Source: Porphyra umbilicalis
Taxonomy: Eukaryota; Rhodophyta; Bangiophyceae; Bangiales; Bangiaceae
Direction of reading: 5' to 3'
Assembly: GCA_002049455.2 (NCBI GenBank)
Contig: KV918986.1
Coordinates: forward strand, 42,730 to 106,729
Length of the DNA: 64,000 nucleotides
Below are positions 1 through 64,000 of the stretch, in pieces. The translations under genes and the position numbers were made by a program. Each line of letters starts with the position of its first letter. Position 1 is the first letter of the stretch. The notes under the pieces are model-generated. The model saw only the letters and a list, made by a program, of their open reading frames with translations, was not told the DNA's origin and searched no databases.

Positions 1-2
1 TG

Positions 3-197
3 GGCAAGAAACGCAAAATTTCCACTCGCGAAGCGTATGGAGACGCGCTACGTGCTGCACGGCTTGTTGCTCCGTCGCTGACTTCGCGCGATATTCACGA
101 CGAAGTCAGAGGTGGTGACGGCGTCCGCCGGCGTGAAGACGACGAGCGCCGATTTGGTCGTGACGACGACGAGGCGCAAGCGAAGTACTCGACCTAG
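3..197 (+). CDS. C-terminal fragment of an unknown charged protein (cut by window edge)
   Basis: An open frame of 64 codons runs from the window edge to a TAG at 195-197, with no start inside the window. It opens with a basic stretch (GKKRKIST) and then has an R/D/E-rich tail containing DDERRFGRDDDE, which looks like a nuclear, disordered C-terminus. I recognise no domain. It could equally be a chance frame, since composition is the only support. The left end of the gene, if real, lies outside the window. A Harbinger-like MITE starts 128 bp downstream. Confidence 0.25.
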   Translation, partial: GKKRKISTREAYGDALRAARLVAPSLTSRDIHDEVRGGDGVRRREDDERRFGRDDDEAQAKYST

Positions 198-324
198 GCC
201 ACTTTTACTACAAAATGCGTAAGTTGTGTTGAAAGATTTGAGGAACCGACCTCGTGCCGCCGCCTCGGCCACACACGGCGTTCCGGGAGAGACCTGCACG
301 GTGTCGCAGATAGTCAGGGCCTAA

Positions 325-1223
325 GAGCAAGCCCAGCGGTTCGGATTATGGCGGAGAATCTCCGCTAACGCCATATTATGGCGGAGAAGGGTGCCCAGCG
401 GTCAGATTTATGGCGCGGAATCCACGCCAAACGTTGGGATGGCGGAGATCCGACGCTATAATCCGGTGGTATGGCGTGAGATCTACTCCATCCCAACGTT
501 TGGCGGAGCCATATGGCGGAAACATGCCGCTGCAAATCGAAAGGTCATCTCGAATATGAGGACAGGTGACACTTCGAAGTGGCCATGTGGTTTCTTTGAA
601 TCGCCGGACCAATGACTACAAGACACGTCCGGCTGCAACGTCGCTTTCGAAGCCAGCGACCATGCATTCCCTCCTCCTGGAAGCACGGTGCAACAGGGAG
701 GATTCAAATGCTGTCGTCTTTTTGCCAGTCACCGCCATTGTGCTCTACATAAACAGAGAAGCGATCTAATATGCGCGTCTGTTTCTTCGTCGACATCTTC
801 AGTTGAGTTCAGCTGGCCGAGGGTCGGGGGGGGGGGTGGCGCTGAACTCATGCATTCTTCCTGGCGAGCGTGATGGCCCAGTCCCCCAAAACACGCCCTT
901 CAACTCATGTGGGGGGGGTGCAGGGCGGGGGGGCAATATGCGAATAGAGAGGGGAGGGAGTACATATCTTTACACTTCCGCAACGGGCGCTCTGCCAGCA
1001 GAAAACGCATGGTTTGCAGCTGGGATGGTGCAGGCGGGGCTCCTCCTCCACTTCCTGGCGCGGTCCCGAAGAATTCGGATTTTCCGCTATACTCTGGCGC
1101 CCGAACCGCTGGAAGACACCGACCATCGGCCGCTCCATAATTTGGAGGGGCCACTCACAATGCGCCACGAATCGAGTCGAAAACGCTATACTATGGCGTT
1201 GGCGGGCACCGCTGGGCTTGCTC
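325..1223 (+). mobile_element. PIF/Harbinger-like MITE, copy 1
   Basis: A non-autonomous DNA transposon of 899 bp. The ends are perfect inverted repeats (GAGCAAGCCCAGCGG at the left, its complement at the right), flanked by the 3-bp duplication TAA (322-324 and 1224-1226), as expected for PIF/Harbinger insertion. Inside are several ATGGCGGAGA-type subrepeats and an inverted repeat around CCAAACGTTGGGAT (about 428-442 against 488-502). Several short frames cross it but none resembles a transposase. A second copy lies in reverse orientation at 27621-28515 and has its own TAA duplication. Confidence 0.85.
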
Positions 1224-1226
1224 TAA

Positions 1227-2018
1227 GGCAGGCGCTGAAGCTGAGCGGAGAAGAAGGCCTGCAGAGCCAGACCCGTGCAGCGTGCACAACGATCACCTAT
1301 CATGCGAGATCCTTTCGAATCAAGCCTCTGATTGGCCGATACTAGCAGTGAGCTCGTGCTCGACCTCGTGATGATCCGGGTGCTGCAAGGAAGCAAAACA
1401 GAGCCTGGCAACCCACGGGAGTCGCTCTTGTCCAGGGGTTTGTTACGGCACAAAACCCTGGACGGGAAATCGCTCGTTCAGGGCAACCGACAAGGAAACT
1501 CCCGTTCAGACTCCCGTTCAAGTGCACACTATTCTGACGCTTACGCGTGGCGGCAGCGGCGCATCTGCCCGCGGCGGCGGCGCGTCGTCTGGCACGGGCG
1601 CGCGGGCGCCGGCGCGCGCGACCTGCCGCCGCTGGCGGGCGCCGCCGCCGCCGCGGCCGCCGGTGGGTGGTCACTGGCCGGCGACGGCGCGGCTGGGGGT
1701 GCCACCGCCGACGCCGCCGCCGACGCAGCGCGCAGCGTGTCCCCCCCGTGTGTCGCCTGGGGGGCCACGGCCGCGCCATGGGGGGAGGCGGGGTCGGACA
1801 CGCGCGCCGCACGTGCGGCAACGTGCGCGGCGGTGACGCCGCGCGCGTCGTCTGGTCGCGCGGCGCGCGGCGGCCGCTCGTCCTCGGGCGCTGCGTCGCC
1901 GTCTGTGGGGGCGGTGCAAGCCGCACCCCCTACGCCCCCGCCCCTCAATCCCCGCCCCCCCCCCCGCACCGCAAATGGCGCTGCAGCGGCGTCGCTGCCG
2001 CCGCTGTCGCTGCCTCCG
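1227..2018. other. Intergenic, GC-rich low-complexity; no gene seen
   Basis: The first 300 bp are of mixed composition. From about 1545 to 2018 the sequence is almost only G and C, with GCGCCGGCGCGC-type runs that leave all six frames open. Frames of 180-210 aa here are Arg/Ala/Pro-rich by composition and I do not accept them as genes. The 3' end of the minus-strand membrane protein gene lies to the right. Confidence 0.5.
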
Positions 2019-3650
2019 TCACCACCACCGTGGCACCTCCGCACGGCGGCGGCGGCGGCGCGGGGCACGGCACCAGACGCATCGGGCGGCGGGCGGTCGG
2101 GCGTCGGCGGTCCCGGCGTGTCGGATGCGTGTTGTTTCTCTGTGCCTTTTTCCTTGTCCCGGCATTTTGGGGTTGTATGCTTTGAGGCTGTTCGTGGCGC
2201 TTCGCGCCTTCTTTATGATGATCATCGTCGCCGCCGCAGCCCCTTGGTCGACGTGCGTCGATGCCCACGAACAAGCGCGGCTGTGCGTCCCACCGTGCGG
2301 CCGGGTGCGCCTAGCCCCCGCCCCCCCGCCGCCTCCTCCACCGCCACCGCCCCCCCCTCCCCCTCCCCCTCCCCCTCCTCCGCCCCCCGGGCAGCCGCCA
2401 CCAACGGCACCACCGCCACCTGCATAGCTGTGAGAGACCGCAAACGCACCGCCCATCGCACCCCGACTGGCGTGCTCCCCCCCCCTTGCTACTTGCGGAT
2501 CGTCGCTGTCTGGGATTAGACTTACGATCCACAGACACATGCCGAGGAAGAAGAACCCGCCCAAGCTGCTGAATGTCGTGATGACGACTATCCGCCCGCC
2601 GTCATTCTCGCCCTGATCGATGCACGCCTCTGGCGCGGCGGGCGTGGCACACGCGGGGAGCGCTGCGCCGCTGCCGTCTGCGTTGCTGGGCGTGTAAGTG
2701 ACCACGACCGGATCTGCATCGGCAGCAACCCCCACCGTCTGAAAAGGGAAGGTCACGACCGGCGGCGCGGTGGGCGTGCCGCCGTTGCCGCCACCCGACA
2801 GCACGGCGTCGTTGGCGCCCGGCCCCGTGGCGGCAACGGCGGTTGAGCCTGCCGGCAGCACAAACCGCACGCGCACATTGTGCAGTGTCTTGTCCCAGTC
2901 GTCGCCCGGCGACCAGGTCGCCGACCGCCGCGCGGCGGGCGCCGCCGTGCCATTGTTGGGCGCCGGCGTCGCACCATCGCCACCGTCGGCGGCCGTCTGG
3001 CCCGCACTGAGGCGATACGCCACCCGGTACGTGGTCGGCGTGGATGGCAGTCGAGCCGTCGGCCAGTTAATGGTATCCCCCTCGACGCACGAGAGGGACG
3101 TGGTGTACCCGGGGACGGGCGGCTCCACTGAGACGACGCCGACGCCAGTGCCATTCCCCGTAGGCGTCACCCGTGCAACGGTGAGGCCTGTCAGGCCGGC
3201 GGCGACGGCTGCCGCAGGCACCACCCGTCGCGCGTCGCGGCCGGTCGTGTAGGGCCACGTCCAATCTTCCGTGACCGCCACACCACAACTGCCGTCCGCG
3301 TCTGCTGTCACGGACACGCCGATGTAGCACAAGTACGAAGCAGACATGGACGGGTCGTCGGCGTCATGCGGTGGGCGGACCGACCCGACGCGGCACGAGA
3401 GCAGGGCGGCAAGGTCGTCTTGCGGGGGCGGGGAGCCGTCGGGCGCCAGCGACACGCGTGTCGCCGGGGAGATGATCAGGGGCGCCGCCCCACCGTCGTC
3501 GCGCCAACCGCCGCTGCGCTGTGGGCGCAGCGCCGCCGCGTTGGCCTGGGCCACGACAATCAAGATGAAAGCCGCCGCCACCGCCGCAGCCAAGACGGGG
3601 CCCCATCGGCACCGTCGTCGGCAACGTCGAGCTTGGTGCGTTTCCGCCAT
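2019..3650 (-). CDS. Putative two-anchor or type I membrane protein, Cys-containing ectodomain
   Basis: Read from an ATG at 3650 (G at -3, G at +4) this gives 543 aa. Residues 18-36 are hydrophobic behind an Arg-rich N-terminus (signal peptide or anchor, ending AQANAAA). Residues 41-352 form a probable lumenal or extracellular region with seven Cys (86, 108, 122, 188, 334, 343 and neighbours) and two N-glycosylation sequons (NGT near 166 and 233). Residues 353-379 are a second membrane segment. A short tail follows, then a poly-Gly tract and a basic end. The last 150 residues, from the poly-Gly on, may be artefactual: a small plus-strand ORF lies opposite them and the true stop or a splice may come earlier. 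No family recognised. Surface or secretory-pathway location is inferred from topology only. Confidence 0.55.
   Translation of the reverse strand: MAETHQARRCRRRCRWGPVLAAAVAAAFILIVVAQANAAALRPQRSGGWRDDGGAAPLIISPATRVSLAPDGSPPPQDDLAALLSCRVGSVRPPHDADDPSMSASYLCYIGVSVTADADGSCGVAVTEDWTWPYTTGRDARRVVPAAAVAAGLTGLTVARVTPTGNGTGVGVVSVEPPVPGYTTSLSCVEGDTINWPTARLPSTPTTYRVAYRLSAGQTAADGGDGATPAPNNGTAAPAARRSATWSPGDDWDKTLHNVRVRFVLPAGSTAVAATGPGANDAVLSGGGNGGTPTAPPVVTFPFQTVGVAADADPVVVTYTPSNADGSGAALPACATPAAPEACIDQGENDGGRIVVITTFSSLGGFFFLGMCLWIVSLIPDSDDPQVARGGEHASRGAMGGAFAVSHSYAGGGGAVGGGCPGGGGGGGGGGGGGGGGGGGGGGAGARRTRPHGGTHSRACSWASTHVDQGAAAATMIIIKKARSATNSLKAYNPKMPGQGKRHRETTRIRHAGTADARPPAARCVWCRAPRRRRRRAEVPRWW
2125..2427 (+). 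CDS. Small ORF with hydrophobic N-terminus and CVPPCG motif (doubtful)
   Basis: An ATG-started 100-codon frame opposite the tail of the minus-strand membrane protein gene. It has a hydrophobic N-terminal half (ALRAFFMMIIVAAAAP), then VDAHEQARLCVPPCG and a long poly-Pro run ending in TAG. The motif VD.H.Q.R.CVPPCG.VRLA recurs in the complement of 9578-9637, also followed by Pro-rich sequence. That gives some support for coding on this strand, but the same DNA is equally conserved in the opposite frame (ARRTRPHGGTH). Both readings cannot be confirmed from sequence. Confidence 0.2.
   Translation: MRVVSLCLFPCPGILGLYALRLFVALRAFFMMIIVAAAAPWSTCVDAHEQARLCVPPCGRVRLAPAPPPPPPPPPPPPPPPPPPPPPPGQPPPTAPPPPA
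2256..2315 (-). repeat. 60-bp dispersed repeat, copy a
   Basis: The complement of this segment matches 9578-9637 on the plus strand with about 7-8 differences in 60 bp. In both places the repeat borders a poly-G/poly-C tract. It could be a shared exon end of a gene family or a small dispersed repeat. Confidence 0.6.
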
Positions 3651-4767
3651 TTCCCCGCTGGACGCCGATGGCGCGGGGCAGGGCACGACTCGGTGGATGC
3701 AAGGCGCGCCCAAGTCGGTGGCGTGCATCGTCGCAGACGGGGGCTCCCAGCCGAGGGGTCGGTCCGCATCCACCTGGGGAGCAGGCCTTCATTCGCGCTG
3801 GCGGCTTGTGTGTACCATAAACGAACACCGGCAGGCCGAGCGGTTCTGCGTGACGAGGCAGGTGGCCGCTGCGAAAGGGCGCCCAGTTGAGAATCTGTTG
3901 GGCGATGACCCAACACCATTCCTCGTGTTCGATGAGGAACAGTAGACACCGAGGTCCCTGGCGTCGTGGCAGCCTCACATGGTCGTTCGGCGTTTGGGAA
4001 CCGGTCGCTACGAGGACGCGTGTACGAGGTCCTCCTCGTCAGGCCCGTTGTCAGTCGCACTTCGTATGACTGAACACCAAGGGCACAAGGCGCCACACCC
4101 CCACGGTGGGAAGTGAATTCCAATATTTCTATTGGCTGAGAAGTAGTCACCTCTCAGGGTACCCTTTCTTGACTGAATGCCTTGCAACACACATTCCCAG
4201 AGTTTGAAGTACATTTTAGTTAGGAATGTCTATGGTGTTAGTTGATGCAAGTAGTATTTTTCGTCAAATGCAAGGTTTTGGGCAAGTCTTATCGTGCCAT
4301 GTTTGCAGGGCTGCTCGTGGCCGTGGCGGGCTCTAGCGGGCACGCATGTGGCGCTTCCGGTTGGACAGGAGCTGCCGCGACTAAAAATGTTTTGTAGCTT
4401 GGATTTCGCGCGACTGACTGGTGCCACGCCACAAAGCCCAACGACAGTGCTTCTTTCTTTGTCACAGACCGGGAAGAGCCGATGTCGCCCAATTTTGAGT
4501 CGTACGCACAATGCTTGCGCACGTTTTGGATCCCACCCCTTCAAGTTGCGCCACGAACGCCGCCTACATCAAGTGACGCGCGTCGTCGACCTCCGTCGAG
4601 GTCGTGCATGCACAGGTTGCTTCTCTCTGGGACCTTGCTGTGTGCTTTCGGCCGCTGTTCTTGCCGCAACAGACGATGGACCCAGTGCTCCTACTACGTG
4701 TCGCTAACGATGCGGCGGATGGCCTACAGCACGCGGCTGATGTGGACACCGACGATGAGGGATCGAG
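3651..4767. other. Intergenic; no gene supported
   Basis: This lies between the divergent membrane-protein start and the recombinase relic. Composition is less extreme than in neighbouring DNA. Several overlapping frames of 60-250 aa exist on both strands, but none has a recognisable motif, membrane topology or convincing start context. Confidence 0.4.
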
Positions 4768-5960
4768 GTGGTGGACTTCGGCCCGGGTGCTATCGACTTC
4801 GCTCGTATGCAGCCTGCAGGCGTCCCTGAGGTGGGCCCACTTGCTTTCGAGACGGAGAGCGCCGCGAGGGCTGCTCGACGGGCTTCGTCGAATAGCGCGG
4901 CGTCTAGTGCATTGCGCTTGCACACTTGGACAGCCATTGATAGTGCTACCGTCCGGTTCATTCGCTTCCTTGTCCCCGCGTACGGTGTGGTCGACGACGC
5001 CGGGGGGCAGGACCTGGCGGCACAGGGCGAGTGCATGGCCGTGACGCTGGACGATGCGCTTCCATTCCGCCTTCATCGTTTCTTGGCGTTGATGCTCGAG
5101 GGGGGTCGCAAGCACCTTGTTGGTGGGCGGAACGTTTCGTTGGCGATGGAGTCCGTGCGCAACATCGATTCGTCCTTGGGTTCTTTTTAGGCTTTCTCCA
5201 CCCGTGGTCTTGTTGGGAAGATTAGTTACGTGACAGGCTGTGGCGATCGCGACGACCCGTACAAGTTGGTGCCGCTGGCCGACCGCACCCATCGGCGAAA
5301 CGCATTGTGGGTGCCCGCTCAAGGCCCAGGTCGTCTCTGGATGGCTGCAACGGTCGAAGAAGCAAGCGACCAGATTGAGCGAGGCGTCGGCCCAGACTCC
5401 CCCCGTGACGGCGGACTACATGGTTGGAGTGTAACCTGGCGACTGACGGGGTCGACGTTGAAGATCTGGATGAGTGGCTCACCGCGCTACAATACGAGCG
5501 GCTGACGGTGTACATCATCATGGTTCTTAGCTTCTGTACGATGCTGCGGCCTGAGAACCTGTTGGGGCTTTCGGCGCGGGACATCTTCTTCCTCCCGGTC
5601 GTCGGGGAAAATGCGGCGTTTTTTCAAGAACCTGGCAGCCCCATGTGGGTCAAGATACGGTACTCGCAACTAAATACCAACGTCGCGGGAACCGCGCTGG
5701 CTCCAGCCTCCTACGTTTGGTCCTCAAACGCCACCGACGAGGAGATGCGCGCCTTTTCCGAATACGCCTCTGCGAGTGTGTGCGTCCGCTACCCGGAACT
5801 GTGGTGTGACCTGCCTTACTTTGTGTTCCTGTTTGTGCAGCTTCGGGCAGAGAATCCTGGCTTTGACATGACAGCCTCTGTGCCTTTTTTTGTGGAGCCC
5901 GTTGTTGGTGATACTGGAGGAGTGGGTGCAATGAGCAACATTCCCGTGACGAAGGCGTAG
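4768..5960 (+). pseudogene. Decayed tyrosine recombinase (Crypton/DIRS-type)
   Basis: Three consecutive frames read together like a tyrosine recombinase. Frame one (4768-5190) resembles a SAM-like core-binding domain (TWTAIDSATVRFIRFL, LPFRLHRFLALMLEGG). A second frame (about 5315-5430) carries PLKAQVVSGWLQRSKK and PPVTADYM. A third (about 5430-5960) carries LTVYIIMVLSFCTMLRPENL, which matches the region around the first catalytic Arg, followed by a strand-like VKIRYSQLNTN. Frame changes near 5190-5320 and 5425, plus a missing H-x-x-R box, mean it is not functional as read. Unannotated introns are an alternative explanation for the frame changes. Whether it came from a Crypton or a DIRS-type element is undecided. 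Confidence 0.45.
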
Positions 5961-7264
5961 TGGCAGCAGCGGCTCGAGACCTTTGTTCCGGTGTTTCACC
6001 CATTGCTCATGTCGTAGCGCGACTGTGACCGCACGATAAGGCACCAGCCGCAGGGAGCCGGGTCCCTCGGGCACGCTAGGCTCACTGGCGCGGCGCGTGG
6101 CCGCACTCTGCCCCCGTTGCGCACTTGCCTTTGCGATGGAAGACGCCGAGTGAGAAGCAAACCAAGCAGCAGTGGACGTTTCGTTGATACACACGAGTGG
6201 GCCATATTATTGCTAGCTCTCCAAGCTTTTGTGTGGACCGGACAAAGTCAGGACAAGATCAACGGACGATTAACAGTGATTCAGTGGCAACAAGAAATCG
6301 ACCTTAACCATACGAACAGATTGGGCAATACAGAAAATATTTAGAAAAACAAGATTTTGACTGGCCCGTTTTTTTTTTCAGACGGCTCACCGAGTGTGCC
6401 TCCCGTTGCCGCTTGGCTCAACTGACCCCGGGGGGCTGCTCGTCAGTCTGGGAAAACGGCTCTGTCGGGCGGGTCCGCTGTCACGATTCTCCCCCGCCCT
6501 TGTGTCTGCACGTGCCAAGTCACGCCACTCCTCGGCGCCGCGGGCGGTGCCAACCGTGCGCGCGAGGGCGGCGCTGTGGGGGTCCCCGCATGCGGAGCGC
6601 CGTCGAGCGCCTCACAACGGTGGGTTGGATCTGCGCCGCCCCCTCGCCAGACCTGCGTGCCCCGAGTCCGCGGGGGACGCCACCCCAGCCGTGCCCGGGA
6701 GAGCCCGCGGGCGGCAGTGCACGCAGCTCAAAACGCTGCGGCGAGGATGACGGCTGCCCCCGCCCCTGCTCCCGCTTCGTCACGTCCACACGGCATACGT
6801 GGGGTGCGGCGGTGACTTGGCGCGTTGCGGCGTGCGCCGCCGTGAGCGGCGGTGCACCACCGTTGGCCACCAGACGATTGCTTGCGCTGCAGGGTGGGCG
6901 GCTTGCCGTGAGTGCAAGCAACGCACTGTGTGTCTGCGCGTTGAGTGGTTCACTGCGCGCGCGTTGCCGTGTCCCTTGGTGCGTCGTCTCGGTGCGGGTT
7001 CTCTCCGGCGCGCCACCTGAGCGTTGCCGTGCTGTCCGACGTGCCACTTGCCGGGGTTTGGCTGCTGGCCGCCCTACGGGGCGACCCGCTGCTGGCCGAC
7101 GGCGGGAAGCGCACGGGACGCCGTTGCCGGTACGCACCGCCGCCCACCACCGACGGTGTCGACAACCTCGACGCGGGCGGTCGGCGGACCGGCGGTGGCG
7201 TGGCGGCGTCGCGCCCGCCGCACCGCGTGCCTCGCCTCCCACTCCCCCCCCCCCTGACCCGCCC
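5961..7264. other. Intergenic and probable 5' region of the next gene
   Basis: Up to about 6355 the sequence is of mixed composition, with nothing recognisable beyond further recombinase-like debris. At 6368-6381 a run of ten T followed by CAG looks like a strong splice acceptor on the plus strand. From 6382 to 7264 one frame stays open into the next gene but contains no convincing domain, so it may be an upstream exon, an untranslated leader, or an accidental open frame in GC-rich DNA. Confidence 0.35.
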
Positions 7265-8286
7265 ATGGGAACGCTCCCTCAAACGCCGGGCGTCGCCGCC
7301 GCCCGCCGCGTCGGTCGAATGGCGCCCCGCGCGGTGGCCGTCGCGGTGCTCCTCGGTCCCATTGCCGCGGCGGTCCTGCCCGGTCCGACCGCCGCCGGCG
7401 ACCTCACCTGCTTTGTCAACGGCGGGTGCATCAGCCGCGGATGCGGCTGCAAGGAGCACCGGTGTGGGTGCATGCAGGGCGTCTGCCCGGCCGCCGCCAA
7501 ATGCCCGCCGCCGCCACCGGCGCCGACGCCGCCGGCCGCCACGCCGCCGCCGTCGGTGGGGGTCGTGACGCCGACCCCGCCGGCGGCGCCGACGCCAACG
7601 CCCGCGCCGGCGGCGAGTGTGCCCCCCCAAGGCGTCGACGGCGTGACGCCGACGCCCGGTCCGTCGCCGTCGCCGTCGCCGGCGGCGACCGACCCGTGTG
7701 CCGACGCGGTGATTGACACCCCCCCCAACCCCCTCGTGCGGTGCGTCACCGCCGCCGAGTGCGGCGACGGCGAGTGCTGCCGCCGCCTCCGCCCCGCGGC
7801 CGCGGGCCCCGCGTGCACCGACCGCGGCGTGTGCGACGGCGCGTCCACGTGCGGCGACTTTGGCGCCTTTGTGCCCTCGACGTCCACCCCCGCCGGCGAC
7901 GCTGCCACCTGCGTCGAGGCGGCCGTTGCCGACGCCCCCACGTCCGTCCGCCGCTGCATGGGCGTCACCGACTGTGGGGGTGGCGAGTGCTGCCGCCGCA
8001 CCGCGTCGCCGCCGCCGACGGCGTGTGGGCAGTGGGGGGTGTGCGACAGTGGCGCACCGTGCGGCACGTTTGGCGCATTTGCGCTGACGGGGGGGGGGGG
8101 CGGCGACGGCGATGGGGGGCTCTCGGGCGGGGCCATTGCGGGGATTGTCATTGGGGCGGTCGTCGGCGTGGCGCTGCTGCTCGGCTTGATTTTCGCGTGC
8201 GTGGCGGCGTCGTCGGGGGGGCGGAAAAAGGAGGAACGGGACGAGGCACGGGCGGCGGCGGCGTTCAAGCCGCTGGCCCCACCGCG

Positions 8287-8321
<35 letters not shown>

Positions 8322-8956
8322 TGCCGATCGCCGTGCCAGTGGTGGCGGCCGCCGCCGCCGCACCGTCGGGTGGCCGCCGCCGCACCACCTTCTTTGGCGG
8401 CGGCGGCGGCGGTGACGGCGGCGGCGGCAGCGGCGGCGGCGGCGACCGCGCGGTCCTTCCTGCTGCCGGCGCGGGCGCCCTCGTCCCCGTCCACCACGTG
8501 CCCGTTATGCACGCGCACCACGTTGACCGCCACCACGTCGACGGCACTGTCGACATTCGCAGCGGCGTCGTCGGCGCCGGGGGCGTCGTCGGCCCCCTCA
8601 CGGGCCCTGACGGGGTGGCGCGGTGCCCCCCCGGCGCCGTCCCCGCCGTCGTGGTCCCTCCCGGGGTGGGGTGCCCGGCGGGCATGGTCGCCGTCGGCGC
8701 CGTCATGCCGCAGCAGCCGCCGCCGCCGTCGTCCATGGCGGTCGGCTGGTATGGGGGGGGGGGGGGGGGGGGCTGGGGGCCAGGCTCCGCCGCCGGCTGC
8801 ACCGTGTGCGTGCCGGGCGGCGGCGGCTGCACCGTGTGCGTGCCGTCGTGGGGGGCAGCGCACGCTGCGGGGGGGGGGGGGGGATGGGGGGGGGGCGTGC
8901 GCCGTGCCCGGTACACCCTCAGGCGGGGGGGTGCTCGTGCGGACAAGGGTAGATGA
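7265..8956 (+). CDS. Putative type I surface protein with three Cys-rich modules
   Basis: This gives 563 aa from the ATG at 7265. A second in-frame ATG at 7319 starts directly at the signal-like segment APRAVAVAVLLGPIAAAVLP and may be the true start. After an 8-Cys module (residues 49-80) comes a Pro/Thr/Ala-rich mucin-like stretch (81-143). Two homologous 8-Cys modules follow (145-202 and 216-272), sharing C-x5-C-x4-CCRR...C-x5-C-x5-CG.FG.F. Residues 289-314 are a transmembrane helix (AIAGIVIGAVVGVALLLGLI) followed by RKKEERDE, placing the tail inside the cell. The tail is Pro-, His- and Gly-rich, with poly-G tracts near 8754-8770 and 8871-8890. The Cys spacing superficially recalls WAP/colipase-type domains, but I do not assign a family. 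Adhesion or surface coat is an inference from topology. Confidence 0.6.
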
Positions 8957-9577
8957 GGGGGGGGGGGGGCGCGGGCGTTCTGGCTGTGGCGTAGGCGGCG
9001 TGTAGGGTAGAGGGCCGCTCCCCACCGGCAGTGGGGAGCGCCCATGACTTTTGGTGAGGGCAACTAAAGGGGGTGACGACGTGGGAATCGACGGCGCAGG
9101 GCAACAGAGGTGTGGTGACCGGCAGTACATGGCCGCGCCATGGCGTTGCGTTGGCAAGTGCCACGGGCGCCGATGTGGCGCGCTTGGCGGAGGACAGTCC
9201 GTCTGCCAGACCGCGCACCTGGGGGGGGTGGCTGACCCGCAGCCGACAGTTGGCAGAAGAGACGCGAATGCTGCGGCTACAAGAACCAGACTTGCTGCGG
9301 CGTCGTCCGAGTCCAGCTCCAGGCACGCGACGTGGATCCATGCACAAAGGGTGACGAGTAAGTGTCTTGTGGAACAGAGTGCTACAACATAACACAGTCG
9401 TCGTCAAACGTTCTTCCGGTATGGTGCGCCTCACGACAACTGGATGCGTCATCGCTTCATCGGCATGAGGGAGGGGGGGCAGCAACAGTGGGGGAGGCGG
9501 CGGGGGGCGCAGCGGTGGGGGAGGCGGTGGGGGAGACGGAGGCGGCAGAGTGGCGGAGACGCCGGGGGGGGGGGGCT
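8957..9577. other. Intergenic; nothing recognised
   Basis: This is the 3' flank of the Cys-rich protein gene. It contains G-rich runs (8956-8970, 9520-9577) and short frames without motifs. No RNA gene or transposon end seen. Confidence 0.4.
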
Positions 9578-9637
9578 GCTAGGCGCACCAGGCCGCACGG
9601 TGGAACGCACACCCGTTCTTGTCCGTGGACGTCGACG
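9578..9637 (+). repeat. 60-bp dispersed repeat, copy b
   Basis: Partner of the complement of 2256-2315. It begins GCTAGGCGCACC, follows a poly-G run, and its complement encodes the CVPPCG-type motif. See copy a. Confidence 0.6.
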
Positions 9638-9646
9638 GCCGCAGCG

Positions 9647-10597
9647 TCAGCTTGCACTGGAATCCCCATCAGACGCAAAATTCGGATGGGCTTCGATATG
9701 TAGGCTGTTGCTGCGCCCATCGAACGGGCCCTGCGATGAATATGGATGGGGCAGTTTGATGAGCTCTCTTCGATGGGCTTGAAAGTGTATTACTGAAAGC
9801 GCGTTCGCGAAAACACCCTGGACTTGCAAAACGATAGAACTGTTTTCACACGACGAAAGATACATAGGCAAGTCGAGCACCGCCTCCCGGGTGAGCGTCA
9901 CCTGCACGACCGGCGCCGCTTGGGAGCGCACGTACGAGCGGGAGATCAGAAAAAAGGAGACGAGGAAGGCGGCCATGGCGGCGGTGGTGGCGGTCGCCGA
10001 CGTGACCACCGCTTGCTGGCGTAGGGGCCGCTCCGCCCACCGCCGCCGCGGCGTCCACCGCGGCCCGCACGAGCGGCAGCTGCTGCCGTCGGCGGGGTAC
10101 CCGCCCACTGGTGGGTAGCGGCCGCCCGCACGCTCCTCGACGACCAGCGCTTTGTCTTCGTCCGAGGGGGGGTAGGTGATCGCCGCGAGGGGCTCCTGCC
10201 GCACCCACCGGAGGGTCAGCAGCGGCCGCCACCGCCGTGGCGGGCGGCGGCTGCCACCGAGGTACGGCCGCCACCATCCGAGCAAACACCGGCCGAAGCT
10301 GGCTGGGCAGTCGTCGCTTGCCGCAGCGCAGACTCGAGGCCGAGCTGTGCGATGCGCACGTGCGCGGCGGCGACGCGGTGGATGGGGAGGGGGGGGTATG
10401 TGGGGCCACAGAGGGGGAGGGGGGGGAAGAAGCCGTCGATGGCACGGGGGGGCGGGCGGCGGGGTGGAGCGAGAAAATAGCAGGGGCGCCACGCCGCCGC
10501 CACCGCCGGTGCCGGCACCGCCGCGGCCGCGGCCGCCGCGGCCGCGGCCGCCACTCGCTGCCGTGTGCGGGCGCGCGTCGTGCGCACGGTCGTCCAC
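9647..10597 (-). CDS. Putative single-pass membrane protein, Pro-rich N-terminal region
   Basis: A 316-codon open frame that begins without an ATG, so the start is uncertain. The last 109 codons begin at an ATG at 9976. The first two thirds are Pro/Arg-rich and partly accidental. The believable part runs from about residue 130: a charged segment (PSDEDKALVVEER), then AAMAAFLVSFFLISRSYVRS as a membrane helix, then a more ordinary segment (VVQVTLTREAVLDLPMYLSS). A splice from near 9817 to near 9660 would join this to a downstream frame carrying the CVPPCG motif of the 9578-9637 repeat. That splice is a guess from GT/AG positions. No family recognised. Confidence 0.35.
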   Translation of the reverse strand: MDDRAHDARPHTAASGGRGRGGRGRGGAGTGGGGGVAPLLFSRSTPPPAPPCHRRLLPPPPPLWPHIPPPPHPPRRRRARAHRTARPRVCAAASDDCPASFGRCLLGWWRPYLGGSRRPPRRWRPLLTLRWVRQEPLAAITYPPSDEDKALVVEERAGGRYPPVGGYPADGSSCRSCGPRWTPRRRWAERPLRQQAVVTSATATTAAMAAFLVSFFLISRSYVRSQAAPVVQVTLTREAVLDLPMYLSSCENSSIVLQVQGVFANALSVIHFQAHRRELIKLPHPYSSQGPFDGRSNSLHIEAHPNFASDGDSSAS

Positions 10598-11789
10598 TGC
10601 TCACCGCCGCGTCGGCGGCAGGCGCGGCGGCAACACCGCCAGCGGCGGTGGCCGCCGCCCCCACCCGCCGCGCGCGGGTGTTGCGGGAAGGGAAGCGACC
10701 ACGCAGGCCGCAGCGCATTCAGCGCCGACACGACCCCCTGTTTGAAAAATCAAAACCGACGTCTCCCACAGGGCCCGCAGAGCCCGATTCTGCCCAACTA
10801 CCGCGGAATTGCGACATCATGGCCGTTCGTGGCCGCGTCCACCTGCCCCCACGACCCCGTAAACGCCGCACCTGCCCTCACGCACCTTTTTAACCATGAT
10901 TCTGCTTCCGCGGACCGTACGGGCGATGAAGACGTCGCCACCTCTAGCAAGATCACAGAAAGATGGGGGCAGCCCCGGCGCATGTTCCCATAGTCAAGAA
11001 AGCGCCGGGGGACGTCCTCCAACGGCGTAGGGAGCCAAACGGACCGCCAAAAACATTTTTTTAAGTACTCCCGCAACGTGCACTGGAAAAAAGGACTTTT
11101 TTTCCGACGTGTGGGTGTGAGAAAGCACCCTAGACTAAAGTCCAGGGAACTGTAGTGCATTTCTGGGTGTGGCGCAGTGCCTAGCCGCATCCGCGCAGCC
11201 TCGGGACTGTTGTCGAGACAATATCGAGAGGAGCATCGAGTGCTTAGTAGTTCCCGCCCGCATGACCCGCCATTTTTGGCCCACAAGCGATCTGGTGTAT
11301 CTCAGATTACCAGAAGGCCTCCCATCACCGAAAGTGGGGTCAAGTGTGAAGTGACTCGACACCAAATTTGTGACGGTCTTCTTGCATGAACATGGGTGTC
11401 TGGAGGTAGTTGATACAAGTCGGAGCTCGTTTGTAACTGTACAGTATCCCGTCGGATTCGGCAGCGGCGTTGGCGGATCCCACCACCCGGAACCGCCACC
11501 CAAGAGAACACCCCGTGTGAGAAAGCCGGAGCCATTGGCCAGTGGCTTCGGTCGCCGGACCAGATCCGTCCTGTGGGCACACGAATGGCAGCGAGACTGC
11601 AGCCCTGGCATTGGCACCACACATCCACAAACAGGTCCTGCCCCGAGTGCACGTGAGGCTGCGCTTTGTTTTGTGGTACGCCGGAGCGGCGCGCTCCTGT
11701 GTCTGTATGCTCGTCACTACGCGCTGTCTAGCTTGAGTATCTCTACCCTCTTCCACAGATTGATCCCCCCGTCCCCCATTCTCTTCGAC
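10598..11789. other. Intergenic upstream of KDZ transposase
   Basis: GC-rich up to about 10720, then ordinary composition with T-rich and A-rich patches near 11060-11110. The transposase frame stays open back to about 11370 but has no ATG before 11790. An upstream exon or the 5' transposon end may lie here. I could not find a matching inverted repeat by eye. Confidence 0.35.
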
Positions 11790-13394
11790 ATGACTCTTCT
11801 TGCCGTCGAGTTTGAGCGATGCCTGGGGACCTCCTGCAACGCCTACAAGCTGCGCAACCGCGTCGCCGTTTCGGTCACCGTGCGGACCGTACGTGGCATT
11901 TACAACGCACGTGCTCTCTCCCGCTCCTGCGACAAGTGCCGGACGCAGTACACTCCGGGTATGACGACGTACAAGCCCGACTACTTTGTCAACGAGATCC
12001 AGCCGTGGGTGACATCTGCGCTCCCCATCCCTGCCGTTGACTTGGACGCCGCAGTGGGAGTCCGAGCGCACAGCCCAGTTCAAGGCCTCGTGCGCGTCTC
12101 AAACCACCATTTCGTCGAGTTGACGCTTGCTCGGTCTTGGTACCTTCAAGCCACGATGGGCCGGTCATCAACCGAGAGCCAAGCCCTGGTGCGCGCGGCG
12201 ACGGCGACGTCTGATACGCTCCTCGACAATATGGACGGGTTCGACGGGGTGGAGGAGGAGGGGGGCCTAGGGCAACTGATTTGGGCATCCATCGTGTTCT
12301 ATGGGGCTTTTCTCTTCGAGCAGCGGCGCGGCTGCGTCAATGTGGCCTGGCTGACAGTCCACGACGTGCAGCGGACGCGCAGCTCCCTCCGCACATCCCT
12401 CCATGCCCTGTGCCGTCGGATGGTCGGCGTGTGGCAGCGTGTTGGGTTTTTCCACGCACGTCACGAGTGTGACAGGTGCCGTCTGTTTAACGGCATCGAC
12501 TATCTTGTGGGTGACGGCGTTGCTACGGGGGGGATTGTATGCGGCATGGAGGGCTGCCTTGATCCCCCCGTCCACAATCTTCGGTTTTGCGTGCATCACT
12601 CGGCGCGTGAGCGCGTCTGCGCTGTCGTGCGGGTGTCGTCATCATCCGGGCCGTGCGGGGAGCCCCGGGCGCCCCGAGCTCCCTCCGCTGGTCGACAGGC
12701 GTTCTGGCTCGTTTGCCGGCGGCACATCCCATTGGAGGAGGCCCACGAGCGGCGCGCGAACTCGGCGGCCACGCGTCGCAACGGGAGTGTACCCGGTAAC
12801 GTTGCAGCAGATGCGGCTGCTTCTGTGGACGGGGACGGCGGGGACCAGTTTGGTGCTCATGGTGGGGGGCCTGGATCGGGGCTGCGGGCCGTGTGGCGTC
12901 GTCAACACGTCCAGCGCTATGTTGTTTTCAGCCGACCTTGTGGGGTTGTTGTCTTTGCTCAGTTTCTGTCGGGTGGGGAGGGACCCGCGACAGTTCTCGC
13001 TTCCATGGCCCGGGCGGTGCGTTGCCTTGAGCGCACCCCGTCGGCTATTGGCTACGACATGTGCTGTCGCATCCACCAGCACCTGCGTGGACCCAATGTT
13101 GTGCGGCGGGATGCCGACACCGTAGCCGGGGCTGTCTTGGTAGTGCCTCGCTTCCATGAGCGTACTCACCGACTCTGTGCGCCTCATTGCATGTCTTCGT
13201 GTCGAATGTCGTGCTATCCCGAGTTGGTCGGGCCTGATGGCAGAACGAGTCTCTCTAACACCTCGCGGGCCGAGCAGCACTTCAGGTTTCTGCGTGGATG
13301 GCAAAATACAGTCCACAGCATGCACTGCGACAAGGCCGACTTCATGCTGGGTTGTGTTGAGGAGGAGCGCAACTTTGACTTGCTCCGGCGCTAG
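11790..13394 (+). CDS. KDZ-superfamily transposase with CxC5/CxC6-like cysteine clusters
   Basis: This gives 534 aa from the first ATG of the frame, which leaves room for an upstream exon. Residues 18-75 resemble a CxC5 cluster (KLRNRVAVSVTV, C47-x2-C50) followed by VSNHHFVELTLARSWY, the conserved segment after CxC5 in KDZ proteins. Residues 220-320 match CxC6: C227-x2-C230, GDGVATGGIVCGMEGC, LRFCVHH, C277, C289, CRRHIPLEEAHE. The RNase H-fold core follows: RPCGVVVFAQFLSGGEGP (382-399), IGYDMCCRIHQHL (420-432), VPRFHERTH (452-460), C463/C467/C471/C475, and NTSRAEQHF (490-498), where Glu495 fits the catalytic acid. Known family: Kyakuja-Dileera-Zisupton DNA transposons. It is a complete-looking frame ending in TAG. 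Whether it is an active transposon or a domesticated gene is open, as no terminal repeats were found. Confidence 0.85.
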   Translation: MTLLAVEFERCLGTSCNAYKLRNRVAVSVTVRTVRGIYNARALSRSCDKCRTQYTPGMTTYKPDYFVNEIQPWVTSALPIPAVDLDAAVGVRAHSPVQGLVRVSNHHFVELTLARSWYLQATMGRSSTESQALVRAATATSDTLLDNMDGFDGVEEEGGLGQLIWASIVFYGAFLFEQRRGCVNVAWLTVHDVQRTRSSLRTSLHALCRRMVGVWQRVGFFHARHECDRCRLFNGIDYLVGDGVATGGIVCGMEGCLDPPVHNLRFCVHHSARERVCAVVRVSSSSGPCGEPRAPRAPSAGRQAFWLVCRRHIPLEEAHERRANSAATRRNGSVPGNVAADAAASVDGDGGDQFGAHGGGPGSGLRAVWRRQHVQRYVVFSRPCGVVVFAQFLSGGEGPATVLASMARAVRCLERTPSAIGYDMCCRIHQHLRGPNVVRRDADTVAGAVLVVPRFHERTHRLCAPHCMSSCRMSCYPELVGPDGRTSLSNTSRAEQHFRFLRGWQNTVHSMHCDKADFMLGCVEEERNFDLLRR

Positions 13395-16300
13395 TGCGCT
13401 CCTCTGTTGTTTAGGTGTAGAGTACGTGTCTGTCTATTCAATAGTAGCTTGTTATCTCTTTGCACTTGCTAGTGTACAGAGCCCCGACATCTGGCCGACA
13501 ACAGGTCGATGCACGCGTTTAGGAAGTATTCTACTCATGGAAGCAACAAACAACCGACAAAAGATGGCGGGGACATTGCCTTAGCGGCCCTTGTTCCAGC
13601 TGGAAAGCACAATGTCGGCCGCCACCACGTTTGAGAGAAAGCAGGCCCAGGTCAGGACGCTCAGGTCGCGACAGCGCGTGGACGTCACGGTGGCCATTGT
13701 TCGCGTGGGTGGCCAGTGACAACTACATTCCCACGTCCGGCACGCTGTCTCCACTCGCGGAGGCCTTCTCGCCTCCTGCAACATAACCAAAGAAGGAAAC
13801 ATGGCCGGGGCGGGAGCCGTCCGATACAACTGCGGAAAGCCGGCCTGCTCGTCAGATCCAAGGAATTGTCAGACTACATATCAAGTCGCGGATGCCAATT
13901 CTAATGTAATGGGAATACCGTTTCGAGAAAGAGTCCTCATTCTTTGCCATGGGCGCAGCACCGCCGAAGAAGTCGACAGAGAGATGCACACCCGTCAAGC
14001 GCCGCTGAGTACAGAGCCACAGGCAAGCACTTTTTTCTTGTAGCGGTGTACTCTTCAACTCAGAACGAGACGGCACCGAACGTACTGTTCAAATAGGCTT
14101 GGCAACGGCACCTCCGAGCAACTCGACCCTCGACGCTGCCATCACTCGAAGTGCTTTCATGGAGATGAAGTGTGCCGACAGCGCTCACCTTCACGCCTCG
14201 CCACAAAGGAGAGTCGTAGTGTCTCAGTTCGCCAGTGGCAAGAAGGGCAGGAGCGGCCACCAAGTCATGAACGCTCGGCGTCACTAGGTCTGCTCGCATA
14301 CCTAGGCAGGAGCCACCACATTGCTCGGCGTACGCACCATTGCCGTAGCTACTACGATGAGCACAGGCAGGACCACCTCCAGAAGGTCTACATTTCTTTA
14401 TTTTTCCAGTCCCCGTCTGACAGCCGTGGCGGCGCGTCATTGCCGCGGCGCGGTCTCGCCAGGGGATACAAAGGCTATCTGCTTCTGCCGAAAGTGCTTT
14501 CCACTACCACGAGCAAGCGCTTCGGCGAGCACCCGCACGAAACTGGGCTGATAGTGGTATCAGGAGTAAACGGAGGCGCATCTATGTTTACTACAATGAG
14601 AACATGACTGTGGCGTCACTTCTCGACTGCACCGCGACATGAAGTAAAAGTGTGAACCTCCACGGCCACACACAAGAGAGCGTCTGCTCCAGCCAGCGCC
14701 GCAAACGCACGGCGAGTCCATCGCGGAACGCAGGTGGGCGGCGGGCAAAGGGGCGCCGCAAGCGATGCAGCAGCCCCCACCATGGGACCTGGCTGAGGCA
14801 CACCACGCGGGCTACAACGCTGGATGTAACGCATGTGGCGGCGCAGCCGCCGCTGCTGCCAGCCTCAACCAAGTGCAACATCGCCTCGAAGAACCGCAGC
14901 GCACAAAGCAGCACCGACAGACGGGGCTGCAGACGAGGACGTGCGCCCTCTGGGCGGGCGATGGTAAAATCGGGGCACCCACGTGAGATGATTACCTGTA
15001 GTGGGACCGCTCACCGTGATGAGGGGAAAGCAACATGGGGGTGTCTTGGTAGAGTGACTACCAAACGACTGGGAATAGTCGTGTCGGGGTCGCGGTCCGT
15101 ACAGCTACTGCCGCGGGATAGAGCACACGCTGCAGCTGCGAGCTTGACGGAGCTCGTGCAGCTTGCACAAAGAAAATAGACGTCCGCGCACGCGACGTCT
15201 ACGCTCTGGCATGTACAGTGAGTTGCAAAAACACAAAAGGAGTAGGAACTGATGTCCCGTTCTGATGCGACCCGATTTCACTGTCAAGTAACTTGAAGCA
15301 AGCATTACGAATGTCTCCGGCGCTACGATTAGAAACGTGGTACCACGGTGTACACGACGACGGCCTACTACCCCTTGACGACTTGCGTCACTGCACCACT
15401 TGCCGCAGCACGAGTTTCACGTCGTGGGCGAATCTGGGTTACGGAGCATAGCACACCCTAATAACAGGTCTTCTCCTGCCAATTACTGGTCAGGCCACGT
15501 TAATTCTAAATCGAAGCAGACGCAATGTTTGAAACCGGGAGGATTGACATCCATTTATCGCATTCTCCTTTTTCCAACTACTGAGCGGGGCATTTTCCCA
15601 CTCGGCCACAGGGACCTTTGCTGTCCGATCGCGTCTCCTAATGCAATGTATAGCATTGATTCTGTCTCTGGTCTCGGGTTCGATCTTCTCCGGTCGGAAT
15701 AAAAAAGGACTCCATCCGGGCGTACAACACCGCAGCACCCAGTTTGCTTCGATTCTTGCGCTTGTATGCTTCTTGGGCCGGGCTTTCAGATCCCGCCTGG
15801 TTGCAGCGCGTGTGGCCGACTATCAAGTTAGCGCCTCGGCGACCCCCCCCGCTTGCCCGCCGTCGCCAACGCACCGAAGATGCTGATTCTCGGGCTTCTG
15901 TTCTGTTGCAACCACCGCAGACATGGGCGCCCCCTATTGCACTAAGGGGGGCCTGCAGGCCACGGGCGTTGACACTTTCCCTACCGATGCACCGCAACAG
16001 CCACATAGGCACGTCTGCCGCATGCTCGTAGTCTGCCCCCACAGCCCGTGGAGGCGGGAGATGCGTCGGCGCCATCAGCCCCGCCAGCGCTGGTAGCCGT
16101 CCCCGGCAGCGTCATCATAGCTGGGTCGGCCGGGCCCACGGCCCGTCATGGTACGATACAAGGTTTCGCTGGCACCCCGACCCACTAGCTGGACCCATGG
16201 CGTTGGCCACGGTGTGGCCAACCTGTGCATCGCCCCCACAACTGCAGCACGCAATGGGGAGCACGCTGCTCAGCGTGATGCCCAAAAGGGGCAGCCAAAA

Positions 16301-16866
16301 TACTACTGACGGAACCGTGCCGAGTGCAGAGGTGACGTCCGCCAACCACGTGGCCCCTCTATGCGCCTTTCATGTATGCGGGCTGTGCGCGGCCGACAGG
16401 GCCAATGGCGACCCAGAAGCAGAGAGAGGTGCGCGCACTAGCAACCAGGTAAGTGATGTTGTGCCTAGACCGCCCCTCCCAGAGGACGCCACCGCTAACG
16501 TCGGAAGACTACATCGACGCAGTGCCCGAACGCAGCAAAGACGCGTCCCTCTGCGTGCCAGTCCCATAGCCGCTCAGCGTGCCACCGCGCTTCCATAGAC
16601 CCAGGAATGGTGGCAGAGGCGTCCGACCCACGTCCCCACGGCCTCCCCCGGCCGCAGAGCCCCCGCTTGCTACCCTCCCCGCATTGTCCTGCCTTTCCCC
16701 GACATTTTCAGAGTCCTTCGGGCTGATGCTTGTAGCCTGTATGGCGGGGGCTTTCTGTCGCTGCACCCACCGACGCCGTCGCGAGGTTGGTTCCTGCCTT
16801 GAATCGCCGGCCTTCAACTCCGAGATCTGCGCGCATGCCGATGGAAAGGCACCAGTCGCAGCGCCC
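13395..16866. other. Long intergenic stretch; no gene supported
   Basis: About 3.5 kb of moderately GC-rich DNA with many short frames on both strands and no recognisable protein. A B-box-like GGTTCGATC at about 15670 and a GGCCGAGTGG on the opposite strand near 15610 suggest tRNA-derived debris, but no fold closes. On the minus strand at 16115-16345 a short hydrophobic frame (VVFWLPLLGITLSSVLPIAC) could be a fragment of a broken multi-pass membrane protein. Confidence 0.35.
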
Positions 16867-16869
16867 TCA

Positions 16870-17421
16870 GAGCGTCTCCACCAATGGCTCCAACCGTCCA
16901 AACAGCCAAACGTGGCACCGTTTGGCCGTTTGGACGGTTGGAGCACTGGTGGCTGGGATCCGCTCCAAAACTAGGGTGTGACGGGGCTGTGACGGCCCAT
17001 AAATAGACCGGTTCACATTTTCTAATCCGTTAATGCATCTCGTGGTGGCCTCGCGGGATCGCCCTTCTTTTGGAGCTTGAACGGCAGCGCCACTCCAAAC
17101 AGGCCTGTTTGGAGACGCCCCGAGTCGTTTGGCCAACCCCTGGTTCCCTGTTCGAACCACGAAAGCCAATGGAAAGCGTGACCCGTGGCTTGCAGACAGT
17201 TGCGAGACGATCTGGCAGTCATGGAGATTCTCTGTAGTGCATCTGTGGGAATACTGGCGTGCCACAAAAGAGGCCCACCGCCAGAGACGTCGAGACGAGC
17301 CCAAGCTTGAGACGTGATCTGCGTAGTTTTAGCTCTGCGTTTGGAGAGCCAGTGACAGCACCACACGTTGTGCACACGTGGCCGTTGGGTTGGACGGTTG
17401 GCTCCATTGGTGGAGATGCTC
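16870..17421. mobile_element. Harbinger-like MITE with strong internal palindrome
   Basis: An element of 552 bp. Its ends are inverted repeats (GAGCGTCTCCACCAATGG left, GAGCATCTCCACCAATGG from the right end), continuing imperfectly through CCAACCGTCCAA. It is flanked by the 3-bp duplication TCA (16867-16869, 17422-17424). The end sequence GAGCATCTCC is typical of PIF/Harbinger MITEs. Near the left end, positions 16889-16945 form a long near-perfect hairpin (CTCCAACCGTCCAAAC against GTTTGGACGGTTGGAG). No coding capacity. It appears to have landed in what may be a decayed minus-strand gene. Confidence 0.75.
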
Positions 17422-17424
17422 TCA

Positions 17425-19072
17425 TGACCTGGTAGTGTCGCGCTGCTGAGACGGCTCGGCTGGATCGCTTTAGTCCTAGAATAAGAAATGCGGTTTGAAG
17501 CACTCGGGTGGCCGCAGTGACACAGGAGGCTGTATTACTCACGGTGCCCACCAGCGGGCCGCAGGACCCTAAAGACATGCCGGTGCCGTTTCACGCCGAT
17601 GAGAAACTTGGGGAAAGCGTGGCGGGTGCCATGACGCTGGGCATCAGCGAAAGGAATGCCCCAGCGCTGGCGGGGTGCGCCCAAGCACACCCATCAGCCC
17701 CCCAGATCGTCGCCTGGCCGCCGGCGCCGAAAAGACTGCTGTGCCTCCTCAAGCCAGGTGCCTGGAGTGGAGAATAACCCAACGGCGCATGGCGGCGCGA
17801 GCTTTTGCCCATCGCCCTCTACGACTGTGTGCACGGCGCCAGCGGCATGCCGTCTGAAGGTACGACCTCTTGCAGCGGATCTTCGCTACCGGCCAACACG
17901 CGCTTGGCACCGAATAATTGCGGCGCAAGAGTCGCAATGCCTACATTGGATTTTACTTGCGCTGGTGCCTGTGGGTACGTCAACTGGCTTGCCGGAGAGC
18001 AATTTGTCATACCACCCCCTTCCCCACTATAGTATCGCCGTCAGCATTCCTTTGGTCCGTACCCCACTTCAGCAGATCCAGGCCTACCCTTTTATCCCTT
18101 GTGGCCGTTCCGGCGTCTGTGCTGTCTCTCTAGCCCGACCATCCGACGACACAATGACAAAGAGTGGCCGGCCTACGCGTGAGACACCGCAAGCCATGGC
18201 GCCCGCGCACGAAGCGACGGTTTTCCGTGCCGCCGTGCTGAGTCACCAGTCGCCTCGCCCCCTGTTTCTGGCAGGAACCTCGGCACCGCCACCTCCGTTT
18301 TCCGGACAGAACTGTTTCGTCCGACTCGGAGCGAGGGTAGCGTCCTTCCACCGTCCCTAGGCTCTCATTGTAGTGGCTTTTTACGCTACCCGTCAGAGTC
18401 ACTCGCATCGGCAGGGTCGCCCTTTCCCATGACACACTGTCATCCGCCGCTGTGGCGGCGGACCCGCTCGCGCCCACGTGACCGTCGCCGGTTGTGACAG
18501 ACAGCGGCAGTTGCCATGGTGCAACACTAGGTGGAAAATGCACCTAAGAGCGCGCATGACCATCTCGTAGTCCCTATCCCTACCTATACTCTTCACCCCC
18601 GACCCTCCCCCGCAGCTTTTAGCCGCCCACAACACGGCCGTGGTAGCCTAGGTGGTGAGAAGCTGTCTCTGCTACATGTGAGACGGTGGCCAGCGGCAGA
18701 AAAACGCGGCGACGGATCTAGAGATTCCCCTGTGCCCTAACCTGTACCACATACTTGAAAACGGCGGCCTCTCCCGCTACCACCACCACTATAGGAGACG
18801 CTTCAACAATGGCTTTCGTGTACTCTGTGGCCGCCCTCGCCCCTCCGCTCCTTCTCATCGGATGGCCTGCAACCGGGTTGCCGCGGGCAGGTGGAAACGG
18901 AGTGAGGGATGTCTTGGGAAAAAAACAGAAAATGAGACAAAGGAGCTTGTGATTGGTGACGGAGGCGCGTGCGCCTGGTCGAGGAATAGATGTGCCCTGT
19001 GTCGTCGGTTGCCATACTTGAGCTAATGAAAAAAAGAAAAATAAACAGCTAGAAGGCATCGACGCTTGCGTA
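17425..19072. other. Intergenic; possible decayed minus-strand membrane gene at its left
   Basis: On the minus strand, 17590-17700 and 17480-17570 read as short hydrophobic pieces (AFLSLMPSVMAPATLSP; VLQTAFLILGL) with a GTGAGT...TTCTAG pair (about 17545 to 17475) that could bound a short intron. This might be the remains of a transporter-like gene cut by the neighbouring MITE. The evidence is thin. Nothing is recognised from 17800 to 19072. Confidence 0.25.
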
Positions 19073-20989
19073 TTACTCGGTCGCCTTCATCCACGCAACT
19101 TGATTGCGCACGGCACGAGGATGGTCAATAAAGAAAGACCAAACTTTGGCGACCCACAAAGCCGCAGATAGGTGGCTCGCCATGGGTTGCAGAGCCACCT
19201 TCTCATCATTGAGCATCAACCGCAGGGTGGCCAGGATCCACTCTTCTCCACCATCACCATCTCGGCTGGGGCGGAACCGCATCCGTAGGTCGTCAAAAGC
19301 AGATTGGGCACGAGACCGGCCAGAGCTACGACGAGCGCGGAAGTGGCGGATGTCCTCAAAAATGACATGTGCCGGCGGCGCGGAGTGGAAGAACCCAAAC
19401 AGAGCGAAACTGGTGTTGCGAGCCACCACATACATCGTAGGCAAGTCCCGGATGCGGATCAGCTCCTCCATGTACACCGCCCCGGCTGTCAGCGCACGCA
19501 GCCAGGAGACCGTCACCGTGCGGGTTGTACGAAGGACAGCTGTCCCGTCGGCACCCAGGGCGTACCGCGGCCATGTGGGCATCCAAATGCGGGCGCCCTC
19601 CCGCAGAGCCCACTGGCGAGCCTCATCGCGGGTGAAACGACCAATAGCGCCCACCAAGAACACCTCGCTCGTGAAAGCGCGCTCCTCCTCGTCGAGACCA
19701 AATGCAGCTGCCAGGAGATCACGTGCCGCCACGGGGGAGACGTGCGCCGACGGGTCCAAATTGGCCGCGGGGGGCAGCTCGGCGGTGGGTGGCGCGCCAG
19801 TAGCATCCGCGGGTAGTGTAGCACGGGGGGCGACTGAAGACGGAGCGGAAGGAGCGGTAGACGGGTAGGCACAAGCAGGCGACGATGGGGATGGGCGACG
19901 AGTCCCAGACGGTGCGGGGGCGCAGGTATTCATGGGTCGCTGATCCCGGGCGACAGCCGGAGGCGGCAGGCGGTGAGCGGTAGTCTGGTTGCCAAGCGAG
20001 GCAGCGGCCGGGAGGCGCCGCATGAGTGCCGCAGTACGAGCCGGTGTAGACGTGGCCGAGGAGCGTTGCACAGACGCCGGCGTTGGATCAGTGGCATGGC
20101 CCTGCAGCACCGCTGACAGCACATCATCGTCCTCCGAGTAGCTGTCTGGCTCAGTGGACGTGTCCGACAGAGGACGCGCCGGAGTCCCGACAGAAGACCC
20201 AGGAAATCCACCCGTCAAGTACTTGTGCGCGGTCGTTGCAACGCTCGGCTTGGAAATTCTTCCACAGCGCACTTGGTCCACCGTCCCACGCGAGCGCGCC
20301 GGGCGCCGGCCTCGGCAAGCCGACGCAGCCGGAGAGGTCGGCGGCATGCGCACGCTCGCTGAAACGGCAGCTGGGGGCAGCACCACCGGCTCCCTCGAAG
20401 CACCTGGCACCGGCCGCGATGGAAGGCCGACCGCGACCACGTCAGCGGCGCTCTGTGCGGCGTACGCAAACATCCCATCGGCGCCCCGTCCGGCTTCCGC
20501 CTGAGCAAGAGCGCCACCACCCGGCTCAGACCACGCACCAGGTCCCACTCTCTTGGAATCCCATGCATGCGCGACAGCACGGAGCACGGCCCGCAGGGAT
20601 GAGGCACTCAGAGGGGCCGAACCACCCCCGGAGAAGCATTGGCGAAAGTGGTCGTCCATCTCGTCACGCGTCATCGGCTTTCCGGCGAGCGTCTCGAGGA
20701 AGGTGTCTAGGTGGTCAACGCGGGCAGGACGGAGGGTGGGCGGGATGGCAGACAGGATGGAAACCTTGAGCAGCGCGAGGTTGGTCTCGTTAAAAGCCTT
20801 GCGCGGCAGCGGTACGCGAACAGCTGCAGTCCCCTCGACCTGCATGCGAGAGTTGGACGGCGAGGCGCCACAGCGACCACCACTGCGGGTACGGCGAGTA
20901 GGCGTCGCGGAGCGTGGAGAGTAAGGATGAGCGGCGGCTAGGCGAGGCACGGCGGAGGTGAACAGGTGAGACGTGTCCTGGTCCGCCAT
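19073..20989 (-). CDS. Unrecognised 638-aa protein
   Basis: A single long frame from an ATG at 20989 in good context (A at -3, G at +4) to a TAA at 19073. The N-terminal 80 residues include an Arg/Pro-rich part and a helical block (FNETNLALLKVSILSAIPP, VDHLDTFLETLAGKPMTRDE). The middle (about 150-400) is Pro/Ser/Thr/Ala-rich and probably disordered, with an acidic patch (SEDDDVLSAV). The C-terminal 230 residues look folded and ordinary in composition: AARDLLAAAFGLDEEERAFT, FVARNTS-type strands, SFALFGFFHSAPPAHVIFED, and MASHLSAALWVAKVWSFFID at the end. I recognise no family. It could be a host protein or an accessory ORF of a mobile element. Codon use matches the flanking genes. Confidence 0.55.
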   Translation of the reverse strand: MADQDTSHLFTSAVPRLAAAHPYSPRSATPTRRTRSGGRCGASPSNSRMQVEGTAAVRVPLPRKAFNETNLALLKVSILSAIPPTLRPARVDHLDTFLETLAGKPMTRDEMDDHFRQCFSGGGSAPLSASSLRAVLRAVAHAWDSKRVGPGAWSEPGGGALAQAEAGRGADGMFAYAAQSAADVVAVGLPSRPVPGASREPVVLPPAAVSASVRMPPTSPAASACRGRRPARSRGTVDQVRCGRISKPSVATTAHKYLTGGFPGSSVGTPARPLSDTSTEPDSYSEDDDVLSAVLQGHATDPTPASVQRSSATSTPARTAALMRRLPAAASLGNQTTAHRLPPPAVARDQRPMNTCAPAPSGTRRPSPSSPACAYPSTAPSAPSSVAPRATLPADATGAPPTAELPPAANLDPSAHVSPVAARDLLAAAFGLDEEERAFTSEVFLVGAIGRFTRDEARQWALREGARIWMPTWPRYALGADGTAVLRTTRTVTVSWLRALTAGAVYMEELIRIRDLPTMYVVARNTSFALFGFFHSAPPAHVIFEDIRHFRARRSSGRSRAQSAFDDLRMRFRPSRDGDGGEEWILATLRLMLNDEKVALQPMASHLSAALWVAKVWSFFIDHPRAVRNQVAWMKATE

Positions 20990-22482
20990 GATGACTTGGA
21001 GCCGGGATTGAAGTGGGGATAGAGATGGAATGTACGTGGAAATGGAGGGTGTGGGAGCCCGTGTCGAAGTTGGAGATAAGTGTCGTGGGGGCAAGCGCGT
21101 GAGCGGTGGTAGGGATGTGCAAGACAGCTCGGTCGTCGACAGAGAGTGTCATAGAAGTACTCCTCGGGAGCCCCCCCCAGCCTCCCCCGAGTGCTCGACT
21201 GCCCCCGTTCAGCCCCAGGTGGGCTAGCAAGGGGGATGGGCCTCGACGGTCCGCTGCATGGTCGCAACAGATCCCAAAGCGGGAAAAAAGCGCGCGAACG
21301 GATTTGCTATCGACCGTGACGCCCCATGGCAACAGCACGCGACGAAAACGCCCGAAGCTGGAGGGAGAGCCCGGCCGGCGGCGAAGAGATACGCGTCCTG
21401 GGGCAGTGCGGTGTGTTTGCCAGCCCTCTCTGGCTGGCACTCGCGCCAAACTGACCCCATGAGCTGTGGCCTGCTCCACGACTCCCAGAAACCGCCGCCC
21501 GTCCCCGCCCTCATGGACCTGAAAGCGATGGGCTTTGCTTCATGCCAACAGCCCGAGGGCCTCGGAATCAAACAAAGAGGAAGCCGCGGTCCACCAAATG
21601 GGCTGAATCTCTCAGAGCGGGCCCCAGCCTGACAGGAAAAGGACACTGCGGCCAGCTGTGCGCAACTGCCATCTCCAAAGGATCCGTTTCAGCCCCCTAC
21701 GCACACAGACGGCCCGTCCCACTTGCACAGTGCCCAGTACCTGGCTGAAGGATATCGGCGACACGCACAAGAGACCAGAGCAGCACACGGGGGTTCCCCT
21801 GACTGGTCGCCAGTGCCGGGATGCACAACACAGCGCGGGATCGACCTGCGCCCGCAAGATATACAACCACTGGCTCACTCAGTACTGAAAGTACGCTCTG
21901 ACACATGCGACCGTAACTCCATACGTCACAAATGCATATGTGTATATGTGACATCCTCAGATTTTTGATCGAGGGTCAACATGATATCGGGCCACCGGTG
22001 CAGCGAGATTGGAACCCGCGTGTGTGCCACGAAGGGCTCCTGATTTCATGTTGGAGCCACATCCAGCTACATTAGTCAAGTTCATTGCCGGGACATGCGT
22101 GATGCACTCGTGTGTGCTCGAGACCCGCGGATGTGGCACGACACTCGTGTGGCGGCGCTCGCGCTCGCCAGCATTGACTCGTGGAAAATGTGTCCCTGTT
22201 TGTCATGGATCAAGGCTGTTGCAACCCCAACCCATACCAAATACTGTGTCGTTCTTGGGTCTTACAGTATTCAAACATTTTTCCGCGTCCCCAACACATG
22301 GGGTGGGGGCCGCAGGGACAGGTGGAGACGAATCCACGACGCCTCCGCACTGTTTGCTCCACGCCCTCCGCTTCGTGTTCCGTTTGAGCGCCCACCACTG
22401 ATTCTCGTGTGCATTTTCCGCCGTCCGCGCCGTGCGGGTCGCGCTGGGGCGCGTCATCGCCCCCCCCTGGAGCGTCGTCAAG
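20990..22482. other. Intergenic between divergent genes; promoter side of both
   Basis: This lies between the minus-strand 638-aa gene and the plus-strand oxysterol-binding-protein gene, so both promoters should lie here. A 124-codon ATG frame at 21258-21632 (plus) has no recognisable feature. Near 21920-21952 there is a small palindrome (GTCACA ... TGTGAC). At about 21990-22080 the minus strand carries a B-box-like GGGTTCCAATC that does not extend to a full tRNA. Confidence 0.35.
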
Positions 22483-24165
22483 ATGGCGGAGAACAGTTGG
22501 GGCTCCTGGCTCTCCTCCTCCGTCCGCGCCGCCTACGACACGGTGGCGGGCGAGGCGGCGCCGGCTGGGGGCGGCGAAAGCGATCGGCAGACTGGGGACT
22601 TTGATAGCCTGGCGGCCACGACCACCCTCTCCTCGTCGTCGGCGATGGCGGCGTCGACGCAGTTTGGGGCTGTCGATGAGTCAGAAGTAAGTTGGTGGGG
22701 GGGGAAGGATGGAGCATGTTGGATGGGAGGGCCGCTCTGGCGCTGTTGGCGACATTGGCGTAACCAGCTTGGGTGGGGCGAGGCGGGGAGCAATGCGTTG
22801 GTGTCGAGCGCAGCGGGCTCGGCCGTCACTGTGGCGTTGGCCCGTGCTCGCCTGGCGCGTTGTTGGCCAGGCACTGATCCTGACCACGTGGACTGTTCTT
22901 CTTGCTATGGGCGTTGTCGTTTACCCCTGGTGTCTTTCGCACTACTTCTCCCATCATCCCCGCCCGTACATGCCTGGCGACGTTCCCCCACACAGCGCCG
23001 CGCTCTGTGGCAGCAGCTGACCTCCCTCGTGGGGACCAATGTCATGACCCGCCGCCTCTCCCTGCCCGTGTGGCTGTTTGAGCCGACCACGGCGCTGACG
23101 CGCATGGCGGAAACTTTTGAGCACCACTCCCTGTTGACGCGGGCGTCAGCCACCCCTGAGCCGGCCCTCCGCGACGCCCTCGTCGCGGCCTTTGTCATTA
23201 GCGCATTTGCGCACTCGGAGCGGGTGCGCAAGCCGTTCAACCCCGTGCTTGGCGAGACTTTTTCCGTGTCTCTGCCGGGCCCCAACGATGGCGCGGGAGC
23301 GCCGTTCCGCTTCCTCGCGGAGCAGGTCAGTCACCACCCGCCCCTATCCGTGTCGGCCGTGTCGGGCGAAGGCTTCACTGGCGGGGAGGTGGTGGACGTC
23401 AAGGCCACCTACTGGGGCAACTCCCTAGAGATCCGCAACGTCGGCACCCGCTTTGTGCGGCTCTCCAACGGGGACCGGTACGAGTGGAATTTGCCCGTCG
23501 CGGGCGTCGCCAATCTCTTCATCGGCGGCGCGTTTGTCGACCACTATGGCGACGTGGAGGTGAGTAACACGGCGACGCGGGCGGTCACCAAGTTGACCTT
23601 TGACAAGTGCGGCTGGTTTGGCGCCAACCGCTACGGCGTTGCCGGGACGGTCTACACGGCGGCCGGGGAGGGGGCGTACACCGTCAGCGGGTTTTGGAAC
23701 AAGCACGTGGACATTGACAAGCTCGGCGTCAAGGCCAAGGGCGAGGGCGTCATGCGCGTGTGGGCGGCGCCGCCGCCCCTCAAGGCCCCCGCGGCTGGCA
23801 GCTCCGCCGCCGCCACCGCGGGCCCCGTGCCGGTGGTCATGCCCCGCTTTTGCGAGCGCCTCCTCGGTGACGAGGGCGTCGGCTGGGCCGAAGTCGGCCG
23901 CGACTCGCGCACCCGCCCAGACCGCAAGGCGTTGCACGTGGGCGACTCGGCGGCCGCGTCTGTTGCCAAGACAGAGGTGGAGGACAGGCAGCGCGCACGC
24001 GCGGCGGCGGCGGGCGGCGCGGACGCGGCCGCCCGCTGGTTCCGTCAAGCCGAGGCGGACGCGCCGACAGAGGGCGACGTGGTCGGCGGGTGGGTGGCGA
24101 CGGGGGGCTTTTGGGAGCGGCCGCAAGGAGAGCCGGTGGGGCAGGTGGCACCGCCATTGTGGTGA
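22483..24165 (+). CDS. Oxysterol-binding protein-related protein (lipid transfer), one intron
   Basis: Start ATG at 22483 has A at -3 and G at +4. Exon 1 (22483-22686) encodes 68 aa. A GTAAGT donor at 22687 and a CAG acceptor ending at 23013 (or 23016) remove a phase-0 intron, after which the OSBP domain reads QLTSLVGTNVMTRRLSLPVW. Hallmarks follow: KPFNPVLGETFSV (from 23230), the signature EQVSHHPP (23320-23343), TYWGNSLEI, FIGGAFVDHYGDVEV, and the C-terminal RTRPDRKALHVGD...ARWF. The spliced product is about 451 aa, a short form without PH or ankyrin domains. Family members exchange sterol or phosphatidylserine for PI4P at membrane contact sites; the two His of the signature and the Lys of KPFNP bind the PI4P phosphate. 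Substrate here is not predictable. The intron length is divisible by 3 and contains no stop. Confidence 0.92.
   Translation: MAENSWGSWLSSSVRAAYDTVAGEAAPAGGGESDRQTGDFDSLAATTTLSSSSAMAASTQFGAVDESEVSWWGGKDGACWMGGPLWRCWRHWRNQLGWGEAGSNALVSSAAGSAVTVALARARLARCWPGTDPDHVDCSSCYGRCRLPLVSFALLLPSSPPVHAWRRSPTQRRALWQQLTSLVGTNVMTRRLSLPVWLFEPTTALTRMAETFEHHSLLTRASATPEPALRDALVAAFVISAFAHSERVRKPFNPVLGETFSVSLPGPNDGAGAPFRFLAEQVSHHPPLSVSAVSGEGFTGGEVVDVKATYWGNSLEIRNVGTRFVRLSNGDRYEWNLPVAGVANLFIGGAFVDHYGDVEVSNTATRAVTKLTFDKCGWFGANRYGVAGTVYTAAGEGAYTVSGFWNKHVDIDKLGVKAKGEGVMRVWAAPPPLKAPAAGSSAAATAGPVPVVMPRFCERLLGDEGVGWAEVGRDSRTRPDRKALHVGDSAAASVAKTEVEDRQRARAAAAGGADAAARWFRQAEADAPTEGDVVGGWVATGGFWERPQGEPVGQVAPPLW
22687..23013 (+). 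other. Intron of the OSBP-related gene
   Basis: 327 bp, GTAAGT at the donor, pyrimidine-rich tract and GGCAG at the acceptor; an alternative acceptor 3 nt later would drop one Gln. Translation through it gives a Trp/Cys/Arg-rich insert unlike any OSBP domain, which supports removal by splicing. Because it is phase 0, a multiple of 3 and stop-free, retention would yield a longer in-frame protein. Confidence 0.75.
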
Positions 24166-24578
24166 GTGGCCGCGCCGATGGCGTGTATTTTTTTTTCTCT
24201 CTTTGCGTTTTTGGTTGGTCCATGTAACGATGGTTTTTCGTTCCGTGGGCACCAGCAGGCAAGGCAGATGCGCCCTGGATGTGTGCTCGCCACACCCTCC
24301 GCACGCTCCTTCTGTCTGGGCTGGGCTTGGCATGGGTACTTTGCGACTCCAGCAAACCGACCACCGATGGGTTATGCTGGAAGTAACTCTCTCTTACTCC
24401 TTCCTCCCCCGCTGAATACGATCTCCACACGGTCGCACCCCCTCATGCGCGTTCGAGTATGCAACGCCACGCCATCCTCAAAATCGGTACAGTACACGCC
24501 ACTCCAAACAAGACAAGAAACAAGCGCACAATCACAAGCATGCAGATCACGAGGGGACACAGCACACCAACACTCGTC
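24166..24578. other. Shared 3' flank of two convergent genes
   Basis: The 413 bp between two facing stop codons presumably hold both 3' untranslated regions. A T-rich run follows the OSBP stop (24187-24200). No further gene seen. Confidence 0.4.
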
Positions 24579-25362
24579 CTACGCCTTGCGGGCCTTCTGG
24601 AAAACGTCAAAGTAGGTCAGGTCCGACAGCTTGTACGAGTCCTTCACGCCCACAGAAGCCACGGCCGCGTTCACGTCCAGCGTCGAGTCCGCCGACAGGC
24701 CCGCCGCCGTGGCCCTGACAGAGGACACTACCGCCGCCCGGTCGGCCTCGTCGAGCTCAATCTTGCTCTCTGCGTGTCCCCCAAGCGCCCCACAAAGCGC
24801 GCACGGCGACCGACACAACCACGGGGAGCGGTATTGGACCAGGGCCAACCGACGCCCGATGACGGTGGACAAGAAGCACCATCATAAAGGCCACGAGATG
24901 GCACAATTTGGTCGCCAACAACAAGACGACCAGATGGACAACACGAATACATGTGCGATGGTCAGCACTGTGCTTACCGCAACAAACGAACACATCGAGA
25001 ATCTCGCCGCGATGCCCACAGGCCTCACTCAAGCTCACCAGACGCCACCCCTCATCAAGATAGCGCCCCAAACGAGTAGCTTCATGGCAACTAATCAGCC
25101 CACCAGCCCCCCGCATCCAGCAACGTGCGATAGCACCCATTGCCGGAAACGTACCGCCGTCCATGAAGAAAGTGCGCAGATCCGCTGCCGCTCGCCGCCC
25201 AGTCGCCGCAACGTCAAAGGAGGCCGGCGCAGCAAAATCCATGGCCGACGTGTCCGACGCCTTGGACACAGTCGCGACGATCGCGGTGCGGCGGGCGACC
25301 GACGGGCCGGCGGCCGCCGACACGCTGCGAGCGGCCACGCCGGCGGCGCGGAGCAACGACAT
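24579..25362 (-). CDS. Small two-exon protein with mitochondrial-type N-terminus
   Basis: Exon 1 runs from an ATG at 25362 to 25155 and ends in a G|GTACGT donor. The intron (24770-25154, 385 bp) ends in CACGCAG. Exon 2 (24769-24579) completes a phase-1 Glu codon. The spliced product is 132 aa. The first 30 residues (MSLLRAAGVAARSVSAAAGP then SVARR) are Arg/Ser/Ala-rich, free of acids and amphipathic, as in mitochondrial presequences. The mature part has an acidic segment (ESKIELDEADRAAV) and ends KLSDLTYFDVFQKARKA. No family recognised; a small matrix or respiratory-complex subunit is plausible but inferred only from targeting and size. The leader upstream of the ATG is rich in CT. Confidence 0.55.
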
Positions 25363-26357
25363 GGCCGGCAGTAGGGTGCACAGACACCAGGGAAGAAAAA
25401 GGAGCAGTTGCGAGTGGCTGCGTGGGCGCAAGCAAGGAGAAAGCAACCAAGGGGTATGAGGAGGAAGAGGATGGGAGAGCCACGTGGACGCAGAAGGGAC
25501 ATGAGGAAGGAGCCAGTTCTCAAGACTAGTCTGGAGGGACCGAGGTGACTTGGGCCACACGCTTGATGCAGGAGTTAGTTCGTGCTGGAAAGACTGTAAT
25601 CTTGACCAAAATCGACGCGGATCGGTATGGCTGATCCCACAATTCTGAGAGGTCGACAATTCCAGGCACGTACGTGCAATACCCTGGCCTTCAGGGCGGT
25701 AGCGCGCTCGGCGACGCATTGACACCGGGCACGCCAGCCGTCTCCATAGCCGCGAACGCGCACGGGGGAACGTCCAGCCACGTTGCCATGGCGGGGGGTG
25801 CGTGAGGCGGGGAAAGGGGTTCCGCCGCCGCCACCGCAGCGGCGGGTGCCCGCCGGCGTCGCGCGACGCCCACAGGACGGGCAGTCACTCCGCCGCGCAG
25901 CGCACCTGCGCACGGCGGGCACGGCGGCCGACACGGCGCACGCGTGGGCGGGTGGGTTCGACCGCACGCGACGGGGCGCCTCTAACAGCGCCGCTCGATG
26001 GCTTCAGAAACCGCGAACGAGCCGCGGCAACAAAAGCCGGCGCGCAGGCACGGTCACCCGCGGGTCATCGTGGGCGTGTTTAACCCCGGAAGTCACTGCG
26101 CGCGGTCGCCGCGCGCAACTCGGGGCGGTGGGGGGGGGTAGGGGGGCAGGCGCCGTCCGGGCCCTGTGACCCTTGTGGCAGGACAGTCCTTCTCAGCCGC
26201 GGAACTATATTCGCATTTAGCGTCATCGCGACCCTTCCAACGCTGACACCCTCAGATCCCTGAGGATACGAATGCAGATTGCCACCTCTGAAACAGAGAG
26301 CAAGTCCCGTGATCTAAGTATATGTGTGCATCACTACACTTTGAGAGCACCCTGTCC
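25363..26357. other. Intergenic; no gene supported
   Basis: About 1 kb between the small mitochondrial-type gene and the first TA-inserting MITE. Overlapping Arg/Ala-rich frames on both strands around 25575-26169 reflect GC content. From 26160 the DNA is more A/T-rich, with nothing recognised. Confidence 0.4.
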
Positions 26358-26359
26358 TA

Positions 26360-27617
26360 TGGTGCGTGTCCCAAAAATGAGACATCGCGGTTTTTTCTTT
26401 TTTTCTCGGCCCACTGGCCTTCTGCAACGGTCCGATAATGTAATGTGACCCACTCGGTCCCACTGTGCTTCCAGAACAGCCCCTGACAGTGTTAGCAGAG
26501 GCGGCACATCCTGACGTGTCACGGGGGAAAGTGTCATTCCTTCTAACTTCGACAGGTGACAATCGCGCAGCCCAATCAAATGCACAGATACTAGAGCAGG
26601 CATGTGCTGACAATTTGTGCACGAAGAAAAGGGCACCACCTTACCAATAAAATCGTGAAAAAGACCCCCATGTATGGTGCGTGTCCCAAAAATGAGACAT
26701 CGCGGTTTTTTCTTTTTTTCTCGGCCCACTGGCCTTCTGCAACGGTCCGATAATGTAATGTGACCCACTCGGTCCCACTGTGCTTCCAGAACAGCCCCTG
26801 ACAGTGTTAGCAGAGGCGGCACATCCTGACGTGTCACGGGGGAAAGTGTCATTCCTTCTAACTTCGACAGGTGACAATCGCGCAGCCCAATCAAATGCAC
26901 AGATACTAGAGCAGGCATGTGCTGACAATTTGTACACCAAGAAAAGGGCACCACCTTACCAATAAAAACGTGAAAAAGACCCCCATGTAGCCCCCTGTGA
27001 GGAAAACACGATTTGGGACACCCCTCATCGAAGCTCCAGTTAGCACATGAGCTTTGGCGTTGCAAACCTTTAACCCCAAGAACCCGAAAAAGACTGGCTC
27101 CAAGATCGGGGCTATCTGAGAGGTCCACAGAACAGGGCCCACAGGCGGGTATTAAGGAGTTGTCAGCCAAGCACGCGTCGGGAGAGGCTCTTTCCATGGA
27201 GGCCAGCCGAGAATTTTCTCGTACCCCACGCCGCCTGCCCCCGTGCAGTGATGTGTCAGTCCTTCAGAAAACGCGCATGTCTCATTTTTGGGACACGCAC
27301 CATAGCCCCCTGTGAGGAAAACAGGATTTGGGACACCCCTCATCGAAGCTCCAGTTAGCACATGAGCTTTGGCGTTGCAAACCTTTAACCCCAACAACCT
27401 GAAAAAGACTGGCTCCAAGATCGGGGCTATCTGAGAGGTCCACAGAACAGGGCCCACAGGCGGGTATTAAGGAGTTGTCAGCCAAGCACGCGTCGGGAGA
27501 GGCTCTTTCCATGGAGGCCAGTCGAGAATTTTCTCGTACCCCACGCCGCCTGCCCCCGTGCAGTGATGTGTCAGTCCTTCAGAAAACGCGCATGTCTCAT
27601 TTTTGGGACACGCACCA
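26360..27617. mobile_element. TA-inserting MITE (outer copy) split by a second copy of itself
   Basis: The left half lies at 26360-26672, the right half at 27305-27617. Together they form a 628-bp element with 26-bp perfect terminal inverted repeats beginning TGGTGCGTGTCC, flanked by TA (26358-26359 and 27618-27619). The element is interrupted at an internal TA by an identical-length copy (26675-27302). No coding capacity. TA target and terminal-repeat structure suit a Tc1/mariner-type non-autonomous element; the superfamily is inferred. Confidence 0.85.
26675..27302. mobile_element. TA-inserting MITE (inner copy)
   Basis: A complete 628-bp element with the same 26-bp inverted ends. It is flanked by TA at 26673-26674 and 27303-27304, generated from the TA in the CATGTAGCCCC junction of the outer copy. 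Its own equivalent junction is intact at about 26986-26992. Inner and outer copies differ at only a handful of positions. Confidence 0.85.
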
Positions 27618-27620
27618 TAA

Positions 27621-28515
27621 GAGCAAGCCCAGCGGTGCCCGCCAACGCTATAGTATAGCGTTTTCGACTCGATTCGTGGCGTATTGTGAGTGGCCCCTCC
27701 AAATTATGGAGCGGCCGATGGTCGATGTCTTCCAGCGGTTCGGGCGCCAGAGTATAGCGGAAAATCTGAATTCTTCGGGACCGCGCCAGGATGTGGAGGA
27801 GGAGCCCCGCCTGCACCATCCCAGCTGCAGACCATGCGTTTTCTGCTGGCGAAGCGCCCGCTGCGGAAGTGTAAAGATATGTACTCCATCCCCTCTCTAT
27901 TCGCATATTGCCCCCCCGCCCTGCACTCCCCCCACATGAGTTGAAGGGCGTATTTTGGGGGACTCGGCCATCACGCTCGCCAGGCAGAATGCATGGCTTC
28001 AGCGCCACCCCCCCCCCCGACCCTCGGCCAGCTGAAACAAACTGAAGATGTCGACGAAGAAACTGACGTATTAGATTGCTTCTCTGTTTATGTTGAGCAC
28101 AGTGGCGGTGACTGGCAAAACGACGACAGCATTTGAACCCTCCCTGTTGCACAGTGCTTCCAGGAGGAGGGAATGTCTGGTCGCTGGCTTCGAAAGCGAC
28201 GTTGCAGCTGGACGTGTCTTGTGGTCATTGGTCAGGCGATTGAAAGAAACCACATGGCCACGTCGAAGTGTCACCTGTCCACACATTCGAGACGACCTTT
28301 CGATTCGCAGCGGCATGTTTCCGCCATATGGCTCCGCCAAACGTTGGGATTGCGTAGATCTTACGACATACCACCGGAATATAGCGTCGGATCTCCGCCA
28401 TGCCGACATTTGGCGTGGATTCCGCGGCATTAATCTGACCGCTGGGCACCCCTTTCCGCTATAATTTGGCATTAGCGGAGATTCTCCGCCATAATCCGAA
28501 CCGCTGGGCTTGCTC
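27621..28515 (-). mobile_element. PIF/Harbinger-like MITE, copy 2
   Basis: 895 bp, the reverse complement of the element at 325-1223. Perfect GAGCAAGCCCAGCGG ends, TAA duplication at 27618-27620 and 28516-28518. Its left TAA overlaps the TA flank of the neighbouring TA-inserting MITE, so it landed exactly at that boundary. It differs from copy 1 by scattered substitutions and small indels. Confidence 0.85.
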
Positions 28516-28595
28516 TAAAGGCCAGGGAACTGCTCCTCAGTTTCCAGTTTACAACATGATATCGAGCAGTTCATCCAAGTATCGAGAAATCCATA

Positions 28596-30732
28596 TCACT
28601 TTCCAGCAGGGTTCGACACCTCTGAGGAACCGAGGCACAAATGAGCTTTGCAACAAATCATGAGCTCGTTGAAATCTGAACAAGCAGTGCAGAGCTGCAT
28701 TGCCCTTACAGAGCTGTTGTGTGTTTTCCTGTCGAGCTCATCGACAAGCTTTCTCCAACCATGACATGGTGCTCGTGAGCATCTCTGCCACCAGCCACCT
28801 CTGTCGACCACGCTAGGCGCAACATTTTTCGCCCAAGTCGGGGTAGAGACGATGGCGTGCGTCATGGACGCCGCACCAGCGCGTATTAAGTGCCCCGTCC
28901 ACTTGGCGCCAAGAGGCCCCCGAACGGGGGATAACGCCATCAGTTCGCGCATGTAACGGGTCACCACCCGCGCCGCCAGCGGGCGGACTGTGCCGGCCGA
29001 AGCGAATACGCGTTCGTTGCGCGGCCGCCCAGCAGTCACGTGCGCCCGCCAGTGCGCGCGGATACTTCGCAGCACGCGGACCGCCGGCCAACCGCCCGCC
29101 GCGACCGGGACGTCTTTTCCAGGCGCGCACCAACCGCGGCTGTGTGACAGCGGCGGTAGCCGCGCTTGGCCTGCCGGACGAGGTAGTCATTCGTCGGGCG
29201 TTCGTAGCCCGCCAACCAATGCACTGTCTTGATGAGCACGAGGCGGTTGCCCGAAGACCGCGCCGCCATGGTTCATTACTGTCGGTCCAGGCCGAGGTAG
29301 CGTACGACCGTCGCAGGTGCCGCAGAGAGCGCGGGAAATCGTGCCCGCGAGCAAGACTGCTCGAGCAGCTCCCAGCTGGAAATGTACTTGCGCGTCGTGC
29401 TCTTTCGACAGGCAGCCTCGAGCAGTCCGGCACCGGGGGCCGCTCCCACGGCCACACCCAGGCGGTGCCGCATCACGCGGTCGCACAGACTCTGTCACCT
29501 GGCGAGCGGTGGAGCGCGGCAGGTTTTCCGTCGAACCGGAATACCGCCACTGCTCAGGTCGGGGCTGGCGCCACCCGGTCCTAGGTGGCGTGGGTGAAAA
29601 CTCCCTCCTCATTCGACCACACCTCGTACGTGTCGCACGCCTCCACTACGCGGTTCCACCAGGCCTGCGACCTCGACACCGGAGCAATCAGCGTCACCGC
29701 CGCGCCTTGTCGTAAACTGTTGTCCAGCACCGACGCAATAAACTGGAATGGGGGATTGCACCAGCAATTTTCCCCACGCCAACTTTGTTGCAGCGCGTTG
29801 ATGCCCGCCGTGCCCGGGTTCGCCGTCGCCGAGTAGAATCGGCCGCACTTGTGGTTTAGGCTGGACGCGAACAGGTCGACCGAATGGGGCCCGAAATTCG
29901 GCTCCAGACGCCGAAACTCCCGGTCCGACAGGGACCATTCTGTCGAATCCCATACTCGTCACAGCTTGTCGGCAACGTGGTTGACGGCTGACGGCTGGTG
30001 GGAGGCCCGCACGTGGACGCAGAAATGAGCGCACACGCGCTGCAGGCGTCGCAGCTGGTCCATAATCGCATCGGACTTGGAGATGCCGTTGTTCATGACA
30101 TGCACGCTGACGAGCGAGACAATCGTCAGCCGCACGATGGGCCTCTCCGGCCGTAGGTTCTCCACAAAGAGGAGGATGGGAAACCGCACGGCCGCCATTT
30201 CGTGGATGTTAATGTGGGGGCACCAGCGATCAGGTGAATGAAGACCCGGCGCGTGCACGACGCCGTTTCACGCGGCACCCCATCCGGTTATGCTCGCGTT
30301 CGTGTAGAGTACAGCATCATCTTCTGGTGGCCACAACTCCGGCTCCAGCAGCGCATGCTTGGACAGGCCGGCCCACCACTTGAGATCCGAAAGAGCTTGC
30401 TGCCCCAGGCGCAAGTCTCGCCGCCTCGAGCGGCTGCTGGCATCGCGTAGGAGCGGCCGCATCACCGCAAATAGCGACTCGCAGCAAAATTGAGCCTGCG
30501 GGACAAAGAAAGTGGTCGCGATTGCCGTCCCGAAGAACGACTGCAGGGTCCCCAGGCGTACCCACTGCCGTTGCTTGCTCGCATAGCGCAGGTGCGCCGC
30601 CGTCCTTTTCACGACCTTCATGACCGGCTTGGGCTGCAGTTGAGACACCCCCAACCGCGTCTCGACAACGTGCCGCAGCGGCGGCAGAAAGGTCGGGCAG
30701 TCCCGCTCTTCTTTGCCTAGGTGGCGCTTCAC
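28596..30732 (-). pseudogene. Broken DIRS-like (tyrosine recombinase) retrotransposon
   Basis: Read on the minus strand, the parts of a DIRS-type polyprotein appear in order but in different frames. 30732-30268: the end of a reverse transcriptase (LQSFFGTAIATTFFVPQAQF, LSDLKWWAGL) and the start of RNase H (YTNASITGWGAA, with Asn where the catalytic Asp is expected). 30258-29959: the rest of RNase H (INIHEMAAVRFP, ISKSDAIMDQLRRL, SAVNHVADKL). About 29940-29590: the conserved segment HSVDLFASSLNHKCGRFYSA ... NPPFQFI. 29075-28596: a tyrosine-recombinase catalytic region (GHLIRAGAAS near 28880-28902, RGGWW). Several frameshifts and stops make it non-functional. The 5' part is missing: homology ends where the 174-bp satellite starts. 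Confidence 0.7.
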
Positions 30733-31450
30733 GGCGGCGCGTGCGTGTCGCGCAACTTACACCGTGTCGACACATTGCCGTGCGCGTGTCAAATCGTACA
30801 GCCAACATGTATTGGGCTGTCACGGCCGTCCCGCGCAAGTCCGTAGACACCACCAGTCTACAGAAACCAAAAACGCGACTTGCCCGCATTCTTGCGGCCG
30901 CTCGGCCGCGGCGCTTGCGTGCCGCGCAGCTTGAACCGTTCCGAAACATTGCAGTGAGCGTGGCAAATCGCGCAACCACCGTGTATTGGGCCGTCACGGC
31001 CGTCCCGCGCAAGTCCGTAGACACCACCTGTCTACAGAAACCAAAAACGCGGCTTGCCCACATTCTTGCGGCCGCCGGGCGCGGCGCTCGCGGTTCGGGT
31101 AGCTTGCACCGTGTCGACGCATTGCCGTGCGCGTGGCAAATTGTGCAGCCACCGTGTATTGGGCTGTCACGGCCGTCCCGCTCAAGTCCGTAGACACCAC
31201 CTGTCCACAGAAACCAAAAACGCGACTTGCCTGCATTCTTGCGGCCGCTCGGGCGCGGCGCTTGCGCGTAGCGCAGCTTGCACCGTGTCGACACGTCGCC
31301 GTGAGATTGGCAAATCACAGAGTTACCGTGTATTGGGCCGTCACGGCCGTCCTGCGCAAGTCCGTAGTCATCACCTGTCTACAGATCCCAAAAACGCGAC
31401 TTGCCCGCATTCTTTCGGCCGCACAGGCGCGGCGCTTGTGTTGCGTACGC
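30721..31450 (+). repeat. 174-bp satellite, block A (about 4 degenerate units)
   Basis: The tandem repeat carries the landmark segments TGTATTGGGC..GTCACGG, AAGTCCGTAGACACCACC and GCGGCCGCTCGGCCGCGGCG. These units diverge more from each other and from the consensus than units in blocks B and C. The block is bounded on the left by the DIRS relic and on the right by retrotransposon copy 1. Confidence 0.9.
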
Positions 31451-31530
31451 GGTAGGTTTTGCGTCGTCGTTTTCAGCGCGGGTGGTTGGGACGACTTTTT
31501 TTCCCCCCCCCACCGGTCTTGGGCGGCGCT

Positions 31531-33855
31531 ATGTCGTTAGCGATCGGGGGGGGGGAGGCGGTGACGGCTTTGGCGGGCGCCGTCACTCTCGCCACTCACG
31601 CGTTTATTGCCGGGTGTCCGGTTGATGATCCTTGCTTACTGTTTGAATCGGCGGTGGCTGTCGTGCGGGCCAATGGCCGCGCTGCATTCGCCGGCTGTAA
31701 TGCCGAATTTGGGCCTGCGGACACGTCGGCGCGCCTTAGCGCGCCTCTAATCGGTCCGTCTTGCTCCCGACAATTTTCTGCACCCCCCTCCGCCGCGGTC
31801 GCGCCGCCTCTTCTGCGAGCCCCGCTGCTTGCGGGTGTGATCCCGTCCCGTGTCGTGGCGCCGCTGCGCCCCCCCGCCGCCCGTCATGGCGGGCGCCCGG
31901 TGCTCAGCACGGCCGGCGCTGCGCGGCGGGCGGTCGGTGCCGTTCTTACTGCTGGGCCTCCTCGGGGCGGGGTCCTTCTGGGCGACGCCGCCCCCCCCCC
32001 CCTCCGCGCCCCCCCTTCCGCCGCGGCCAGCCGCGCCGCTGCCCCCGATCGCCTCGTGGACGGATCGTCTTCGCCGTGACCGACGGCTGTCCCCGCCCAG
32101 CCGGGATTCTGCGCCTCCTTCGTCGGCGGCGAGCGGTGCGCCCCCTGCGGTGGCTGCTCTGGCGGCTGTGGATGGAGATCGGGCCGGCGCGTGGACCCTC
32201 GTCTCCCGGCGCCGGCGCCGTGGTGGCCGCGGGGCGCCGAACCCTGCCCCGGTGCGTTCTGCTGGCGTCCGCCGCGGCGGGGCGCCCCTCTCCCCTCGCA
32301 GCGCTGGTGTGGGTGCGTCCGCGCACGCGCCCTCCCTTGCCGTGGAGCGGCGTTCGTCTCCTGCCGGGACGGCGAACCGGCCAGCGCGAGCCGCCGCAGC
32401 TGTCGCGGCTCTTACGCGTGCCCGTCACGCCGACTCTTCGCTACCCGCTCTGCAGACGCTGTACGTTGCGGGCGTTTCTCGGGTCGCCCGCTCGCACAGC
32501 CTGCGGCGGTTGGTGGTAGACATCGTGGGCGTGGTCCCTGCCACCGTTGTCGATGTCGACCGCTTCGGCGCGACGGCGGCGGTGACGCTTCTGGCGTCGG
32601 CGATGGAGGCGTTCCGCGCGGGCCTGGCCAATCCCTCCCTCGCTGGCGTGTTGAGGGAGGTCGCGGTGGACGTTCCGTGGTTGCCCGCATTTTTGGGTAG
32701 CCGGCGGCCTGCCCAGCAGTCGGGGCCCGCCGCGGCGGCGGAGGCTGTGACGCTTTGCCATCGCCAGCTGCGCGCCGAATTGGAGCAGCTGGCGTTGCGC
32801 GAGGCGATGCCTCCACCCCTTTGCGCTGCTCTTCGGGCGCATATTGGCGCTCAAATCGCGCAGTGCGCCGACCAGACCGGTGCCCCGGCTCACGCCGCCG
32901 TCGTCGTCGACCGGGCCGCAGCGCGCGCCGCGCCGCGGCCCACTCCCGCTGCTCCTCTCCGCGAGGGTGTCGAACGACTGGGTGGCGAGCCACGTCACGG
33001 CGGTTGGCGGTGGCGGCAGCCGCACGACAAGACCAAAGGTCATCCTGGCGGCGCGGCGGCGCCGGCGGCGTCCGCGCGCTCGCCTCGTCCGTCGGCGACG
33101 CGTGCTCTTTCGGGCAGCGCTCCGCCTCTGGCAAGCGTGCGTGCCACCGACCGATCGCTCGGTCGTCCCGATGCGCGGGGGCTGCCGAAGCTTCCCCGGG
33201 CGGCCGTAGACCTGTTGTGGGCTTCGCCATTGGTGTGTGGATCCCCGACGTCGGGCGGGCGCTTTTCGCGCGGATGCGTGCTTCCGCTGCTGCCGGCGGC
33301 CGCCTGCCGACCCGCCCCAGCCGGGCCGACGGCGTCGACGCGTGCGACCCCGTCGGCGGCGCTTCCCGTGCATGTGAACGGGGCGGACGAGGCGCCGCCG
33401 AGCCGCGGGGGCCTCGGGCGCGCCCTCGTGGCGCCCCCGTGTACCCCCACTGTCGCTACCGCTGGCGGCGGTGGGATCCCGAGCCTGCGAGTTCCGATGG
33501 GGACGGCCCTCCCCTCCCTGCCGCCGTCCCTCCGCCGCCCCACCTGGTCGTTGCTCGCTGCGAATTCACTGGCGGCTGCAGTGCCTCTGCCGGGCGGTGG
33601 CTTGCTTTTCCGCCCCCGCCACTCGCGCGCTTCCGCGCGACAGCGGCGCCCGCCGGCGCCGCTGCTGGTGGGGGGAGGCGCGCGGCCGCGCACCCGCGAT
33701 GCCGTGGCGGCCGCTTCGGCGGCAGCCGCCGAGGCCCGCCAGACTCTTGGAGCCCTGCCCCAGGTGCGCTGTGGCCGTCGGACCCGGCCGCGGATGAAGC
33801 GGCGGGCGGGGCGGCCACTTCCAACCCGGACGTATGCGACGCAACGCGAAAGTAG
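31531..33855 (+). pseudogene. ORF1 of retrotransposon copy 1 (frameshifted)
   Basis: Starts at the ATG equivalent to copy 2's 43856 (MSLAIGGGEAVTALAGAVTL) and ends TSNPDVCDATRK-TAG at 33853-33855. The frame changes at a C-rich run near 31990 and again near 33755. The central segment (LQTLYVAGVSRVARSHSLRR ... VVDVDRFGATAAVTLLASA) alternates strand- and helix-like stretches, recalling the RRM-like domain of LINE ORF1 proteins; that is an inference. By that analogy it would bind the element RNA. The ATG for ORF2 that overlaps the ORF1 stop in copy 2 has been lost here by mutation. Confidence 0.6.
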
Positions 33856-34981
33856 TCACAAATCCGCTTCCCCCCCCCCCACCCGCCGCCGTTTCCTCCG
33901 AGCGGCGGCTGGCCGGGCACGGCGCGCTTTTTCTGATCCCCGGCACCCACCTCTGCCCCGCGTGCACTTCCAACCCCCTCCCCCCGCTTCGACCCCCCCC
34001 TCTTCCCCCGCTTCTTCCTCCCCCCCGCGCCGCCCCACCACTTCCATGGCGGCGCGGCCGAATCGACGTGCTGCGGCGCCTGGTGCTTCCGCCGACCGCT
34101 CCCCTGGCGGGGCTAGTCTGCCTGCTACGGGCACTACGGTGGGCGAGCGAGCTGCGGTCGGCGCGCCAGCGAGTATGGGCGCGCCCTCGGTGTGCCCGGT
34201 GGACGCGTGCGGCGTCGTGCTTCCCTGCGCAATCGGCGACACCCCCGGCCTCAGGCACCTTCGCCGCGCGCACGTCATTGCGGACGTGCCCGCGGTGACG
34301 GTCGCTGATCTCGGCTTGGCGGGGTGTGCGTGGTGCGACGCCCCTTCCCCACCGCACGCCCGCGGACAGGCCGCTTGCCCTTGGTGGCGCACGAAGCGGT
34401 TTGCCGCGCCATCCCGGGATGGAATCTGCGACTTGCCGCCCCCCGTGCTTCGGCCGGCGGGCGCCCCGGTTCTCCCTCGCCGGGTTCGGCGGGGGACGCG
34501 GACGCGTCCGCGCAAGCCGAAACGCAAAATTTGTTCGGGTCGGATCGGGCGGCGTGGGAGCGAGCGCGCCGCGGCTTCTTGGCCGCCGTCCCCGCAACGG
34601 CGGATGGCTGAGCGCCCTTTGTAGCGTCGTCGGCGCGCACTCTTCCCTCGCCCCCCCCCGCTCTGCGCCGCTCCTGGCGGCTGCTGGGCACCGACGCTCT
34701 TGCGTGGGCGTCTCGCGCCCCCGTCCAACCCCTTGCGTGGCTGTGGGTTCTTCTTCTTCCTACCCTTCTGCTTACCACCCTGCCCCGGCCGGAGCGGCTT
34801 TGGACGCGCTGCTGTCGTACGCGGCGCGCGCCGCCGCCATTTCTGCCGGCGATTTTGCCGCGGCGCTGGAGGACCGAGACGTGGGCGTGTGGCGCTCGGC
34901 CCCCGGACGGGCCGGGACAAGATCCCGTCCCCAAAACCTGGGCGGCGGCGCCCCCGGGACGCCCGCACAAGTGACCGCGGC

Positions 34982-35694
34982 CAGGCCCTACCATACGTAT
35001 ATTGTGAGTAGGTGTTTTAACTGGTGTAAGTGTCTGACCTCCCGTACCCGCAGGCAACAAGGCGGCTGGCACCCACACCCAACTCAACAATTGAGTAGGT
35101 AGCCGTGAGTATCTATCAATTCTGACCGACAGCAGAGTCAAAGCCAGAAGAGCGCGCCATTCAAATACAATTATGTCGTTTCACCTCCTCTAAGTACCAG
35201 TTGATCTTTGGACTTGATTTGAATACTGCAACGGTTTTAGTTGGGGTGAATTCTCCGAACCGTGGTGTGCTCGCCGAAGGGCGCCCGTTAGAATTCTCAC
35301 GCGAGCCGTTGACAACGCCGCAAACAGGATGACTCACGTGACGGAACGGATCCGTCATGCTCGGGAAAAATAGGCGCTTGGCGCTGCGAAAGGTCGGCAG
35401 CTTTTCCAAGTCAGTCAATTTCGAAATTGATTCGTACCCGTGTTTTCCAGGTATATTTCGTATTGATACACATGAAGATAAACGAGGCCAGCACTCGTAC
35501 TCGGATTCAACGATTTGTATACAGTGCGTTCTCGTTATAAGAGAATCGTTTAGAAGAGAATATGGGTCGCGAGTCTTCCATTCCAGTCCATATTAGCCAC
35601 TTTTTTCATATTGAGCTGAATCAGCTGTCTCTGGTAACGAGAACGCACTGTATACCGTACCCGAAGCTGAAAACAATACTTATAACAGGGCCTG
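34982..35694. mobile_element. hAT-like MITE inserted in copy 1
   Basis: A 713-bp A/T-richer insert with ends CAGGCCCT and AGGGCCTG, flanked by a perfect 8-bp duplication ACCGCGGC (34974-34981 and 35695-35702). Copy 2 shows the empty site at 47305-47312. An 8-bp duplication and CAG-initial ends fit the hAT superfamily. No transposase frame. Confidence 0.85.
35522..35650. mobile_element. 129-bp TA-inserting MITE nested in the hAT-like MITE
   Basis: Perfect 16-bp inverted ends CAGTGCGTTCTCGTTA, flanked on both sides by TA (TATA on each flank). The CAG-initial end with TCTCGTTA resembles pogo/Tigger-type elements; superfamily is inferred. No coding capacity. Confidence 0.8.
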
Positions 35695-37739
35695 ACCGCG
35701 GCGCAGCGGCGCGCACTGCACCTTGTTCGTGCCGGCTGGCTGAGCGCGGCGGCGCGCGCGCTGACAGCCGCTCCGGTAGCTCCTCGCATGCCGGCAGTGT
35801 GGGACAAGGCCCGTAGCCTTCACCCCCCGCCCGGCCGGGCCTTGCTTCGCTTGGGTCGGTCGAAGGGGCGTTCCGTGCCGAGCTGGAGGCGGCGGCCAAC
35901 TTTGGCCGTGCCTTTGGAGTGCCAAGCGTGCTTCCTCGCGAGGCCGTCGGCGACTTCATCCGCCGCGCGCCGCGTGGCTCTGCCCCCGATCCCTCGGGCC
36001 TCCGCATGGAGCATCTGCGGGCCCTTGAAGACGAGGGTCGGCTACGCTTGCTGGGGTTGTGTGTCTTCTTGCGGGCGAGGAGGCGGAGCGTCTGGTTCCC
36101 CCTTTGGCGGCGCATGCGCTGGCAGGGGCGGACTTGCTGCTGCTGTGCAAGCCGGGGGGGCTCCACGTGGACGGTCTCCCCCGGCTGCGTCCCATTGAGA
36201 TGCCTGAGGTGCTGAGAAAGTTGGCGGCTTCTTCCCTGGCTGCGCGCTTACTCGCGCCGCTGCAAATGAGGGTGAGGGTGTCCAACCCTTGTGAGCGGGT
36301 TGTCCACGAGGTCACCGCCGAGCTCGTGCACAATCCGCTTGCCACCCTTCTGCAACTTGACTTCAAGAAATCCTTTAACCTCGTGTCCCTCGCGGCGGCG
36401 GTGGCGTATTTGACGCGCGCCTTCCCCCTGTTGCGGCAGTACCTCTCGTCGGTCTACTCGGGGTGCTCCCCGCCGCGAGTGTACGGCTGGGCGGACGGCG
36501 ACTCGACGTCGGGCGCCGCGGGCGGCCTGCTTGCATGGCGTTGGCTTGCGGTCGAGCGGGGCATGCAGCAAGGCGACCCGCTCGGCCCGCTCATCCACGC
36601 CGCGGCGATGCACCTCGCCGTGCTGCGCCCGGCTGCCGCGCACCCCACGGCGGTCGTGCGCGCCGTGCACGACGATGTCGTCGTCGTCGCCGCGCTCGCG
36701 GACCTGCCGGCGGTGCTCACGACCGCGGCTGCGGCGGGCACGGCGGTGGATGCGGAGCTCGCCCCCGCCAATTGCGCCAGGTGGTCCCCCACCGGCGCGC
36801 CCGCCCCCGCCGGTTGGCCGGCCCGGTGGAACGCGGATGGTGTTCGCCAGTTTTCCATCGCTCTCGGGTCGAATGACTTTGTGGCGGCGGAGGTCGACGC
36901 GTTGGCGGCGGATCACGGCCATCTCATGGCCGCCATTTTCGAACTCCCGCGCGCCGGGCTCCAGTCCCAGCTCCTGCATATACGCCTGTGCGCGGGCCCG
37001 CAGCCGAACTATTGGCTGCCGGCCCTTCTGCTTGTGTGGGGCGCTCGGCTGGCGGCGTCCGTCGACCGCACTGCCCAAGGCGCCCTGCGGCGTCTCCTCA
37101 CAGACGCCCGCGGCCACCGTCGCCCATCCCTCTGCCGCTGGCGCAGCCACGCCGCCACCCTGGTTCTGTGTGGGGGTGGTAGCCACCGACGTGCTGCCGG
37201 CAGTGCCCGCGGAGGCGTTTGTGGTGCGGCTGGTGCCCGGGGCGGCTGTTGCCGCCGCCTCGAATCTCTTGGACGCCGGCGGACCCCGGCACCAGGCCAG
37301 CCAGCCGATAGCCGCTTTTAGCGCTCCGCCTTGGCGCGACCCCGTCTTTTCCCCTGGCCAATCCCCCCTTCCCCCCACCCAACCTCTCGGTCCTAACCGG
37401 CGGCACATCGCCGTGTGCGGTCCGGGTGGACATCGGTCTGGGCGGACGGGTGGCGGAGGTCGGCCCTGTGGCTGTGGCGGGGCCTGCACGAGAGACGCAG
37501 TCGGGGGCGGCGTCTCGCGTGGCCGCTGGCGCAGCCGCGGCAGCAGCCGGTGGTGCGGCCGCGCTGCCGGCGCCAGCATGTACAGCGGCGCAGACGACGC
37601 CCGTGGTGGCGGGCCCGGCGCAGTCGCCACACGACGCCGTGCGTGGCGACGCCGCGGCGCCCGGCGTGGGCGGCTCGGCGCCTCTTCCCCGCCCGCCCCT
37701 CCCTGCACACCCCCCCCCCACCTCTGCTTGCTTCCGCCC

Positions 37740-40640
37740 TCGCACGACGGGAGCACGGCGCACCGGCGCCTGTCGTCGCACGAGGCGGCGCCGGCGCCGG
37801 CGCCGGCGTTGGCGTCGGCGCCGGTGGCGGCGGCGCCGGCAACGGTCCCGTCGGCAGAAGTGCCGCCGGCGGCGACGCCGACGACGGCGCCACCGGCGGT
37901 GGCGTCGCCCGCGGCGGCGGCGGTGGCGGCCGCCGCGGCGGCGATGGCGGCGGTGGCGCCGCCGCCAGCGGCGGCGCCGCTGGCGGTGACCTCGTGCGCG
38001 ACGGCGGCGGCCCCAGCAGCGGCGGCGGCGGTCGCGTCGACTGCAGCAGCGCCGGCGACGCCGCCGGCGACGGCGCCGCTGGAGAAGGCGTCGGCCACGG
38101 TGGCGGCGGCGTCGGCGGCGGCGACGGCGGTGACGGCGGCGGCGGCGGCGGCGCCTCGGGCCGCGGCCCGCGGCGCGGGGGCGCCTCTGGCCGGCAGCCC
38201 CGTCGGCGCTGGTCACTCTTATGACGGCGGCATGGCCGCGCCACCGTGCGTGTTTCAGACGACGTCAGCGTCGTCCGGCGTCGCGGCGGCGGCCGCCCAG
38301 TAAGCGGCCGCCTTGCCAGCCGGGGCGGATCTGCCGGCGGCGCCTCAGCTCTGTGAGGGCCGTTTTGGTGTTGCCGGGACCGTTGCGCCGTCCGCCGGCG
38401 CCGCGGTCGCCAACTCGACCTGGGTGCCCCACGCCACCGGCGGCGCAGATGGCGCTGCCGCCAGAGCTCTGACGCTGGCGGAGCCCGCGGCAGCCGCGCT
38501 TCAAGCCGGCTGCGGACCGGCAGCTGACGCCGCGCTCACCGTCGCTACTCCCGCGGTTTTGGGGCGGTGCTCAGTCGCGGCGGCGGCCGCCGCCGCGTGT
38601 AAGTCACCCCTCCCCCCTCCACCACTCCCGTTTCGCTAGCCGAGAGGTCGAGCCCGCGGCGCCTGGGCGGGCACGCTTCGCCAGAGAACAACGCGGTGGA
38701 AGCAGCGGCGGTGGCGCCGGCGCTCGCGGCGAACGCTGCGGCGGTAGCACCGCCGTCGCCGTGCGGGGCCGCCGACGTGTGCGTGCCGATCGTGGCGCCC
38801 GGCGGCGCCGCAACGGCCGATCTCCCCCCCCCCCCCCCTGCCCTTTCCGCCCGCCCCCTCCCTACTATCTCACGCCAAGCGAACGTCGCAGCCGCGCTTT
38901 TTGTCGCGCAAGACGGCGTGGATGCCGGCGCAAGCGTTGGAGCCGTCGGTGGCGGCGGCGGCGGCGGCGGCGGTCGCGGTGGCCGCAGTGGCGGCAGCGG
39001 CGCCGCCGGCGACGGCGCCACTGGCGGTGGCATCGCCCGCGACGGCGGCGGCGACTCCGATGGCGTCCGTGGTCTTGTCGGAAGCCGCGCCATCGGTGGC
39101 GCCGCCGGCGACGGCGCCATCGGTGGTGGCGTCGCCCGCAGCGGCAGCGGCGGCGGCGGCATCGTTGGTCGTGTCGCAAACAGTGCCGCCGGCGGTGCCG
39201 CTGAAGACGACACCGCCGGCGGTGGCGTCGCCCGCGACGGCGTCGGCGGCGTCGGCGGCGGCGGTGGTCGTGGCGGCAGTCGTTCTGCCGGTGGCGCCGC
39301 CGGCGACGGCGCCGCCGGCAATGCCTTCGCCCGCGGCGGCGGCCTCGGAGGCAGCGGCGGATGCAGTGGCGGCGGCCACGGCGCCGCCGGCGACGGCGCC
39401 GGCGGCGGTGGCGTCGCCCGCCGCGGCGGCGGCGGCGGCGGCGGCGTTGGTCGTATCGGCATACATGCCGCCGTCCGCGCCGCCGGCGACGATGCTGCCG
39501 GCGAGGGCGCCGCCCGCGGCGGCGTCGGCGGCATTGGCAGCGGCAGTGGTCGTGTCGAAAGGCGTTTCGCCGGTGGCGCCGCTGGCGCCGGCGCCGCCGG
39601 CGATGCCGTCGCCTGCGGCAGCATCCGCGGAGGCAGCGGCGAATTCGGTAGCGGCCGCCACGGCGCCGCTGGCGACGGCGCCGCCAGTGGTGGCGTCGCC
39701 CGCCGCGGCGGCAGCGGCGGCGGCGGCTTTGGATGTCTCGCCAACAGTGTCGCCGGCGGCGCCGCCGGCGACGGCGCCGCCGGCGGAGGCGTTGCCGCCG
39801 GCGGTGCCGCCGGAGACGACACCGCCGGCGATGGCGTCGCCCGCGACGGCGTCGGCGGCGCCGCCGGCGACGGCGCCGCCGGCGGTGGCGTTGCACGCAG
39901 CGGCGGCGGCGGTGCCGGCAGCGTTGGTCGTCTCGCCAACAGTGTCGCCGCCGGCGACGCCGGCGATGGCGCCGCCGACGGTGGCGTCGCCCGCGGCGGC
40001 GGCGGCGGCGGAGAACGCAGTAGCGTCGGCGACGGCGCCGCTGGAGACGGCGCCGCCGGCTCCGGCAACGCCCGCGCCGGCGGCGGTGGCGGCGGCGGTG
40101 CTGGTTGTGATGGCATCAATGCCGCCGGCGGCGCCGCCGGCGACGGCGTTGCCGGCAGTGGCGGCGCCCGCGGCGGCATTGGCGGCGTCGATGGCGGTGG
40201 TGGTCGTGTCGGCAGCCGTGCCGCCGGTGGCAACGCCGGCGACAGCGCCGCCGGCGGTGCCGATGCTCGCGGCGGCGGCGGTGGCGGCAGCGGCGGCGGC
40301 GGATATGGTCGCGGTAACCACGGGGTGTTGGGATTCGAAAATTATACCACTCAACTACAGCCAAAATACCGGAGTGAATGGTCCTGAGAAGTTCAAACTT
40401 ATCGTCCAACACAGGGCCGCCGGCGACTGCGCCCAAGGCGTTGGTGTCGCCCGCAGCGGCGGCGGCGGCGGAGGCGGCGTTGATCGTGACGACAGCAGTG
40501 CCGCCGCCGGCGCCGCCGGCGACGGCGCCGCTTGCGGGGGCACCGCCTGCGACGGCGGCGGCAGCGGCGGCGGCTGCGGGGGTGGCCCTGGCGGCAACGG
40601 CCGCGCCTGGTGACTCGGCGCCTGCCGATCACCGCTCGCT
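37740..40640 (+). repeat. Expanded Ala/Gly/Pro-coding minisatellite, copy 1
   Basis: About 2.9 kb of imperfect GCC/GGC-based repeats. One frame reads as degenerate units of roughly 30-35 residues of the type PPATAPPAVASPAAAAAAAA followed by LVVS. Other frames read poly-Gly or poly-Arg/His, so frame matters. It sits between the reverse transcriptase and the position where the endonuclease should be. It is interrupted by an A/T-richer patch at 40321-40417. Confidence 0.75.
40321..40417 (-). other. A/T-richer patch with tRNA-like 5' half inside the minisatellite
   Basis: About 97 bp quite unlike the surrounding GCC repeats. On the minus strand it contains GGCTGTAGTTGAGTGGTATA, close to the acceptor/D-arm of His-, Asp- or Gly-type tRNAs, then AATCCCAAC, which could be an anticodon loop (CCC). 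The 3' half of a tRNA is missing. GTGTTGG and CCAACAC near its two ends form a short inverted repeat. It may be filler DNA from break repair, possibly of organelle origin. Confidence 0.35.
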
Positions 40641-41215
40641 GCCCCAACTCCCGGGCCTCCTCCTGCCAGAAGCCGAGCGTGTGATGCAGCCGCGTCGGTC
40701 GGCTCGCGTTGCGGCGGCGGCAGGGGTGGCGGCCAAGGCGGCGGAAGCGGCGTTGGCGGCCGCGGCCACCCGCACCGAGTGTGTCGAGCCGGACGGCCGA
40801 GAGAAGCCGCCGCTGCCGGACGCGAGGCCCGGGTGGGCTGACCCCGGTCAGCCGCCCGCCCGGCCCGCCACCGCGGCCGTGCAGACGCCGCTGCCCGCGG
40901 CTGCCGCCCCCTGGCGCACCGACCTCCCTGTCCTTGTCGCCGCCATTGCGGCGCACTCCGCCACGCCGTCATCGGAAGCGCTGGGGGCGCAACCGCCCCG
41001 CGGCCGCGCCCGCCCCGTCCGTGCTGCCACTGCCCCTGCCGCCCGCGCGGCCGCGACGCGCTGCCCGCCCTATCAAAAAAAGGCCCTCGGACGTAACGAG
41101 GGGCGGCTGCCCGCGGCACTGGGGTGGCGCCGAATGATGTCCGCGCCCGCAGCAAGTTCGCAGCGCAACCACTCCTTCCCTGCGCATGCCGCCCGGCGCG
41201 CCCGCCTTCATCCGT

Positions 41216-43775
41216 ACCGTGTATTGGGCCGTCACGGCCGTCCCGCGCAAGTCCGTAGACACCACCCGTCTACAGAAACCAAAAACGCGACTGGCGCGCA
41301 TTCTTGCGGCCGCTCGGCTGCGGCGCTTGCATGTCAAGCAGCTTGCACGGTGTCGACACATTGCCGTGAGCGTGGCAAATCGCGCTGCCACCGTGTATTG
41401 GGCTGCCACGGCCGTCCCGCGCAAGTCCGTAGACACCACCTGTCTACAGAAACCCAAAACGCGACTTGCCAGCATTCTTGCGGCCGCTGGGCCGCGACGC
41501 TTGCATGTCGTGCAGCCTGCACCGTGTCGAAACATTGCCGGGAGCGTGGCAAATCGCGCAACCACCGTGTATTGGGCCGTCACGGCCGTCTCGCGAAAGT
41601 CGGTAGACACCACCTGTCTACAGAAACCAAAAACGCGACTGGCGCGCATTCTTGCGGCAGCTCGGCCGCGGCGCTTGCATGTCGAGCAGCTTGCACCGTG
41701 ACGACACATTGCCGTGATCGTGGCAAATCGCGCAGCCACCGTGTATTGGGCCGTCACGTCCGTCCCGCGCAAGTCCGTAGACACCACCTGTCTACAGAAA
41801 CCAAAAACGCGACTTGCCCACGTTCTTGCGGCTGCTCGTCCGCGGCTCTTGCATGTCGTGCAGCCTGCACCGTGTCGAAGCACCGCCAGGAGCGTGGGAA
41901 ATCGCGCAACCACCGTGTATTGGGCCGTCACGGCCGTCCCGCGCAAGTCCGTAGACACCACCTGTCTACAGAAACCAAAAACGCGACTGGCGCGCATTCT
42001 TGCGGCCGCTCGGCCGCGGCGCTTGCATGCGGTGCAGCTTGCACCGTGTCGACAAATAGCCGGGAGCGTGGCAAATCGCGCAGCCACCGTGTATTGGGCC
42101 GTCACGGCCGTCCCGCGCAAGTCCGTAGACACCACCTGTCTACAGAAACCAAAAACGCGACTGGCGCGCATTCTTGCGGCAGCTCGGCCGCGGCGCTTGC
42201 ATGTCGAGCAGCTTGCACCGTGTCGACACATCAATGTGAGCGCGGCAAATCGCGCAGCCACCGGGTATTGGGCCGTCATGGCCGTCCCGCGCAAGTCCGT
42301 AGACACCACCAGTCTGCAGAAACCAAAAACGCGACTGGCGCGCATTCTTGCGGCCGCTGGGCCGCGGCGCTTGCATCTCGAGCAGCTTGCACCGTGTCGA
42401 ATCATTGCCGGGAGCGTGGCAAATCGCGCAACCACCGTGTATTGGGCCGTCACGGGCGTCCCGCGCAAGTCCGTAGACACTACCAGTCTGCTGAAACCAA
42501 AAACGCGACTGGCGCGCATTCTTGCGGCAGCTCGGCCGCGGCGCTTGCATGTCGAGCAGCTTGCACCGTGACGACACATTGCCGTGAGCGTGGCAAATCG
42601 CGCAGCCACCGTGTATTGGTCCGTCACGGCCGTCCCGCGCAAGTCCGTAGACACCACCTGTCTCCAGAAACCAAAAACACGACTTGCCCACGTTCTTGCG
42701 GCTGCTCGTCCGCGGCTCTTGCATGTCGTGCAGCCTGCACCGTGTCGAAACATTGCCGGGAGCGTGGCAAATCGCGCAACCACCGTGTATTGGGCCGTCA
42801 CGGCCGTCCCGCGCAAGTCCGTAGACACCACCTGTCTACAGAAACCAAAAACGCGACTTGCCCGCATTCTTGCGGCCGCTCGGCCGCGGCGCTTGCATGT
42901 CGAGCAGCTTGCACCGTGTCGACACATTAATGTGAGCGTGGCAAATCGCGCAGCCTCCGTGTATTGGGCTGTCACGGCCGTCCCGCGCAAGTCCGTAGAC
43001 ACCACCTGTCTACAGAAACCAAAAACGCGACTGGCGCGCATTCTTGCGGCAGCTCGGCCGCGGCGCTTGCATGTCGAGCAGCTTGCACCGTGACGACACA
43101 TTGCCGTGAGCGTGGCAAATCGCGCAGCCACCGTGTAATGGGCCGTCACGGCCGTCCCGCGCAAGTCCGTAGACACCACCTGTCTACAGAAACCAAAAAC
43201 GCGACTGGCGCGCATTCTTGCGGCTGCTCGTCCGCGGCTCTTGCATGTCGTGCAGCCTGCACCATGTCGATACATTGCCGGGAGCGTGGCAAATCGCGCA
43301 ACCACCGTGTATGGGGCCGTCCCGGCCGTCCCGCGCAAGTCGGTAGACACCACCTGTCTACAGAAACCAAAAACGCGACTGGCGCGCATTCTTGCGGCAG
43401 CTCGGCCGCGGCGCTTGCATGTCGAGCAGCTTGCACCGTGACGACACATTGCCGTGAGCGTGGGAAATCGCGCATCCACCGTGTATTGGGCTGTCACGGC
43501 CGTCCCGCGCAAGTCCGTAGACACCACCTGTCTACAGAAACCAAAAACGCGACTTGCCCACGTTCTTGCGGCTGCTCGTCCGCGGCTCTTGCATGTCGTG
43601 CAGCCTGCACTGTGTCGAAACATTGCCGGGAGCGTGGCAAATCGCGCAACCACCGTGTATTGGGCCGTCACGGCCGTCCCGCGCAAGTCCGTAGACACCA
43701 CCTGTCTACAGAAACCAAAAACGCGACTTGCCCGCATTCTTGCGGCCGCTCGGCCGCGGCGCTTGCGTGTCGTGC
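41216..43775 (+). repeat. 174-bp satellite, block B (about 15 units)
   Basis: Continuous head-to-tail units starting at ACCGTGTATTGG and ending at GTCGTGC where copy 2 begins. Units fall into several variants, for example GGCTGCTCGTCCGCGGCTCT against GGCCGCTCGGCCGCGGCG, and GACACATTGCCGTGAG against GAAACATTGCCGGGAG. The variants recur in a partly ordered way. Confidence 0.95.
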
Positions 43776-43855
43776 GAGGTACGTTTTTCGCTTTTCTTTT
43801 TCTTACGGGTGCTTGCGACGCCCTTTCTTCCCCCCCCCCGGTCTTGGTCGGCGCT

Positions 43856-46185
43856 ATGTCGTCCGCGATCGGGGGGGGGGAGGCGGTGACCGCTTTGGCG
43901 GGCGCCGTCACCCTCGCCGTTAACGCGTTTATTGCCGGGTTTCCGGTCGATGATCCCTGCTTACTGTTTGAATCAGCGGTGGCTGTGGTGCGGGCCAATG
44001 GCCGCGCTGCATTCGCCGGCTGTAATGCCGAATTTGGGCCTGCGGACTCGTCGGCGCGCGTTAGCGCGCCTCTAATCGGTCCGTCTTGCTCCCGACAATT
44101 TTCTGCACCCCCCCCCGCCGCGGTTGCGCCACGTCTCGTGCGCGCCCCGGTCCTTGCCGGTGTGATCCCGCCCGGTGTCGTGGCGCCGCTGCGCCCCCCC
44201 GCTGCCCGTGGCGGCGGGCGCCCGGTGCTCGGTACGGCCGGCGCTGCGCGGCGGGCGGTCGGTGCCGTTTCTACTGCTGGGTCTCCTCGGGGCGGGGTCC
44301 TGCTGGGCGACCCGGCCCCCCCTCCCCTTCCCGCTTCCCCCCCCCGCCGCGTCCAGCCGCGACGCTGCCCCCGATCGCCTCGTGGGCGGATCGTCTTCGC
44401 CGTGACCGACGGCTGTCCCCGCGCAGCCGGGGTTCTGCGCCTTCTTCGTCGGCGGCGAGCGGTGCGCCCCCCGCGGTGGCTGCTCTGGCGGCTGCGGATG
44501 GCGATCGGGCTGGCGCGTGGACCCTCGTCTCCCGGCGCCGACGCCGCAGGGGCCGCGGGGCCCCGAACCCTGCCCCGGTGCGCTCTGCCGCCGCCCCCCG
44601 CGGCGGGGCGCCCCTCTACCCTCGCCGCGCTGGTGCAGATGCGTCCCCTCGCGCGCCCTCCTCGGCCGCGGAGCGGCGTTCGTCTCCTGCCGGGACGGCG
44701 GGCCGGCCAGCGCGAGCCGCCGCAGCTGTCGCGGCGCTCACGCGTGCCCGACACGCCGGCTCCCCGCTACTCGCTCTGCAGACGCTGTACGTTGCGGGCG
44801 TTTCTCGGGACGCCCGCTCGCATAGCCTGCGCCGGTTTGTGGCGGACGCCGTGGGCGTGGCCCCCGCCACCGTCGTCGATGTCGACCGCTTCGGCGCGAC
44901 GGCGGCGGTGACGCTTCTGGCGTCAGCAACTCAGGCGTTTCGGGCGGGCCTGGACGATCCCTCCCTCGCTGGCGTGCTGTGGGAGGTCGCGGTGGACGTT
45001 TCCTGGTCGCCCAAATTTTTGGGGAGCCGCCGGCGTGCCCAGCTGTCGGGGCCCGCCGCGGCGGCGGAGGCTGTGGCGCTTTGCCAACGCCGGCTGCGCG
45101 CCAAATTGGAGCAGCTGGCGTTGCGGGAGGCGATGCCTCCCCCCCTTTGTGCTGCTCTTCGGGCGCATATTGGCGGTCAAATCGCGCAGTGCGCTGACCG
45201 AACGGGTGCCCCGGCCCATGCCGCCGTCGTCGTGAACCGGGCCGCTGCGCGCGCCACGCCGCGGCCCACCCCCGCTGCTCGTTTTCGCGGGGGTGCCGAA
45301 CGACCGGCGGGGGCGCCACTTCACGGCGGTTGGCGGGGGCGGCAGGCGCACGCCGAGACCACCGGTCACCCTGGCGGCGCGGCGGCGCCGGCGGCGTCGG
45401 CGCGCTCACCTCGTATGTCGGTGGCGCACGCTCGTTCGGGCAGCGCTCCGCCTCTGGCGAGCGTGCGGGCCGCCGACCGATTGCTCGGTCGCCCCGGTGC
45501 GAGGGGGCTTCCGATTCTTCCCCGGGCGGCCGTGGACCTGTTGTGGGCCTCCCCATTGGTTGGGGGATGCCCGACGTCGGGCGTGCACGCTTCGCGCGGA
45601 CCCGTGCTCCCCCTGCTGCCGGCGGCCGCCTGCCGACCCGCCCCAGCTGGGCCAAGGGCGTCGCCGCGTGCAACTCACTCGGCGGCGGTTCTTGTCCCTG
45701 TGAACGGGGCGGATGAGACGCCACCGCGCCGCGGGGGCCTTGGGCGCGCCCTTGTGGCGCCCCCGTGTACCCCCGCGGTCGCTACCGCTGGCGGCGGTGG
45801 GATCCTGAGCCGGCGGGTTTGGAGGGGGGCGGCCGCCCCCTCCCTTCAACCGTCCTTTCCCCGCCTTCCTCGGTCGTTGCTTGCCGCCACCGCCCTGGCG
45901 GCTGAAGTGCCCCTGCCAGGCGGTGGCTTGCTTTTCCGCCTCCGCCTCTCGCGCGCTGCCGCGCGACAGCGGCGCCCGCCGGCGCCGCTGTTGGTGGGAG
46001 GAGGCACGCGGCCGCGCACCCGTGCTGCGGTGGCGGCCGCTGCGGCGGCAGCCGCCGAGGCCCGGCGGGACTCGTTGACCCCTGCCGCTGCTGCGCTGGG
46101 GCCGTCGGACCCGGCCGCGGACGGCGCGGCGGGCGAGGCGGCCCCTTTTATCCCTAACGTGAGCGACGCAACGCAAAATGAGTGA
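43856..46185 (+). pseudogene. ORF1 of retrotransposon copy 2 (one frameshift)
   Basis: Begins at an ATG after a T-, C- and G-run-rich leader (SSAIGGGEAVTALAGAVTLA) and ends in VSDATQNE-TGA at 46183-46185. One frame change falls in the C-rich run near 44310-44350, close to where copy 1 also shifts, so homopolymer slippage (biological or in sequencing) is likely. About 770 codons if joined. The centre (LQTLYVAGVSRDARSHSLRR ... VVDVDRFGATAAVTLLASA) is the best conserved part between the two copies and looks RRM-like. The rest is Pro/Ala/Arg-rich. Its stop overlaps the ORF2 start by 8 nt. Confidence 0.65.
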
Positions 46186-49100
46186 CAAATCCGCTTCTCC
46201 CCCTTCCCCCCCCCGCCGCCGTTCGCTCCGAGCGGCGGCTGGCCGGGCGCGGCGCGCTTTATCTGATCCTCGGAACCCACCCCTGCCCCGCTCGCACTCC
46301 CCACCCCCTCCCCCCGCTTCTACCCACCCCTCTTCTCCTGATTCTTCCTCCCCCCGGCGCCGCCCCTCCCCTTCCATGGCGGCGCGGCCGAATCGACGTG
46401 CTGCGGCGCCGGCTGCCCCCGCCGACCGCCCCCCTGGCGGAGCCGGTCGCCCGGCTGCCGGCCCTACGGCGGGCGAGCGGGCTGAGGTCGGCGCGCCAGC
46501 GCGCACGGGCGCGCCCTCGGTGTGCCCGGTGGACGCGTGCGGCGTCGTGCTGCCCTCCGCCATCGGCGACACCCCCGGCCTGAGGCACCTTCGCCGCGCG
46601 CACGTCATTGCGGACGTGCCCGCGGCGACGGTTGCTGATCTCGGCTTGGCGGGGTGTGGGTGGTGCGACGCCCCCTTCCCCACCGCACGCCCGCGGACGG
46701 GTCGCTCCCCCTTGGTGGCGCACGAAGCGGTTTGCCGGGCAAATCCGCGGTGGAACCTGCGTCTTGCCGCACCCCGCACCCCGGCCGGCGGGCGCCCTGG
46801 TTCCCCCTCGCCAGGCTCGGCGGGGGACGCGGACGCGTCCGCGCACGCCGAAACGCCGAATTTGTTCGGGTCGGATCGGGCGGCGTGGGAGCGAGCGCGC
46901 CGCGTCTTCTTGGCGGCCGTCCCCGCAACGGCGGATGGTTGGGCGCCTTTCGTCGCGTCGTCGGCGCGCACTCTTCCCTCGCCCCCCCCCGCTCTGCGCC
47001 GCTCCTGGCGGCTGCTGGGCGCCGACGCTCTTGCGTGGGCGCTTCGCGCCCCCGACCAGCCACTCGCGTGGCTGTGGGTTCTTCTTCTTCCTACTCTCCT
47101 GCTGCACCACCCTGCCCCGGCCGGAGCGGCTTTGCACGCGCCGCTGACGTACGCGGCGCGCGCCGCCGCCATTTTTGACGGCGATTTTGCCGCGGCGCTC
47201 GCGGATCGAGACGCGGGCGTGTGGCGGTCGGCCCCCGGACGGGCTGGGACAAGATCCCCCCCCAAGACCCGGGAGACGGCGTCCCCGGGACGCCCGCACG
47301 CGTGACGGCGGCGCAGCGGCGCGCCCTGCGCCTTGTTTGTGCCGGCCGGCTGGGTGCGGCCGCACGCGCGCTGACGGCGGCTCCGGTAGCCCCCCGCACG
47401 CCGGCGGTTTGGGACAAGGCGCGTAGCCTTTTCCCCCCCGCACGGCCGGGCCTCGCCTCCCTCGCCACTGTCGAGGCGGCGTTCCCCGCCGAATTGGCGG
47501 CGGCCGGCAACTTCGGGCGCAGCTCGGGCGTGCCGCGGGTGCTCCGCCGCGAGGCCGTCGGCGAGGCCATCCGCCGCGCGCCGCGCGGCTCTGCCCCCGG
47601 ACCCTCGGGCCTCCGCATGGAGCATCTGCGGGCCCTTGGGGACGAGGGGCAGGCTGCGCTTGCTGGGGTTGTCCGTCTTCTTGCGGGCGAGGAGGCGGAG
47701 CGTCTGGTTCCCCCCTTGGCGGCGCATGCGCTGGCAGGGGCGGACTTGCTGCTGCTGTGCAAGCCGGGGGGGCTTGACGTGGACGGTCTCCCCCGGCTGC
47801 GCCCTATTGGGATGCCTGAGGTGCTGAGAAAGTTGGCCGCTTCTTCGCTTGCCGGCACTGTGCGCGCCGCGGCGGCGCGCTTACTCGCGCCGCTGCAAAT
47901 GGGGGTGGGGGTGTCCAACCCCTGCGAGCGGGTGGTCCACGAGGTCAACGCCGAACTCGTGCACAACCCGCTCGCCGCCCTTCTGCAACTTGACTTTAAG
48001 AACGCTTTCAACCTCGTTTCCCTCGCGGCGGCGGTGGCGTATTTGACGCGCGCCTTCCCCCTGCTGCGGCACTACCTCTCGTCGATCTACTCGAGGTGCT
48101 CCCCGCCGCGCGTGTACGGTTGGTCGGACGGCGACTCGGCGCCTGGCGCCGCGGGCGGCCTGCGTCCGCGGCGTTGGTTGGCGGTCGAGCGGGGCGTGCA
48201 GCAAGGCGACCCGCTCGGCCCGCTTATCCACGCCGCGGCGATGCACCTCGCCGTGCTGCGCCTGGCTGCCGCGCACCCCTCGGCCGTCGTGCGCGCCGTG
48301 CACGACGACGTCGTCGTCGTCGCCGCGCTCGCGGACCTGCCGGCGGTGCTTACGACCGCGGCTGCGGCGGGTGCGGCGGTGGATGCGGAGCTCGCACCAG
48401 CCAAGTGCGCCGGGTGGTCCCCCACCGGCGCGCCCGCCCCCGCCGGGTGGCCGGCCCGGTGGAACGCCGAAGGTGTTCGGCAGTTTTCTATCCCTCTCGG
48501 AACGAATGACTTCGTGGCGGCGGCGGTCGACACGTTGGCAGCCGATCACAACCGTCTGACGGCGGCCATTGTCGACCTCCCTCGCGCTGAGCTCCAGGCA
48601 CAGCTCTTGCTTCTACGCCTGTGCGCGGGCCCGCAGCCGAACTATTAGCTGCGGGCCCTCCCGCTTGTGTGGGGCGCTCGGCTGGCGGCGTCTGTCGACC
48701 GTGCCGCCCAAGGCGCCCTGCGACGTCTCGTCACAGACGCCCGCGACCCCCCGGCGGTGGTGGACGCCCTCCTGGACCGCGCGGCGCTGCCGCTGTCGCA
48801 CGGCGGCCTGGGCATAGGGGGTCGGACGGCGGTCGTCCCCGCCGCGGCGTTGGCGTCCCGCGTCGATGCGCTGCGCGCGGGGCGACTCTACTCGCCTGTG
48901 CGTGCGGCGGTTGCGGACTCCCTCGCCGCGCTCGACGGGGACGCCCCCACCGGCGGCGCCCTCGCGCCGCCGTCTTTGGACCGGCTGCGCCCTGGCGGCG
49001 GTCGCAGTCCGCCCCCCCCCGCCGCCAGACCACCCCCACGCCCGCCCGGGGTGGCCGCCTTTGTGCCGGCGCCGGGGGCGTCGTCGGGGGCGGCTAACGG

Positions 49101-52100
49101 CGGCGCGGCGCTTCCAGTCGTCCCCGCCGCGCTCCCCGCCGCTGAGGCGTCCCCGACGGCGGCGGGCGAGGTCAGTGATTCAATGGATTTTGGGCCGCCC
49201 GCCGTCGACAAATCGCGGACGGCCGGCATCGGGCGCGAGCTTCGCTTGCCGTCGTCTGCTACACTTCCCCCGCCCCCCCCCCCCAAACCCCCCACCCCCG
49301 CAGCGCGCGGCGGCCGTCGCCCGGTCCCGCATCCCCTGTTGCTTCTGCTGCGGTTCGGCCCGGCGCCGCCGGGGCCGCTGTCACGCTCGTCCCCCCCCCC
49401 CCCCTCACATCCCTAGTGCGTCTCCCGGCGGGTGCTGCTTCTCGGCGAGGCGGCGGGGATGCCGCCGCCCCCGCGTTACCTTCCCGCCCCGTCGACACCA
49501 GGGCCGACTTCTCAAGCCCGCCTGGCCGTCTCGCCGCGGCCACAGCCGCCCATCTCTCTGCTGCTGGCGCAGCCACGCTGCCGCCCTGGTTCTGTGGCGG
49601 GGCGGCAGCCACCGACGCGCTGCCGGCGGTGCCCGCCGAGGCGTTCGTGGTGCGGCCGGCGCCCGGGGCGGCTGCCGCCGCAGCCTCGGCTCGCTTGGAC
49701 GCCGGCAGACCCCGGCGCCCGGCAAGCCTGCCGACAACCGCTGTCGGCGCGCCGTCTTGGCGCGACGCCGCCTCTTCCCCTGCCCCCCCCCCCCCCCCCG
49801 CCAAACCCCGCGGTCCGCGCGGCCGGCCCTGCGGCGATTGCGGTCCGGGACGACTTTGGTCCGGGCGGTCGGGCGGCGGCTGTCAAAGCTGTGGCGGCGG
49901 CGGGGACCGGATGCACGACGGCGGCGGAAGAGGCGCCTCGCGTGGCCGCCGGCGCAACCGCCGCAGCAGGCGATGGCACGGCCGCGCTGCCGGCGTGCGC
50001 CTGGGCAGCGGCGTGCACGCCGCCCGTCGCGGCGGGCCCGGCAGAGTTGCTCGACGACAACGTGTGCGACGACGCCGCGGCGCACGGCGTGGGCGGCTTG
50101 GCGGCGGCGCCGCCGGCGATGGCGCCGCCAGCCACGGCGACGCCCGCAAGGGCGGCGGCCGGGACGGCGGCGGCGGTCGCGTCGACAGCAGCGACGGCGG
50201 CGGCACCGCCGGCGCCGGCGCCGCCGGCGTTGGCGTCTCCCGCGGCGACGGCAGCGGCGGCGGTGCCGCCGGCGCGGGCGGCGCCCCCGCCAGCGCCGGT
50301 TCAGGCACCACAGGCGGTGGCGTCGCCCGCGCCGCCGGCGGCGGCGCCGGCGGTGGCGGTTGTCACATCGGCAGCAGTGGCGCCGCCGGCGCCGCCGGCG
50401 ACGTCGCCGCCGGCGGTGGCGGCGCCCGCGACAGCGGCGGCGGCGGCGGCGGTGGCGGCGGTGGCGGTTGCGGCGCCTGGGGCCGCGACCAGCGGCGCGG
50501 GGGCGCCTTCGGCCGGCCGCCCCGTCGGCGCTGGTCACTTGTCCGGCCGCGGGGTGGCCGCACGACCGTCGATGGTGCGGACGACGTCAGCGTCGTCCGG
50601 CATCGCGGCGGCGGCCGCCCAATCAGCGGCCGCCGTGCCAGCCGGGGCGGTTACGCCGGCGTCGCCACCGCCCTGTGCGGGCAGTTTCGGTGTTTCCGGG
50701 GCTGTTGCGCCGCCGGCCGGCGCCGCCGACGGCGCCGCGGCCCGGGTGCCCCCCACGACCGGCGGCGCTGCCGGCGCTGCCGCCAGCGCTCTGACGCTGG
50801 CGGAGCCAGCGGCAGCCGCGCTTCGTGCTCGCGGCGGACCGGTAGCTGACGCCGCGCTCGCCGTTGCTGCGCCCGCGGTTGTGGGGCGGTGGTCGGCGGC
50901 GGCAGCCGCCGCCGCCGCGATTGAGTCCCCCCCCCCCCCCTCCACCCCTTCCTTCGCGCCGACCGGGCGCTCGAGCCTACGGCGCCTGGTCGGGCTCGCA
51001 ACGTCCGCGTACGACGCGGCGGCAGCACCGGCGGGGGCGCCGGCGCTCGCGGCCGACGCCGCGATGGTGGCACCGACGTCGCGGCGCGCGGCCGCCGCCG
51101 TGCGCGTGCCGAACGCGGCTATTGGCGGCGCCGCGACGGCCGAGCCCTCGCCTCCCCCCCCAGCCGCCCCCGCCTCCCCCCCCCCCCCTCTCCCGCACGT
51201 TGGGAGCACAGCGCAGCCGCGCGTTTGGTCGTCCCAGGCGCCGGTGGCGGCGCCGGCGGCGGCTATGGTGGCGGCGGCAGCGGCGGCGGCGGCGACGCCG
51301 CCGCCGGCGATGGCGCCCCCAACGGTTGCGTCACCCGCGACGGCGGGGGCGGTGGCGGTGCCGGCGGCGGTCACGTCGGCAGCACGGGCGCCGGCGGCGT
51401 CGCCGAAGACGGCGCCGCCGGCGATGCCGTCGCCCGCGGCCGCGACAGCGGGGGCCGCCGCGGCGGCGGCGGTGGCGGCGGCTGCGCCGCCGACGACGAC
51501 GACGTTGCTTGTGTCGGCGGCGGCGGCGGCGGCAGCAGCGGCGGCGGCGGCACGCCGGCCGCCAGCAACGGCGGCGGCGACAGCGGCGTCGCCGGCGATG
51601 GCGGCAGCGGCGGCTGCCGCGGCGGCGGTATCGTCGGCAGCACGAGCGCCGGCGGCGCCGCCGGCGAAGTTGCCGCCGGCGAGGCCGTCACCTACGGCGG
51701 CGGCGGCGGCTGCGGCGGCGGTGGCGGCGTCGGCGGTGCCGGCGGCGACCGCGGCGGTGCCGCCAACGTCGGCGCCGCCGGCATTGGCGTTGCCCGCGAC
51801 GGCGGCAGCCGCGGCAGCGGGGGTGGCGGACGCATCCGCAGTACTGGTCCCGGCGGCGCCACCGGAGACGGCACCGCCGGCAGGGGCGTCAGCGGCGTCG
51901 TCCGCGCCGGCGCCACTGGCGTTGGCGCCGCCGGCAGTGGCGCCGCCGGCGGCGGCGGCGGAGACGGCGGTGACGGCGGCGGCCGCGGCGGCGCCGCCAT
52001 CGTCGGCGCCGCCAGCATTGGCGTCGCCCGCGACGGCGGCAGCCGCGGCGGTGGGGGTGGCGGACGAATCCGCAGCACTGGACCTGCCGGCGTTGCCGGC

Positions 52101-53691
52101 ACCGGCACCGCCGGCGGTGGCTTCGGCGGCGCCGTCAGCGACGGCGCCGCTGGCGTCGACGCCGCCGGCGGTGGCGCCGCCCGCGGCGGCGGCGGGGATG
52201 GCGGCGGCGCTGGTCGTGGCGATGGCGGCGGCGGCGGCGCCTGGGGCCTCGTCGGCCGCTTCCTCTCTCTCGCCGTCCTCGCCACCGGTCGTTCCCCGGA
52301 CCGAATGCGCGCGGGCGGCGCAGCCGCGCCGGTTGCCGCGCGTTGCGGCGGCGGCCGGGGTGGCGGCGGCGGCGGCGGCAGCGGCGCCGGCGGCCGCAGC
52401 CACCCGCACCGTCTGGGTTGGACCGGACGGTCCCGAGCTGCCGCCACCGCCGGACGCGTGGCCCGAGTTTGCTGACCCCGGTCCGCCACCCGCCCGCCCC
52501 GCCGCCGCGGACGTGCCGACGCCGCTGCCCGCGGCCGCCGCCTCCTGGCGCACCGACCTGCTCGTCCTTGTCGCCGCCGTCGCGGCGCACTCCGCCGCGC
52601 CGCCATCGGGGGCGCTGTGGGCGCCACCGCCCCGCGGCCGCGCCCGCCCCGCCCCTGCTGCCCCCGCCCCTGACGCCCGCGCGGCCGCAGCGGACTGCCC
52701 CCCCCACCAAGAACAGGCCCTTGGCCACACCGGGGGGGGGATGTCCGCGGCGCTGACTTGGCGCCGGCTGCTGTCGGCACCCGCCGCAGTTACGCAGCGC
52801 GAGCTCTCCCTCCCCGCCCACGCCGCCCGGCGCGCCCGCCTTTACGCCGGCCTGTCGGGGTGGGCGCGGACGGGGCTGGCGGCGGTGCAGGGCGGGCGGG
52901 CTGCCCTGTGGCTCACCGCGGTCCCGTCCGACCGCGGTGGCCGGGGGCACATCCCCGGCTCGGCCATGCGCGTGGCGGCGCGCCTCTGGCTGGGCGCCCC
53001 CCCGCGACCGGACCCTCCGCGCCCGCGCTGCGCCTGCGGTGCTCCGGCCGACCCGGCTGGCCGCCACTTCCTCTCCGCCTGTCGCGCCCAGGTGGCGCGG
53101 CGCACCGCAGTGCACCACCACATTGTGGCGCTCGTCGCGGCGGCGCTGCGCCGCGCCCCGGCGTGGCGGGAGGTGGGCGTGGAGGTCGGCCTGGACGGGT
53201 CCGGCGGGGACCTGCGGCCGGACGTGCGCGCGACCGCGGCGGCCACGGCCGCTGTCACCTGGTGTGACGTTTCGGTCGCGTGGCCGTGGCCTGACGCGGT
53301 CGCGGCGCGGGTGCGCACGTCGCCTCTGCGGGCGGTCGCGGCGGCCGAGCGCGAGGCGGCCAAGCGGGCCGCCTACGTGCCGGCCTTGCCCACGACGGAC
53401 CCCCCCCACGCCTTCACCCCTCTGGTGCGGGAGGCGCTGGGCCGCGTTGGTCCCGCGACCGACGCGTGGCTGAAGGCCGCGCTTGCTGGACCGCAGCTTG
53501 CGGCGGTTCGTGCGGGCTTCTGTTGGACGTCTCGGTCGCGCTCTGGCGTTCACTTACGTGGGCGGTCGCAGGCGGTTACGCCGCTTGCACCACCCCAGAG
53601 CGCGCGTTGGATGCGACCGCTGACCTGGGATCGACATCGGCTGACGCGTTGGCTTGGCGGGGGGGGGACTCTGGGGTTCCACATTTTCTGA
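46178..53691 (+). pseudogene. ORF2 of retrotransposon copy 2: zinc fingers, reverse transcriptase, giant linker, endonuclease
   Basis: Start ATGAGTGAC at 46178 overlaps the ORF1 stop. A Pro/Arg-rich N-terminus is followed by a C2H2 finger (from 46522: VCPVDACGVVLP, RHLRRAH) and a CCHC-like finger (CGWC...HEAVC). A frameshift in the C8 run near 47253 moves into the frame that stays open to 53691 except for TAG at 48646-48648 and 49414-49416. Reverse transcriptase: PRGSAPGPSGLRMEHL, LDFKNAFN (47989-48012), VQQGDPLGPL, VHDD (48298-48309), LAPAKCAGWSP. The expanded linker fills 49880-52330. The C-terminal end has a CCHC cluster (CACGAPADPAGRHFLSAC, from 53029) and a restriction-like endonuclease (RPDV 53215-53226, then TWCDVSVAW with Asp at 53266). 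About 2,500 codons, far above the usual 1,000-1,300 of R2/CRE ORFs, mostly because of the linker. Confidence 0.82.
49880..52330 (+). repeat. Expanded Ala/Gly/Pro-coding minisatellite, copy 2
   Basis: About 2.4 kb of imperfect GCC/GGC repeats in frame with both the reverse transcriptase and the endonuclease, reading as Ala/Pro/Val segments (PPAVAAPATAAAAAAVAAVA). Unit boundaries are blurred but similar phrases recur every 30-35 codons. Sequence and arrangement differ from copy 1 although flanking coding parts align well, showing rapid turnover. Confidence 0.75.
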
Positions 53692-53815
53692 GGGGGGCTA
53701 CTGGTCCGCATGCTGACAGTAGTTCAATTGCTTGTCGAATTGGAGAGTAGCGGTAAATAGCACCGCACTAGTGAGTCAGAGGGAGCTTATCCCTAGGCTA
53801 AGCCACCCAATTAAA

Positions 53816-56800
53816 ACAGAAACCAAAAACGCGACTTGCCCGCATTCTTGCGGCCGCTCGGCCGCGGCGCTTGCATCTCGAGCAGCTTGCACCATGTCGA
53901 CATATTGCCGTGAGCGTGGCAAGTCGCGCAGCCACCGTGTATTAGGCCGTCACGGCCGTCCCGCGCAAGTCCGTAGACACCACCTGTCTACAGAAACCAA
54001 AAACGCGACTGGCGCGCATTCTTGCGGCCGCTCGGCCGCGGCGCTTGCATGTCGAGCAGCTTGCACCGTGACGACACATGAATGTGAGCGTGGCAAATCG
54101 CGCATCCACCGTGTATTGGGCTGCCACGGCCGTCCCGCGCAAGTCCGTAGACACCACCTGTCTACAGAAACCAAAAACGCGACTTGCCAGCATTCTTGCG
54201 GCCGCTCGGCCGCGACGCTTGCATGTCGTGCAGCCTGCACCGTGTCAATACATTGCCGGGAGCGTGGCAAATCGCGCAACCACCGTGTATTGGGCTGCCA
54301 CGGCCGTCCCGCGCAAGTCCGTAGACACCACCTGTCTACAGAAACCAAAAACGCGACTGGCGCGCATTCTTGCGGCAGCTCGGCCGCGGCGCTTGCATGC
54401 GGTGCAGCTTGCACCGTGTCGACAAATAGCCGGGAGCGTGGCAAATCGCGCAGCCACCGTGTATTGGGCCGTCACGGCCGTCCCGCGCAAGTCCGTAGAC
54501 ACCACCTGTCTACAGAAACCAAACACGCGACTGGCGCGCATTCTTGCGGCCGCTCGGCCGCGGCGCTTGCATCTCAAGCAGCTTGCACCATGTCGACATA
54601 TTGCCGTGAGCGTGGCAAGTCGCGCAGCCACCGTGTATTGGGCCGTCACGGCCGTCCCGCGCAAGTCCGTAGATACCACATGTCTACAGAAACCAAAAAC
54701 GCGACTTGCCCACGTTCTTGCGGCTGCTCGTCCGCGGCTCTTGCATGTCGTGCAGCCTGCACCGTGTCGATACATTGCCGGGAGCGTGGCAAATCGCGCA
54801 ACCACCGTGTATTGGGCCGTCACGGCCGTCCCGCGCAAGTCCGTAGACACCACCTGTCTACAGAAACCAAAAACGCGACTTGCCTGCATTCTTGCGGCCG
54901 CTCGGCCGCGGCGCTTGCATGCGGTGCAGCTTGCACCGTGTCGACAAATAGCCGGGAGCGTGGCAAATCGCGCAGCCACCGTGTATTGGGCCGTCACGGC
55001 CGTCCCGCGCAAGTCCGTAGACACCACCTGTCTACAGAAACCAAAAACGCGACTGGCGCGCATTCTTGCGGCCGCTCGGCCGCGGCGCTTGCATGTCGAG
55101 CAGCTTGCACCGTGTCGATACTTTGCCGGGAGCGTGGCAAATCGCGCAACCACCGTGTATTGGGCCGTCACGGCCGTCCCGCGCAAGTCCGTAGACACCA
55201 CCTGTCTACAGAAACCAAAAACGCGACTTGCCCACGTTCTTGCGGCTGCTCGTCCGCGGCTCTTGCATGTCGTGCAGCCTGCAACGTGGCACAACATTGC
55301 CGGGAGCGTGGCAAATCGCGCAACCACCGTGTATTGGGCCGTCACGGCCGTCCCGCGCAAGTCCGTAGACACCACCTGTCTACAGAAACCAAAAACGCGA
55401 CTTGCCCGCATTCTTGCGGCCGCTCGGCCGCGGCGCTTGCATGCGGTGCAGCTTGCACCGTGTCGACAAATAGCCGGGAGCGTGGCAAATCGCGCAGCCA
55501 CCGTGTATTGGGTCGTCACGGCCGTCCCGCGCAAGTCCGTAGACACCACCTGTCTACAGAAACCAAAAACGCGACTTGCCCGCATTCTTGCGGCCGCTCG
55601 GCCGCGACGCTTGCATCTCAAGCAGCTTGCACCATGTCGACATATTGCCGTGAGCGTGGCAAGTCGCGCAGCCACCGTGTATTAGGCCGTCACGGCCGTC
55701 CCGCGCAAGTCCGTAGACACCACCTGTCTACAGAAACCAAAAACGCGACTGGCGCGCATGCTTGCGGCCGCTCGGCCGCGACGCTTGCATGTCGTGCAGC
55801 CTGCACCGTGTCAATACATTGCCGGGAGCGTGGCAAATCGCGCAACCACCGTGTATTGGGCCGTCACGGCCGTCCCACGCAAGTCCGTAGACACCACCTG
55901 TCTACAGAAACCAAACACGCGACTGGCGCGCATTCTTGCGGCCGCTCGGCCGCGGCGCTTGCATCTCGAGCAGCTTGCACCGTGTCGATACATTGCCGTG
56001 AGCGTGGCCAATCGCGCAGCCACCGTGTATTGGGCCGTCACGGCCGTCCCGCGCAAGTCCGTAGACACCACCTGTCTCCAGAAACCAAAAACGCGATGGC
56101 GCGCATTCTTGCGGCAGCTCGGCCGGGGCGCTTGCATGTCGAGCAGCTTGCACCATGACGACATATTGCCGTGAGCGTGGCAAGTCGCGCAGCCACCGTG
56201 TATTGGGCCGTCACGGCCGTCCCGCGCAAGTCCGTAGACACCACCTGTCTACAGAAACCAAAAACGCGACTTGCCAGCATTCTTGCGGCCGCTCGGCCGC
56301 GACGCTTGCATGTCGTGCAGCCTGCACCGTGTCAATACATTGACGGGAGCGTGGCAAATCGCGCAACCACCGTGTATTGGGCTGCCACGGCCGTCCCGCG
56401 CAAGTCCGTAGACACCACCTGTCTACAGAAACCAAACACGCGACTGGCGCGCATTCTTGCGGCCGCTCGGCCGCGGCGCTTGCATCTCAAGGAGCTTGCA
56501 CCATGTCGACATATTGCCGTGAGCGTGGCAAGTCGCGCAGCCACCGTGTATTGGGCCGTCACGGCCGTCCTGCGCAAGTCCGTAGATTCCACATGTCTAC
56601 AGAAACCAAAAACGCGACTTGCCCACGTTCTTGCGGCTGCTCGTCCGCGGCTCTTGCATGTCGTGCAGCCTGCACCGTGTCGATACATTGCCGGGAGCGT
56701 GGCAAATCGCGCAACCCCCATGTATTGGGCCGTCACGGCCGTCCCGCGCAAGTCCGTAGACACCACCTGTCTACAGAAACCAAAAACGCGACTTGCCCGC

Positions 56801-59800
56801 ATTCTTGCGGCCGCTCGGCCGCGGCGCTTGCATGCGGTGCAGCTTGCACCGTGTCGACAAATAGCCGGGAGCGTGGCAAATCGCGCAGCCACCGTGTATT
56901 GGGCCGTCACGGCCGTCCTGCGCAAGTCCGTAGACACCACCTGTCTACAGAAACCAAAAACGCGACTTGCCCGCATTCTTGCGGCCGCTCGGCCGCGGCG
57001 CTTGCATGTAAAGCAGCTTGCACGGTGTCGACACATTGATGTGAGCGTGGCAAGTCGCGCAGCCACCGTGTATTGGGCCGTCACGGCCGTCCCGCGCAAG
57101 TCCGTAGACACCACCTGTCTACAGAAACCAAAAACGCGACTGGCGCGCATTCGTGCGGCCGCTCGGCCGCGGCGCTTGCATGTCAAGCAGCTTGCACCGT
57201 GTCGACACATTGATGTGAGCGTGGCAAATCCCGCAGCCACCGTGTATTGGGCTGCCACGGCCGTCCCGCGCAAGTCCGTAGACACCACCTGTCTACAGAA
57301 ACCAAAAACGCGACTTGGCAGCATGCTTGCGGCCGCTCGGCCGCGACGCTTGCATGTCGTGCAGCCTGCACCGTGGCGAACCACCGCCAGGAACGTGGCA
57401 AATCGCGCAACCACCGTGTATTGGGCCGTCACGGCCGTCCCGCGCAAGTCCGTAGACACCACCTGTCTATAGAAACCAAAAACGCGACTTGCCCGCATTC
57501 TTGCGGCTGCTCGGCCGCGACGCTTGCATGTCTTGCAGCCTGCACCGTGTCGATACATTGCAGGGAGCGTGGCAAATCGCGCAACCACCGTGTATTGGGC
57601 CGTCACGGCCGTCCCGCGCAAGTCCGTAGACACCACCTGTCTACAGAAACCAAAAACGCGACAGGCGCGCATTCTTGCGGCAGCTCGGCCGCGGCGCTTG
57701 CATGTCGACCAGCTTGCACCGTGACGACACATTGCCGAGAGCGTGGCAAATCGCGCAGCCACCGTGTATTGGGCCGTCACGGCCGTCCCGCGCAAGTCCG
57801 TAGACACCACCTGTCTACAGAAACCAAAAACGCGACTGGCGCGCATTCTTGCGGCCGCTCGGCCGCGGCGCTTGCATGTCAAGCAGCTTGCACGGTGTCG
57901 ACACATTGATGTGAGCGTGGCAAATCCCGCAGCCACCGTGTATTGGGCCGTCACGGCCGTCCCGCGCAAGTCCGTAGACACCACCTGTCTACAGAAACCA
58001 AAAACGCGACTTGGCAGCATGCTTGCGGCCGCTCGGCCGCGACGCTTGCATGTCGTGCAGCCTGCACCGTGTCAAAACATTGCCGGGAGCGTGGCAAATC
58101 GCGCAACCACCGTGTAGTGGGCCGTCACGGCCGTCCCACGCAAGTCCGTAGACACCACCTGTCTACAGAAACCAAAAACGCGACTTGCCAGCATTCTTGC
58201 GGCCGCTCGGCCGCGACGCTTGGATGTCGAACAGCTTGCACCGTGTCGACACATTGCCGTGAGCGTGGCAAATCGCGCAACCACCGTGTATTGGGCCGTC
58301 ACGGCCGTCCCGCGCAAGTCCGTAGACACCACCTGTCTACAGAAACCAAAAACGCGACTTGGCAGCATGCTTGCGGCCGCTCGGCCGCGACGCTTGCATG
58401 TCGTGCAGCCTGCACCGTGTCGATACATTGCCAGGAGCGTGGCAAATCGCGCAGCCACCGTGTATTGGGCCGTCACGGCCGTCCCACGCAAGTCCGTAGA
58501 CACCACCTGTCTACAGAAACCAAAAACGCGACTGGCGCGCATTCTTGCGGCCGCTCGGCCGCGACGCTTGCATGTCGAACAGCTTGCACCGTGTCGACAC
58601 ATTGCCGTGAGCGTGGCAAATCGCGCAGCCACCGTGTATTGGGCCGTCACGGCCGTCCCGCGCAAGTCCGTAGACACCACCTGTCTACAGAAACCAAAAA
58701 CGCGACTGGCGCGCATTCTTGCGGCTGCTCGTCCGCGGCTCTTGCATGTCGTGCAGCCTGCACCGTGTCGAAACACCGCCAGGAGGTGGCAAATCGCGCA
58801 ACCACCGTGTATTGGGCCGTCACGGCCGTCCCGCGCAAGTCCGTAGACACCACCTGTCTACAGAAACCAAAAACGCGACTTGCCCGCATTCTTGCGGCCG
58901 CTCGGCCGCGGCGCTTGCATGTCGGTGCAGCTTGCACCGTGTCGACAATTGCCGGGAGCGTGGCAAATCGCGCAGCCACCGTGTATTGGGCCGTCACGGC
59001 CGTCCCGCGCCAGTCCGTAGACACCACCTGTCTACAGAAACCAAAAACGCGACTTGCCCGCATTCTTGCGGCCGCTCGGCCGCGGCGCTTGCATGTCGTG
59101 CAGCTTGCACCGTGTCGACACATTGCCGTGAGCGTGGCAAATCGCGCAGCCACCGTGTATTGGGCCGTCACGGCCGTCCCGCGCAAGTCCGTAGACACCA
59201 CCTGTCTACAGAAACCAAAAACGCGACTTGCCGCATTCTTGCGGCCGCTCGGCCGCGGCGCTTGCATGTCGGCAGCTTGCACCGTGTCGACACATTGCCG
59301 TGAGCGTGGCAAATCGCGCAGCCACCGTGTATTGGGCCGTCACGGCCGTCCCGCGCAAGTCCGTAGACACCACCTGTCTACAGAAACCAAAAACGCGACT
59401 TGCCGCATTCTTGCGGCGCTCGGCCGCGGCGCTTGCATGTCGTGCAGCTTGCACCGTGTCGACACATTGCCGTGAGCGTGGCAAATCGCGCAGCCACCGT
59501 GTATTGGGCCGTCACGGCCGTCCCGCGCAAGTCCGTAGACACCACCTGTCTACAGAAACCAAAAACGCGACTGGCCGCATTCTTGCGGCAGCTCGGCCGC
59601 GGCGCTTGCATGTCGTGCAGCTTGCACCGTGTCGACACATTGCCGGGAGCGTGGCAAATCGCGCAGCCACCGTGTATTGGGCCGTCACGGCCGTCCCGCG
59701 CAAGTCCGTAGACACCACCTGTCTACAGAAACCAAAAACGCGACTTGCCGCATTCTTGCGGCCGCTCGGCCGCGGCGCTTGCATGTCGTGCAGCTTGCAC

Positions 59801-62800
59801 CGTGTCGACACATTGCCGTGAGCGTGGCAAATCGCGCAGCCACCGTGTATTGGGCCGTCACGGCCGTCCCGCGCAAGTCCGTAGACACCACCTGTCTACA
59901 GAAACCAAAAACGCGACTTGCCGCATTCTTGCGGCCGCTCGGCCGCGGCGCTTGCATGTCTGCAGCTTGCACCGTGTCGACACATTGCCGTGAGCGTGGC
60001 AAATCGCGCAACCACCGTGTATTGGGCCGTCACGGCCGTCCCGCGCAAGTCCGTAGACACCACCTGTCTACAGAAACCAAAAACGCGACTTGCCGCATTC
60101 TTGCGGCCGCTCGGCCGCGGCGCTTGCATGTCGTGCAGCTTGCACCGTGTCGACACATTGCCGTGAGCGTGGCAAATCGCGCAGCCACCGTGTATTGGGC
60201 CGTCACGGCCGTCCCGCGCAAGTCCGTAGACACCACCTGTCTACAGAAACCAAAAACGCGACTTGCCCGCATTCTTGCGGCCGCTCGGCCGCGGCGCTTG
60301 CATGTCGTGCAGCTTGCACCGTGTCGACACATTGCCGTGAGCGTGGCAAATCGCGCAGCCACCGTGTATTGGGCCGTCACGGCCGTCCCGCGCAAGTCCG
60401 TAGACACCACCTGTCTACAGAAACCAAAAACGCGACTTGCCCGCATTCTTGCGGCCGCTCGGCCGCGGCGCTTGCATGTCGTGCAGCTTGCACCGTGTCG
60501 ACACATTGCCGTGAGCGTGGCAAATCGCGCAGCCACCGTGTATTGGGCCGTCACGGCCGTCCCGCGCAAGTCCGTAGACACCACCTGTCTACAGAAACCA
60601 AAAACGCGACTTGCCGCATTCTTGCGGCCGCTCGGCCGCGGCGCTTGCATGTCGTGCAGCTTGCACCGTGTCGACACATTGCCGTGAGCGTGGCAAATCG
60701 CGCAGCCACCGTGTATTGGGCCGTCACGGCCGTCCCGCGCAAGTCCGTAGACACCACCTGTCTACAGAAACCAAAAACGCGACTTGCCCGCATTCTTGCG
60801 GCCGCTCGGCCGCGGCGCTTGCATGTCGTGCAGCTTGCACCGTGTCGACACATTGCCGTGAGCGTGGCAAATCGCGCAGCCACCGTGTATTGGGCCGTCA
60901 CGGCCGTCCCGCGCAAGTCCGTAGACACCACCTGTCTACAGAAACCAAAAACGCGACTTGCCCGCATTCTTGCGGCCGCTCGGCCGCGGCGCTTGCATGT
61001 CGTGCAGCTTGCACCGTGTCGACACATTGCCGTGAGCGTGGCAAATCGCGCAGCCACCGTGTATTGGGCCGTCACGGCCGTCCCGCGCAAGTCCGTAGAC
61101 ACCACCTGTCTACAGAAACCAAAAACGCGACTTGCCCGCATTCTTGCGGCCGCTCGGCCGCGGCGCTTGCATGTCGTGCAGCTTGCACCGTGTCGACACA
61201 TTGCCGTGAGCGTGGCAAATCGCGCAGCCACCGTGTATTGGGCCGTCACGGCCGTCCCGCGCAAGTCCGTAGACACCACCTGTCTACAGAAACCAAAAAC
61301 GCGACTTGCCCGCATTCTTGCGGCCGCTCGGCCGCGGCGCTTGCATGTCGTGCAGCTTGCACCGTGTCGACACATTGCCGTGAGCGTGGCAAATCGCGCA
61401 GCCACCGTGTATTGGGCCGTCACGGCCGTCCCGCGCAAGTCCGTAGACACCACCTGTCTACAGAAACCAAAAACGCGACTTGCCCGCATTCTTGCGGCCG
61501 CTCGGCCGCGGCGCTTGCATGTCGTGCAGCTTGCACCGTGTCGACACATTGCCGTGAGCGTGGCAAATCGCGCAGCCACCGTGTATTGGGCCGTCACGGC
61601 CGTCCCGCGCAAGTCCGTAGACACCACCTGTCTACAGAAACCAAAAAACGCGACTTGCCCGCATTCTTGCGGCCGCTCGGCCGCGGCGCTTGCATGTCGT
61701 GCAGCTTGCACCGTGTCGACACATTGCCGTGAGCGTGGCAAATCGCGCAGCCACCGTGTATTGGGCCGTCACGGCCGTCCCGCGCAAGTCCGTAGACACC
61801 ACCTGTCTACAGAAACCAAAAACGCGACTTGCCCGCATTCTTGCGGCCGCTCGGCCGCGGCGCTTGCATGTCGTGCAGCTTGCACCGTGTCGACACATTG
61901 CCGTGAGCGTGGCAAATCGCGCAGCCACCGTGTATTGGGCCGTCACGGCCGTCCCGCGCAAGTCCGTAGACACCACCTGTCTACAGAAACCAAAACGCGA
62001 CTTGCCCGCATTCTTGCGGCCGCTCGGCCGCGGCGCTTGCATGTCGTGCAGCTTGCACCGTGTCGACACATTGCCGTGAGCGTGGCAAATCGCGCAGCCA
62101 CCGTGTATTGGGCCGTCACGGCCGTCCCGCGCAAGTCCGTAGACACCACCTGTCTACAGAAACCAAAAACGCGACTTGCCCGCATTCTTGCGGCCGCTCG
62201 GCCGCGGCGCTTGCATGTCGTGCAGCTTGCACCGTGTCGACACATTGCCGTGAGCGTGGCAAATCGCGCAGCCACCGTGTATTGGGCCGTCACGGCCGTC
62301 CCGCGCAAGTCCGTAGACACCACCTGTCTACAGAAACCAAAAACGCGACTTGCCCGCATTCTTGCGGCCGCTCGGCCGCGGCGCTTGCATGTCGTGCAGC
62401 TTGCACCGTGTCGACACATTGCCGTGAGCGTGGCAAATCGCGCAGCCACCGTGTATTGGGCCGTCACGGCCGTCCCGCGCAAGTCCGTAGACACCACCTG
62501 TCTACAGAAACCAAAAACGCGACTTGCCCGCATTCTTGCGGCCGCTCGGCCGCGGCGCTTGCATGTCGTGCAGCTTGCACCGTGTCGACACATTGCCGTG
62601 AGCGTGGCAAATCGCGCAGCCACCGTGTATTGGGCCGTCACGGCCGTCCCGCGCAAGTCCGTAGACACCACCTGTCTACAGAAACCAAAACGCGACTTGC
62701 CCGCATTCTTGCGGCCCGCTCGGCCGCGGCGCTTGCATGTCGTGCAGCTTGCACCGTGTCGACACATTGCCGTGAGCGTGGCAAATCGCGCAGCCACCGT

Positions 62801-64000
62801 GTATTGGGCCGTCACGGCCGTCCCGCGCAAGTCCGTAGACACCACCTGTCTACAGAAACCAAAAAACGCGACTTGCCCGCATTCTTGCGGCCGCTCGGCC
62901 GGCGGCGCTTGCATGTCGTGCAGCTTGCACCGTGTCGACACATTGCCGTGAGCGTGGCAAATCGCGCAGCCACCGTGTATTGGGCCGTCACGGCCGTCCC
63001 GCGCAAGTCCGTAGACACCACCTGTCTACAGAAACCAAAAACGCGACTTGCCGCATTCTTGCGGCCGCTCGGCCGCGGCGCTTGCATGTCGTGCAGCTTG
63101 CACCGTGTCGACACATTGCCGTGAGCGTGGCAAATCGCGCAGCCACCGTGTATTGGGCCGTCACGGCCGTCCCGCGCAAGTCCGTAGACACCACCTGTCT
63201 ACAGAAACCAAAAACGCGACTTGCCCGCATTCTTGCGGCCGCTCGGCCGCGGCGCTTGCATGTCGTGCAGCTTGCACCGTGTCGACACATTGCCGTGAGC
63301 GTGGCAAATCGCGCAAGCCACCGTGTATTGGGCCGTCACGGCCGTCCCGGCAAGTCCGTAGACACCACCTGTCTACAGAAACCAAAAACGCGACTTGCCC
63401 GCATTCTTGCGGCCGCTCGGCCGCGGCGCTTGCATGTCGTGCAGCTTGCACCGTGTCGACACATTGCCGTGAGCGTGGCAAATCGCGCAGCCACCGTGTT
63501 ATTGGGCCGTCACGGCCGTCCCGCGCAAGTCCGTAGACACCACCTGTCTACAGAAACCAAAAAACGCGACTTGCCCGCATTCTTGCGGCCGCTCGGCCGC
63601 GGCGCTGCATGTCGTGCAGCTTTGCACCGTGTCGACACATTGCCGTGAGCGTTGGCAAATCGCGCAGCCACCGTGTATTGGGCCGTCACGGCCGTCCCGC
63701 GCAAGTCCGTAGACACCACCTGTCTACAGAAACCAAAAACGCGACTTGCCCGCATTCTTGCGGCCGCTCGGCCGCGGCGCTTGCATGTCGTGCAGCTTGC
63801 ACCGTGTCGACACATTGCCGTGAGCGTGGCAAATCGCGCAGCCACCGTGTATTGGGCCGTCACGGCCGTCCCGCGCAAGTCCGTAGACACCACCTGTCTA
63901 CAGAAACCAAAAACGCGACTTGCCCGCATTCTTGCGGCCGCTCGGCCGCGGCGCTTGCATGTCGGCAGCTTGCACCGTGTCGACACATTGCCGTGAGCGT
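53816..64000 (+). repeat. 174-bp satellite, block C (about 59 units, continues past window)
   Basis: Head-to-tail array to the window edge. The unit carries three self-complementary motifs: GTAGACACCACCTGTCTAC (7-bp stem), GCGGCCGCTCGGCCGC (7-bp stem) and GGCCGTCACGGCC (5-bp stem). From 53816 to about 58900 the units are diverse variants. From about 59000 they are nearly identical, differing mainly by 1-base changes in short homopolymers (CCC to CC, A5 to A6 or A4). The spacing of TGTATTGGG is 174 bp (60365, 60539), or 173 where a C is missing. Because 174 is divisible by 3 and stops are absent, very long frames appear on both strands. Confidence 0.95.

Follow-up and report, generated by a model that had tools for sequence, protein, structure and literature searches.

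The two related elements E1 and E2, which lie in one orientation inside the 174-bp satellite sat1 of Porphyra umbilicalis, are very probably members of a restriction-like-endonuclease (RLE) non-LTR retrotransposon family, which would use target-primed reverse transcription (TPRT) to enter a single site of this satellite. Both are about 10 kb long and lie in the window, a stretch of 64,000 nt (GCA_002049455.2, contig KV918986.1, positions 42,730 to 106,729 of the forward strand), whose satellite arrays and element features are collected in Table 1. The two are 88–89% identical, with 88% across the first 3.5 kb. The original observation of two such elements within the satellite is confirmed except on one point, as E1 is not a full element: it no longer has the predicted endonuclease domain or the 3' end typical of the family, and its right edge meets the satellite at unit position 71 (window position 41216).

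Table 1. Satellite arrays and element features, in positions of the window
Feature	Position	Strand	Description	Basis
Left sat1 array	30734..31438	+	about 4 degenerate units, up to E1 5' junction	TRF, sequence
E1	31451..41215	+	9.8 kb; intact at the 5' end, lacking endonuclease and 3' end	
Insertion within E1	34985..35690	.	706 bp, lacking in E2	
Middle sat1 array (E1–E2 interval)	41216..~43766-43772	+	about 14.7 units	TRF
GTGTCGTGC	43767..43775	+	satellite-like, at E2 5' junction, G at unit position 12	
E2	43776..53815	+	10.0 kb, both ends intact	
E2 5' terminal motif GGTACGTTTTTCG	43778..43800	+	with T-runs	
E2 ORF1-like region (MSSAIGGGEAV..., YVAGVSRDARSHSLRRF...)	43856..46185	+	broken by frame changes	
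E2 ORF2 N-terminal zinc-finger-like motifs	46523..46680	+	CPVDACGVVLPSAIGDTPGLRHLRRAH; CGWC...H...C	by eye
E2 reverse transcriptase domain	47179..48645	+		Pfam RVT_1, alignment
E2 C-terminal CCHC motif and RPD-X14-D...K stretch	53026..53502	+	putative restriction-like endonuclease	motif
E2 3' UTR	53692..53815	+	ends in AATTAAAA	
Right sat1 array	53816..64000	+	58.6 units, 95% matches	TRF

The strongest evidence for site specificity comes from the junctions of the sat1-family copies, which we collected from the whole genome and mapped onto the 174-bp unit. All five complete 3' ends, found on three contigs (E2, two copies on C260 and two on C119), meet the satellite at the same base, position 127; the right array of the window thus opens at this position immediately 3' of E2. 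Five intact 5' ends were found, and four of them (E1, E2, C260a and C119a) lie inside sat1 arrays at positions 10–20. Within the window, both 5' junctions fall just after GCGGCGCTTG, as was initially noted, at unit position 10 for E1 and 11–20 for E2. The clustering of five 3' ends on one base of 174, and of the four in-array 5' ends within about 10 bases, exceeds chance and supports the proposal of a family dedicated to the satellite. Copies outside the satellite, named beforehand as evidence against such a family, do occur among those with a long match to the 5' region (3/10: C297, C425 and C162). Neither end is intact in C425 and C162, which are fragments, and C297, which carries the fifth intact 5' end outside any array, is preceded by 40 nt of satellite-like sequence.

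Since satellites tolerate insertions and LINEs are common in heterochromatin, one could imagine that non-specific elements have merely survived in the satellite heterochromatin. Such passive accumulation predicts scattered junctions and both orientations, in contrast to the single base and single orientation observed here, and identical junctions recur likewise among distant relatives located at tRNA-Gly genes. We regard this explanation as extremely improbable.

Segmental duplication would mean that a single satellite insertion and its flanks were copied, yielding E1, E2 and the C260 and C119 copies. In its favour, the copies are few, satellites exchange and amplify, and the identity between elements is similar in size to that between their flanks. 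However, the flanks share only 0–1 variants on the 5' side and 3–5 on the 3' side, while random stretches of the right array share on average 4.9 and 7.6, respectively. The duplication of a satellite-plus-element block, considered earlier as the rival explanation, is therefore unsupported, although satellite homogenisation could wipe out shared variants and the 5' flank of C260a offers only two of them for comparison, so that single pairs may still have arisen in this way. In addition, E2 is closest to C260a (95–98%, and 98% in the RT) and not to its neighbour E1, and the diverged relatives occupy unrelated targets. Taken together, these data make a common origin of the copies by duplication very improbable, and independent insertion at one satellite site is preferred.

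The assignment of the family to the RLE type is based on the protein motifs. The E2 reverse transcriptase matches Pfam RVT_1 (E=1.3e-8), the scores of three relatives being below the Pfam cut-off. RT blocks are conserved in the seven aligned members, which all carry an xHDD motif (VHDD in E2, FHDD in the other six). A search of PDB with the E2 RT alone (phmmer) gave 0 matches; with an RT profile, the best three matches, all weak (E 0.013–0.027), were two R2 proteins and 8gh6 (R2Bm). The CxCG-H-C and RPD-X14-D...K motifs recur across the families, with exceptions in broken copies, and it is by this motif that the predicted C-terminal nuclease is recognised in E2, the domain being lost from E1. 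The nuclease region has no Pfam match, and its AF2 model, made from one sequence, has a pLDDT of 36 and does not confirm the fold. No match to the APE endonuclease (Exo_endo_phos) was detected in the frames scanned, some of which are broken, and the scanned frame of the E2 ORF1-like region matched no Pfam family. The combination of a zinc-finger-like region, RT and a C-terminal RPD-X14-D stretch makes TPRT of the RLE type likely at the level of sequence. The family also shows the RT, the constant 3' junction within repeated DNA and, in the frames scanned, the lack of an APE domain that characterise RLE-type non-LTR retrotransposons.

The following insertion scheme may be suggested. The element protein would bind the satellite and nick the bottom strand at unit position 126/127, as the fixed 3' junction implies. 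The freed 3'-OH would then serve as the primer for reverse transcription starting at the ...AATTAAAA end of the RNA; in E2 the element ends in ...CCCAATTAAA(A), followed by satellite position 127, with one A ambiguous. Judging from the 5' junctions, the top strand would be cut 59–68 bp downstream, at positions 11–20 of the next unit, and such a staggered cut would result in a long duplication. Possibly, the RNA bears upstream satellite sequence at its 5' end which helps 5' joining, as C297 faintly suggests. An Rfam scan of the E2 5' end for a ribozyme or other family returned only sub-threshold miRNA models. A search of sat1 for a clean target duplication found none, as the members of each presumed pair show several differences and resemble each other no more than neighbouring units do. 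For this reason, deletion of about 106–115 bp of satellite may have occurred instead of duplication.

Relatives of the family in the same genome occupy a 164-bp satellite, 5S rDNA and four tRNA genes, a range of targets beyond what was originally expected. The diverged sister copies on C9 and C83 reside in the 164-bp satellite, sat2, which is present on both sides of the C9 copy, as an array 5' and an exact 49-bp piece 3' of C83:222k, and on the 3' side of C83:204k. Distant relatives are found in 5S rDNA (C241 and C77) and at tRNA-Gly, -Ile, -Asp and -iMet genes, while the D family is inserted at a dispersed sequence of about 82 bp, for which no Rfam match was obtained in L066 and at least 40 matches are listed (40 of 103 candidates being scored); C20 and C172 are left out of every statement on targets. 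In the RT tree of the families from this genome, sat1 and sat2 elements group together (0.995), 5S families are next (0.975) and tRNA families are apart. In the layout common to the families, the 3' end of the target is followed by the 5' end of the element, which carries a T-run (as do the starts of the other families examined), and the element 3' end is joined to a point further upstream in the target. This layout, which the relatives would use at the sat2, 5S, tRNA and ~82-bp targets much as the sat1 family does, therefore implies long target duplications, putatively of about 31–82 bp and about 210 bp for 5S.

Alternatively, the satellite may have developed from the target of the element, a single site being invaded first and the arrays spreading afterwards, either alongside the element or driven by it. 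C297, with its short satellite-like flank and no array, would fit this order of events, and so would the likeness between sat1 and the C9 form of sat2, which is borderline (6/300 shuffles as good, 8/300 in another run). However, the likeness of sat1 to the C83 form of sat2 does not exceed that of shuffles (89/300 as good), and sat1 arrays on C149 and C48 are without an element among the matches listed. We consider this origin of the satellite very improbable.

More tentatively, and with slightly less than even confidence, we suggest that one RLE lineage has split within one genome into families for tRNA genes, 5S rDNA, the ~82-bp sequence and two satellites, all obeying a single set of insertion rules. 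The element would begin immediately behind the target module, at its 3' end, bring a T-run that could end Pol III transcription, and duplicate an extended 3' portion of the target, leaving the target gene intact. The satellite families would then stem from a lineage which used RNA genes. Whole target genes next to the element are seen at tRNA-Gly and 5S. This reading is weakened because the two 5S 3' boundaries disagree, being located 91 bp before 5S on C241 and about 338 bp on C77, where the 3' end of the copy is truncated. The same disagreement also weighs against the insertion scheme in general, as do the small number of copies and the breakage of many of them.

An element group spread over different repeated targets within one genome (tRNA, 5S and two satellites) represents a natural series for finding the site-choosing residues of RLE retrotransposons, which bears on DNA recognition by R2-like proteins and their use as insertion tools. 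The whole tRNA-Gly and 5S genes suggest how elements may spare the host from harm, and a satellite serving as a single-base-specific target offers transposons a way to occupy and mark arrays.

The sat1 family resembles R2, R4, NeSL/Utopia, CRE and HERO in having an RT with a C-terminal CCHC and putative nuclease motif and a zinc-finger-like N-terminus. CRE-type elements such as SLACS and MoTeR use telomeres or splice-leader genes, and FoTeR, another of this type, reportedly resides in tandem repeats; they have tandem repeats in common with the sat1 family and differ in their targets. According to PMC3636483, R2-like ORFs carry a CCHC motif and a PD-(D/E)XK nuclease domain C-terminal to the RT. 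Besides the weak PDB matches, the family shares with R2 and other RLE elements the fixed 3' junction in repeated DNA, and is distinguished from them by the satellite target (tRNA and 5S genes in relatives), long implied duplications, ~10 kb length and ORF1-like region. The R2 clade inserts into 28S rDNA, in contrast to sat1 arrays here: in the whole 64-kb window no RNA gene reached the cut-off with Rfam and none was detected with ARAGORN.

Change of target among relatives is also described for the NeSL-related LIN families and NeSL-1_TV, RLE elements specific for tRNA-Arg, tRNA-Glu and tRNA-Pro (Kojima and Jurka 2015, PMC4640811), although the accessible portion of that paper does not mention 5S rDNA or non-genic satellites as RLE targets. 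The same paper describes YURE of Ciona, an RLE element with occasional insertions in a U2-derived satellite, and Dualen, which has both APE and RLE domains, unlike our elements in the frames scanned. YURE is thus similar in its satellite location; the sat1 family differs by the common base of its complete 3' ends, by a unit with no 5S likeness and by a window with no RNA family. L1-CS of Cuscuta europaea also prefers certain places in the units of a satellite, CUS-TR24, with which 91% of elements are associated; it belongs to the L1 lineage and, according to PMC8091179, has two preferred TTTTAA-like sites and 13–16 bp duplications, unlike the RLE type and single base found here.

Several minor observations concern the origin of the sequences at the junctions. 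Derivation of sat1 from 5S rDNA was dropped, since 83/300 shuffles were as good. The idea that GTACGTTTTT at the 5' end of the sat1 family was left over from the 3' end of 5S was weakened because tRNA families start similarly with T-runs. The G at unit position 12 in GTGTCGTGC occurs in none of the middle- and right-array units (72 in total); being present in all three scorable units of the left array and in 2/4 of the C113 units, it was dropped as proof of element-borne satellite, and it may be either element-borne or an old satellite variant.

E1 and E2, two related elements of about 10 kb, lie in one orientation between arrays of the 174-bp satellite sat1 and share 88% identity across the opening 3.5 kb. 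With position 1 of the sat1 unit set at GCGGCGCTTG, E2 leaves the satellite on its 5' side between positions 11 and 20, and its 3' end, ...CCCAATTAAAA, is followed by sat1 from position 127 (one A is ambiguous). The 5' junction of E1 is of the same kind; at its right end E1 stops ahead of the nuclease domain, sat1 is joined at position 71, and the E2-type 3' junction is absent. The original prediction of two same-orientation elements at the same sat1 site stands for the orientation and the 5' junctions, but not for the 3' side of E1. An insert in E1 is perhaps a small non-autonomous element; by eye, part of it resembles sequence beside a copy on another contig (C162, L006).

Coordinates of features in the window
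Feature	Position	Remarks
sat1 array, left	30734-31438	174-bp unit
sat1 array, middle	41216-43772	174-bp unit
sat1 array, right	53816-64000	174-bp unit
706-bp insert in E1	34985-35690	
0.9-kb inverted repeats	318-1224 and 27620-28523	93.6% alike, 26 kb apart
ORF with CxC5 and CxC6 domains, inside inverted repeats	11355-13391	CxC6 just below curated cut-off
Two adjacent 315-bp sequences, each tandemly duplicated	26358-27619	~99% identity
Oxysterol-binding protein domain, between inverted repeats	22402-24162	Pfam E=1.7e-75

Insertion specificity of this family for sat1 is well supported by its copies in the genome (83.8 Mb, 665 contigs). This genome has 10 PF00504 matches, to light-harvesting proteins; for the two that were compared with the PDB, the top entry is 7y5e, from the red alga Porphyridium. 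The host is thus probably a red alga, and genome size and GC content would be in line with Bangiales. Complete sat1-type 3' ends were found in five of the 21 matches to an E2 3'-end probe (E2 and two each on C260 and C119), and junction mapping points to a fixed site, with sat1 resuming at position 127 in all five; by arithmetic, this has a probability of about 1e-9 if insertions are independent and random. The remaining named matches are a shortened copy on C425 and sat2-family copies on C83 and C9, sat2 being a second satellite of 164 bp. By eye, the second C260 copy is interrupted by a copia-like element (L063, C260:85500-87000). A probe from the E1 5' region gave 12 matches, two of them of just ~146 bp. 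Confinement of the copies to satellite holds for seven of the ten longer ones: E1, E2, C260 and C119 have intact 5' ends in sat1, C113 is 5'-truncated with degenerate sat1 alongside, and C9 and C83 adjoin sat2, not sat1. It does not hold for the three lying away from satellite arrays, namely fragments without intact ends on C425 and C162, and C297, whose 5' end is intact and preceded by 40 nt matching sat1 from position 156 (35/40).

The E1, E2, C260 and C119 copies might instead descend from one satellite-plus-element block by duplication, the rival named at the outset. The 5' flanking units (two units in each of four copies) have 0 or 1 variants in common (of 2-38), against a mean of 4.9 for random stretches of the right array, and the 3' flanking units (three units in each of five copies) have 3-5 in common (of 13-32), against 7.6, although homogenisation of the satellite and the scarcity of variants in some flanks restrict what this comparison can show. 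E2 also resembles the C260 copy (98% RT identity; 98.4% and 95.0% at the element ends) more closely than its neighbour E1 (89% RT identity). Within the limits of the test, block duplication is thus not supported.

The family is likely of the RLE (restriction-like endonuclease) type, as judged from the RT, the C-terminal motifs, the lack of an APE domain in the reading frames scanned, and weak PDB matches to R2. E2, read across frame changes and stops, shows an ORF1-like region and then an ORF2 that starts with two zinc-finger-like motifs and continues with an RT (RVT_1, Pfam E=1.3e-8), a long low-complexity stretch rich in Ala and Pro, and a C-terminal stretch. The latter carries CxCG...H...C and RPD-X14-D...K; it has no Pfam match, and a single-sequence structure model of it reached a pLDDT of only 36. 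The three best PDB matches of a 7-RT-domain profile were weak (E 0.013-0.027) and comprised two R2-named chains and 8gh6, which we take to be R2Bm; the fourth was unrelated (E 0.4). A CCHC motif with a PD-(D/E)XK nuclease domain is described for R2-like proteins in PMC3636483.

Insertion would likely proceed by target-primed reverse transcription with the RLE protein. In sat1, the layout seen in the tRNA and 5S families (below) would mean that 59 bp (positions 127 to 11) or 68 bp (to position 20) are duplicated; the presumed duplicate pairs differ and are no closer than neighbouring units, and loss of about 106-115 bp would look alike. A title cited by PMC5035012 credits the rotifer element R9 with an exceptionally long target duplication. 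At position 12, none of the 72 middle- and right-array units has G (A in 61, a gap in 11), but the 5' junctions of E2, C119a and C297 carry it, and that of C260a has a gap. Taken with C297, which lies outside the arrays, this G may indicate that some satellite sequence travels as part of the mobile RNA. Equally possible is an old satellite variant, because G also occurs in the old left array (3/3 units scored) and on C113 (2/4 units).

Most notably, related families in the same genome enter other targets. Diverged copies on C9 and C83 lie in sat2: the C9 copy, which lacks the last ~40 nt of its 3' end, is flanked by arrays on both sides, C83:222k has an array 5' and an exact 49-bp piece 3', and the degenerate C83:204k has sat2 on its 3' side. 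Copies on C241 and C77 enter 5S rDNA repeats. On C241, a complete 5S gene precedes the 5' end, the 5S-like stretch stopping ~7 nt past the gene, and the 3' end is followed by 5S spacer, 91 bp ahead of the next 5S; from these two ends we take it as one ~12-kb copy. The C77 copy, with an element/5S boundary ~338 bp before 5S, is truncated (nuclease match ending at residue 134 of 159), so the 5S insertion site rests on one copy. The C241 array (358-27494, on to 103876) has ~634-bp units. All 47 5S matches scored, the best 47 of 4277 candidates, lie on C241; this list is incomplete, since a diverged 5S array on C77 (L023) is missing from it.

Among tRNA-gene families, the C210 clusters (~8-kb spacing) have a 58-bp tRNA-Gly(CCC) piece between copies, from D-arm to 3' end and twice alike, and a complete tRNA-Gly precedes the cluster start on C210 and C481 (the two starts examined). 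Such head-to-tail clusters, with tRNA pieces as sole separators (L064, L065, L071; C210, C57), probably grew as successive copies inserted into the duplicated target. Similar pieces of tRNA-Ile (70 bp and a second form of ~31 bp; C57/C15), tRNA-Asp (C394/C271/C628) and tRNA-iMet (46 bp; C299/C50) were identified by hand from anticodon loop and T arm, with boundaries set by eye; Rfam support for a tRNA is confined to L071 and L024. Another family targets a dispersed ~82-bp sequence (L066, about 298-379) with at least 40 genomic matches listed and no Rfam match. The nuclease stretch alone has 93 genomic matches, so this list of families and targets is incomplete.

Among the tRNA and 5S families examined, element 5' ends lie no more than a few nt from the 3' end of the RNA gene. 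All eight starts inspected for T-runs (Gly, Ile, Asp, iMet, E1 and E2 in sat1, C9 and C83 in sat2) have T4 or longer at most 31 nt away. For tRNA-Gly and 5S, the element 3' end lies upstream in the target, so that the whole gene and a possible terminator remain. In a midpoint-rooted FastTree of RTs (29 rows, some stitched from broken copies, without outgroup), the sat1 and sat2 families group together (0.995) with the 5S families next (0.975), and the tRNA and ~82-bp-target families stand apart (1.0); the satellite group includes two rows without assigned target (C162, C110). This topology would fit a shift in target, presumably from RNA genes to satellites. The sat1 unit does not resemble 5S (83/300 shuffles did as well), and its resemblance to sat2 is borderline (6/300 with one sat2 form, 89/300 with another).

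PMC4640811 reports tRNA-targeting RLE elements (the families LIN and NeSL-1_TV) as well as occasional YURE insertions in a U2-derived satellite; PMC8091179 describes an L1 lineage favouring two sites of a plant satellite. In the literature searched, with subscription papers mostly outside it, we found no RLE family specific for 5S rDNA, none strictly specific for a non-genic satellite, and no report of this element group in red algae.

Elsewhere in the window, no target duplication was recognised by eye at the ends of the inverted repeats, which with the enclosed ORF are perhaps a KDZ-type DNA transposon of ~28 kb.
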